This document shows positions 1-64,000 of a stretch of 64,000 bases of DNA, one piece after another. The position numbers and the translations under genes were made by a program. Positions within the stretch are counted from its first letter, which is position 1. Every line of letters starts with the position of its first letter. Origin of the DNA: Tubiluchus corallicola. Its lineage: Eukaryota; Priapulida; Priapulimorpha; Priapulimorphida; Tubiluchidae. Below the pieces are notes generated by a model that was not told where the DNA came from, did not search any database, and worked only from the letters and a program-made list of their open reading frames with translations. The stretch covers positions 3,122,306 through 3,186,305 of the forward strand of contig JAQGDQ010000001.1 of the NCBI GenBank assembly GCA_030141605.1, written 5' to 3'.

Positions 1-1098
1 GGTTTAGTTTGACTATAATATTTCAAATTTTCGAATTGTAACAACAATAACTGAAAAAACATTTCTGCAAGCCAAAATGAAGATAATAAATATTATGCTT
101 TTACTTATTGTAGTAAAAGGACTATTAAACATATACTAAGAAAGTACTGACACACTTAATTTAACTTCTCTGAATCTTTACAACAGCAACAAGATTAATC
201 TTCACATGACTTGATGCTGGTAAGCAGACTGCTATATAAACTTAAGGTTCTAACAGTATGAGCAATTAAGATTAACTATAAGATTTTAGAAATACTAACT
301 TAGAGTAAAAATGACGAAGATAACTACTTTATTTTTTGTTTAAGAACTGTAAATGCACTGTGTGTTTCATAACGAAAACAGTATTTCCATTTAATTACCA
401 CTGTGGTAATTAGGGTCATTCTCTATTTGTTAGTAACACTATTACGATAATTAATTTGGTAGACAAAACAGAGATTGAATGAATCAACAGAATTCAACAA
501 TAATTTAGAGAATGAATGCTTACATTCATATTTAATTTCTGGCAGCTCATAATCTTCTTCTGAAAACTCGTAGTTTTCCATTTTCGTGGTTTTGAAAAAT
601 TAACAACCAATGCAGTCTTCACACTATACTCTGTAGACTCCTGGTCGTAAAGTTTTAATTACGATGAATTCAGTCACATATCACTGTTGCATTTGCTGTA
701 ACTAGTAGCAGAACACAAATACACCGTCACTATTAAAAAACTATAACAGTATAAAGTATAATAAAGGCTAAAATGATACATTTTAATTCATACACTTCAA
801 TCTAAAAGTTAGAATTGTACTTGTAATACTATAATTTATGATAATCGGTAGGGTTATTCTGTAGTACTAGTAGTACTAATACTAGTAGTAATAACACTAC
901 CGATTATTAAACTGGTAATCTTGTGTAGCTTTTCTGGATTCACAAAAAATCTCAACTTCACATACATCTTCAATCATTAGTTCCAAACAGCTCAGTTGAC
1001 TGACTGAGACTTTATAGCGATCCTAAGGTATTGCACCATTCACAACATTAATTGGAAATTTGTTCTGTTTCACTCCACGTGAAACATACTATTATGTA
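1..1098. other. Gene-free left edge
   Basis: AT-rich sequence without a convincing open reading frame or splice-flanked coding segment on either strand. Apart from the imperfect palindrome at 841-907, described separately, I see nothing in it. Confidence 0.5.
841..907. repeat. Imperfect 67 bp palindrome
   Basis: The outer arms ATAATCGGTAG / CTACCGATTAT pair perfectly. The next bases pair with one mismatch, and the inner part is made of GTACTAGTA-type units that pair with small slippage. The whole block can fold into one hairpin. It may be a tiny foldback element or a replication-generated palindrome; no coding role is visible. Confidence 0.75.
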
Positions 1099-1826
1099 GG
1101 GCGCCGAGTAATCCATTAGCCGAAGTAGGACACTTCCGGTAAAACGCATGTGCTAAATTTGCGGAAAAGCAGCGTCGTGCATGGGCAGCCCAAGTAGGGC
1201 GATTGCTGTCGAGAATTATGACATAATGAAACGTAAAGCTAAATTTGTTTTAGAAAAAAGTAACTTTATAATAATGATGGATATTCCTTGACAATTTACA
1301 ATGTGTTTTTTACAGTAATATCATCACTATTATTAGCTCCATTAATATCATCATAACATTCAACTAAGTATCTAATGCTTTAAAGAGAGGAACTATGTAG
1401 GGCACATAGCTCGCTAGCCCATTTACTTAGTAGAAAACAATTATTTGTCCAAGATGTAGTGAAACGGGTCATCTGTCTGTGAAGCGATCCAAAATATAAA
1501 TGATATACCTTAAGCAAATGTTGGAATCGAATCGGTAACGAATCGCCTAAGAAGTGGGCTTATTTCACTTCAAAAAGATTAATATCCAAGCCAAATTTAA
1601 TATTGGAAATTTTACTAACTCAAAATAAAATTCTTTTATTTTTCCAGATATATAATAAATTATTCAACGTTTTTGACGTTTTCAGTTCTTATTATTAAAT
1701 AAACAAGGACAACGGGTGCTGCCAGTACGGTTAACGACTCAATTTGTGACCTGACTCTAATGTCCTACTTGGGCTAGCCCATGTACGCCAATTGTCCTAC
1801 TTCGGCTAGTAGATTACTCGGCGCCC
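1099..1826. mobile_element. 728 bp non-autonomous DNA element with 33 bp terminal inverted repeats
   Basis: The ends at 1099-1131 and 1794-1826 are inverted copies of each other, matching at 31 of 33 positions and beginning GGGCGCCGAGTAATC. A second, looser inverted pair lies just inside (CATGGGCAGCCCAAGTAGG near 1179 and its counterpart near 1762-1782). No transposase frame lies between the ends, so this looks like a MITE or deletion derivative. I could not find a clear target-site duplication, so the superfamily is not assigned. Confidence 0.8.
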
Positions 1827-1839
1827 AACGTACTAAAAA

Positions 1840-4800
1840 GAGTAGACATGGGAGCTCTTTCCGGCATTCGAAAGTTTTCGTTAACTGCTGATAATTTCTA
1901 AGATTTCTGTGGTCAGCTGTTTTGGTCACTTCAGTGGGTGCCTGTGGGTTGTCAGTGTCTAATAGTTGTGGCCAGGGAAGTTTTAGTATGGTTAACAGTC
2001 TATCGTGGTAGTGGCAGTAGGGGTAGTAGTATATCGCCAGGAATTATAAATATAGGTTACTTTTCAGATAAGTAGTTCTTTCATTGTAATTATGAAAAAT
2101 TCCACGAACGTTACCTGTTATCTAGGTAGTCCCACTGGCAAATTTTGCGCGCACCACTTATTTTGAGTCAGTAAAGAGTGGTTCTGTGGCTACGCAAAAT
2201 CTCCTGCTTTTTAGCTCAGTTAGGGACTGTTGAGTTTTTTTGCACGTGAAGCAGGCTACTGGGTAACAAGTTTTGCATGTTTTTGGCTTAGGTATAATAT
2301 AATTTATTGTATTATATTGCTTGCAGACGTGTGGATATGTTAAAAAAACTCCCTCTAAGTGGGGTGATTTATAATGAAAAACAAGTGAATTCCGTAATTT
2401 ATGTAGCGATAAAATCGTAAAAAGCACAGCTGTACGACCATTACATTAGTTTTGAGATAAACTAAAGGACTCGGAAGTTATTTAGCAAAAACTTTCATAT
2501 CAAAAGCTATGAAATCAAAGCTGCTTTGTTTGTGGCTGCTGCACATGCAGAGAAACTTCATTAGTGTGATCAGGTAGCTTTTTTCCTAGCACAATAACCA
2601 GTCACAAGCTACTAAACCTGGGGAAACAGTAGAGTCAGTCTCATCAAGCCTGCCAGGTAGCAATAATCTTGTTTACAGTATTACATTGCCAAAGAATTGC
2701 TGCTATGCTATTGTGCTAACTATTTGCATAATAGCAGTCTAGAGAACCTGAAGAAAGTTTTATTCATTTTTTATCCATCCAGTGCAATCACCGACGTTAA
2801 AATATCGCTATGGTAACTCTGTGAAGAGTTCTTGTTTGATAAGCCCAACAGATGCTCTTCCAGGGCAAAAGCTTTGCATTAAGCTGAACTACAACACATT
2901 GTTGAAGGGTTAAAAATGCTAGACAGTATTGATGATAGAGACTAATTTTTTTTCTGTGCAAAAAATCTGGAGAACACCCCTAAATGTGGACCCAAATAAA
3001 TTAACCTGTATTACCTGGTAGAGAGACTTGCAACAATCGAGAAACAAGTGGATAAATATAAATCAATGACTTTAAAAGACCGAGAGAAAATAAGTGAAAT
3101 GGAAATAGGATTTACTTACAAGAGAAGTGCCAACTACTATACTAGGACCGGTACCTAGCTAAGATGACAAGTGCGTGAATATCAACAATGAACACGCAAA
3201 TATACCGTATTTTCCCGTGTATAAGAGACCCTTTTTTGCTCAGAATTTTCACTTTAAAAATAGGGGGTCTCTTATACATGGGAGTAAGTCTTTTCAATAA
3301 GATGCATAAATTGTGACACTAATGATTTTAAAAGAAATAAGTGCTCTACAACTGTTTTGCGTGTGGCGTTCGACTATGAAGCGGTTGTAAGCAATACAAG
3401 CATCGTGACACAGGCATTATCTCCTCGTTTTCTCTTTTCCTGTTACAGAGGTTTGCAGGTACGCACTTTAATATATACCAGTACTCTTTTTCTACAACAC
3501 ATTAACTGGTTTTATTTTGTTTTCAGTACCGCACTGAGTTGAAAAAAGTTGTACTTTACCCTCTAAAAATGTCCATCTGAAAAAACTTTTTTCCAGAATT
3601 TTTGCCTAAAAATTGAAGGGGTCTCTTATACACAAGGTTCTCTTATACACGGGAAAATACGGTAGATGGCGGTAGCGCTTCAGCATCGTATGTGACAAGA
3701 AAGATTCAAGAAGGTGATAGCAGTGATGGAGAAAAGTATGATCCCTTCAGATTTAAGTTACCAAAAGATCAATTAAAAAATGGATCAAGCAACAAAATAA
3801 AAAAGAAACGGAGAGCGGTCCTGGGAATGGTAACATCAAGTATTTCGTTAGGTGCACCTTTGACGAAAGATTTGTTTGTTTTTCGGGTGGGAAACAAGTC
3901 AGTGATGATGAGGTGAAAAACATGCTTATTGAACAAAATGTGACACCATTCGAGTTTAACAGAATTTCACATGATGACTCAACATACAAGTCATACAGAG
4001 TAACAATAAATGGTTCACACACGGACACAATGATAAAATGCGAACAGTACTTTTTCAGAAACGAAAAGCTTACTGAACTGTGTGTACATAACAAATCACG
4101 CGATCTTTTCAAAGAGTTCAGTGAAGCAACGGGTAAAAATAGGCTATCTTCTAAATGTATTAATAGTGAAACAGTTCCGATAGTCATTGCCGAAACGTTT
4201 GCTAGCGATTTTAATTCTTTATACAATATAGTATGTTTTAACCAATTAGAGATGACAGAGATCTAATCTAAGCTCTGTGATAATATCAATACTCACGACT
4301 TGCCTTGTGTTATCTCTGTTGCGGATGTCTTATCTGTTCTGCCCAGATTGAAACCCACTAAATCTTATGGCAACTTTGGTTTAATGTCTGATCACTTACT
4401 ACATGCCCCTTTACATTTTTTATACACTTATGTCTATTGATGAATATGATGCTAATCCACATTACCCCTGATGATTTAAAATTCTCTAATATTTATTCCA
4501 TTCCTAAAGATCAACAAGGCGATTTAAGTAGTAAAGACAATTACCATGTGTTGTTGTCACCCGTTGGTAAATTGCTTGATTGGATAATTATAACAAAATA
4601 CGAAAATCTGATATCCAGTTTTGACCAACAGATCTAAGATACAGCTGTATATTGTTGTCCAATTGATGCTTCGAAAACTTTTGATAAAAGTTAATTTCTG
4701 TAAACTATTTTCACTTCTTACCAAACCTAATATGCGTTCACTGATTACCAGATTATTGTTACACATGTATTCCACACAGAAAGTCCAAGTGAATTGGCAT

Positions 4801-5760
4801 GGTAAATCTTCTGCAACTTTTACTGTTACAAATGGACTACAACCAGGAGCTGTGCTTTCTCTACTCATAGAACTGTCAAAATCCAACTTTGGGTGTTGTG
4901 TAGGTTTGTAGTGCTGTTTCTTATGCTGATGATCTTACTTTGCTTGCACCTTGTGTTAAAGCATTACATGAAATGTTAAAAATATGTGAAGCTTATGCTT
5001 TTAAATATAGTATCTCATCCGTTAACATACAACTATTAAGATTAAGAGCAAATGCATTGTTTAAAAAAAATAGGTGTGAGACAGTTATGGAAACTTCCAA
5101 GAAAATCTTCCCCTTATTTTCTTCCCCTTATTTGCAATATGATAAAGCCCAGTATTCAGATAATTAAAAATGTGTAAACTTCTTTTATACATGTTATCAT
5201 AGCAGTAATAGTCTGGTTTCTTTTTTTGCTCGACAAAGTTGCTATTCAGTTTTATTCTATATGGGAAATAATGTGAAATACATATGCCAAAAATACAATA
5301 TACATTTTGCATTGATGATACCTAGGCTAAAGCTTGTACGATCACGTGCATTTAAAGAGGAATGCAAACTAACTGAGGATCAAATTTATAAAGTATCTCT
5401 GGTGATGGATATTTTAAATACCATAGAAGCAAGAGATTTCTCTTTTTATAGCTTGAGTAGATTGAATGAACTTTTAGCATTTATCATGGAAGATTAATTA
5501 GATACACATAATTTTATGGTATTTTTAAGTATAATTTTTAAAGTTAAATGATTGTCATTTCTGTCTTTTTATAATTTTTTCGATGTGTTATTTTTGGTGT
5601 GTCATGTATGTGTAATGTGCCAACCAATTGTATAATTTTGTAAACATTACTAGTGTGCAGTGTGTCTGTGTTGTGTTAATGTACTTTTTCACTCCATCAT
5701 CACATTATGGTGTCAGGAGTAGGATATTGACTTTCTTTGGTGTAAGTCGGTAAGAATAAA
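1840..5760 (+). mobile_element. Degenerate CR1/L2-like non-LTR retrotransposon, internally deleted
   Basis: From about 3670 a conserved-looking ORF1 segment (frames at 3692 and 3913, joined by a frameshift) is followed directly by a segment that normally lies between endonuclease and reverse transcriptase (about 4080-4260). The endonuclease domain is therefore missing. Reverse transcriptase motifs follow in broken frames: an IPKD-containing segment (about 4490-4520), an LDASKAFD-like stretch (about 4650-4700), TVTNGLQPGAVLS (about 4820-4860) and YADDLTLLAP (about 4920-4955). The C-terminal domain runs to a stop near 5497 and is followed by a 3' untranslated-like region. The left boundary, somewhere between 1840 and 2450, is a guess. 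The copy is dead: it has multiple frameshifts and stops, and a foldback element at 3203-3664 splits ORF1. Clade assignment is by general resemblance only. Confidence 0.7.
3203..3664. mobile_element. 462 bp foldback/MITE nested in the retrotransposon ORF1
   Basis: The left end TACCGTATTTTCCCGTGTAT and the right end are inverted copies over about 28 bp, continuing into TAAGAGA. The GTCTCTTATACA core recurs inside, inverted to the left end near 3265-3283 and tandemly before the right end near 3620-3650. Each end can thus form its own hairpin. A TA flanks both ends, compatible with a TA target duplication. There is no transposase frame. Retrotransposon ORF1 sequence resumes immediately after the right end. 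Confidence 0.8.
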
Positions 5761-7224
5761 TTCTTTGTCAGCATTTATGAAAATTCAATGATATTTACTT
5801 TTAGGTAATTAGTTACATACAAGGCTCAAAATACCTGGATTCGCATCGCAATTCGCTCCATAAATTATTGCTGTTGCTCCTGTTTTTAGTCTTTCAGGGC
5901 AATAGCTGCTCCACAAAAACTTTGGTGTTTTCACTTCAGATTATGTAAATAAATGTATAATAACAGGAAAAAAGTTTAATGAATACATGTCTGTCACAAA
6001 ATGTTTTGCCTATTAAATATTTTACCAAATTGTTTAAAAACTTTCGGCTTCATTATTAATTCACGGAAAATCTTTTTATGTGCAGCCGCTTCCACCAGGC
6101 TAGGTGGCACTTAATAAATGCAGATGAAAAGCAGGATGCAAAGTAAAGTAATGTAATTACATAGAAAATGATGCTTAATAGGTCTCTTTGATTTATAAAT
6201 CCAACCACTTAATAAATCCATTTAGTTTTGCATCTAGATGGATTTATTAAGCAGAGCACACTGTACCTAAATTTGCTGATATTACTGGCAAGATTTGTAT
6301 TTGTTTGCACAATAAAACACAATCTAACTTCCTGAATGTATTCAATTTTCTGCTTTATGGTGACATACTAATAATCATACTAATTTGTTTCAATCATCGT
6401 ATTTATTATAGATCAACGATGGAGTATACTTTTAAATTTATGCCAGACGATAGCAAATATGGACATTGTGAAAGAGAAAGTACATTTGCTTATAAGAGAC
6501 CACATGACTTTTTGCGAAAAGATTTGCATCTTTATTGAGTGAAGTACAGAAACGAAAACTTCTAATAAGCCAGACGAATTAGGTTTGGTAATTTCCAGAA
6601 AGACAGAGGTGCCATCTTGCAAAACAAGTCCAAATGAATAACTTAGACATTTTCTGTCATGTTTACATTTACCAAGATCGACCTAAGCAAAAAGTGATCT
6701 TGATTCGAACTTTTGAAGCTATAGCAGCTGTGGACTTATGTCCTAATTTACCCATACACAGCACTTTTTTGCACTGTGTATAATAAAACGTTATACACCT
6801 TAGGCACCGTAGACAGTAATGACCATGGAGATCCTTTGTAAGTTTAGTAACCGCACATGATTAAATTTACTTGATCAGTGAAATCTGGAGGTTTGGGCTT
6901 TCTTGTAACTAATGAACTTTGTGTATAAAAATGAGAATTTAGCTAATTTGTGAATTCTACGTATTGCTTGCCTATATACATAACAGAACTTGCTGTATGT
7001 ATTAATACCTGTTAAAAACTTGTTTTTACATTTGGTTGAACTAGCTGGATTAATTTTGCTTCATATTTCCTAGTTTAGCCTATTTATGCCTATTGTCTCA
7101 TTATCTAAAGTTATAGTCTTTAAAGTGTTCTAGTTATTGAAATTGTATAATTATACTTTTTGCCACCTGATTTTCTCATTTGTTATTAACTTATAAATTA
7201 TTATTATGATCGATTCTATTACAG
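5761..7224. other. Intergenic region upstream of ACS1
   Basis: AT-rich spacer. A reading frame at about 6305-6538 has no recognisable domain and is not supported by flanking splice sites with a partner exon. The interval should contain the ACS1 promoter and probably a non-coding first exon, because a splice acceptor (CTATTACAG) ends at 7224, just before the ACS1 start. I cannot locate a TATA box or a transcription start with confidence. Confidence 0.4.
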
Positions 7225-7252
7225 ACACAATGTAAGAAATGATGTTAGCAAC

Positions 7253-10200
7253 ATGACTAAAGAACGAGTGAATGTGATCAATAGTTACTTTGTGAGGGCA
7301 ATGTCATTGCATCAGGTATGTTAGAATAATTTGAAAATGAAACAAATAGGGAGTGAAAAACTGCAAAGAAGTGTTTTTATTATGATTGTTTTCTGCCAAG
7401 CTTTTCTTAACATCATAAAGGTAAATATACATGATGCATATAAGTAGCAGTACTAGACTAAGATAACAATATTACTTGCAAGTAATTTTTGTACAAGCTC
7501 ATTCATTGGGAATTTTAATCTTAGAATAGGTAATATGACTAAAAGGATATATTTTAACATTTAGTTAAAATGCATCATTTTTGTCTTTTAGGAAACAGCA
7601 CATGATAATGGAATAATCAGAAGTCCATTTCCAGATGTCTCAATTCCTAGTGATGTCACTATTTTTCAGAGTGTATTTAATAATTTGGATATTTATGCAC
7701 ATAGCACTGCTGTAGTAGATGCCATAAGCGGGAGATCATACACATATCTTGACTTATCTTTAGCTGTAAAGAAATTTAGCAGTGCTTTGGCGCGGAACGG
7801 ATTCAAAAAGAGTGATGTTTTTGCCATTTGCATGCCCAACTGCCCTGAATTTGTCATTTTCTTTTTTGCTGTAATTGGCTTAGGTGGAACAGTCACGCCA
7901 ATAAATCCGGCATACACTACTAGAGAAATCCGTAATCAGTTATGTGATTCTGAAGCAAAATGGATAATATCTGTGCAAGAATTAGAAAAAAAGATTTGTA
8001 ATGCTACATCAAACATCGCTGCAATAAAACACAAAATATTTATGGGAGGAAAATCCTCTGAAAAGAATTTTTCTGCTGAAGAATTACTTCAAGATAATGG
8101 TTCTTGCTTTCCAAAACATGTACCAATTGATGTCCAAACGGATGTTGCAATTTTACCATATTCTTCTGGTACAACTGGTAAGCCCAAAGGTGTAATGCTG
8201 ACGCACTATTCTATAGTTGCAAATCTTCACCAAACAAAGATACAATGGCCATTTCGACCCGGAGACAAATACATTTGCTTTGTGCCAATGTACCATGCAT
8301 ATGGTATTTACTTGACGTTGGGTGCTTTAAGTAATGGTTCCAGTGTGTATTATTTGCCAAAGTTTCACCCAGATACTTTTCTTGGAACTATCCAGAAATA
8401 CAAAATTACTCATGCACACCTTGTTCCTCCAGTGATTATTTTCCTTGTCAAGTCTCCATTAGTGGAAAAGTACGATTTATCATCATTTCAGACTGCGTAC
8501 AGTGGCTCAGCACCATTAGGTAATTTTTAATATATGATTTACTCAGTTTTGCAATGTAAATGTCATTACAGATAGTTACTTCTTATATTAATTAGTTTTA
8601 TTTTGTTGTGCAATTGTCAACATTTTTGTTGATAAAAAATGATTTGAAGATTGAACATTCTCTGTCTGAAAACACAATTGAGCAAATTTGCATTGTGTAA
8701 TATCATGTGATTCCTTATAATTTCATATAGTTCTTAAATCAATTTTGTAATTAGCAAACGTATGACAATTTATTGATATCTAAATTTTGTAAATAACTGC
8801 AAACTGTGTGTATTGAACTTTGCTCTAGATTTTACTATGCACAAATCTATTTCAGTTAAATATTTTAAATTTCTAAAATATTCTTAGTTTGTTAGATCTA
8901 ATATGTTACTGCAAGTTATGTAGTAAGAATTTATAATATTTTTATTGATATTTAGCAAAAGAAATAAGCGATGCTTTTGTGAGAAAGTTTTCTCACTTAA
9001 AAACCTTTCAACAAGGTTATGGAATGACAGAAACAAGTCCTGTCGTATGTGCTACACCAGAATGGGAGATTTTGCCTTCTACTGTTGGATACGTTGTGCC
9101 AAATTCAGAAGCAAAGGTAATGTCAGTTGTATAAGTTTCAGTGAAGTTTCTAAAGCAATTTTTATGATGCGAAAAACGTATTGTAGATGTTTATATGGCC
9201 TGTCGTGCTATTACTTTAGTGTTTTCTCTTAGTTGCAAAGTACTGTGATGTTTGCATTGTGTAATATCATGTGATTCCCTATAATTATATAATTCGTAAA
9301 TCAATTTTGTAACTGGCAAGCGCAAAGTGGCATTTACCAGACATTCGGAATGCTTAATGCATTTTGTGTTATCCACCTGCGGAATAGCTCCTTATAAAAA
9401 ATCAATAGGAAATAGCTGCAGAAAAAAATAATGTATATTGCAGGTCTGATAAACGGGTGCATTGAAAACAGTGTGAACCGATTTTATCTATTCTGCATCT
9501 GCATAAAGCATAAACATTCCAGATGTCTAGTAAATGAAACTTCATATGGCTGGCATATAGCATATTGCATACGATCAGGTGAACTACTGGCGAAGCTGTT
9601 AGTTTCGTTGATGGACTACCAAGCTTTTTTTGTATGTGGCATAGCGCCATTTAATCATCTATTTGTATGCAACTCGTAATTGCAGTGGGCACCACCTAAT
9701 TTGAGTATGCTAGCAGTTGATTGACGAGCACATTTGTTTTATTCTAGCTCTAACAAACCAAAGTGGTTCTTATTCAGGTTGTTGATTTAAAGACTGGTGA
9801 AGCGCTTGGTCCTAATAAAGAAGGAGAGATATATGTAAGAGGTCCTCATATCATGAAGGGTTATTTGAACAATTCTTCTGCTACTGCTGAAGCTATAGAT
9901 TCTGAAGGATTTCTTCATACTGGGGATACTGGCTATTATGATGAAGAGGGGTATGTCACATATTAAATATCGCCATTTGTACAGTTTAGCAACAATATTC
10001 CAAGAAGGGAATAAAAAATGACTAAAATGACTTTTAAAAGTTGACGTTGAACTTTTAAAAATCTGCATGCGTTATTAATAGTAGAGCATCTTAATTAGTT
10101 AAACAGACCTGCGAATTCTCATTACATTAATTAGGTATGTATCACCAATGCACATGCACATTCGAATCAGATTTTAGTACTGATGCATTCCACAACTTCA

Positions 10201-11659
10201 CATGCAAGTTTGCACATTGCTTGGCTTCCTTTGCCATTAGTATGCCTGCTACTCTCAATAATATAGTAGCGCTTATAGTCCTATAATGTATGTTATACTA
10301 AAGGGTATTACAATTATTGGAAATTAAGCACTTTTGGGTATTACTGAGCTTTTTTCATATACCGACTATAATACATTAGTAGTACACCTGCTACTCTCAA
10401 TAATAGAGTAGCGTTTATGAGTCTTATAATGTATATTATACTAAAGGGCATTACAATTATTGAAAATTAAGCATTTTTGGGTGCTACTGAGCTTTTTTCA
10501 TATGTACAAAGGAACATATTTATACGTATAGCATAGTGAGCTATAATAACAGCTCAGTAGTACCATAAAATTGTCTTAATTTTAATTTTTTGCCTTAACT
10601 TTTTCGTAATTTGATTTTGATAATTAAAAATGCAAAAATTTCTGCAGCAAAATTTGTCACCTGGACCCCTGCCAGAGCGAGATGATCCCCGGGCTTTCTA
10701 CATTTCACACCCGTTTTTACTTCAAATAATTGGGAAGTCTTGTTAAGATAAAGCATATCTATTTAAAGGTCTTTGATGTTTTTCAAAATCAGTGCATTTT
10801 CTTGCGCTTGTTGACATACACATTGTATGTGACTAGGTCTTAATAGTTCATAAAAAATTAAAAAAATATTCTTATAATATTGTCAAGTCTTTAAATTACT
10901 TGCACTAAATTGTGTATGTTGTTCTGCATATTATTTTAGTGAAACTTGGTTAGTACAATAAAGTAGCAGTTAACTTGCCCACTAATTTTGGTACTACCCA
11001 ACTAACTGTCTCATAACAAACTCCTAATTTAAGAAAGTTACATGTGATATTGCAGTTCTCCTAAAATGCTGCACAGATTTACTTGTTTTTTATAGCGAAT
11101 CACATAAATAAAAATGAATAAAGCCAAAATACTGAAGAAGAATAAGAGAAAAATAAAGCCAAAATACTGCAGACTTACAGTATTGAATACTGAATACTGC
11201 AAACTTGCATTCATAATGATTTAAAGGTACTAAAATTATGATTTGCTTATTACTTAGTGGTAAACAATGTGAACTGAAACATTATTTAGCAATATCTTAT
11301 TAATTTGCAGGCATTTCTTCATAGTTGATCGAGTAAAGGAGTTAATCAAATATAATGCATACCAAGTGGCACCAGCAGAGCTTGAAGCATTGCTCCTTTC
11401 TCATCCGTATGTAGCTGATGCCGCTGTTATAGGAATTCCTAATGAACGCACTGGGGAGCTTCCTAAAGCATACATAGTAAAAAAGAACATCGACCTGACA
11501 AGAAGAGAAGTTCAGAAGTTTATAGAGAAAAATACAGCACCATTCAAGTGGCTCAGAGGTGGAGTGGAGTTTGTGTCAGAAATACCGAGATCTGCTAGCG
11601 GGAAAATTTTGCGAAAGTCTTTGCGTGATAGAGCAAGAAATACTAATGCAAAATTATAA
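7253..11659 (+). CDS. ACS1: acyl-CoA synthetase, 4CL/luciferase-like (ANL superfamily)
   Basis: Five coding exons: 7253-7315, 7592-8519, 8956-9116, 9778-9950 and 11311-11659, giving 557 residues. All introns are GT-AG, with phases 0, 1, 0, 2. The family activates a carboxylic acid as acyl-AMP and transfers it to CoA. Visible motifs: [10 protein letters not shown] (residues 212-221, phosphate loop), FHAYG-type A4 region written here as YHAYG, GYGMTE (351-356), TGD (432-434), hinge [20 protein letters not shown] from residue 448, and the catalytic-lysine segment SASGKILRK with K540. The C-terminus AKL fits a PTS1 peroxisomal signal. The N-terminal exon carries RVNVINSYF, a degenerate PTS2-like block. 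The ATG at 7253 is the first in frame after a splice acceptor, and two short upstream AUG frames precede it. Length is normal for the family. The substrate (phenylpropanoid, fatty acid or other) cannot be read from the sequence. Confidence 0.92.
8687..9322. repeat. Direct repeat of about 73 bp in introns 2 and 3 of ACS1
   Basis: Copies at 8687-8760 and 9251-9322 share TTTGCATTGTGTAATATC, then ATGTGATTCC and ATCAATTTTGTAA with few mismatches. They lie either side of the third coding exon. They may be two insertions of one short repeat or a local duplication that left the exon single. No terminal structure is evident. Confidence 0.75.
10245..10502. repeat. Two direct copies of about 118 bp in intron 4 of ACS1
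   Basis: Copies at about 10245-10362 and 10387-10502 begin CCTGCTACTCTCAATAATA and end TACTGAGCTTTTTTCATAT, with a 142 bp period and roughly ten differences. This is a local tandem duplication with a short spacer. It has no coding content. Confidence 0.8.
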
Positions 11660-12324
11660 AACTTGCTGACTATAAAAATGTTGTGTAACTCATCAGGTAT
11701 ATAATTTGATGTTTAACATTTCAGTATTTCCTTTTTGGATACAATTATGTACATGTTAATTTATATGTTGTCTTAACAATGCATTTTTGTTACATTTTGA
11801 CGTTATTTTGGCTACTGTTTTTGTAAAGATTCTGCATGTAGCATTACAGTAAAATGCAAAGAAACTTGTTTATCAGAATTGTGTGACAAAATACACAAGA
11901 TAACTACAAGACAAGTTAGATGTGATAAGCAAAAATTTGCATGCTAAAACAAGTGTTACTCGAAATACTGGACTACTGGTCAAGTGTTTCATCGAACTCA
12001 AGATTGTGGATCAAAAATCCAACTCCGCTAATAGATGTGAAATGTTCTAGTATATTTCTTCGCAGGTTTAGATTTAAGTTTAGGTTTTGTAAAAACTTAG
12101 ATGGGTCATTGCTCTACTTGAATTCATGATGGGAAATCGAAAATCCGAATCCGACTCTGTCAATCGAATCTAAGTTGATACAGAATTCATTCTAGTGTGT
12201 GTCCTATAAAGTTTTATGATGATCCGTTGCTAACTGGTGGAGCTGTAGCCTTTTTTGAATATCATATTGCTGTAAGTTTGAATTCAAAATGGCAGATCGA
12301 AACAAGGACTATGTCAATCGATTC

Positions 12325-12460
12325 GGAGTTCATTCTAGTATATTCCTGTAATGTTTCTTGACAATCTACTATAAATTCGCATTTAGAAAAAGGCTTAAGG
12401 TTCCACCAATTCACAGCAAATCGAGACAAAATTATATAGGAATATACTAGAATGAGTTCC
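12325..12460. repeat. Inverted repeat with 23 bp arms
   Basis: The arms at 12325-12347 and 12438-12460 both contain the core ATTCTAGTATATTCCT or its complement and match at 21 of 23 positions. The pair sits in a wider patch of degenerate, partly inverted repeats, which suggests an old foldback element. Confidence 0.65.
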
Positions 12461-13787
12461 ACATCAACTGGTGGAATAAGATTTTTGATATGTCATTTTG
12501 AATTTAACATGATGACAACATAATCATTTTCAACACATCATCATGAAATTTCACAGCTAAAACAAATTCTGCATCAACTGACGGAGTCCTATTTTCAATC
12601 TGCTATTTTAAATTCAAAATGGCAATGATGGTGCCATTTTCAAAAAAATACAAAGGTTTTTTTGAAAACAACAACAACATCCAGGTGAGTAGGGATTTGG
12701 TTTGATCCATCGACCATGAAGTGATATAGTCTGGAGTGTTTGAAGGCATAATACTGTGGATCAAATTTTTTCGTGCAAATTGTCATATGCATGTTGCATG
12801 AACAGTATTAGAATGTTTCAGTACATAAACTTTGGATTTCGTTGTTTATAAATTCCTCTGGTTAGAATTAGAACAGAAAATTATTGATTATGTCAATTTT
12901 ATGAAGTTGTTCATTTTTTGTTGATTTTTGTATGGTTGTTGGTTTTGTTTGACGTTTGATTGTTAAATATTTAGAAATTAATTATTTAAATTTTAATTGT
13001 TTGTTGCCTATATAGAATTTTGTGAAAGCATTGCAAAATGTGTTAATAATCTTATTTTTCGTTAATAATGAAATAAAATAATTATTTTAATTTGTGTTTG
13101 TTAGAATTTTAGGAAACGGATTATGTAAAAGAAAAATAATTTGACAGTGTTTGAATAAAGAATGTTAACCACATACAGAAATAACATTGCAATAATAATA
13201 ATAATAACAATAATAGTAAGTTTTCTATTTCTTTTTGAATATTTACAAGCACTTGTCTAAATGCCTAGTAGCAAATTGTTTTTGTGTTTGCAGTCATTAG
13301 TTTTTGAGTACAAAGATTATATTGTTTTAGTATTACTAATTTGTTGTGTTTTGAGTACTTGACATTAGCACTGCTGATTTATAATGCAAAATGAACTTTT
13401 GATATAGCAAATACGTTGCTAGATGGCAGTAATGGGGTTGGCAGTAGCTCTATTTTCAATACTATATGTGGGAAAAAGGAGTGAAGCAAAGAATTACATT
13501 TTTGGTTAAAGCAAGTTTATCTGTTGCTTTGTTTTTAAGTTGTCGTTTTCCAATTTACCATCTGTTTCACCGTTGACATTTGGATAAGGTCCCATTCCAG
13601 TGCAATCTATCCACATCTCCATTGCCTGAAATGTAAACCTTGTTAGTTTGGATGTACTTACTTTAGCCATTACATTTTTGTAGTTATTGAATACTTAAGT
13701 AAGTCACACCATTGACTGATAACTGTGACCTTCTAACCGGAGGCTCCTGCTAATTATATAATAAGCCTTTTCATGTTTTCGTTGTGC

Positions 13788-13913
13788 GCACACGTAGTTG
13801 CTGTAGGTCAAATGTTAAGTGTACTACAGCAACGCATCTTAACTACAACTGCACACGTAGTTGCTGTAGGTCAAATGTTAAGTGTACTACAGCAACGCAT
13901 CTTAACTACAACT
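13788..13913. repeat. Perfect 63 bp tandem duplication with an internal hairpin
   Basis: Two units, 13788-13850 and 13851-13913, appear identical. Each contains the inverted pair GTTGCTGTAG / CTACAGCAAC, separated by a 17 bp loop. Because the period is a multiple of three, the block reads through as a repeated 21-residue frame, but nothing else suggests it is coding. Confidence 0.9.
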
Positions 13914-15067
13914 GTCACACGACATGTAGGTAAAGCAAAGGGTCTGCCACACCAGTTCAGTAACTTTAGATGTTTTACGTCTACTTTACTTAATTATGCA
14001 TTAGTCTGTGTGTAGAGTGATTTACTAGTAGGATCTTGCTTGGTAACAAGAAAAAATGAACTAGGTAAGGTTCTAGTTAGGTGTTAAAACTGTTAATGTT
14101 ATAGTTGCTTAGGCTGCGAGGCATTGTCAAGTGTACACAAATGCTTTGTCTGGTATACTTAACCTTTGACTTTTCATGATCATCATCAATTACTGAAACT
14201 GTGAAAATGCTTATTAATCAACATGTTTCCTGTTTGTTTTCTATTATGTTGTCTGAAAGTTTTTCATGCACCTGACTAATGCACTCATTCACTTATTGAG
14301 CTGATCTTATTTTTATGTTTAGCCTAACATATGACCCAGTTTCACTTATTTTTTCGAACATATTTAATGCATATCTGTCTCACATTGACACGAAAACTGT
14401 TTCATGCATGTTTGTAAACACAGGCATTTCACAACTATTACTATTTTACAAGAGTTACAATTTCACAACTGTCACTATTTCACAAATGTCTCTTCTTATG
14501 CTCTTGTTGTCGTAATTATGTATTTAAACATAGTACATTAGTACATGTTTTTATAAAAGTGCACATAATTTTTGATTAATGGTTTTTAGTGCTGCAGAGC
14601 ACAGTATAATAAACTTGGAAAATCACCGTAATCTTCTACTCTCTATACTTATACCTATATTTGAATAGGAACAGCTTTAATTATTGAGATCTATACTCAT
14701 TTCGTTGCATAGGAATGTTTGTATTTAGAAGGTGCAAGTACTTTTGTATATATACATTAAGCCAAACTGCAAATTCGTATAGTATATGTGAGTGTTCAAG
14801 GATTAATAGTGTAGTGACATTAGTTAAACACGTTATGGACATTATACTCTGTCAGTATGATGATTGCCAAGAGTGGAACTGAAATAAATGTATACAGATC
14901 ATTAAGCTGTGATTTCTCACTTAGCTGCAGCTGGAACGTACTTTACTTTTGTACTGATTGGGCCAATGTTAACTTAATAGTGTATAATGTCATTTGTGAA
15001 CTTTCAGAACACGAGGACGAAATACACTATGCTTTAATTCAACGTACCATACTTATTGGAAACTACA

Positions 15068-18000
15068 ATGAAGAGCATGTGGAAAATGCCATCTGCGAAT
15101 GCTAGTGAAAGGCTTGGCAGGATATCTTCACATTTGTGTGATGACAGGACATCTTATGTTGTAAGTACTATTAATCAATTTTATTTTTCTTGATGGTGAA
15201 AACGAGTCATAGCACACAAAGAATTGTAATGCTTTCCTTTTGACTTGTCATGCAGCTCTGATCTTTTCCTTTCTTAGCTGACTCCAGCTTATAGTAACAG
15301 TCGCTTTATGTACATACTCACACATGTGCGCCCGTGTGTGTGCGCTTGCATGTGTACACACGTGTGTGTAATCAATAGAAACATGTTGTCATGCTAATCT
15401 TAAGATTCACATTTAAAAATGCATACAAATATAGATATTTGTTCCTCACAAACGTTTTAGATGCTTCAGAGGTTTACGTATTTATTTCTCACGTTAAGGT
15501 CTATGTTTAATGCCTTGAGTCTGGACATGAACAGATTGCCAAAATAACAATACACGTTAAGAAGTCTTTTGGAGATTGTCAGTCTTATCCATGTGTTTAC
15601 CTCTTTGCTTATTGTAAGAGGTAGCATTAGTAGTTCTCAAAGTAGAAATTGCAAAATTTATGAAAGTTTGTGTGAAATATAATGAAACGTAAAATTTGAT
15701 TGTTTTTTTATAGACAAATCGACTATGCCATGAGGCCAGTTCATGCGAGTTAATTGTGAGAAGCCCATTTCCTGATGTCTTTATTCCTAACAACTTGCCA
15801 CTCTATCAGTTGCTCTTGAAAGCTGGCACAAAATACCCAAACAACTTAGCCGTAGTTGACGCTGTAACTGGACAATCATATACGTATCATCAGTTACACA
15901 AAGTAGTCAGAAAACTTAGCAGTGCTTTAACCAGACAGGGGTTTAGAAAGGGTGACACCCTTGCGTTATGTGTTCGCAACTGTCCGGAGTTCGTTATAGT
16001 CTTTCTTGGTGTTGTGGGCATTGGTGGAATATTATCACCAATTAATCCTTTATACACATCTTATGAAATACGTAGTCAGCTGCTGGACTCGGGGGCGAAA
16101 TGGATCATAACGGAAGTGGAAGTTCAAGAGAAGGTTCGTGACGCAGCAGCAAGACTGTCTGGAATGCGAGGTTTTTTTATTGTGAATGATAAAGCATTTC
16201 AAAAGAAGTCTTCATTTGGTGGATTGCTAGAGGATGATGGTTCTGCTATTCCTGAGTGCATAAGAATTGACGTTAAGTATGATGTAGCTGTACTACCCTA
16301 CTCATCAGGAACTACAGGACTGCCCAAGGGAGTTATGCTAACCCATTACAATTTGGTAGCCAACATTCACCAAGCTCAAGCTGCATGGCCTTTTCTGCCA
16401 AACAATAAGTACATTTGCTTTCTGCCAGCTTTCCATTCATATGGCATATTTCTCTTACTTGGTGCACTAAGTCATGGATCTGGCATATATATGCTTCCTG
16501 GGTTTCAACCAGAGACTTTCTTGAGTAGCATACAAAAATACAGGATCACGCATGCTCATCTAGTACCTCCTGTGATCACATTCTTAGTTAAATCAGCAAT
16601 GGTGGATAATTATGACTTGTCTTCTCTGCAGACTATTTACAGTGCTGCAGCTCCCTTAGGTAGTAAATGATATGACCTTTTCTTATTTGTTTTTCTGTTA
16701 ATGTTTGACTTTTCTAAATAGTGCAAATAATTCTAATAGCTTTTTCTTTTTAAAATTTTTCATAGAGTTCTCAAAATATCGAATTTAAGAAGAAAATGGC
16801 AGTATTTTTCATTAGATATAGAGTCAATATTTTAGACATGTAACCATCAGTGACTATTAATTGCTTTAGTACATATCATTTGCTCACCATTGATCACACT
16901 GTACTTCACATTGGGCTGTGAGTGACATTAGGTTGACCAAATTGTAGGCCTAATTTGCTGCTGGAACTTCGAAAGCTATCTTTGTTTACCTGCAAAAGAG
17001 CAAGAAAGGAATCATGCAAAAATTACCAAGTTTAGTTGGTATTATTGTTCATTCAGAATCAGCCTTTTATTCAGATATTGTGTTGCAATCAGAAAAATTA
17101 CGCAGATAATCAGAAACTAATAAAAGCATTTGCAGACAATGTTTAAATTTTAAGGTAGTATCTTTGCCTATAGTACATATCCTGTAAATGTTATGAGTGC
17201 ATTTCTTTAGATACATCAGTTTTATTATACCTTTTTGGTGTCAACAATTGATGGATTGTCACTGTTTGTTTAGCGAAAGACATTGGTATGGCGTTAATGA
17301 GAAAATTTTCGCACCTCAGGGCTTTTCAGCAAGGTTATGGTTTGACAGAAACGAGTCCAGTCGTAACAGCTACACCGGAATGGGAAATCATGCCGGCTAC
17401 ATCAGGTTATCTTATACCAAATACAGAAGTCAAGGTACATACAGATTTTGGTTTTTATGGAATCTTAACTGAGCAGTAATTAAAAGTATTAAGAGGTTTT
17501 GTTAATCCTTGATAGCCAGAGTAATAATCATGCCCTGTATTTAGTTTCACATTATCTTGAGTATAACGCATGAATTAAAGTAAATTTCCAGTTGCTTTGT
17601 TAGGTTTCAGCTAAGTTGAATCAAACTAGTTTCTTCATTAGTTTCAATCAAGTATTTTTTACTTCAATAGTAGCATTTAGTTTTTGATATACAGCTGTAC
17701 TTGCATCATTGTGAATAATATTAAACTGTGGCTACGTAACTTGCTAAGAATTTTTGTATCTCATTACAAGTATTTTGATTAGTTTAGAGTCAGAGCAGCC
17801 ATTAATTTAAGGTTCTTTTAATTTGCGAATTCTGGCTGATGAAAGGGAAATGTTTAAGTAGGCACAATCAATGCCTTGCAAACTGGTGCTTAAAATGAAG
17901 TTTCAAAATTTCATTTGCCATGTTTACAAATTATGTGCCTTGTTGAGGGAAGATACAATGTTTTGCACATGTATCTGAATGCAGCTACTGTATAAACAAT

Positions 18001-21000
18001 CTGTGCTGATTTAATGTTTTCTCACCTTCATGAACTTCATCACCTTTCAGCAGCCCTTTCAACAAGTGCTAGATCCCGCTTGCAGGGTGATAAACAGCAT
18101 AAAAAGTGGCTGGTATTATAAAGAAAATGAACATTTTGACTACATTATAATGTGCATATTAATATCAATTATAACACAGTTTTCTTTATGTTAGGTTGTA
18201 CATCTTGAAACTAAGGCAATAGTTGGGCCAAATGTGGAAGGAGAAATCTGTGTGAGAGGCCCTCAAGTGATGAAAGGATATTTGAATAATCTAAAAGCCA
18301 CCAGTGAAAGTGTTGATGCAGATGGTTTTTTCCATACAGGTGATACTGGATATTATACTAACGATGGGTAAGAAATTTGGCATAGTGTGTATTGGTGTTA
18401 CATAATGTTAGTTTTAGGCCACGGCATGTGCGTAAAAGCAATTGGGAAGGAGGAAGATAGTGGTCAGTTTTTTGCGACTGAGTTTGATTAAAATTTAGAT
18501 TAATGAACCAACAGTCTTCTTGCATTTCTGTTCTGTGTACGATGGAGGGGCGGTTGGAGGGGCGGTTATACTTAGATAAGATCTAGTAGTTATAATGCAC
18601 AGAATAAAAGTAAAATTTGATCTATCATTAATTGAAAAATGAATAAACATCATTCGAAAATATGGAGCAGTTAAGCTGAAAACTGTTACATGATTTGTTA
18701 TTAAGGGATTTCTGTTTGATTGTTGCACTGTTACAGGTGCTAATCATTTGCTGGCACACAAATGGTGAATGGCATGAATGGCTACACTGCTCACAGTGGT
18801 TAAAACAATGTGCAAGTTGGAGCATTATTCCAGTAACACAACAGTTAAAAATCAATCATTATAGATTTTAATGTTCAGATATAAAACCATCCCAAAAACA
18901 AGCATTTACATTGAACTACTGTTGAAGTGTGTTTTGGTTATTTATTTATTTATTAAATATACCCACAACGATCATTACAGCATAGCACGTAAAAGAATTT
19001 AATATCATATTTATCATTATGTACACAAGATGCCAAGCTGCAAATGATCCGTGGGATACTCAAGAAGTAATTACTTGTTCAGAGCACCCCAAATGAATGT
19101 GGATTGAGTGTAGTAGAAAAGAACAGTAAATGAGTAGAAAGGAAAAGTTAATAGGGAATAAAAAGAAAGAGAAAGATGTGATGGTATCTGTATGAAGTAA
19201 TGCGAACTATAGAAATGTAAAAATCGACATAGATAGCAACGCGATGGATCCCGACAGGGACAGCAACATAATTAGCCAAATTTATTTCTTCTATATAATT
19301 AGAAAAGATTTCACTTTTACAATTTCTTTTGAAGTTGTTTATAGATAAGAATTTTTTATGTATTCGTTGATGTTATTCTAAAGTCTAGGACCAGTGTTAG
19401 TGATGAAGTGCCTTGCCGCATCAGTCCTGCAATACTTAATTAGAAATTCATTAGATCTTGTTTAGTAATGTCTTACATTAGTAGATAATGGGTTTAAAAA
19501 GAAAGTGGGAAGTAGCTTATGTTTGGTTTTGTATATGTAAATAGTGGTATTTAGATTTATTTGATCATTTAGTGCTAGGATAGAATAGTTCTTAAAAAGA
19601 TTAAGACCTACATTTTTACGCTTGTTCAAATTAGCTATCAATCTTATGAACTTACATTGTAGAGAGTTTAATTTAAGTATAGATGAAGGGTAGGTGTGCC
19701 CCCAAAATATATTACAGTAGGTTAAGTATGGCAGTACTAGACAATTATAAAGTGTGATAAGATGTTCTTTAGTAAAATAATGTTTCACTCACGTTTAACG
19801 CAATTTTAGAATGAATCATATTTAAGTGTGGTTTCCAATGTAAGCGTTCATTTAAGATAACACCTAAGAACTTCATTTCATTTACTTGTTCTACTGCATT
19901 GCCATTAATTTTTATAATACTGTTCATATTTATATATTGTTACTAGCTCTGAATAAACTGTATTTACTTTTTGTTGAATTTAATGCAAATTTGTTGATTA
20001 TAAACCAGGCTGTAATTTTACCGAGTTCACTATTAATAGTGTCAAGTAGCTTGCTGTTTATCCTGAAGATAATACTTGTGTCATCAGCAAATTGGAAGAC
20101 CTTTCCATTGTCAGTAATACAGTTTTGTAAGTCATTAATATATATTAAAAGCAACAGAGGTCGAAAAATAGATCCCTAGGGTACGCCATGTGTGACTATT
20201 GCTTCATTGGGAAGGACATTGTTACATCTGACTACTTGAATTCGGTCCTTGAGGTTATTAGCATTCCATGAGTATGCCACCCTTCTAATGCCATCCTGGA
20301 ATAATTTATCTAGCAAAACATCATGATTAACTGTATCAAAGGCCTTAGAGAGGTTGCAAAAATGCCAATGGCAACAGTGTTTTGTTCTAATGAATTAATT
20401 ATGTTGTTTATTATATTAATTAGGGCTAGCCGTGTAGAACTGCCCTTTCTAAAGCCATGCTGATGATTATAAGGTGCATTTTCTATGGTCAAGTAGTCTA
20501 ATAATCTTTTATAGACAATTTTTTCTAATATTGTAGCAAAAAAAGCTAATAATAATATAGGTCTATAGTTATTAATATTTAAGGAGTCTTTAACCTTAAA
20601 TAAAGGAATAATTACTGATTTGTTTTTAGTTGATAAGGTAATATTCCTGTTGTCAATGAGCGATTTGTTATATGTGTTAAAGGAGCAGCTAAGTTATCAA
20701 TTAAATCAATTATGACTTTGGGTAGAAAATTATCAAAGCCTGCCCCTTTATTATGGTTGAAAGATTTACAAGTAGATTTTAATTCATTTATTGTAACAGG
20801 ACTGAACATAAAAGCAGATTAATAATCACCCTTAAGATAAACTTTAGGGTTAGCACCAGTATTTGGAATTTCTGCAGCTAATTTTTGACTAATCTGCAAG
20901 AAATGCTCGTTGAAAGCACAAGTGACAGGTTAATTGTCAGTTATTATAACTTGCTCTTACCTTTAAGGGCATATGAACCAGATTTTCTATCTGACTGTAT

Positions 21001-22546
21001 AATTTCTTTCATAATAATCCACGTTTTCTTCAAGTTAGTTTTAACATGTTCTAGTTTGTTTTGATAATAATTAGATTTAGAGAATTTTATCATATTGTTT
21101 AACCTATTACGATACTGTTTGTATTCATGAATAGTGAGATCATAATTAATATCATTCTTGAGAAGTTGAGTATACATCTTATTTTCACATTTAATGCTAT
21201 TTAAGATGGCAGGTGTTATCCATGGCTTTTTAATGGCACCAGAATTTATATTAGTGTTGTTAATTGTAGTTATATTGTTATTGTACATCATTTAAAATTT
21301 ATCTAAAAATAAATTATATGCTTCTTGTGGTTCAGATGTAGTATACACATCATTCCAATCAATGTTATCCAAGTCAGAAGCTAACTTGCGTTTGTTGAAT
21401 GTTGAATGTTGAACTATTAGGCGTTATACGTGTGGTAAGGTAAATTATAAGGAAATAAGTTTTGCAAGCAGATGTGGCAATACCAAACAACACCAGCAGC
21501 TGGTAGTTTATCTTTTAAAGAAAAATAAGTACATTTTAGATGAATAATTCTGCCGCAGCAGTCGCAGTTCAACCGCCTGCTGGTTGCGTCGAATACATTT
21601 ATCGCATATTGGACAAAAACTGTGTACAGGTACCATCAAAAAGCGCAGGGAAAATCAGGGTTAAAGAGATTACAGAATAGAAAAAGAATAAAAAAACAGA
21701 ATAAAATATCGCTAGAGGAGTGTAAGTTTAAAATATGAAAAAAAGTCATATAATCACATAAAGTCACTACTTTATGTAAGTGCAATACCACTTTTATTAG
21801 CATTGCACAGAAGCAACTTCTTTGGGTCGTATGACCACATTTTTGAAGAAGTACTAAAACTTGTGAAATATCTGCAGTAGTTACATCAAAATTATTAAAA
21901 GCGAAATGTCAAAAGTTGTACTTTATTGACATAAAAGGTTACGTTTTAGTGCACTACACTATTTGTATATAGCCACATGTGCAGTTTGTCATGCAAATTG
22001 GCTTGCAGTCTTGTAATTGATTATACCATGGATGCTCCTTTCTTTGTGCTTTGTTCTTAGCTCATTATTTTTAATGTTATTTTTTTGTCCTTAGATAATT
22101 CTGTCGTAAGACCATATGTAATTAAGCATAAAAAATAGTTACTATTAGATTAGCAGTTTTTATAGACTAACTATTTTCTCTCTCATTCTTTTTTTAGACA
22201 TTTCTTTATTGTTGATCGGGTAAAAGAGCTCATCAAATACAATGCATACCAAGTGGCACCAGCTGAACTTGAAGCTTTGCTTCTTTCTCAGCCAGGCATA
22301 GCTGACGCTGCTGTTATTGGAATTCCAAATCAGCGCACAGGAGAATTGCCTAAGGCATACATCGTGAAAAAGAATGAACAGCTGACCGAAGAAGAAGTTA
22401 AGAAAGTTATAGAGGAAAAACTGGCAGCATTTAAATGGCTTAGAGGAGGTGTACAATTCACAACAGAGATCCCAAGATCCATAAGTGGTAAGATCTTGAG
22501 AAAAGTGCTGCGGGACATTGAGAGGAAAAAGTGCCAGGTATTATAA
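15068..22546 (+). CDS. ACS2: acyl-CoA synthetase, 4CL/luciferase-like, with a PTS2-like N-terminus
   Basis: Exons 15068-15160, 15714-16659, 17274-17434, 18195-18367 and 22198-22546, phases 0, 1, 0, 2, giving 573 residues. The A3 motif reads [10 protein letters not shown], with leucine where the paralogs have lysine. Other motifs are [29 protein letters not shown] and the catalytic K556 in SISGKILRK. The small first exon contains RLGRISSHL at residues 15-23, a full match to the PTS2 peroxisomal consensus, followed by a cysteine. The C-terminus QVL is not a PTS1. A splice acceptor (CTTTCAG) ends at 15007, so the ATG exon is probably preceded by a non-coding exon. Intron 4 is long (3.8 kb) because it holds an antisense retrotransposon. 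The closest paralog by eye is ACS1 (shared [12 protein letters not shown]). Confidence 0.92.
18940..21410 (-). mobile_element. 5'-truncated Jockey/CR1-type non-LTR retrotransposon, antisense in ACS2 intron 4
   Basis: On the minus strand, reading from 21291 down to 19462, pieces appear in the right order. They are a [13 protein letters not shown] linker segment that normally follows the endonuclease, an [14 protein letters not shown] block, [15 protein letters not shown], an [11 protein letters not shown]-like catalytic block split by a frameshift, and FADDTSIIF, which carries the catalytic aspartates. The C-terminal segment with [12 protein letters not shown] follows. The endonuclease is absent. 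Frames are interrupted by stops and shifts, so it is inactive. The likely 3' end is marked by a (TTTA)n tract near 18940-18960 as read on the plus strand. It lies inside the intron and disturbs no splice site. Confidence 0.85.
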
Positions 22547-22709
22547 TAATTACTTATAACTGCTACAGTGTTACAACTAGTGGGCAAATTGTGTAAAAAG
22601 TTGAGACTTCTGCAACGTAGAAAGGAAATGTGGAGGACAAAGACCAAGAAATAACAATATAATTGCTCATGACTGTTATAGTTTGTCATCTCTAGTCCTG
22701 TAGCTGACC

Positions 22710-22715
22710 AATAAA
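22710..22715 (+). promoter_or_regulatory. Candidate ACS2 polyadenylation signal
   Basis: AATAAA about 165 bases after the ACS2 stop, followed by a GT-rich stretch (TTTGTTAGTGTGTTTTC). Position and downstream context suit a cleavage signal; there is no transcript evidence. Confidence 0.6.
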
Positions 22716-23663
22716 CCAAATTTGTTAGTGTGTTTTCAATAATAAGTTGGCTACAGACTACTGTGTGTTAAAAAAGTTTTGCACTACAGCTGAAAAAGTG
22801 ACAAGCATTACAGATCTGTTCAAACCTTTTCTTTACTGCCATAGTTTTTTGCTTAGTTGGAGGAGCTCAGTGATATGGTGAGATGCTACTAACTATATAC
22901 TGAAGACTTAGTGACTACTGTGCACAGTTTCCTTTGCATGGCTGCAGCTGTGCCAGAAATGTTAGAAAAAGATAGCTGCAGCTCGGCATGGTCATGGCAT
23001 GCCTGGGAGTGTTAAGACGCATGTTAAATGATGCTGTTTAGTGCTCCAAAAGGAAACAAGACATTATGTTTGTGCATCTATCAGGGTGTCCATAAATGTG
23101 TTTAATTCAGTTGACCAAAAATTGGCTACAAACATCTGCTACTGTTGTAATAAGCACTATGTAACAATCATTACAACTTATTAATTGTGTTATCAATAAT
23201 TACCATTTCTTGTCCTGTATTAATTATTTTTTACAATTTTGCACACTGCAATTTAATATCTACCATGCACTTTTGACAGAATTCATTTATTATATCGTTG
23301 GCTGATGCACTGTTAGAATCTTTCTTGTTAATGGTAGTACTTTTAAGTCTAACGTTGAGTCTGACAGAGGTGCTTTAGAAATCCTGCCGTATATGCAGAT
23401 TTTACATAACAGCTTATCTCTCTTTTAATAGCTGAGTAAGTATTACTCTTTATTTTGTCACTCCCTCGCAAAAGGTTGTATTGTGTTATACCCCTATAAT
23501 ATACCATGCTATTTTAATAGACTTATCCTGTTTGCAGCTAAAAATTAAAAGCTGATTTACTAAGGCTGAACCATAGGGTTAAGCTCAAACAAAGTTTTGC
23601 ACTTTTGATTGAGGGCTGCACACTTTAAATGTGCATTTGTTTTAGTTTTTGTATGTCTTGGTA

Positions 23664-23760
23664 CCTGTGTGGTGTAATGGTTGCATATCTGCCCAGAAAG
23701 AGGAAGGTTTTGTGTTCGAGTCCTAGTTGAGATGCAAATTTTTTTGGATTTAATTTATTG
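23664..23760 (+). repeat. tRNA-derived SINE-like fragment
   Basis: GTGTGGTGTAATGGTTGCAT resembles a polymerase III A box region, and GTGTTCGAGTCCTAG, about 35 bases on, is a good B box. The intervening anticodon-arm region does not pair well and the acceptor stem is not closed, so this is not an intact tRNA gene. A SINE head or a tRNA relic is the best reading. Confidence 0.5.
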
Positions 23761-23923
23761 ACAGTTGTGCTTTCACATGTTTATCAGGTTGTGGGCGGAG
23801 CTTCAGCATGGAAAATTAACAAATGGATTGATTACCTCATACCCATGGAGCTTAAACTGAGAATTAAAATTGCCATGTTAGGCTAAATACCAGATATAGA
23901 CAGTGCTGTAGCATGCATTTTTA

Positions 23924-24226
23924 TTGTCCATGTGCATTATTGACGTTGATGTTGGCCAAAACGTATATTCTTTACAATCACTAGTACCAATATACTTTTA
24001 CACACTCAGTATCATTCTATTTTCGAAAATATATGCTACATTTGCGTCTGACATCAACTTGACGGTCTTGGTTCTCACCTTGTATACCATCACTGTGTAC
24101 TACTACATCGGCATATTCATTGGTGCCATGTACCACGAGGTGGTACACGGCGAGCGACACATGGTGCTGTGGGACACAGCGAGGCAGTGCACATTACAGT
24201 CGAGCAAGCCCAAACGCTCCAAATAG
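23924..24226 (+). CDS. Unplaced open frame with two hydrophobic segments
   Basis: A 100-codon frame ending in KPKRSK followed by a stop. The part from about 24020 to 24226 has more balanced base use than its surroundings, two hydrophobic stretches (LVLTLYTITVYYYIGIFIGA and an earlier one), then a polar tail with YHEVVHGERHMVLWDTARQ. I do not recognise the family. It could be the last exon of a small membrane protein, a retrocopy fragment, or chance. No partner exon or clear promoter was found. Confidence 0.3.
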   Translation: MSMCIIDVDVGQNVYSLQSLVPIYFYTLSIILFSKIYATFASDINLTVLVLTLYTITVYYYIGIFIGAMYHEVVHGERHMVLWDTARQCTLQSSKPKRSK

Positions 24227-24824
24227 TGTAATTATGACAATTTTTTTATCGTCTTTTGTAGCAATTTTGGTTTCTTTAAAGCATGACTATTGTGAAGCCC
24301 TCAATCTCTCCTTGAAAGGTTTAAATTCGATATTATATTGAATCAGGTGAGCGAATTGGGTAAACAATTTATTTTCCAATAATCTGTTATTATAATGTGA
24401 TTGCAAGTCGTGGCGAATTTCTGTTTCGCAAAAATCGAGTTTAAAGGATTGCGCAAAACGTAAAGACGGCATTTGCGATTACCCGCATTGCCAGTTACAA
24501 ACACTCGTGATTACGGTGATTTCAATGCTCATTATTTTCTACTTTTTTCTACAACTCGTAATTGTGGTTATTAGTTACCGCATCGGTAATTACCTTGGGT
24601 TAATACTTTTTTTAAAAACGTTTGCTCAGATATTGTGCTTTTTGGTAATTACTGGAAAAATAGTACCGGAAAGGGGATTCAGGCGGTTCACACCGGCCAT
24701 ACCATCAGAAAGTTAGTAGACTAATAGTAATACTGAGTAAAAGGAGCAGAAAGTAAAGGTCCTAATAGTAAACCATAAGAAGCATACATTCCGCGCTGCC
24801 CTACACCTAATCAGTAATCATTCT

Positions 24825-25340
24825 ATGTTTTTAACACATTGGAATCGTGCGAAAAACATTGGAATCGTGCTTTATATAAAAAAACTTATTCTTCGCATTT
24901 ATTTACACTCTTACTATACTTTAGTCCATCCGTACTTAAATTATGTGAGCTGTCTTTGGGGAATTACTTATACAACAAATCTAAATCTTTACGGTCACTC
25001 CAGAGAAAATGTCTTCGTTTATTTTATTGACTAAATAAATATTCTCGTATAAATGATACACATTTCAAAAATAGTAAACGTCTTGCTATTGATAACTTGG
25101 TGGTTTACAACTCTACAATTCTCGTTATTAGTCATGTCATACAAGAATGAAGGAGAAGAATAACCAGGAAGTATAGAAGAATTGACACCCTACTGATTTT
25201 TGCAGTGACTCGGCTATTGATCTGTTTCTCTTTACATTCTCATGTGAATCTAATCTTCATTTTCACCATCATCTCATTCAGACTTCAGAACCAATTAATT
25301 GAGTTCACCGAGCAAGTCATATAACAAGTTTTTTTTACAG
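24825..25340 (+). mobile_element. 3' fragment of a Jockey/CR1-type retrotransposon
   Basis: The frames at 24825 and 24839 together read as the post-catalytic region of a reverse transcriptase: LYYTL.HPYLNYVSCLWG, then NLNLY and LQRKCLRLF. This resembles the same region of the antisense copy in ACS2 intron 4 ([24 protein letters not shown]). It is heavily frameshifted and lacks all catalytic motifs. Confidence 0.65.
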
Positions 25341-26195
25341 TTGTATGCTTCCTAGAAAAATGTGTAAAATCATACCACTAACAGTCGCAACAGTTCCACT
25401 AATATCATGAAATAAGTAAACAATTATATAATTACTAAGTACAGGTTGTGAGCAATCCATCTGCTAATAAATAGCAGCAACTGTGCCAACCTCAAAGATT
25501 TTTCATATTACTGCAACGATTTTTCGTCATTTTGCTGTCATGGTTGCTTATAACGCAATCTGTCTGCCAACAGATACTGTTGTGTCAGCCCCATATAATC
25601 CCCTTTTTGGTGAGCCAGCTATGCCTTGCAGGGCTGCACACATTGAAATTTAAAAAGGCCTACGTCTTTATTAATGTTATTATAGTTGTGAATTTTGGTC
25701 CTTGCCCCTGCAAAACAGTGTATGTGCTCCTGTCACTGAAAGACAAAATTCTGTGGCTTACGGATGCACTACAGTTTTTGAAATCAGTTGTAAAACCTTC
25801 TAAATTTTCTTTTAAATTTTTTCTTCATGGTTCATGTTAGAACACAAAATTGTCTAGAACACTAAGAATGGCTGCGATGTGAAAACTCGTTCATTTGTGA
25901 AAAAGTTCCAGGAACTTTTTCCATTTTTTGTGAACTTACAAACTTGACAAATGTTGGAAAAAGAAAACTTGAAGTTGAATGTTGAACGAGTTATTCATTG
26001 AGAAGGCAAACTTGAACTTGAGTTCCAACTTCAGGTTCATCGGCCAAACTAGAAATGAGACAAAAAGGGAAAACCTAATAATATCTGTTATTCGAGTCAC
26101 AGGAAATTACGTGTTAATCATGATTTTGTGCTGCTTCAAAGCTGAATATGCTAGATCTTCGGGCAGCATAGCCAGGTAATGAAGCCAGATGATTT

Positions 26196-26488
26196 GAGTG
26201 CAAAATTTAGCTAACATATATTAAAACTGCAAGGAGAATTTCAGAATGCTAGTTAAATAATTAAATAATAGTTGTTTAAGTGACTACAGTATTATTTTTT
26301 ATAAGCAGAAGTTAAGTCTTAAAAAATCACGAGCCAAGTGCAGCCAAATTTGAGTGCGAAAAATAGCTAATGTATATTAAAACTGTAAGGAGAATTCCAG
26401 AATGGTAGTTAAATAATTAAATAACAGTTATTTAAGTGTCTAAAGTCTTACTTTTTATAAGTAATAACTAAGTATAAAAAATCGTGAG
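26196..26488. repeat. Direct repeat, two copies of about 137 bp
   Basis: Copies at 26196-26333 and 26352-26488 start GAGTGC and share TATATTAAAACTG, AAGGAGAATT and TAGTTAAATAATTAAATAA, with about 15-20% differences and a period of 156 bp. An old local duplication; no coding content. Confidence 0.8.
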
Positions 26489-28345
26489 ATCTGAGCCCCA
26501 TGATGTGAATGTTCTGATTTTCTTATTTCTGTTTACAAATATTAATAAAGTGAGGAAGTTCTATAAACTTTGATCATATAAAATGCAAATATAACTTGTC
26601 TTTAGTAAGTTTTTGCAACATATATTCACTGCAAATGTGAATGCGAGAGGATGAGTTGATTTGCTTGGAACATTACTCTCTTTTTTAAAAGCTGGGTACT
26701 TCACCAGCATTACTGTTATAGTCAAGTGCCAGTTGAACAGTAGCTGCAGGTTCAGGAAAATATTCTTTTTGGGGTGAAATTGAAAATCTTGATGTTTAGT
26801 GTGGATCACTAACCTGGTGTTGTCGCTAAATAAGGCACTGTCATTAGGCTGATTTTGCTTAAGCATATTTTATACTTATTTTTATCCTTTAATGGACGAA
26901 ACATGAAAAGTCCAAAGAAAATTCAAGAAAACTCAAAAAAAAAAATCAAGGAAATTCAAAAAGACAAATTCTACATATTTAAAGGCCTCTCAATAGTAAC
27001 AAAGATTGGCTATGTAATTGAAATTGTTATTATGATTATATAGTTTGCATGTCACATTAAAATTGACAAAATGATTTATGTACTTCCTCAATAAAACAAT
27101 TGAAATTGCAAACTGAGGCATAAGTTCAAAGTTCAAGATTATGAAGTGCAAGCTCTTGAACAGGATCAATAAATTCCAAATGGACTCATCCAAACAAAAA
27201 CCAGTGGCTAAAGAATGACTTTATACGTGTTTTTGCTAAAATGTTTTTTAAAACACAAAAACTTTGTATAACTAAGCTTTTGTGTGAGGTGCAAACTGCA
27301 GTCTGTGTTTTGGCTCATTGCATTTCTGCTGCCATTTACTAATGATGCAATAAACCCGTTGAGCTTGTTTTATTTACATAGATTATTACTTTTTTTAGTT
27401 AGTTCCCAAAATGCAAACTGGCATCACTTTACTATAGAGTGGTCTAGGAGTACTATATCTGGCAACACAGGAGTTCATTAATTTGTTACAGAAATCCCTA
27501 CTATGTAAGTATAGCTAGAAAGACTGGAAATTGTTGTGCTTGTTCAATAATTAAGATTTTTATATGTACAGATCAATGGTCAGTTGCTTCAAGATTCAGG
27601 TACTATCCGTTTGGAGTTTTTGTTAATGTAAATGGATTCTTATGGTTATTTAACAAATGGATTGCCATTTCTACCAGCATTTTTTGCATTTTCATTTTTT
27701 GAGTCTACTCGGCACCTAATTTAATTACCATTCACAGTTGTGAACACGTGGGGTTACTTTTATTTTGTAATCACCTGACTGTACATCAACAAGGCATTTG
27801 TGACTTTATACGCCAGCTACTTGTTGTCTTGTACTAGCCAAAAAATTGATTTACTCTAAGTTTAAGTGTAATTTAACTGGGAAAGTTCTGAATCCCGTCA
27901 TGAATAGTGTATTACTATGCTTTCACCATGTTTCTTTTCGTGCACTTCTAAGGCAGCTCACGTGTAGTTTTGTGTACGTAGTGCCTTCCTCATCATACTC
28001 AGGGTTGCCAGACGTCCCTTATATACGGGGCATATACGGAGCAATCAATTATCCTATGTTTGATAATTTTGTCCCCTGTCTCTTTCCTGACCTTTCAGGA
28101 AAACCCAAATGTCCAGTTTTTAGTTCATTTTCAAATTTTGTAATAAAAATATATTTTTACTACCTTCTTACGGTTCTTATTAGTAACTTTTCTCAGATTC
28201 TCTTGATGAAAATAATTCAAATGTAACAATTAAATAATAATAATATTTTTCTGTTGGCTGTGTTAAATAATTTTCAAATGATTTTGCTTTTTTTCCACAC
28301 AACCAGTTAAAATCCTTGCTTTATGTTTTTAACTTGTCTCTATAT

Positions 28346-28450
28346 ATTGGTTTCATATAATTATATATATAAAGTTATATATATCATGTATCATGATATT
28401 GGTTTCATATAATTATATATATAAAGTTATATATATCATGTATCATGTAT
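28346..28450. repeat. 52 bp AT-rich tandem duplication
   Basis: Two units beginning ATTGGTTTCATATAATTATA, offset by 52 bp and nearly identical, leading into further TATA-rich sequence up to about 28490. Confidence 0.85.
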
Positions 28451-28889
28451 AAATATAAATATAATTATATATAAAACATATATATATGGTAAGGTATAGT
28501 AATTTACATTGAAAATAATTGGCAAATAGAAAACTTGCTGGAGATTTTAACAATAGCAAATTTTTTTCCGTTATTTATTTTTTGTCTTGTTGTTTTAAAA
28601 CTTCTGCATCTTAGGAAGAACCTAAGAAAATGTTCTAAAATTTTTGATGTTTATACCTAACTGCTTGAACATCAGTCTGGTAAAATTTTAAGTGACTCTG
28701 TTGTTTTCTATATGTAATATCATAATCAAAATTTTTGCACATTTTTGAGCCACTTGATGTATGTATAAAAGCAAAAATTCATTGGCTTTATGTCTCATGT
28801 ATTAAAGCACTTACATTAGCAAGCAAAAGCATAAAATCTTGACCAGTTTTATCTCGAGTAGTTTCATTGATTCAGCTTTGTAACTTCAG

Positions 28890-31800
28890 GTTGTCGAGTC
28901 GTATTGACTGGGTTAGAGAGACAGTTAAAACAGGTACATCTTTATCAGCAGCTGAGAGATTGAAAGGGCTAAAGGGACACCTATCTTGCCATTCTTTGGT
29001 ATGATGCCTGATCATTACTGACTTATAATCTTAAGATTCTATAATCTTAATATTAAGATTATTATTAATGATGGTACAAATCTGCAGTTTATTGTATCTA
29101 AAGACCATATGTGAAAAATAGGTTAAAGTGTTACCAGTAGGGGAACTGCAGGCTCAACATTAAAATTAATTCAATTAGTAGTTAGAACTGCTCTAGTATG
29201 AGTGATCTAACTTTGGAAATGCTGAACTGGCGGACCAGCTACAAGTGATTAACTTTGGATTGTTACAATTGGAACTGATTAGTCTAATGGCTTTGACATC
29301 TGCTTTGTCAGCAGATAGTCCCTTTTCAAATGCAGACTATGTTCGAGCTTTTTTACATTTCTTGATTTTCAAGTTCAATTTTCTAAATTCAGTTAATTGT
29401 TTCTTTGTACCATTGCATCTGACTGTGTAGCTCATTAAACAGTATTACGAAAATGAAGAAACATTTATGTTAATCAATTTTAATTTGGGATAACAGTATT
29501 AACTCTTAATTCATATCTTTTATAAAGTGTTAATAAATTATAATTATTTGCCTTACTGCCAAAAAGCAAAATCGTGATGCCGATTTTGAGAAAAGGATGA
29601 TTCACTAATGTATAGTACATACGTAGGGTGCATGGACATTAAAATAATTTTGTTTTTCAGCAAACAGTTGGTTGTAGCAGCTCTAGTCAGTTCTTCGTTC
29701 GCTGCCCATTTCCAGAAGTTTCCTTGCCTGATAATGTAACTGTATCTCAGTTCTGCTTACACGAATGTGACAAACATCCTGATCGCGTTGCCTTAATTGA
29801 TGCAAATACAGGTTTGATGTACACTTATGGGAAGTTAAAAATTTTAGTGAGAAATTTTGGCTACTCACTGGTGCAGCTGGGTTTTAGAAAAGGTGACGTA
29901 TTTGCGATATGTTCTCCGAACTCTCCAGAATACATTATCGTTTTCTTGGCAGCTGTTCAACTTGGAGGTATTATAACAACTACTAATCCAGAAAACACTG
30001 ATCATGAGCTGTATGGCCAGTTTGTAGATTCGGGCGCAAAGTGGGTGTACACAACGTCTTTGATACAAGAAAAGGTTGGTAGTGCAGCTATAAGGACTGG
30101 TCAAATACGGAAGATTATAGTTTTGGGAAATGCACATTTTAAGGACACTGTAACATTTGATGACTTGCTTCAAAGCGATGCACCAGCATTTCTAAATCAA
30201 TGTAAAATTAATGTAAAAGCTGACTTGGCAATATTGCCGTATTCTTCGGGAACTACAGGAAAGCCGAAGGGAGTTCAGTTGACACACTACAATGTTGTAG
30301 CGAACAATCTCCAGGCTCAACTGCAATGGCCATTCAGACAAGAAAACAAGTATCTTTTTCTTGTGCCAATGTTTCACATTTATGGCACTTTTCTTATACT
30401 TGGAATTCTGCATAGTGGTGCTGCTTGTGTCATCTTGCCCAAGTTTCACCCACCTGATTTCTTGAACACCATCCAGAAGTACAAGATAACTCATGTTCAT
30501 CTTGTTCCACCAATCATTAATTTTTTGGTGAAATCTAGCATGCCAAATACCTATGACTTGTCATCATTACAAACTATTTATTGCGGTGCAGCACCTTTAG
30601 GTAAGATTTTCACATCTTTTCCGAAGATCTATTTTTTTAGTAAAGTATGTCTCAGAAGTTGGTTTACATTTTGATGCTGCTTACGGTTACAAGAGTTAAT
30701 GCATCAACCAAAATATAGGTGTTTAAAATAAGGTCAAAATTTTTAGCCAGATATTCATTAAGAAATAATGGAAACATTGGCATATGTTGTCATCGTTAAA
30801 ATGAACTGTTGTTATATGGGGAGTTGTTTTAACTCTCTCCATCACTTTCAATATTGAATGATAAATTCAGAAACCAAAGTTGCCGTAAGAGGTTGTTAAA
30901 AATAAGAGCTTGACTGCTTTTAGATATTCTTGAAACTATATGTACGTGTGGCTTTGTGGCTGTTTTTTAACCTCTAACATTAAGGTTTTGACAGTTTAAC
31001 ATCTCATGAGTCTTTTATTAAAAGAAAAGTCATGGCTGTTGTTGGCAAGTTGACTTATTTTAACATCTGAGAAAAATGTTATAAAGTTTAAGCAATAAAA
31101 TTCCCATAAGCGCCTCTTGTAATTAGTGGCAGCAATTTGAAGTAGTGATCATTTCACGCTATTCATTGGGTGCACTCATTATGAATGAAAAATGACATCG
31201 TTCGGTTACTGTGCAATATCAACCCTTCAGTGCTTCATAGTGTTTAAGCGAACTTTTGCAAATGCAGGCACTGTTATTAACTATAAACTATCCAAAATAT
31301 TAAAGGAGAGATTATAAATACTGTTTTTTTATTAATCTGGTTGCCCACTGTGTAAGGAAAGCAATTACTGATGACAGAACAGTAATACGAAAATCTGGCT
31401 AGTTAACTCCCAGAGAGCAACAGAATAATTAGTTTAATAAGCTAAAACTCAACTTTATAAGCTAGGTAACCCACCTGACATCAGTACGTAGGTGCAAAAT
31501 TGCACGCTTGTCTAAAAGTCAACATATATCTGTATGTCCAGTACAATACTTGCGATTTTTAAGATATAATCCTGTGAATTAAAACTGTGGAATAAGGTAA
31601 CATAACAAGTATTAGCAATGTAAGTTGATGCTAATTGAGCGGATGACTAATTTTTACAAAAACATAATTAAACACAAAGATTTAATCAGCTAGTGAGTGA
31701 ACTCCAGAAATTTTGCTATGCGTGCCTTCGTGCTGTCTGCTAGCTTATGTAATTTTTTTCAAATGTGCCCGCAGTGAGGCTCGCTTAGTGGGAAATAAGA

Positions 31801-33686
31801 ATTTAAATTTCTCTTGCATTTTAACAAGGTGTTTTATGCACGCATATTGTGTAATAATTTTAATATTTTTAATTGCTTATTAAGATACAATGAATGTCGT
31901 TTGAGATTAGTTTTCCTTTTAAATTCGAGTTTGTGGAATATGAATTTTAGCTTTAATTTATTGTTGCTTCATTGGATAAATCTTTCTTACAAAATTATTA
32001 TCACTGCTGACTTAACCACTGACCTGAACTGCAAGTGCTTAAACCAAAGTTTTACGGCAGGTTTATCCATCTAACTGACACTTTTTCTCGTTTCTTATTA
32101 GCAAAAGAAGTAGGAGATGAGCTGTTAAAAAAATTTCCAACTTTGAAGACTTTCCAGCAAGCTTGGGGTATGACTGAGACAAGTCCTATTGGCACGGCTA
32201 TGCCGGAAAACGAGGCATTTTCTGGCTCAGTTGGCTACCCTGTGTTAAATACAGAAATGAAGGTACTTATTTAAACGCAGTTACAAATCCTATAAGAATT
32301 TTTGTTCTAACGCTTCTGCCCTGTTTCGTAATTACGTTAGTGTTGATTGTGAATTGCCAAATGTTTTTTAAGTATTGTTAATGTTGATTTAGGTTGTTGA
32401 CTTTGAAACGGGTGTATCGCTTGGTCCGAACAAAGAGGGTGAACTGTGGCTTCGAGGACCTCAAGTGATGAAGGGCTACCTCAACAACCAGACCGCAACT
32501 AACGAATGCATTATGGCCGATGGATTTCTGCGAACTGGAGATACTGGATATTACACTGAGGATGGGTAAGTATTTGTTCAACACATTTCAAAGCTCATAT
32601 AAATCTTAAGTGGTGACTTATGACTGATTATTTTCTTTTAACTTTTGAACAGATTGTTCAAAATGGAGTTTGTAAACTAACATAGATGTAGCAAAAGCAG
32701 CAATAATAGTATGTTAATTTTAAACCACTTAAGAAAGTAAAAGGGTTTTCCTTTATTTTTGGTTCCATTTCAACATGGCTTTAGTTGCAAAAATGATCAT
32801 CTAAATGTGGATACAAAAATTTTGAAAACTGTTTAGTAGGAATTGCTCAATGAGAATCGAATTTTCTGTAGCTTTTTTCTTTGAAGAAACCATGGATAGG
32901 GTTAATGATGGTACAAACCCCACAATTAATGAAAGAAAGATAGGAAATGTGAAAAGTTGTAATACAACCAAGATTTGAACCAATACCTGCAATATTGAAA
33001 ATGCTGAATTTGGGTGGCCATCTATAAGGCTGTACTTTGGACTGCCTTGATCACTGAGAATTCAGTTGCCTAGTGGTCTAAGGCATCTGACTTTTAAACA
33101 GGGTCCCTGCCACCTGGTTCGAAGTCAAACTGTTTTCTCAACTTTTTCAAATTTTCACTCATTCAAGCTTCTATTAAAATTTAATTGTTGCTTTTGTACC
33201 ATCACCATTAATAATAATAATAATGATAATCATGAACAATCTTATTATTATAATAATTAATGGGTAGGATTAAATTGTGGAGAGGTAAGACGAGTTATGA
33301 AAAAACTGTAGGAAGGTAAATGGCAATTGCTTGTTTTCATTTATAGGCATTTCTTTATCATTGATCGAGTAAAAGAGCTCATTAAGTACAATGCATATCA
33401 AGTAGCACCAGCTGAGTTGGAAGCGCTGTTGCTGACGCATCCTGGTGTAGAAGACGTTGCTGTAATTGGAATTCCAAATGAATGGTCAGGAGAAGTACCA
33501 AAAGCCTTTGTTGTGAGGAAGCATGACAATGTGACAAAGAGAGAGTTGATCAAGTATGCTGAGCAGAGACTTGCACGTTATAAATGGATCAGGGGCGGTA
33601 TTGAATTTGTACCAGAAATTCCTAAATCACCAAGTGGAAAAATCTTAAGAAAAGTTTTACGGATGAAAGAAAAAAGTAAACTTTAA
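28890..33686 (+). CDS. ACS3: acyl-CoA synthetase, 4CL/luciferase-like, SKL terminus; start codon not found
   Basis: Secure exons: 29661-30600, 32102-32262, 32393-32565 and 33347-33686 (537 residues), phases 1, 0, 2. Motifs: [15 protein letters not shown], an unusual AWGMTE where paralogs have G(Y/F)G(M/L)[25 protein letters not shown] and SPSGKILRK. The C-terminus is SKL, a canonical PTS1. A probable N-terminal exon at 28890-28998 lies between an acceptor (AACTTCAG) and a GTATGA donor. It joins in phase 0 like the paralogs and reads AERLKGLKGHLSC, aligning with the PTS2-like block of ACS2 and ACS5. That exon has no in-frame ATG, so an upstream coding exon must supply the start or the 5' end is damaged. 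The catalytic exons themselves look intact. Confidence 0.85.
28999..29170 (-). repeat. Possible SINE 3' end in ACS3 intron 1
   Basis: On the minus strand the stretch around 29045-29075 reads TTTGTACCATCATTAATAAT, the tail shared with the SINE-like copies at 32925-33055 and 33060-33240. The head region is not recognisable, so this is probably a truncated or decayed copy. Confidence 0.35.
32925..33055 (-). repeat. tRNA-derived SINE-like copy
   Basis: On the minus strand a B box (GGTTCAAATCTTGG) is followed downstream by TTTGTACCATCATTAA. This tail motif is shared with the plus-strand copy starting at 33060. The A box is weak. It lies in ACS3 intron 4, head to head with its neighbour. Confidence 0.55.
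33060..33240 (+). repeat. tRNA-derived SINE-like copy with a TAA tail
   Basis: The head TTGCCTAGTGGTCTAAGGCA and CATCTGACTTTTAAAC resemble a tRNA with a TTT anticodon (lysine-like), followed by the B box GGTTCGAAGTC. The body ends in TTTGTACCATCACC, then ATTAATAATAATAATAATG and similar triplets, a usual SINE tail. The cloverleaf does not close, so it is not a tRNA gene. Confidence 0.65.
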
Positions 33687-33998
33687 TGTTTTAAAGTAAG
33701 TTAATGTAGATTTTTGAATGCTAATAAGTGCCAAATGACCACATATCAAACGCACATTCTAATAAGATTTTCTTGCAACTTTCAATAGAAGTTAACTAAA
33801 GTTACTACGTAAAGCTGTTAACATTATCAATATCTGATGAATGATCTAAGTATTTTTTGTAAGAATTTAAGTAGTAGTTGTGTTGCATTCATCTTTCCAT
33901 GAGGAATGTAGTTTAGCATTATGTCGATAAAACTGTTAAATTATTTTTAGAGATGTAATTATAAAAAAAACTAACATATATACTGTAATTGGAGTAAG

Positions 33999-34480
33999 AC
34001 GTTACACAAATGTAACTAGTACCAAAAAGTTGTTCCAAATTTGTGGAACTGTAATTGTAACTTTTCCTTTTTTATTGTAATTTGCAATGGAAATATCAGT
34101 TACTTGTACTATTACATTTGTGTAGAATGAAACGAATGGTTTGTCATACTGCAAGTTGTAACGTACTGTTTAATGTTGTACATTTGTACTCTGCCCATTA
34201 CATTCATCTTTTACTACTTTACAATAGATTGTGATACAGTAGTTTCTGTTGTACAAGCCAGCAGCCTGACCTTTATTCTAGAATGAACTTTGATGCCTCA
34301 TACCCATTCCAAACATGATAATTTCATGTAACAGCTGCTTTTTATAAGAAATGTAACTGTAACTAATTACTTTACAGATGGTGGGGAAGAAGTGTAACTG
34401 TGACCAGTTACTTTTTTTGACAGTGTACCTGTACCAAGTTATATTTTCAAGCATACATCTGTAATGGTAACTGATATTGT
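33999..34480. repeat. Foldback plus degenerate GTAACTGTAACTAGTTAC repeats
   Basis: TTACACAAATGTAACTAGTAC near 34000-34020 is inverted as GTACTATTACATTTGTGTAG near 34105-34125. From there to about 34480, variants of AACTGTAACTAATTACTTT and GTGACCAGTTACTTTTTTT recur. A decayed element of the type found in many invertebrate genomes is likely. Confidence 0.55.
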
Positions 34481-34488
34481 TGTACATT

Positions 34489-34494
34489 AATAAA
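34489..34494 (+). promoter_or_regulatory. Candidate ACS3 polyadenylation signal
   Basis: AATAAA about 800 bases after the ACS3 stop. It is the nearest canonical hexamer I found, but the distance is long, so a variant signal nearer to the stop may be used. Confidence 0.3.
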
Positions 34495-36174
34495 TGAACT
34501 ATTCCAATACTGCGTACATATATAATAGATTTTGAGGGTCTTCTGTCAGTTTAATAAGCAGTCGTTTTTGCATTACTGGTAACATGAACTACAATTTGTT
34601 TTAGTCTGTTGCAAATGTTGTTGCTTTACATGGTGGTGTTGGAGATTTTATATTTTTTTGCCAAATTGTGATAATAATAGTCTTTGGAAATTTTCAAAAA
34701 CAGCATTTTTATGCACATAATATTATAGAAACTAATATATTTATGAATGCATGAAATTAGCTAATTAAGAAAAAAATTTACGATAAGTTTTTTAAAATTA
34801 CAACTATGTCTTGTCAAAATAAAAATATTATAAAGATCATTGTCAGTTATACGGAAATTTAAAGCATAAATAAAGACTAGTTTTATTATTTCTGGCTATA
34901 AGTCACTACTGGTATGTTTCCAACCACCAAATTCATGACAATTTTAGCATTTAGTTACACTAAGCCAAAAGTAACAGCAAGAAAGCAGTATCATCGAATT
35001 GTTACTTGTCATGAACTATTTAGTACAACAATAATGTTGACAGCACTTGATGGTAAAGACTGGATGCTGGCTCATAGATAGGATCGATCAAACTCACTAA
35101 TTTACCATAATATGGTTTCAATTTATATTTGTTTATGTACTCAGATTTGGGGTCTACTCTAGTGCCACTCAGTTCAGCTTAATGTCATCATTGCAGTTGT
35201 GGGCTTGTGGCAGCCATCTGAATTAGGCATAACATTTTTAAAAATAAGTTAGGCCTATCTGTTACTATAATTATCAAATTTTCTTAAGTTTTTTTCACTA
35301 GTCTGTGCCGCAGACATGTTGGCCTTTCTTTTGTCATTTAACATGAACTGTGTCACAACAAATTATTATATGTCTAGCTGGTTGGAATGTTCTTCGTTTG
35401 GCCACCTACCTTTTCGCATATTGGTGCACATTTGCTATGCACAAATCACAAGTTTATTTAAAGTCAAATACTGTATAACAGTTAATAACCTAGTTGACCT
35501 GATGAATAAACAAAATAGCAAATTATTTTTCCTTCAAAATTTGGTTGTAAGTATGCTACTTCACACATATCGATTGAGCTATAAAGCTAGGACTGCTTGA
35601 GTTCTGGTAGACAGTTGCAAAGATTTGCTTAAAAAATTGCAAAAAAGGTTGCGCGATTAATGATTCAGTATCGATGACATCGTGAGCCTATGCGAACTCA
35701 TAGTAGTAACTTATAAGCCTTCACAGTAGTTTACTAAATTGAATATGCTAAGTAGTTAGAATGCAGTCAAACGTCTTTGTTCCATCCACATTGGGACTGT
35801 AAAAAAGTTGGCAGTACAGCGAGTTTGACATTACAACGAAGTGCATTAATACATACATGTTTATCCAAATAATATTATAGGCATTTTATTTTGCTAAACA
35901 TTTGGGCATTGAGCGAGGACAGCAGTATAAAGTGGGGCGTTATAATGAGGATTTACTGTAGTTGCTTAATGTGTTCTTGTATTCTTATCAAAAAAGTTAA
36001 AAAGGTCAGATGGTTATGTTTAGGATTTTCGGTCTTACCAAATGTCAGTGCTCTACTTGGTGTCATTGTGTTCGTTAGCTGGTTTATTTGTGTTACAAAA
36101 CCACCTATGTTATTTATGTTTAATTATGTTAACTGAATTTTGATTCCAAACTGGAAAATGTATGAAAGAGAAAA

Positions 36175-36275
36175 GGTTTGAATGCATCCTGGATTTGAAC
36201 AAGGGAGTACTGGGCCTCCATACAATCAGTTATCGAGGCAGCCCAAGTTAATCCCTTATGGCTGTCCTATTAAAT
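36175..36275 (-). repeat. tRNA-derived SINE-like fragment
   Basis: On the minus strand GGGCTGCCTCGATAACTGAT resembles an A box region and TTGTTCAAATCCAGGATGC a B box, spaced as in tRNA-derived SINEs. The stems do not pair well enough for a tRNA gene. Confidence 0.5.
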
Positions 36276-36886
36276 TAGTCAGCATTTCCACGCATGTGAT
36301 TAATTAATTATCATAACTTAATGAGTTAACTAGTGAATTTGTGCTTAATTGCTTGATACTAGGTGGCGCAACGAGCCGCATGTTCGCAGGCTATAGCGAA
36401 TTTTCGTTACCTGGTGTTGGCGAAATACAGCAGGTAGGTCGAAGTTTTGCTGGGTTCATCAACAATGGTTAACACCTTCGTAAGACGCTTCGTACAGTTT
36501 TTTGTTTTCTTAAAGTTGTGATCGCATCTAATAACCTCTACGAAACTTTTGCTAATTCCATGATAAGCCTAGGAATGTTCTTACCATTCGAATGATCTTA
36601 CGTTCGTAAGAAATTTAGTGAATCCGCGCCCTGGTTTTTATTTAGGATATTCATAAATCATATTTATTCACAGAAATGGGCGAAGAGGTGTGGGTATAAC
36701 ATGTTAATTTAAAGGCGAATACTACACGTAATACGTGCACCACTTCTTTACAGGTTTATCAGGGTAACAGATCGTCTAGCTGGCTAAAAAATTACCGACT
36801 TGTATAAAAAGTTACTGGCATATAAGACTAGTTTACACATTTTTATGTATTGGTTCGTTACAAAGAGTTAATATAATTATATGTAT

Positions 36887-37020
36887 AGATCTCAGCATGA
36901 TATTGCACTACACAGATGTGTGTGAGCTACATATATATATTAGGTTTCACATATGTGTGTATGACCCATGAACATTACGAGCTACACACGTCTGTGTGGT
37001 GCAATATCATGCTGAGATCT
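36887..37020. repeat. 134 bp hairpin just upstream of ACS4
   Basis: The outer 22 bases AGATCTCAGCATGATATTGC(AC) at 36887-36908 are repeated in inverted orientation, without mismatch, at 36999-37020. Pairing continues inward for about 18 more bases with a few differences. The loop is about 50 bp. The element ends 104 bp before the ACS4 ATG exon acceptor. A miniature foldback transposon is the likely origin. Confidence 0.85.
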
Positions 37021-37132
37021 ACCTCTTTATTTACTAGCTTATTTCAAATATTTCTCTTTGAGTTTAATTGCAATAGAACTTTTAACAATTGCTGCAGTTT
37101 GTATTGTACAAATTATGTTTTCAGCATTAGAT

Positions 37133-40100
37133 ATGGCAAACAGAAATTACTTATCATTACCAAGCAAGCCAGTTGAGGAACAACTGCAAAGAACATTTGG
37201 ACACACGGTCAAACCAGCAGCTCTGGTATGTTAAATTTGCTAGTTGATTATGATATCAATTGCATTACTATAGGTGTTCATATGCTTTTACTTTGAAATG
37301 TTTGGATGTTTTGACATGTTAGCAGCATTGCAGCAGCCACACTTTGTTTAAAAATTTCAATGCCATGGCAGCACATCCAGACATTACAAAATAAGAATTA
37401 TGAGAATGGTCATCTTTTTGAACTGTCGGTTCAATGATGGCCAAACACATGACTTGTTGATTATATCTATGATACTGTTTGAAAGTTCTGTTGAAGCTAA
37501 TAAAAACATGCAGTGTTACTTCTCCAGATAATTTACAAAGACTTTTAATTTCAAATCATCTAACAAAAGTTATTATTTGGAAAAAACTTAATATTTCATT
37601 TTTGATCACTACAGATGCTATAGGCTGTATGATTTTCGGAAAAATGATAAATATTTTTAGATAAAGAAAATTTATTAAACGTTATTATTAGAATATTTTT
37701 TTCAGAAAATTGCATCGTGTAGTGCACAAGGTAACATCATCAGAAGTCCATTTCCCGATGTTGATATACCAGATGTTTCAGTTTATCAGCTTTTTCTGAA
37801 CAGTTGTTTTGCATACCCACAAAATTTAGCAGTCGTTGATGCTGAAAATGGCCAAGCATATACCTATGAACGATTACTGAGATGCGTAAAAAAATTTGGC
37901 AGTGCTCTTGTACGGAGAGGATTTAGGAAAGGTGACATATTGGCAATATGTGTTCCCAACTGCCCAGAGTACGTAATACCATTCTTTGCTACAGTGGCTA
38001 TTGGCGGAATAGTAACAACAATAAATCCTGTTTATACTGCAAATGAAATATATCATCAATTGCAAGATTCTCAGCCAAAATGGATAGTGACAGCACCTGA
38101 AGTACTAGAACGTGTCTCTCAAGCTGTTGATATGAAAATGGGAAATGAAGTAGTCATTGTTATTGGGGAAGAAGTGACTAAAAAGCATTTGTTGTTTTAC
38201 AACTTATTAAAAGATGATGGAAACGCCTTCCCAGAATGTGTTCCAATAAATGTGCAAAACGATGTAGCCATTTTGCCATATTCGTCAGGTACCACAGGGA
38301 AGCCAAAAGGAGTAATGTTAACACATTACAATTTAGTAGCCAGTGTGCATCAGACAAGAATGTGTTGGCCTGTTGCACAAGAAAACAGATATATTTGTTT
38401 TCTACCTATGTTCCATTTATATGGAATCTTTTTAACTCTGCTTGCGCTAAGTCATGGAGCATGTATCTATTATCTTTCAAAGTTTGAACCAAGGTTATTT
38501 CTTCAAACACTGGAAAAGTACAAGATAACACATGCACACCTTGTACCACCCGTTGTTAACTTCTTGGTCAAGTCGCCACTTACAATGAAATATGATTTGT
38601 CAAATCTTGAGAAAGCTTACTGTGGAGCTGCTCCATTAGGTAGGTGTGTAGTGCAAGTTGCTTATTTTTCTTCAATAGTCCGATCATCATCACAGTAACT
38701 TTTAACAAAGAAGTCAGCGCTAGTAAAAATGGTTATAAGAACATCCGCATTGATTTGGCAATTGTGGTAGGCCTGATCTAATATGGGGATGATTTACACT
38801 TTTTGTACTTTCAGGAAAAGAAACTAGTGAAGAACTTCTACGAAAAATTTCGTCATTGCAATTGTTGCAGCAAGGTTTTGGCATGACAGAAACAAGCCCT
38901 GCTATCACCGTCTGTCCAGAAACAGAAATGATTCCATCTACTGTAGGATATGTTGTGCCAAACTCTGAAGTGAAGGTAACTAGTAAAAGTGGTTTTTAAC
39001 TCTTATTCAGTTAGGGAACATTTATATTTCCGAAATTACGTTAAATTTTTATAACATTTCTGATTATTGTTGTAGGTTGTTGACTTACATAGCGGAAAAG
39101 TTCTTGGCCCAAATGAGGAAGGTGAGATCTGTGTACGAGGTCCCCAAGTGATGAAGGGGTATCTGAATAATCCAAAAGCAACAAATGAAACTATTTATCC
39201 TGATGGTTTTTTGCATACTGGTGATACTGGTTACTACACTGATAAAGGGTCTGTACTAATGGAATTTGATAATTTAGAGTTTAAATACCACAGACCCCTA
39301 ATGTGCAATTTACATCACAGTAACAGCAGTGCACAAGAGTGTGTTGGCCTGTTGTATGAATGTATTGTATTACATTCATGACAAGTAAAATACACTACAT
39401 TAATCCCATATTGCAGCAACACATTTTACCACATTTACGATTATTCATCTATTTTTTGTGTAAGAAATGTCCTAAGTGATATCTTGCTGCTGCATACTTC
39501 TTACAGATTACAGTCAGTCAACAAAATTGAACAAATATAGTTAATACAGTGTGATTTTGCAACCTATTACTATTATTATTAGTTACTTAAACTTTGCTGA
39601 TAGTGGCTATTATTTAATATTTCCCTAACAGCTTTTTTCATGCCATTATAATAATGATCCACCAACTTTTCTTAAACTTCTGTGGTTCATCAAACCAGCA
39701 ATTTTGTTATTGTTGTCTAGTTATTGGCATCTGAGCTTTTAATTTTATACAGTGTCATAAGAATGTGAATTGAGAGCTTCCAATTTTTTGATACAGCTGA
39801 AAATTGTTTAGTTACAAATTTTGCAGCATGATTTCTGTTGACATCTGTAATCGTTGAGATTTTGTTCATTTAAGCACCAGATTCAGATTTCGGGATTAAT
39901 AATTGCTTGTTGTAATATAGGTTTTTTTTCAGTAAAATATTTTCTCATGAAGTGTTATGGAAGTTAAACGTTGAGAATTGATGGTTTGGGTAAATAGGTG
40001 CCACACACTTAGTAACCTTTGTTCACTTGCATTGATATATCTTTTCAGACTTTTCTACATTGTTGACAGAGTGAAAGAACTCATAAAGTACAACGCGTAC

Positions 40101-40397
40101 CAGGTAGCACCAGCTGAATTGGAAGCATTACTAATATCCCATCCTGGTATAGAAGATGCAGCTGTAATTGGAATTCCTGATATGAGAACTGGTGAAGTCC
40201 CAAAAGCATTTATAGTGAAAAAAGACAAGACCTTAACTGGAGAACAAATTAAGATGTTTGTGAAGCAAAATGTTGCAAATTTCAAACAACTGAGAGGTGG
40301 ACTAGAATTTGTGACTGAAATTCCAAAGTCGGGCAGCGGTAAGATTCTCCGAAGGATACTGCGGGAGAGAGAGCAACAAATTCGTAGTAAATACTGA
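37133..40397 (+). CDS. ACS4: acyl-CoA synthetase, 4CL/luciferase-like, no canonical peroxisomal tag
   Basis: Exons 37133-37225, 37706-38639, 38815-38975, 39076-39248 and 40049-40397, phases 0, 1, 0, 2, giving 569 residues. All family motifs are present: [44 protein letters not shown], and K552 in GSGKILRR. The intron after the 173 nt exon uses a weaker donor (GTCTGT). The C-terminus is SKY, one residue away from the PTS1 SKL. The first exon has QLQRTFGHT at residues 17-25, a degenerate version of the PTS2-like block. An acceptor (GTTTTCAG) ends at 37124, eight bases before the ATG. The closest paralog by eye is ACS5 (shared VKKDKTLT). Confidence 0.92.
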
Positions 40398-40712
40398 ACA
40401 GAACGCGTAATCAGAAAAAACTGTGATTTTCTGACTTATTCATAAGTGAAGTACAAAATATAGTTTATCTGTGTAAATGGCATTTATACAGTACATGTAG
40501 TAACACTACAAACATATAAAACAGTAGAACTTTATTAAAGTAATGTTTAGTGTACCTATGTGTGAATCATGGCCATCATGACGGCATTACATGTAAATCA
40601 TGCTGTTTCTGAAAGCATCCTTTGTAGTTGCAAGCATAGTTTGTTTATAGTGTATTGTTTAAAAATTTGCAGTTTAAAGCTTGATTATTTACATTGATAT
40701 ATGAATAATGAA

Positions 40713-40718
40713 AATAAA
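40713..40718 (+). promoter_or_regulatory. Candidate ACS4 polyadenylation signal
   Basis: AATAAA about 315 bases after the ACS4 stop. An ATTAAA variant lies nearer, around 40535. Which one is used cannot be told from sequence. Confidence 0.4.
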
Positions 40719-41822
40719 ACAATCACAATATATAAGCAATTACAAAATAATAAAAAAATGACAGTGAAAATCTTGTTAGTTTGACACTAGTTCACCAAAA
40801 CACAGCGGTTTAACTATTTCTTACTGTTATGCACAGGTTATGGCATGAGCTATTTTTAACAAAATAATGGTAATGGCCACTTGCTGAATGTTATGCTGAA
40901 CAACAAGAAAACTGTACAAAGAACATAAACTCTAATAAAGAAATTAGCTGAATGACAGAAACAGATTTGTACCATACATTTTGTACAATATGTTTTGTGT
41001 GCTTGTACAAATATAAACAATACATAATTTCAGCTCTGTACTGCATTAAAAAAGAACTTTCACATTCAGTTACTATATTAAATAAAGTTAGTATTAACTT
41101 GAAATAAAATATCATTCTGAAAATACCTCACTTTAACGTTAAGTCCCATTTACTTTGCTATTTATCTTTCATTTACAGTATGTACATGCAAATGTTTAAC
41201 ATAGAAACAGTGTTTGTTTACTCAGTTTTGTGTATCACAAAGTACAAGTAAACCGCACTTTTCCCAGGTCCATCTCTATGTAGACAAGGTACATGACTAT
41301 ACGTGCCAAGTTTCTTGTTTTCTTTTAAATGGCAAATGTCAAGTAAGTAGCTATCCTGACATATTATGTAGATTTTTAATTTTTATATGACGTTTAACAT
41401 TTTACTAGACTTCATTCTTAGTGAGATTTACATTCTTCGTCACAAAAAAATTGCTTTTGGTCAGTTAGTGTGCGCTGTATGTATAAAGTCAAAAAGGTAA
41501 TAGCCAAGAGGTCAAAGTGTCTGCTTATAACCGAAATTAAGCAGTGCTGAAGTTGGTCAGTGAATGGCTGGATAATCACCAGGCTCATACTCGATCTGGG
41601 AAGTTTCATGTATCATAGTGATTCTGGCAGGTTTACCTTGTTGGCCATTGTTGAGAGAACATATTCACGTGGCTTAAACACAGTACCAGTTCAGTGTCTC
41701 ATTTTAAGGTTGAGTTAGATTCTGGTCTCTCCACAACCATTCACTTTAAGTAGAGATAATCACTGATTCCAGCCTGTAGTATGTCAGTCTGTAAAATGAT
41801 GTTAATATATTGCTATTTTCAG
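40719..41822. other. Intergenic region between ACS4 and ACS5
   Basis: No gene seen. Its main content is the 5S-like SINE at about 41480-41770, which ends about 50 bases before the acceptor of the ACS5 ATG exon. The ACS5 promoter and any non-coding first exon should lie in this interval. Confidence 0.45.
41480..41770 (+). repeat. SINE-like copy with 5S rRNA-like head
   Basis: AACCGAAATTAAGCAGTGCTG, then GTTGGTCAGTGAATGGCTGG and AATCACCAGG, resemble the internal promoter half of 5S rRNA (GAAGCTAAGCA, then GTACTTGGATGGG, then GACCGCCTGGG). A related copy at about 54160-54370 shares this part and a later TCAGTGYCTCATYTTA segment. A 5S-derived SINE is the best reading; boundaries are approximate. 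Confidence 0.55.
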
Positions 41823-41849
41823 ATACTTTGCCAGTCAGGATAAGTAAAG

Positions 41850-44800
41850 ATGGAGTCTGCCAAACACAGATTAGAGCGAATATTTTCGCATTTTACTGGA
41901 GTTCAGCAAAGACGTGCTGCTGTGAGTACAAATTAATGTTCATAAAATAGATATCACTATAAGTGAGCAAAAGCAAAATAGCTATAGTGACCAAAGTTGA
42001 ATGAGCAGTGCCAAATTCAGTAGTGGATGGATGACCACATGTAGAACTGCTTTTGGTTGTCTCACATACAAAACTGTCTTGTCCTAGCTCTGTATCTCGT
42101 CTTAGAGGATTATTTTACCATAACCATCATACCATTAAGTAGGTTTTGCTACTGAGTGTTGGATTCCAGCTTTCAAAGCGCAGCTACACAAAAAATAGCT
42201 GTAATAGTCTGCTAAAGGAAAATAAGACTATATAAATCATTTTGACTCAAGGTCTAAAACGTACCTCATCAACATTAAGACCTATAATAACTGCCAAACT
42301 GTTTCTTATATTAGAATTATAGTTCAGAATTCTGAAACTGATATTAATGCAAGCAGAGTTAATCATGTCGTCACCAACGTGAGGACAATTCTCTAACAGA
42401 AGGATCTGTCGTCAGCACCTCGTACATGTTTGCATCACATCGATACTGAAATACAAACTTGTTGAATTTCAAATTCATTGATATGCTAATGCAACTTTAC
42501 AAGGCTGTATGTGTGTCGAGAATGAGTTGTTTAGAAACTACAGACCTGGTGATCCGGTATACTTATCTTCATTTTCGGGCAATGCATGATTGAGAAACAG
42601 GTATAGTCATCCATATAAGTAGGAACAGCTGGGAGCATTTAACGATTATAAAATTAACAAAACTAATCTTTTGATGTGATGATTCCTTAATGTAAATCAT
42701 TCTTTAAAAGAAAATTTTTGTGAGTAAGATATTTTAGATACCAGGTTACTTTGAGTTATGGTCTAAAACTATTTACTATTTTCCTTTTATACTTTTCATG
42801 GACTTCAAGTGTGATTCGAGTATTCTGTTGACATATCACACAACAGCAGACACCACAAGACAAATTGAATACCGCATATCCATTGTATACAAAACATATT
42901 TGTAAATTGCATAAAAGACTGTCTAATAAGAATTGTCTTATTTTCAGAACATTACACAGTGTAGCTCTGAGAAGAATATTATCAGAAGCCCACTTCCAGA
43001 TGTTTACATTCCCGACAATGTTTCAGTTTACCAGCTTTTTTTGGAAAGTTGTTTAAAACATCCACACAACTTCGCTGTTGTTAATGTTGAAAATGGCTGC
43101 TCATACACGTACCAAGAGTTACTGACGTCTGTGAAAAAATTTGGCAGTGCATTGGTACGAAGGGGATTTAACAAAGGTGATATTTTGGCAGCTATTGCTC
43201 CAAACTGCATTGAATATATAATTTGCTTCTTTGCCACAGTAGCTGTTGGTGGAGCAGTAACAACAATAAATCCAGTATACACAGAAAATGAGATACTCTA
43301 CCATTTACAAGATTCAAAACCGGGATGGATAGTAACAACAGCCAAAGTGCTAAAAAATGTTCTTGCAGCCACTGGAAAAACGACAGTGAAAGAAGAGATT
43401 ATTATTATTGGAGGGAATCCATGTAAACAGTTAATATCTTTTGCAGAGTTGTTAGAAGATGATGAGTCTGCTTTCCCAGATTCTTTGCACATAAATGTGC
43501 ATAATGATCTAGCTGTAGTGCCATACTCATCTGGAACTACTGGAAAACCCAAGGGTGTAATGTTAACGCATTATAATTTGGTTGCAAATCTGTATCAAAA
43601 GTCAGATCTTATATATGGACAACCTGACCATAGATGCATATTTTTTCTACCTATGTTTCACATATATGGTATAGCTGTTGTGTTACGTGTGTTTCATATA
43701 GGAGCTTGCATCTATTTACTATCAAAATTTGAGCCAAAGGTATTCCTTCGTGCTGTGGAAAAGTACAAGATAACAAATGCCCCTCTTGTACCACCCATAA
43801 TCAACTTTCTGGTCAAGTCACCACTAATAAAGATGTATGATTTATCCAGTCTAGCTGTTGCTCACTGTGGGGCTGCACCTCTAGGTATGCTTGCCCGTAC
43901 ATAATATTATACTAATTATACTAGGCATAACCTGGTAGAAACTGGTAATGACGTCAGTTAGTTTTATAAGATCTTTAAGTTACTATAATGGGCATATTTA
44001 TGTCTGTTAAATTGGAGCCTGGTGATTGAAATAGAAAGCAACAGATGATAAAACTTTTGTTTCCAACTTAATTTTAGCTTTCTTTACTCATTTTAATGAG
44101 GTTTAAATTTAGCACTGTATAAATTTGCATTGTCACAAATTCATTTTTAGAACATGTTTGAATAGAACTTTATAAATCAAGCTTTATATAAGCTTTATAC
44201 ACTGTATTATAAAATTATGTACTATATTGTGCTCCAATGAGCAGCTGTTCTATACTATTCTACACAGTACTGCATTTTCATCTGTACGGTTAATACTCCT
44301 CCCTATGCTATCAGGTATTCTATTTGTGATATTGTTGCTCTTATTGTATTTTTTTAAGTACAGTAACACTCATTCAGTTATTACAGAATTTCAGTATTTC
44401 AGGAAAAGAAATGGTTGAAGAACTTTTGAAGAAAATTCCAACTTTGCAAAATTTACAGCAAGGTTATGGTATGACAGAAGCCGGTCCTGCCGTTATTAGC
44501 ACACAGGGAATGCAGGAACAGATGTCATCAACTATAGGATATGTAATACCGAACACTGAAGTAAAGGTATTGCACTTTATCTAACCACTTGATTTTTACA
44601 AGAAAAAAAAACAAAGACAAGGGAGAAAAGACAGCATGTCATAACATTTTGCTCAAAAGCTCCATCAATAGCTTGTTTGGGTTTTGTTCAAACCATGCTC
44701 TATGGGCAAATCTAGACTTCATACTGACCCCTAATAACCAGTATACCATACTAACTTTATAAATTTATGACAACTGTAACTATACTACAGGTTGTTGACT

Positions 44801-45435
44801 TGAAAACTAGAGTTGCTCTTGGTCCAAATCAAGAAGGAGAACTGTGCATAAGAGGTCCACAAGTGATGAAGGGATACCTGAACAATCCGAAAGCAACGAA
44901 AGAAATCATTAGTCCTGATGGTTTTTTGCAAACGGGCGACATTTGCTATTACACTGAGGAAGGGTGAGTCTTATCTTTTGCACTTCTTACCATGTCATGT
45001 AAAAATTTAGCTTGGTGACACTTTTTGTTCCTGCAAATTAATAGAAAAATTGTTAAGTAATCTAAAAACTTAACATTTGTTTGTAGGCTATTCTACATAA
45101 TTGACCGAGTGAAAGAGTTGATCAAAGTCAATGCGTACCAAGTAGCACCAGCTGAACTTGAAGCAGTGCTCATGTCTCATCCTGGTGTAGAAGATGCAGC
45201 TGTTGTAGGAATTCCAAGCGAGAGAACTGGTGAAGTACCAAAAGCATTTGTAGTGAAAAAGGACAAGACCTTAACGGAAGAACATATTAACATATACATG
45301 AAAAAAAATGTTGCACCATTCAAATTACTGAGAGGTGGCATAGAATTTGTGAGAGACATTCCAAAATCTGCTAGTGGTAAGATCCTTCGAAGAAAATTAC
45401 GTGATGCTGAAATTAACAAAAGTAGGGAACGATAA
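41850..45435 (+). CDS. ACS5: acyl-CoA synthetase, 4CL/luciferase-like, with a near-PTS2 N-terminus
   Basis: Exons 41850-41921, 42948-43884, 44403-44566, 44791-44963 and 45087-45435, phases 0, 1, 0, 2, giving 564 residues. Exon 3 is one codon longer than in the paralogs. Motifs: [24 protein letters not shown] (others have TETSP), TGD within [26 protein letters not shown], and K547 in SASGKILRR. The conserved ITHAHLVPP of ACS1, ACS2 and ACS4 is changed to ITNAPLVPP, a site near the active-site tunnel in family structures. The first exon has RLERIFSHF at residues 7-15, close to PTS2. The C-terminus RER is not a PTS1. An acceptor (TATTTTCAG) ends at 41822, upstream of the ATG. Confidence 0.92.
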
Positions 45436-45762
45436 GTCACAAGAACAACACAAATAGTCAGATAAGACCAGTTTGTTATAAACATTTTATATAAAATTAG
45501 TGTGGTTTTCTAATTGAAAATTTACAAGAAAGTACACAGATATTTTTCTAAGAAATATGTAAAGACATCTAGTACAAAAAATCAATAGAGTTTCCAAAAA
45601 AGTATTGATTTATTTAGGTATGTTTTATAATGGAAAGTGTAACATGACAGCAGGTCAAATTTTTAAATGATGGGTTGCCTTTTGTTTGGGAAGTAAAACC
45701 CTATACTGTGATTACAACAATACCAAAAAATCCATGTTAAGAAACAGATTTATGGTGAGCTA

Positions 45763-45768
45763 AATAAA
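45763..45768 (+). promoter_or_regulatory. Candidate ACS5 polyadenylation signal
   Basis: AATAAA about 330 bases after the ACS5 stop. Plausible by position only. Confidence 0.4.
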
Positions 45769-46260
45769 AAGAAGCCTTTTATGTTTACTCTAGAAAGTAG
45801 GCTATAAAACCCCATTTAGACTTCCACGATTTCACAGTTTTATGATGAAATTTCAACAAAATCGTTCGACTATGTGGGAGGATGATAAGATGTTGATCGA
45901 CATAACTTCAAAACAAGGATAATTTTCCACAGTTAATTTGGAATGAAGTAGGGTGTATAGGTGGATTTTTTGATAGCCGTTATAATTTCTAACATCTGAT
46001 AAGGCGATTAACTGAAACATGGACAAAAATAGCTACTCTACTTTATATCTGATAAAATCTTTTAAACTGAATTTTTATGGTACATTATGGATATAAGGAA
46101 GTGTCTTCTATTATACTTCTATTAAACATTGAAATGTCTGCATCAAAACCAATACATACCAATCAAATTATCTCAATGTGATTACAGTAATAAATTAATA
46201 AATAGCATGCATAATGGATAGTGTATCATTTGTCTTCTTGCATGTTTTCACACTGCAGAA

Positions 46261-46636
46261 AGCAGAAAAATTTGGATAGTAAAAGTGATATTCTGGAAGT
46301 CATTGCTCTTGAACGTAATGAATGTGCAGTTTGATACTTTGCTGCATTAGTATTTAGCATTGGTGGAACATTCACAACTAAAAAATCTGTACTCACAGGA
46401 TATGAAATAACTCACTGTTTAAAAGACTCAAGACCAAATGGATAATAACAACGTTAAATGCATTAGATAATGTGCTTACTGCAAAAAACTTGTGAATGGA
46501 GAAATAATCATTACCAGAAATAATGAAATTGGAAACACCAAAATCTTGCTGATAAATGTACAGAATGATGTAGCTCTTCTAGCATGCTGTTCTGGAACTA
46601 GAAAAAAACTCAAGAATGTGATGTGGACATGCTGGT
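46261..46636 (+). pseudogene. Decayed sixth acyl-CoA synthetase copy (fragment of the large exon)
   Basis: Shifting frames resemble the large exon of ACS4 and ACS5: EKFG followed by a stop, KSDILEVIAL, YFAALVFSIGGTFTT, GYEITHCLKDSRP, then a NGEIIITRNN segment and INVQNDVALLACCSGT. It has several in-frame stops and frameshifts. The [11 protein letters not shown] motif is destroyed, reading CSGTRKKLKNV, and the part between NGEIIITRNN and INVQND is shortened. No downstream exons are seen. It lies about 825 bases beyond the ACS5 stop, in the same orientation and spacing order as the array, so it is an old tandem copy that died. Confidence 0.88.
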
Positions 46637-46744
46637 AATAAAGTATTTATAACAGATGTTTGTTCCTGTCAAGACCATGTAATTATTAGTATAAAATTGG
46701 ATAACACTGAACCACTTCAAGTGTGGTAATTTTGTTGGCACACT

Positions 46745-47004
46745 CTAGATTGAGTAACAATGGTCAGCAGGGTATGGCAGTCGTTTGGATTACACTCAAT
46801 GCAAGTCAGTTCAAAGTAAAAATCATTCTTAGCTGGCTCATTATTAGCTAAATCCACCCGCATTGCAGACATTACATTAGACACTATTTTGGCTGCTATA
46901 CTGGACATTGTTGTTTGAATATAATGGGAACATAGATATTCAAAATCCTCCAAACAAGCATTGGATGACTTTATAATAGTAGATATTTGGGAGGTGAAGC
47001 TGAC
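46745..47004 (-). pseudogene. Doubtful minus-strand coding remnant
   Basis: An open minus-strand stretch runs from an acceptor-like TTTAG at the high-coordinate side. It reads SNACLEDFEYLCSHYI and later ANNEPAKNDFYFELTC with ordinary codon use, then meets a possible GTGTGC donor. I do not recognise the family. It could be one exon of a real gene or part of a decayed gene or retrocopy with the stretch at 47244-47673. Confidence 0.25.
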
Positions 47005-47243
47005 CTAAATTGACATTAGCCTAATTAAAGTTATCTTTAGCATGTGGGCATGTACAAATAACACACAGACAGATTTTCACCTTTACACATATAGATAGTA
47101 TTGTGGTATTGTTATAAACTAAAGCAAACAGCCACCATTAGTTATGTCATAACAAATGTGTTCACCTTTATTATACTTCGTTTTCATAATTTAGAACTCA
47201 CAATGCTTTTGAAACAACAAAAATTTTCTATTAAGTGCAGTGG

Positions 47244-47673
47244 TCAGTGTTCCATTGCTTCTTCATCTTCACTGCTATCAGATTCAATTTCTTCATCTTT
47301 TGCTATGGCTACATCAACAGCATCTTCGTCATCATCGTCATTGACTTTATCTATCTCGTTTATAGTTGAAAGTTCAGTCAGGAGCACATCAATATGATTC
47401 ATCATTTCACTATCATCACATTTTACTTTGGCCCCGACCTACGAGAAAAACATCAGCATTCACTATTGATGTTAAACAGAATGGGAAATGAAACAATATT
47501 ATACAAGTCAGATTAGACAAAAACTCATGATTACGTTCAAAGAACGGTGTCATGGTCAACTCAGATATTCTATTACGTATGCCATACAAAATCTGCAAGT
47601 CCCGAGAGCTTTTCGTGGATATGAATAAGGAACCTCCAACTTTACTGTCAAGTTCAGATTTTTTGGGCATCAA
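47244..47673 (-). pseudogene. Doubtful minus-strand remnant with acidic C-terminus
   Basis: The minus strand from 47673 reads PKKSELDSKVGGSLF and RNRISELTMTPFFERNHEF. After shifts of frame near 47439 and 47393 it continues as NHIDVLLTELSTINEIDKV, then a very acidic tail with DDDDED and ESDSSEDEEAMEH before a stop. Such a tail is common in nuclear proteins. The frame breaks suggest a pseudogene or retrocopy, though a missed intron is possible. Family not recognised. Confidence 0.3.
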
Positions 47674-49350
47674 CGCTACAGTCCCTTGCTCATCAAAGGT
47701 GAATTACTACATTAAGCCTGTTTATGGAGAATGTTCTAAGGACTGCTCCTCAATGCCGATAATTTGCTTGTAGTAGTCGCTTTTCTGCTGCTTTGCATTA
47801 GCTTACTCTGTACATTACTAGATACAAAACAATTACGTATACAAACCAGTTTTGACACCGGGCTTCTTAACTGAGGAACTCTTTACCAAAAAAGTGTTTC
47901 CCTGAAAACTGCAGCCTCACTCAATTCAAGAGGGGCATCGACAGATCCTTCTAAAAAAATTACTGTAGTTATATAAATTATTCCTGGGCCTGTATTAACC
48001 TTTTGATCGTAGCTCCTTATTTTGAGTGGCCGTTAACGTATATATACATACAAGCAAACGCGCACATATATCGGTGTCAAATATACGAATTTGGAGCGAA
48101 GTGATTAGCCAAGTGGGGTTATACGTGCTTGGTTATGCTGCTATAAAAATTATTCTTAAAAATAACGTTTTATAGTGGCTCGACAGCCTATAGTTATTAT
48201 AATTATATTATTTTTTAATACATAAAACACTAAAATTCAAATCAGATAAAATATAAACATGCATTAAATATTGTCACTCATGTAGCTTCAGTGATGAATT
48301 GATGATCACTAAGTTACTAACTCTCAGAACCAACTGGCACTAAAACACGCATATCATTTTGTCTAGCGATGACATTTGAAGTTACATATACGCCTGAAGC
48401 ATTAAAATTTCATTCTGTCATCAAATGTAAGCAACAAAGATTCACAGGCTTACAAACAGATAGTTTCTTTGGCACAACAGAAATTCATCACGTCCACTAA
48501 CCTCTAAAACTGTCTTGATGAATAGAGCAAAAGCAATTGGTTCATAAATTTCTGGTGGGATATCAAAGTGAATTCGAAGAGCTATATATATATACACACA
48601 GGAATACAGTGAAGTCAAAAAGAGGTGTGACCGCCAATAGCATTTACAATGGCTATCGCTTAGTTAACGTCTCCAGGGACTTTGCTGCGGAAAATTAGTT
48701 TCATCTTAACGTGGTTTCTCTAACTGTTGGTGAAAGCATCTGTTTCGTGTGAATATTGCCAACTTGGGATTAATAAACCATGCGGCTAACTATATGTGAA
48801 CCGAATTTCAAAATGCCGTGAAAAATGCGTTGTCAAGACACTCGCGTATTTAAAAAAGCGAGGGTAAATAATAAACGAACGACGAACAGTGAAAGTAAAA
48901 TGACGACAAAAACAATTAACAAAATGTCAAGGAAGCCGTACCAACACAAGAAAATTAGGAACAGCCTCAAAGTTAATCAAGCTTTCAGTAAATTAAATAC
49001 TAAGACAGTAGAATGCTCCGTAATGCCAGGGGCCTAGATATGTAAGGTGTCGTAAAATGATAACCTTTTGATTGCGTTTCTGCAGACAGGCAGTGGCTAT
49101 CTGTGGCTTAATAATGTGATTGTTAAAAGAAAACCAGACGATTGTGTAAACATCAGTTCAGAGTAAAGAATGCTCCAAAATATTGAAAACTACAATAGCT
49201 TTTTTGAATCAAAGCTTAGATTAAATAATAATTACCTCGGATACTCAAATTTCGTTAAACTTTCAAAGCTACGCGCGGTTCAGTGAATCTACTAAGATGG
49301 GCAACGGCGTCTTTTTGTCACATGCGCGGCCGACAAATAGAAGAGGGTAC

Positions 49351-49969
49351 CGTGATAACCATGATCATGAACTGCAGTGTTAGTTTCTGACGTCATATGG
49401 CGTAAAGCCCATTTTCGTGACATCATGCGTTTTAGCAGTAACACTTAGGCAAACGTGTTAGACGCACAAGAAAGGATGCCTATTATTGCACAAGCTGTGG
49501 TTTGTTTCTGACGTAAGCGATAGTTGTGTTCGGTTGCTGTTAATAAGCTAATTATTCAAATATAAGAAACAATTGCTAACTTTTATGGGCAAGAAAACGT
49601 ATATTTTGGACAGTATATTAAAATGAGGTTGAGCATAAACGATCACCCGGTTTTCCTTTAAGAATCACTCGTGATAACCATGATAATGAAGTGCAGTGTT
49701 AGTTTCTGACGTCATATGGCGTAGAGCCCATTTTCGTGACATCATGCGTTTAAGCGGTAACACTTAGGCAAACGTGCTTGACGCGCAAGAGAAGATGCCT
49801 GTTATTGCACAAACTGTGGTTAGTTTCTGACGTAAGCAATAGCTGCGTTCGGTTGTCGTTAATTAACTTTCTAAGCTAATTATTCAAATACAAGAAAACG
49901 TATATTTTGGACAATATATTAAAATGAGATTGAGTATAAACGATCATCCGGTTTTCCTTTAAGAATCAT
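49351..49969. repeat. 319 bp tandem duplication carrying CRE-like sites
   Basis: Unit 1 is 49351-49669 and unit 2 is 49670-49969. Both start CGTGATAACCATGAT and end CGGTTTTCCTTTAAGAATCA. Unit 2 has a short internal deletion between AAGAAA repeats. Each unit contains the palindrome TGACGTCA (49388-49395 and 49707-49714) and a TGACGTAA half-site variant (49509-49516 and 49828-49835). TGACGTCA is the binding site of CREB/ATF-type bZIP factors. No promoter or gene is assigned to it. Confidence 0.85.
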
Positions 49970-50514
49970 TTTTTTGTTCTACACTACGTTCAAATGGTTT
50001 TAATAATTTTTCGTTAACTACCCCACTTAATTGAATAATTAATCGAATTGTCTGAAATAACAATAGAAATACTCTAATGACTAAACTACCTCGTGACTAT
50101 GAGCACCTTCTTTCATCAAATATAAATGTGCCTTGTGATGTTGGCAAAAATTTTCCAAGTTCTTTAAGCGATTTTTGCAAAAATATTTCTGTGTTCGTTT
50201 TATAAATCTTTCCTTATTATGTGAAAACTTAACTGCACTTGACGTAATAAGTGCTCTGCCCTGCTGTTTCAGACAGGCTGCCGCATTACAGTCCAGAATT
50301 ATTATTAAAAACTAATCATTTCGAATTGAATTTAGATCAGGCGTGGTTAGCATTTCTTGCAGTAATTAAACGCAATAAGAGCTCACACGATTTGAAATTT
50401 TTGCGGGATTCGCGTTTATTTAAAATCGAATCAAGAGTTTTCGACTGACTTAGCCGCAAAAGAAGTGTTTAGCAAGACAGTTAAAAACAGTGACAGGTAA
50501 GGATACTGACAGCT

Positions 50515-50534
50515 TATATATATATATATATATG
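50515..50534. repeat. TA microsatellite
   Basis: Ten TA dinucleotides in a row. Confidence 0.9.
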
Positions 50535-51104
50535 AAAAGGCCAGTTAAATCACTTGTGGTATCTGGACAGCGCTCAGGATTCACAAAAATCCAGGTGGTC
50601 GTTAATATTTCCTTTTTTGCAAAATTAATACTTAACAGCTTGTTATGCGTGAGCTGTCTCAGCTGAGAAACAATTGAAATTTTCTTAATAACCAGTTCAA
50701 CTTCTGGAAAAAAATTAACGGGTACTTTAATGATTTGCAAATGATTAGAAATCCTTCAACAGCATCATCATCTCACAACAGCCTGTTAACAGTTACGTTA
50801 TGAGTCTTATGACTGTAACAACAGGTGTCATGACATGTGTTATGTCACATGCCTATATGCATGCTTCCAAAAATATGCCGAAGTTTTGATCACGACGTTT
50901 AAAGAACAAGAATTGACTGAATTGACGTTTAACTGAATTGTTTGAAAATTGTCATACTGGTATTACAGACGATGATGTATAAATAACCAAAACTTTTACG
51001 TCATTTCTTTAGATTTTTCCAAAGATACAGAAGTTTGCAAACAACATGTCAAAATAAATATTTAAATGCCGGCAAAAATTTTGTATGCCCACTATTGTTA
51101 AAAT

Positions 51105-51295
51105 TTACAGCAAGTGTTCTTTGTGTCCATCATTTTCAACGCAAACTCCGCGAAGGTGTTTCTTTCAGTAGCTGATACACTTTCTCACTTCTTCAAGGGA
51201 CAGCTGCTCTCAGCACACAATTTTTGCATTTAGTTCCTCTGCATCAATCGGATTTGTATATCCGTCCCACACTGTCTCTTCAAATGAATTACAGG
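51105..51295 (-). pseudogene. Decayed transposase C-terminus, probably IS630/Tc1/mariner group
   Basis: One minus-strand frame reads TVWDGYTNPIDAEELNAKIV, a TGA, EQLSLEEVRKCISY, another TGA, then KKHLRGVCVENDGHKEHLL and a stop. Both TGA codons stand where tryptophan would fit, and the basic-hydrophobic pattern ending in GH.EHLL resembles the C-termini of DDE transposases. No catalytic residues remain and no terminal repeats were found. The superfamily call is tentative. Confidence 0.4.
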
Positions 51296-53705
51296 TGATT
51301 AAATAAATTTTTACCCTGCTTTACCTTTTGTGGTGAAGACCATGATGTAAAATTGGTAGATTTGATTTCTGTATTGTTTTGCTGGCACGTATTAATAATA
51401 CCTCAGCATGGCTGTTTTTCAGTTGACGATTAGTTGACACTGTTGCGGCATTTAAAATTCTAATAAGCAATGACCTTTCGGCCTTAGCTATAAACTTGTA
51501 ACTTGTCACAGCCAAGAATTAATGTATTGTGATAATATCATGCTGTGAAACTTCAACTTTATACGGTAATCGTTTCTAATAAAGTATTGCAGTATAAACT
51601 TCAACACATTTTTCTGCACCACTCGATATATGTATATGCATATCTAATCGTATAATACACAGACGGCACTACTTTCTCTTAACTAACGTTTATTTTTATA
51701 AAAATGAAAGATGAGAACTATAGCAGCGCGTATTTTTATAACTGTGCCGCGGTTTTTATCGAAACGCTTATTTTCTGGCGTTCACATATATTAATCAAAT
51801 ATTAATTACGTTAGTGCAATTAATCAAGTCTTGGGAACTGCGCTTTGTGCAGAATTTGTATCCTCCCGTGTTACAACGCTCAGGGCTGCAAACGACCCAA
51901 AATATTAGATTCAAATTTAAGGATACATGAAATTTATAGCAGTATCGACGACATGACGCTTAAATCAGTACTTGTCGAAGTTGATAAGCGTTACATTAAT
52001 TACATGACAATGCTGTATTAATTCTATAAAGTTTAGGTTAGTAAAGTTTTAGCTTAGACATTTCAATCCAAAACAAACTTACAAGCATTTAAAACATAAG
52101 CACAGTAAAGATTATAAATTGCTTTAAGAACACTTTTGATTGCCAATAGTATTACTCAGTTGACCAAGAAAACTCAAGAACTTTAGATTAAATTTACACA
52201 TTGAAAATGAATATATAAATGTAAAGCACACCTCTGGAGAATGAAACTACAAATTTATGCTCAACAGCTGCTGATAGATTCACGAACTGGATTCAAAGTG
52301 TCCTTGGTAGGTGTTTAATGACTCTAATGAGCTGAGTTTTTAGCTTACGCTAACAATAAATAATCAGTATCTTTAGGTTTCCTTGTGAATCTCAAGCGCC
52401 TTTCAACCAACGTTTTGGTCCAAAATTTTATGAAGGGAATCAAGTGACACGTACGTATAAAAGCTTACATTTTCAAATTCAGAAAAACAACTGAAAATAC
52501 GTCATTCATTTATACTTCATTAACCTGGGCTGCACCAGTCAATTCCAAAATGAAATTTACCTGTTAAAGAATCCAATTCGTAACTTCATTTTAGTTCAAA
52601 CAATGATGATGATGTGATGTGTCGTGTCAGGAACTGATTCACACTTTCTTTTGTCAAGGCAACTGAACAGTCTTTATGTTAATAATCACAACAGTTCCTT
52701 AACATGGTAATCGTCCATGAAATAAGAACGTCTGTTAAAGTCAATAAATTCTTGAATTGCAAAAGCAATAACGTTGGTACATAATTATGTCGTGCAATAA
52801 AAGAATTTTTGGGCTACTAACCTTAGAAACAGATCTGTTTCGCCGTAAAGCCAGTCTCGTTTTCGTGGTTTAGCTAGTTTTTTTTATATTGTGACGTTAC
52901 AATAGAAAAACTTCATATTCTAAATATTTACGATAAGACGGATCTAAGGCAACGCTAAATGGTGTTCTAGACGATTATCCAGGCAGTCGGACAGGAAAAC
53001 TCAATAACGAATAATCTAATGCGACGCATTCCGCACTAATTTATTTTTTAAACGACATAAATGTGACGCTTCAACTACTCTTATCAAGCAATTGTCTATC
53101 GTCAAGTAAGCAAGCTACCATCAAGTACTAAGGAAGGTAAATGTCTAAGAACACTGAAAAGTTCATCATATCTTTAGCAACAACATTCCAAACTGAAAAA
53201 TGTGCCTTGGAACTGACGAACAGTGTATCTTCAGTCAGTATTCTGCTTTCTTCTCTTAGAACTTACTATGCAATCATTTTCAATTTCATGACATTTTAAA
53301 TACGAACTAAATCCTTCAGCAGCCTGGTACAGTGTGAAGACAAAGTAAGTAGATATATTTTCTCCAAGTTTTCAATCTCATTTGCGAAGAGATTTTTGCG
53401 AACTAAGCCGTCAGCTTCGTCAGCTTTCATTTTATACGTTATTTAGCAACAAAACGAGATATACAGCAAGACCATTTCCCCCAGGGAATATTTATGTAAA
53501 ATTAAATAAACCAAATGTAGAACCTATAAAAGAGCCTAAATCTTGCGTAAACGGTAGCTATGGTCAAGATACCAAATTCGCAAGTGCTGTAATTCGGAGA
53601 CAGTTTTTAGAAGAACAGGAAATGCAATATTCACATTTTCCTTTACTATTAATAAACATGGCGTATTTCCACGCTCTTACTTTCCCTGTCGTTCTCTCTT
53701 GATCC

Positions 53706-53740
53706 TGTCTCTCGCCCTCTATCTTTCTCTCTCCCTCTCT
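53706..53740. repeat. CT-rich low-complexity tract
   Basis: Interrupted CTCT/CCCT repeats; strand-asymmetric pyrimidine run. Confidence 0.8.
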
Positions 53741-54159
53741 TGGTGCGCCTACAAAAACTATTCCTTACTTACTTAGTGTTTATACAAATGAATCACCGGA
53801 AAGAATACAAACATAAGCTGCTTTATGCGACTACAAATCCACGCATTCATTAGTATGTATAAATGAAACGTGCAACTATCACGGCACAGTTTAAAACATA
53901 TAACTATGTTTCTAGGTTAAACCTAGAAAAATCCCAGTTGAGAATCGTATATGTTCATAATGAAATCGAAGACGAACTACGCCTTGTTTCACAATGATGG
54001 AAAATTACGTAATCACATCAGTGCAAATATACCGGAATTTTTCTTTGTTTGTTTGTAGCGTCGCCATATTTCAAATTGAAATTGTATGTATATCTAGTTT
54101 TGAATCTGCTTTGATACTAACTTTTTGCATCCGTTTTGGCACTAATAAATAAATATCCA

Positions 54160-54370
54160 TATATGATCAAGGCGTACACTTCGTAAGCGAAGTTAAGCAA
54201 CATTGAAGCTCGTCAGTCCCTTCGTTCTTGACCGACTTGGTTCAGTATTTGTTTTGTGCTCCTCTTTCGTTGATGCATTCATACCTGAACATGCCTGAAA
54301 CACCTTTGCTCTTTCAGTGCCTCATCTTAGAGAATTATCCTTGATGATAAGCCAAGTAATCCACAAGTAT
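54160..54370 (+). repeat. Second SINE-like copy with 5S rRNA-like head
   Basis: GCGAAGTTAAGCAACATTGA, then GCTCGTCAGT and GACCGACTTGG, are a good match to the 5S rRNA internal promoter half. The later TCAGTGCCTCATCTTAGAG matches the copy at 41480-41770. Too degenerate to be a 5S gene. Confidence 0.6.
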
Positions 54371-55390
54371 TTATGCAAAGAAACCAAACTAATGAAACTA
54401 GACTTCAGACAGTGATGCCCCTGTACTTAAAAGTTATCAGAAGTAGCTATAAACGTATTTTTACTATTTCTCGTTTACTATTTCTTATTTAATCTGTTTT
54501 TACAGACTTTTCACTTCTTATTGCCAGAAATCAAAGATCATCGAAGTTTTTGAAGAAATGAGTCATGATACCACTTCCATTGAGAAACCAATAAATATGG
54601 ACCCACCTATTTATGACCCTTACAGCTGCGACTAATGTATTAAGAAGATAAGTGTTATTTGCTCAAAACTAAATGCTCTTTCCCCTAATTTGTCGCGTTT
54701 TATCGATTCCTTTCGGTCTCTTCTGTACAGAGGATGGTAGCCATTCCCTGACATTCTTTATACTGAAATTCTTTCAGAAACTTCCCTAGAGATAGTAAGT
54801 AGTGAAAACCTATTTATCAGTTTGGTGATATAGGTTTTGAAATGCAAACACTACAGGGATGGAAGTTTTGCTTCGTGTATCCGAGAATATACTAAACACG
54901 AAAGTTATATTCAGAAAACTGTTTGTTCACACTGTTCGAAAAAGTAGTAATAAGTTGGCTTCTCAGTTAACTGTGCTGTGGTGTGTTCTGCACCTACGGG
55001 TGTCAGTAAGTATTAAACAACGACGTATAGCTAGGATAAATATTTTATCAGGATGAGTTGAACTCATGGCATTACAGTAATGATCAGATATTCTACAACA
55101 TGAAATGTGTCAAGCATCTCAACGACCATCGAGGTTTAGATAAATTTGCTCAGGCAAAGCTGGAAAGAAGTCAATTGATCGTCTATTGACTTCAGTCACC
55201 ACACCGAGATAGGGTTGCTGTCTTCAATGTCTCTTTCATTGTAATTTCCAGCGTACAAATTTATCAATCAAGGCCTGATTTCATCCACAGGAAGGAAGTT
55301 GGCAGAACTATGGGAAAGGTAAGTTCAAGCGGTCTTCCAGCAAGGCGCTACTTCTAGGTGCTGTTGATCAATAGGTTACCTGTCTCCCTG

Positions 55391-55515
55391 CCGGAAATGG
55401 ACTGCTCCGCGCGCGCAGTGGGCAGCGCGCATGAAGACGTCTTTGCTTGAAGAGCTTTCAGAGTTCGCGTACCGCTTTGCTGTGCAGATTCTCACCTCAG
55501 TATTCTCGCGTCGGT
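55391..55515. promoter_or_regulatory. Small CpG-rich island, possible promoter or first exon
   Basis: CTGCTCCGCGCGCGCAGTGG and GGCAGCGCGCATG stand out against the AT-rich surroundings. A GTAAAT donor-like site follows at about 55515 on the plus strand (TCGCGTCG before it), and an ACAG/GTAACC donor-like site exists on the minus strand near 55378. No coding partner exon was found on either side, so a transcription start is only a possibility. Confidence 0.25.
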
Positions 55516-57716
55516 AAATTTTATTTAGAGTCGAATAATTTGAGAGAAGCTGAGGCTAGATGTAATGACGCGATTTCAGCAAAGACAACATTTATGTAGC
55601 GACTGTGTAATTTTTTGCGGTATTAAGAAGGTATATGGAGCACATTAGATATTTCTAGTATGCAATGTAGCTAATCGAAACAAAAAGGTAAGAAAAATTT
55701 GTTTTACCAATTCTTGTGCAAATTTGAGTAGTAACACCTGGCAATTATCTCTTGTTACATATCATAATATAGTTGTTCAGTTGGTACAGTTTGCTTCTGA
55801 ATTAGGTATTAACTGGCTGGCGCATTATGGGAGTTTTTGGAGGTATAGAAGTTTTTTTGCAAAGTAACTTTGTGGGACATGTGTCTTTTGAATAATTAAC
55901 ATATTCCACTGAAACAGTACAAACTGTAATTCAATATACTTTAATTTCTTCGGAATTTTTTTATTTAATAAATGACAAAATAATTATGTACAGCAAACTG
56001 ACGAGAAGAAGTCTAGAAGGTCTAAGCCTAAGGTGTAAAAAGAATGCTTGTTATTGTGAATTAAATGTACACGACAATCAGGCCTAAGGCCTATACGAGC
56101 TCAAGTAATTACATGGTTGTTAGCATATACATGTATTGGATAACCTTATGTATTATTATAAAGCTTTCGTAATGACAAAATGTACTAGTGAGGACGAAAT
56201 TGGAATAAAAAACCACACACTTTTTCTGAAAAATGTATATCAGGTGTAGTGCTATAACTGAAATATTATTCTATAGAAATTGTTGACAGACATTTTTTAA
56301 CCGCTCGACGAATATTTTACAAACACTTAAACCAGAATTTTTAAGGACGTCACGAACCTCACACTATAAGAAAAATTGTTCCAGGATGCACAAAAAGTAT
56401 AACAAAACCCAAACCTTTACAAATCCACAGATTATACATACGTTACAGCTGTATTATAATAAAGTTGACGGTGCCTGCATAATTACCTATATATGCCAAC
56501 ATTAATCCCAGGAGAAAGCATTTAATTAAACGGCTGCAGAGGATTATCAGATGTGACTCGACAATCTGCTGATTAGCCTAGTCACAACAGCCACTACTCC
56601 TGTACACTCTTACTAATGAATTGGGACAGCGTTTATTAGCAATTGGCGGTGAAGCCATCCATATTACTGGTGGATGTGAAACTGCATTACATTAACATGG
56701 CAGACCCAAGTACCATTCTAAAAACGTTTAACCAAATATGGCAAGCAAATCGTATTTTTAAGTACCATTCTAAGTTAGAGGTTCCACCGATTTTATCCCT
56801 ACCTTAATTACCCGAACGAGAAGCCATTGCACTCATCTGCAATTCAAAAGCAAAGTGAGGCCATTACAAACGACCAAACCTCAGAAGGTTTAATTTTGAG
56901 TTCATTTACAACGAAGTGCTGTCGTCGATTCATTACGCGAAAACATTTGACATTTAAAAATTTTCCACTAACACTGTTTAAAATGTACTGAATTTCAGTC
57001 TTGAGTTCTCTACCAAATGGTACAGAAATCCGCAGCATTTTGCTGTAGTTTTTACCTGTCTTCAGAGTTCAGACTCAAATTTAATTGAAATAAATTTTCG
57101 ATGTGATGTTTGATTTCGTGTTTACAAACTACAAATATCTGCAGACAGGAGAATATTGTAGGGTTGCTGACGTAGACGTTTAATTATTGTGGAAATATCA
57201 GGAAATAGTCAGAATTTCAGAAACATTTGTTTAAAAATATATTGTGACCAAATTTTCGCTATGAATGAATTTTGCAGAGACGTGTGCATTTTTAAGAACA
57301 AACGCGCTCTGTATCAGCGAATGTATACCATTATAAGCTCTTTAAGGACATGTTTTCTTGCCAAAATCTGACACATCATGCAAACTGTGGTAATGGGATG
57401 TTTTCCCCCAAATGAGCTTGGGCGTTTAAAATGGAGAACTGACAGTGACAGATGAGATGCATGGAATACTTAGTGACATCTCAAAGAAAGCTGTGTACGT
57501 GAGAAACCGCAAATTTTAATGCGCGCTCACAAAACACACATCGCACAAGAAAACTTGGGAAAAACGTCATCTGAAAGCGCATTTTCGACAGTTTTATTCA
57601 CACTAGGGAGAAAGTAAGGGACGTGTACTGGATCCTGTTAATCCCTTTCACACCTTTAATGATTTTGTTGTTAATAAAACGTTTAATGATTTTTTCACTT
57701 TGTCACTCGTACCTCT

Positions 57717-57812
57717 GTTCACAGTACAAGTTGGTGAACGGGCTTACTTTGCCCTTATATCATTGTTTACACTACAAGTAGGTAAACGGGTTTATTTTGC
57801 CCTTATATCATT
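57717..57812. repeat. 48 bp tandem duplication
   Basis: Two units, 57717-57764 and 57765-57812, share ACTACAAGT or AGTACAAGT, then GTAAACGGG or GTGAACGGG, and TTTGCCCTTATATCATT, with about seven differences. Confidence 0.85.
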
Positions 57813-59432
57813 AAAAACACGTATTGTGTTCTTTCTAATTGTGTAACTGATTACAATAGATTAGGATCTAAAAAGAACACTACGGGTAGAGAATTTTCTA
57901 ACTCGTGTAAACTTGGTTTTTAATACCTGAGCAAGGAGGTGTCTCCACTCTGAGGCTGCAGTTACTTTATACCAAAGGCTTTTTAGGTGAAAGATACAGT
58001 ATTTGCACAAGGTTTTAACGTTGTGCCTAATTGTGAATATAGGGCATAACTTTTTATTCTCATTTCTCCCAGCGGCCTGGATTCGGAAAAAATACCATTG
58101 AGAAGGTGGTTAAGAAGGCCTCCGTTTTGTATGAATCGTCAAAAATCGCTAAATATAAACCGTCACTGAAGCCCGACGTGCGGATACCGTACTTTTACAT
58201 ATGGTACTATGCTAAACAAGAATTCAAAATCGGCGGCTTTTCGTTTTAATACGGCTGAATATAGAACAGTACGGCACATTTTAATTAGTCGATCATTTAT
58301 AAATTTTCCTCGTATATGGCTTCATATACATGTTAGTATGCATAATGGTAATTAAGGCGTAGCTATCCTAGGTCGCAGGATAGTAGTTTATGAATCCAGT
58401 CCCCCCGTTCTTATTTGCATATTTACTATAAAATTGTTTCCCTGTTAACTTCAACCTCATTTGCTTCAAAAAGAACGTCAACAGATACACCGCCTGCATG
58501 TTATTAGCAAATGAGGCTGTAATGAACTATAAGACTTCTATTTTTCTGGACTTGCATTTAATATTTTCATTTTCTACCTGTTATTGCTTGCACTGATGGC
58601 GACTGATGACGGTTTTTGTATGGGCGACCGTATAAAATAATTTTATAGCACACATGGATGTAAGTGGTCTGGCAGAACAGAACCCCTACTGTTACAACAC
58701 CACAGTAGTGTAACATAAAAACCGTAGTATAAAAGCAGTTGTAAACCTTTTCACTAAAATAACTGTAATATTAAATTGAATCACGGACGATATCCAGCGC
58801 GGGTTACCTATTCGTTTTATGGCCGTTCACAAATATATAAAATACACGGGAGAATGTGAAATTACTACAGTGTTTGGCAATAAAATACTGGGAAATGGCT
58901 ATGTAATGAACATCGGGCATGATTTAAATACGTTAAGGGCAAATAAAATTCAGATTAAAAGAGCGCGTGCGCAGATAACTTGTTTGAAAACTGCCAGTTG
59001 TTTTACTTAAGCGCTCTGGTTTAAACACACACTCTCTTTTATTGTGCAGTTAAACTGGCAGTTAAGGGACGGTATGCCTATATTTTCAGGACGTAATTTC
59101 CTGAAATTACACCTTTAGCCTATATACGATTGAATTTTCAAGCAAGTAATAAAATTCTGATATGCAGGTGGGTATTATTGCAGTAATATGTCTATAAATA
59201 ATCCTGGGTGACGAATGAGAAATTTCCTAGATATATGTGACAAAACCAAGAAGCCATACATATAAGCCTAAGTGTTAAGTTCTTAATAAACTATGCACAA
59301 TTTCGACCAGAAATTCTGCGCCGTGTTAAAATGTATCGCGATGCCTAACGTTCTTGCAAGCAAGCTATATATCAAATATTATATATTACACAAGTTACAA
59401 AACTATAATCCTGATTTAAAGAAGATTTAATG

Positions 59433-59433
<1 letters not shown>

Positions 59434-59481
<48 letters not shown>
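59434..59481. repeat. TA microsatellite, about 24 units
   Basis: Uninterrupted TA run. It encodes the isoleucine-tyrosine repeat at the start of a spurious open frame. Confidence 0.95.
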
Positions 59482-59482
<1 letters not shown>

Positions 59483-62400
59483 CCGAATTTCATCAGGCGA
59501 GCTTATAGGATTCCTTGCAGTAAAGATTGCAATCTTGCAGTGTTCAGGAGCAATAAATTGTCATCAACAGTGGCAATTATTAGAGTGCAAAATTCAGACA
59601 CTGAGAATAAACGTCTACAAGAATGTATGTGATCTCTGTAAAAATTATTTCATCTATTCCATAAATCGTGTCTCAAAGCATTCTAAAGTCAGAGTTCGCC
59701 ATAAAATGAAAACAAAGAAAGAAAATGATAAACTGAAAACAAAGAAATCAAGTAAGATAAAATTAAAAGTTCACTTGGATGTTACAGTGCTACATAAACA
59801 CTAAACAGGCTGTCTAGGTTTGTATTTCACGAACGCATTTGCAATTTCTCAAGAGAAAAGAATTCGAAATTGTGCTTGGCCGATCTGCAGATACCTCAGA
59901 AACACGAAGAATGTACACTTTCTCCGCCAAAGCAAAATTTCGAACACAGTTCTAGCGTGAAATTTCCTTTAAGCAAGCTAGACTTAACGTAAAAAACTAC
60001 ATGTATTTGCCTTATTTGGTGCGAATAGTCCATAAAGGAGATTAGTAAAAGTGTGCCACTATTTACGAATAGATGTAGAAACTGCACAGGTTTTACATAA
60101 AAAATTGCAAATCTGATGTGCGTACCATCAAAATGCTCACGCGGGACATTACAGTAACAATGTACATTTTTACAATACATATACACGAAAATCCGGGTTT
60201 CGTTTCATCCTATTCAAAGTCAAAATTATCTGACTGAAATAATGCAATAAGCGCAAGGTTTGACAACCGGCTTTATAGCCTTTATAAATTTGTTAGTGAC
60301 GCTCGTATTGACGAAAATCTATACAATTCTTCAACTCGCTGCCACGTATTAAACTCATCATTCTCCACACGCGTTACTGAAACTTCCATTGATGAAAATT
60401 TAAATTTTGAAACAGCAGTGTGAAACATTTCCGTTGCGACAAGGTATCCCACTACTTACTGTAGTCACATTACTGATGATATCGGGCTTCATTTGCAAAT
60501 GTATACGTGCAAATGAATGCAATTAAAATCAAGACAATTAAGCGCACGATAGCATGTTAAGTGCATTAGATCAATGAAGGAAAGCTTTTTGGATAAATCT
60601 AGCGAATTCATTGAATCGTTATTTTGTGTTTGCAAGAAAAAATCCAGCGTTTTCGGTTTTCGCAAATTGTTTTTTCAAAGTTCCTAACAGTATCAGTATC
60701 ATGTAAGGGATTAGCCGATCAAAAAATGATACAACTCCAGGCTGTGATCTCTACCCTACTGCATTGTTTCAATTTTCTGTACTTTTTATTATTTTGTACA
60801 GTCGGTAAAATCTAAAGCTGGCTTAATCTAATACAATACAAATACGATTAATCTAATACATCTTGAAATTTCTGGTGTGAAAAATACTGAATAATCTCAA
60901 GAAGGTCCAACGGTGAAAAAGTTTTAACAGAATGTACTATAAATCTTCATTGACCCAGCAATGTATTCTCTGGGGCGTACTGTGAAGGACTTGTTGCCTG
61001 ATCCATCAAGCTACAGACATAAGTTCTCATTCATAAGAAATAATATCATTAAGAAATAATATGATTACGCTCAATAGTGTATCGAACATTGCACTGCACT
61101 GCACTCTGCATAGTTGCTTTGCAATGCACTGTATAGTTGTTTTGCGCGTACAGCCCACAGAGTTGTTTCTTGACGAACATTTTATATCTAATTTCGTCTT
61201 TTTGCGGCTTCCGTCCTTCTGTTCACAGTGAAACCTCTATTGACTAGTCTGCTTATCTATTAAGACAGCTATTGCTGGCTTGAATCATTCAGTTGCAGTA
61301 AACCAAATTCAATATCATAGTATTGATATGTTATAATACTTTATTTATATTACTTTGACATTTTATAATTGATATTGTATAGTTTATGTTACCTTGACAT
61401 CTTATAATGCTTCTATTAGGAATGAAACGGTTCAGTTCGTCGCTACATTTTATTTCATCTATTTAGAATATTTAACAGGAATTGCTGGAATATTTCAGAA
61501 CGGCCAAGGCTATCTCTAAACGAGTTCAAGCCTTGAATGTTTTGTATGGGCCACGCAGGTGATGGGTTGTCATAGTAAAGTTAGGCCTTTATTGTTGCCT
61601 TTTCGAAAACGATAACAATAATTTCGCTTCGCAGTAGTGTAAAAATCTTCGACACGGAGGCACTAGTTACCTATCCCTACGAGTCGTTGTATAACTGAAG
61701 AAAATTGTTAATGACTGATGCAATTACAGTTTTTACCAAGAATTTTGCCGTCTTCGCGACTTTGTGCTGGATATTGGATTTTTTTTGAGCAGCTTTGACA
61801 CGCTTTGTTACTGGAAGGCTTTCATCGCATAAAACACTTTATGAACAAGAGATGATACAAGATGGGAATGACGCGACCTTTGCAGCCAAATCCCTTGTGT
61901 TTTCAATCATTAGCAGGTAAAACAGGCATATTTTATTGAAGCAAGAAAATTCATATGCATTTAAGGAAGTATAACCATGAGCATAATAACATGCATATAT
62001 TTTTGGCGTGAAGAGAAAAGCTTGAAATACATGTACTCATTTAATCCCCCTGACAGCAATTAGTACAAGAAATTTTGAACAAATGGCACATCAGCAACGA
62101 CTCTCAAGACAAAAACAATTACTCATCAGCATCTAAAAACAAGTTAATGAAACAAAGTAAAAACGCGCGTCGACTAATTTGATTTTAGTTAAAGAAGCAG
62201 CCGTCATGATCATCAAATGGATCAATAATAATAGGCGTCTAAAAACGCGGGTATATTCCGATGAATATTAACACCTTATTTGAGAGCTTTCCAAACAGAA
62301 TTTTGAGCGACATACATTATTTGATTGTTTGCATATGCTAAACAGCAAGTTGTTAAATATTTATTGCTACGGGAAGTATTGAACTAACAGTGCCTTGGTT

Positions 62401-63600
62401 GTGAGTATTAAAATTTCGTGTTTGGCAAATTTCAGTCATATTTTTGGTCGTCAAACCGTTGCATCAAAACCAGCGCTTCCAGAAATGTTTTCAGCTGAAG
62501 CGACTGTTATCATTTTACAACTGCGACGAGTTTGAAGTTTTTCACGATTGGAAATTGGCGTTTTCACTTAGCAGTAAACACAACCGAGTCCAATTCCTCG
62601 AGTCATCGCAGCAGCAATTTGATGTATCGAGTCAACGAGACAAAACTAATCAAAATGGCGTCAAGATTCATGATGGCGTCGCGAAAAGAAGACAAGACAT
62701 AAACAGTGTCATATAAAAAGGCCAGCAACTTCGGAATGTAGTTCAAAGATTTCTTACATTGTCAGCACTAACGTGTATGGATCGGAAATAGGGCTTCTGG
62801 AAAAGCAGAAATGGCAAGATCCCTCTTCGGGGATCCGGTTTATCAATAATCGCAATTGGCTTTTGCAAGGCAAACGATAAAATCCTTTACAAGTCTTTCA
62901 TATAAACAAACCTTTTGAAAATCCGCAGAACCTTGAAGCCTCATGCAGTAAGAAACAGTATCAAACTACACCTGTGGAAATAATTAATTGCAGAATCTCC
63001 AAGCTGCAACAACAAATTACACCTGAATTACAAATTTCAGACTTAAAAAACGTTAATCCTAGACAAAAGCAACAGGGAAAAATCGAACGCAACGTATCAT
63101 GAGTGCAGGCCGGAAATAAACTCCACTTTAGTTATACGCTTTAGCCTTTCAAACAAAAGCAACGCTTTAAACGATTTCAAAGCAGTTCCAGCAATTTAAA
63201 GATACCCTTGCAAGTCGGCTAATATTGCAGCTTGCAGCGCTTCAACAAAAGGATGAGTTTTTTTCCAGTACTATAAATCTTGTAGAATTAGATAGCAAAC
63301 ACTAACGGTAAGTTACGGCAATTTTTGTCGAAACACTTAAATTTACTTCTACGAAAAATGCGCGACATGCATTTCGATTCAAGCCTGCATAATATTGCTA
63401 AACAAATAACTACATTTAGTGTATATGTACGCAATCAACTTAATAGTGCTACATTGACATTTTTCTCTACCAATGCTACACCTACTTCGAATATTATGTG
63501 CAAGCGCAGAAAAAATAATAAACAGTTTAAAGTACCAATTGTCGCTCATTCCTTAAAATTTGAAAACAGTTAATATATTAACGTATAATTGCACCTATAT

Positions 63601-63685
63601 GATAGATAGTTAGATAGAGATAGTGTCTACCTGATAGATAGTGATACCTGATCAGGTATCCACCTGATAGATAGTGTGTGATCGC
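63601..63685. repeat. GATA repeats with an 18 bp perfect palindrome
   Basis: CTGATAGATAGTG recurs. Between two copies lies GATACCTGATCAGGTATC (63643-63660), which is its own reverse complement. Confidence 0.85.
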
Positions 63686-64000
63686 AAGGGAAAGCTTCAC
63701 AGGTAGGCAGAGAAATTGATCCAAAATTATTTATTTATTTATTTCTATTTTACAGTTCTCTAACTACATATTGAATGGCGTAGCAAGATCACATCCAAGA
63801 ACTATTCTTTAACGCGAGACAACTTTCTCAGTTGCTGAAATAAGACAGTCATTGCGGAAGCAATATGATAATCAAATCGCCCAAAAGTAACGCCTCAACT
63901 ATTTTATACAATATAAACAATTTATTCTTTTTAGCACTATACCAATTTTAGTGACTGCATATTGGGTTTATTATTGTGATTTTTTTATTACATGCATAAA

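Follow-up and report, generated by a model that had tools for sequence, protein, structure and literature searches.

Why do five tandem acyl-CoA synthetase genes of Tubiluchus corallicola differ at both ends of their coding sequences, and could these ends act as peroxisomal import signals? The window (the whole stretch of DNA analysed, 64,000 nucleotides) carries at positions 7253-45435 five intact 4CL/luciferase-type genes of five exons each, as follows:

7253-7315, 7592-8519, 8956-9116, 9778-9950 and 11311-11659, + strand: exons of ACS1 (557 aa, PTS1 AKL)
15068-15160, 15714-16659, 17274-17434, 18195-18367 and 22198-22546, + strand: exons of ACS2 (573 aa, end QVL, no PTS1)
28891-28998 (5' limit uncertain), 29661-30600, 32102-32262, 32393-32565 and 33347-33686, + strand: coding parts of ACS3 (PTS1 SKL)
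37133-37225, 37706-38639, 38815-38975, 39076-39248 and 40049-40397, + strand: exons of ACS4 (569 aa, end SKY)
41850-41921, 42948-43884, 44403-44566, 44791-44963 and 45087-45435, + strand: exons of ACS5 (564 aa, end RER)

GT-AG dinucleotides were found at all exon boundaries, with a weak donor (GTCTGT) at exon 4 of ACS4. In a profile search, matches to PF00501 exceeded the cut-off at 5/5 loci; the YSSGTTGxPKGV motif and the catalytic Lys (GKILRR/K) were invariant, which identifies all five products as AMP-binding enzymes. The best PDB matches of ACS4 were 4CL, luciferase and CG6178 (down to E 1e-114; PDB 7kyd, 6k4c), and the array copies share fold and catalytic motifs with the CG6178/firefly luciferase lineage. 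Ka was 0.24-0.39 in the core and Ks was above 1 or saturated, indicating strong purifying selection on all copies, so that none looks like a pseudogene. Searches for orthologs in bacterial/archaeal and viral contig collections returned only bacterial or distant relatives (≤46% identity).

C-termini were scored as PTS1 when they read [SAC][KRH][LM]. ACS1 and ACS3 passed, and QVL (ACS2), SKY (ACS4) and RER (ACS5) failed:

11648-11656, + strand: C-terminal AKL of ACS1, canonical PTS1
33675-33683, + strand: C-terminal SKL of ACS3, canonical PTS1

PTS1-type C-termini are known in animal and insect 4CL-like/luciferase-like acyl-CoA synthetases. The N-termini of the array differ from those relatives: CG6178 and luciferase proteins start at the fold itself, whereas the array copies add an exon-encoded extension of 30-50 residues, which precedes the start of the 4CL, luciferase and CG6178 structures, lies outside the fold and holds a PTS2-like motif. 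No second exon contains a Met ahead of the conserved RSPFP, so each copy needs a coding exon further upstream. The nonapeptides of the first exons are located as follows:

7265-7291, + strand: RVNVINSYF of ACS1, degenerate PTS2 position
15110-15136, + strand: RLGRISSHL of ACS2, full PTS2 consensus, residues 15-23 from the first in-frame ATG
28957-28983, + strand: RLKGLKGHL of ACS3, broad consensus match, position in the protein uncertain
37181-37207, + strand: QLQRTFGHT of ACS4, degenerate PTS2 position
41868-41894, + strand: RLERIFSHF of ACS5, near-consensus PTS2 (F at position 9), residues 7-15

All five frames are open to a GT donor and enter exon 2 in phase 0. Judged by (R/K)(L/V/I)x5(H/Q)(L/A) within about the first 40 residues, ACS2 passed, ACS3 passed for the motif, ACS5 was near, and ACS1 and ACS4 failed. 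The original prediction had quoted these peptides and C-termini, and all were found exactly as quoted, in open frames; its claim that the copies carry different mixtures of tags agrees with the motif states at both ends. If the copies were independent, chance would yield two PTS2 matches among five N-termini at ~6e-4 and two PTS1-type ends among five C-termini at ~5e-5, figures that are in truth weaker since the copies are related.

The alignment of the first exons on one nonapeptide, also claimed earlier, was recovered blind. All candidate first exons within 1.5 kb ahead of the respective exon 2 were considered, and five-way blocks of 11 residues were scored: the best block contained the same five peptides (score 183). 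Under a Markov null (mean 128.8, sd 13.7), 183 or more was reached in 1/1500 trials, and with real non-overlapping window sequence (bins) in 0/1500. Homology of the first exons at the nonapeptide is thus supported at the level of sequence. Conservation is carried by the PTS2 key positions 1, 2, 5, 8 and 9 (3/126 five-position subsets were as high), against a near-saturated background.

We consider it very improbable that the 5' gene models are wrong, with transcripts using other first exons and the nonapeptides untranslated. Acceptor-like sites do lie upstream of candidate starts, and the first-exon frame of ACS3 contains no ATG, as would suit such an error; against it stand the upstream exon that each copy requires, the mutual likeness of these five exons above all other candidates, and in-frame stops just upstream of the ATGs of ACS2 and ACS5, which fix the start region of the former and the start of the latter. 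The first exons are presumably used in the mRNA. Two details of the 5' ends had gone unmentioned in the original prediction: the missing ATG of ACS3, and out-of-frame ATGs ahead of the ATG of ACS1. The start codon of ACS3 was not located, and must sit in a further upstream exon; an ATG/GTAAGG at 28486-28488 spliced to 28876 is the neatest of several candidates and is not claimed as the start.

An N-terminal extension of this kind could instead serve, in all or part of the copies, as a mitochondrial presequence, a short amphipathic helix rich in Arg that would resemble a PTS2 only incidentally. The two kinds of signal form helices with similar physical properties (PMC4585086), and the first 30 residues of ACS5 are basic (K+R 5, D+E 2). 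A paralog on C2067, which on this account would show the ground state of the family, has a first exon that aligns with exon 1 of the array and contains no acidic residue in 35 positions (MRSAFSVLLSSGLSKPHSLKQVYFNRQWQKWRLWHE). Presequences are nearly devoid of acidic residues, however, and acidic residues upstream of a PTS2 are typical (PMC4585086): each of ACS1-ACS5 has 2-3 in its first 30 residues, and so does not class as a mitochondrial presequence, and E immediately precedes the nonapeptide in four array copies. Conservation of R, L and H position by position is a trait of PTS2 and not of a presequence, and ACS1 and ACS3 end in a canonical PTS1. On this evidence a mitochondrial role is unlikely, and the PTS2 reading is preferred.

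A further feature, new in the present analysis, is that the fifth residue encoded by exon 2 is Cys in ACS2-ACS5; only ACS1, whose PTS2 is degenerate, lacks it:

7604-7606, + strand: Asp codon of ACS1 at the place of the Cys in the other four copies
15726-15728, + strand: Cys codon of ACS2 (TNRLC), candidate PTS2 processing site
29673-29675, + strand: Cys codon of ACS3 (QTVGC/SSSS), candidate processing site
37718-37720, + strand: Cys codon of ACS4, same place (KIASC/SAQG)
42960-42962, + strand: Cys codon of ACS5 (NITQC/SSEK), candidate processing site

This pattern (ACS2-ACS5 but not ACS1) arose in 0.2% of shuffles. PTS2 processing sites repeatedly show a Cys beside the point of cleavage (PMC3830196), and the thiolase of this genome shows a comparable MQQC/STAS after MHRAAIIVNHL; the exon-2 Cys is a candidate PTS2 cleavage site. 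ACS4 keeps it although it has no consensus PTS2, which counts against the PTS2 reading. A genome search for the processing protease TYSND1/DEG15 gave bacterial DegP-type matches only, all rejected as DegP-like ORFs with bacterial neighbours; an exon-wise search may miss TYSND1.

Few enzymes are known to enter animal peroxisomes by PTS2, and the route has been lost in some animal lineages. Its retention in this animal had been predicted from the nonapeptides and is borne out by the genome. PEX7 is present and complete (C1718:240578-247244; some 55-62% identity to the human protein across most exons), PEX5 on C807 carries the PEX7-binding motif (DDPKLTSTE and KFMKFVKQIG), and PHYH keeps a PTS2 (RIRVLHAHL). 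Absence of PEX7 was one of the outcomes that, by the original prediction, would have refuted it, and this check favours the prediction. The set of PTS2 cargo is only partly canonical, given that the thiolase has Ala at nonapeptide position 2 and that the first exon of AGPS was not found in the 17 kb upstream. PTS2 import is kept by most metazoans, so its retention here is ordinary (PMC4690255).

These receptors and a persisting PTS2 cargo bear on another account, by which the exon is homologous and the nonapeptide a decaying relic or coincidence with no import function, the AKL and SKL copies being peroxisomal by PTS1 and the rest cytosolic. Divergence is far faster in exon 1 and the linker (pN 0.42-0.65) than in the core (0.21-0.31), the full consensus occurs in only 2/5 copies, the PTS1 states alone explain a peroxisomal ACS1 and ACS3, and a PTS2 that fits the consensus does not always work in a reporter, as RLQHIRGHI of zebrafish Uraha shows (PMC8919083). 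Yet the conserved positions are the key ones in a near-saturated background, and ACS2 lacks a PTS1 while having a full PTS2 and the Cys; we judge a functionless relic to be improbable.

The reading that we favour, as probable with some reserve, is that the small first exon evolved as a PTS2 import signal, and that the copies kept or lost PTS2 and PTS1 independently after duplication. The exon would encode an extension made of an acidic residue, an R-L-x5-H-L nonapeptide and a flexible linker, and the Cys near the enzyme start would mark a possible cleavage site of the presequence. Following ancient tandem duplications, each copy would have retained its own combination: both tags in ACS3 (if its start is as modelled), PTS2 only in ACS2, PTS1 in ACS1 with its PTS2 lost together with the Cys, and a near-consensus PTS2 in ACS5. 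ACS4 would have neither tag in working form, making it the best candidate for an enzyme outside the peroxisome, or one that enters together with a partner. PTS2 import would use PEX7 and long PEX5, and PTS1 import PEX5 alone. The prediction is of copies using PTS1, PTS2, both or neither.

A similar arrangement exists in Arabidopsis, where the peroxisomal acyl-CoA synthetases LACS6 (PTS2) and LACS7 (PTS1 and PTS2) also differ in having PTS2 alone or both tags (PMC8019973). Those are two genes of the plant long-chain LACS clade, whereas the array has five tandem animal 4CL/luciferase-like copies and includes a tagless state. Classical animal PTS2 cargo comprises thiolase ACAA1, PHYH and AGPS (zebrafish and human; PMC8919083), with an N-terminal nonapeptide and a linker, to which thiolase adds a Cys at its processing site; this arrangement is seen in PHYH and ACAA1 of T. 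corallicola and resembled by the array. Acyl-CoA synthetases are absent from the animal PTS2 proteins listed there, and in the literature searched a 4CL-like PTS2 cargo of animals appears unreported; if the reading is true, they would join a very short list. Compartment change after gene duplication has been reviewed for peroxisomal enzymes (PMC3798809) and described in Arabidopsis (PMC4202327), with paralogs that gain or lose a targeting signal as in the array; here, within a single tandem array, PTS1 and PTS2 both vary, with localisation predicted only. The shift of cargo from PTS2 to PTS1 still awaits an explanation (see the discussion in PMC7710942). The array would capture such an exchange of tags under way in an animal whose two import routes are both still functional, and its graded states of both tags, with the joint loss of Cys and PTS2 in ACS1, would allow this exchange to be tracked copy by copy. 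ACS4, if cytosolic, would be a case of an intact, slowly evolving enzyme that changed compartment as its tags eroded.

The direction of change was read from a tree with moderate support inside the array (84 and 90 UFBoot). The outgroup paralogs carry neither PTS1 nor PTS2, and for PTS1 a history of two gains (ACS1, ACS3) is as parsimonious as one of two losses, so that the dual-tagged ancestor proposed originally, and with it change by loss, is not uniquely parsimonious for PTS1. That a single dual-tagged 4CL-like animal ancestor gave rise to tandem copies imported via PTS1, PTS2, both or neither is accordingly put forward only tentatively, and duplication may have been followed by the sorting of copies to different compartments. 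What stands of the proposal is the plausibility of a doubly tagged ancestor, given that ACS3, which branches first within the array, has both tags.

The window is the final 64 kb of contig C1874, in an assembly of 343.5 Mb in total, and contains the following features:

7253-45435, + strand: five genes for AMP-binding acyl-CoA synthetases (ACS1-ACS5)
13788-13913: between ACS1 and ACS2, a 63-base unit present twice in tandem without any difference
19462-21291, - strand: reverse-transcriptase fragments (RVT_1, under the curated cut-off) in the long intron 4 of ACS2
39248-39253: weak donor GTCTGT of ACS4 exon 4; the other copies differ

The exons of ACS1-ACS5 were assembled by hand, using reading frames and splice sites. 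All introns were GT-AG, the reading frame was open to the stop in all five copies, and a single exon plan (small exon 1, long exon 2, three further exons) was found with identical phases. Because exon 2 carries no Met ahead of the conserved RSPFP region, each copy needs an upstream coding exon. The best matches of ACS4 among solved structures (ancestral luciferase, plant 4CL and Drosophila CG6178) start at ACS4 residue 41, and the first exon therefore lies outside the fold. Catalytic motifs did not vary across the five copies; core pairwise Ka was 0.24-0.39 with Ks >1 or saturated, indicating old duplications and purifying selection on the enzymes.

Candidate first exons were defined as all possible coding stretches in the 1.5 kb 5' of each exon 2 with a plausible donor and the correct phase, and the best 11-residue five-way block among them was searched without supplying a target. 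The original prediction had aligned the first exons on one nonapeptide (ACS1 RVNVINSYF, ACS2 RLGRISSHL, ACS3 RLKGLKGHL, ACS4 QLQRTFGHT, ACS5 RLERIFSHF): all five are present exactly as quoted, and the blind search picked the same exons (score 183). This score was reached by 1 of 1500 Markov-shuffled sets (mean 128.8, sd 13.7) and by none of 1500 non-overlapping real-sequence sets from the window (maximum 177). The ACS3 first-exon frame lacks an ATG, so the ACS3 N-terminus and the distance of the nonapeptide from it are provisional; candidate exons exist further upstream.

Within the block, columns 1 (R), 2 (L), 5 (I), 7 (S/G) and 8 (H) are conserved and columns 3, 4 and 6 are variable. The conservation sum at the key positions of the N-terminal peroxisome import tag PTS2 (1, 2, 5, 8 and 9) was matched by just 3 of 126 five-position sets. 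Using published consensus sequences (PMC3781343; PMC4585086), ACS2 matched the strict and ACS3 the broad form; ACS5 has F at both 6 and 9, and the nonapeptide is degenerate in ACS1 and ACS4. Glu directly precedes it in 4/5 copies, and PTS2 typically has acidic residues upstream (PMC4585086). A match is not proof of import, since a PTS2-type nonapeptide of zebrafish did not import a reporter (PMC8919083).

Retention of the PTS2 route, also predicted, was borne out by finding the receptor PEX7 and a PEX5 with the PEX7-binding motif; animals generally retain PEX7, the known loss being in nematodes (PMC4690255). The relevant loci are:

C1718:240578-247244: PEX7 exons that together span residue 13 to the C-terminus, most of the protein (about 55-62% identity to human PEX7 over most exons, percentages approximate)
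C1718:236941-237075 (L036 2942-3076): slightly diverged duplicate of a single PEX7 3' exon, ~3.6 kb upstream of PEX7
C807: PEX5, in which DDPKLTSTE and, in the following exon, KFMKFVKQIG correspond to the PEX7-binding segment of the human long form (DDPKLANSEFLKFVRQIG)
L038 1828-2001, - strand: thiolase start MHRAAIIVNHL, with the PTS2 variant RAAIIVNHL (Ala at position 2)

PHYH is a single-exon gene with a good PTS2 in its N-terminus (MAASDRIRVLHAHL). AGPS is present, and a search of 17 kb upstream for its first exon found none; it occurs twice (C1338 and C1677) with identical exon scores, as either retained haplotypes or a recent duplication. In the zebrafish/human inventory, thiolase, PHYH and AGPS are the only main PTS2 cargo (PMC8919083). 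Acyl-CoA synthetases with PTS2 are already known in Arabidopsis, LACS6 (PTS2) and LACS7 (both tags) (PMC8019973), and duplicates switching compartment are well established (PMC3798809; PMC4202327). No sponge or metazoan report of 4CL-like PTS2 cargo was found in open papers, where absence is not proof of novelty.

The fifth residue of exon 2 is Cys in four copies, ACS2 (TNRLC), ACS3 (QTVGC), ACS4 (KIASC) and ACS5 (NITQC); in ACS1 it is Asp. Cys in at least 4/5 copies of one column occurred in 0.2% of within-sequence shuffles, and the surrounding stretch is otherwise variable. In PTS2 presequences of plants and mammals, Cys recurs at or beside the cut (PMC3830196), and the peroxisomal thiolase of this genome (MHRAAIIVNHLSKNDTRYRSDGIVSMQQC followed by STASVQDGD) has Cys-Ser at the corresponding place. 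We infer that a PTS2 presequence would be cut at this candidate Cys; an exon-wise genome search, which may miss it, did not find the processing protease TYSND1. ACS1 has the most altered nonapeptide and its own PTS1 (the C-terminal tag), and thus PTS2 loss and Cys loss coincide in this copy. ACS4 breaks the pattern, retaining the Cys with a degenerate nonapeptide.

Three relatives outside the array were used as root for a tree built on the enzyme cores:

C2067:334600-347831 (L006, L051): sixth copy, with the five-exon plan of the array
L007 847-2454, - strand, and L008 1459-3072, + strand: intronless 4CL-like ORFs of C1809 and C1092

The first exon of the C2067 paralog (MRSAFSVLLSSGLSKPHSLKQVYFNRQWQKWRLWHE) aligns with array exon 1, has no acidic residues and resembles a mitochondrial presequence. 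More than one change of compartment within the family is therefore possible. The C2067 protein ends YEKPEKG, with no PTS1. The two intronless ORFs cluster together beside it, carry neither tag, and are possibly retrocopies or symbiont genes. The assembly contains bacterial contigs, as expected for a symbiont-bearing animal.

ACS3 branches first, followed by (ACS1, ACS2) and (ACS4, ACS5), with supports of 84, 90 and 100. The proposed dual-tagged ancestor fits the position and tags of ACS3, which has both, but its PTS1 half was left even: two losses cost the same as two gains, and 3/3 outgroups lack PTS1. For PTS2, with ACS5 taken as PTS2-like, two losses were better than three gains. The SKY terminus of ACS4 differs from SKL by one residue and reads as an eroded PTS1. 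ACS4 is not a dying gene, because it has the shortest branch and is the slowest-evolving copy.
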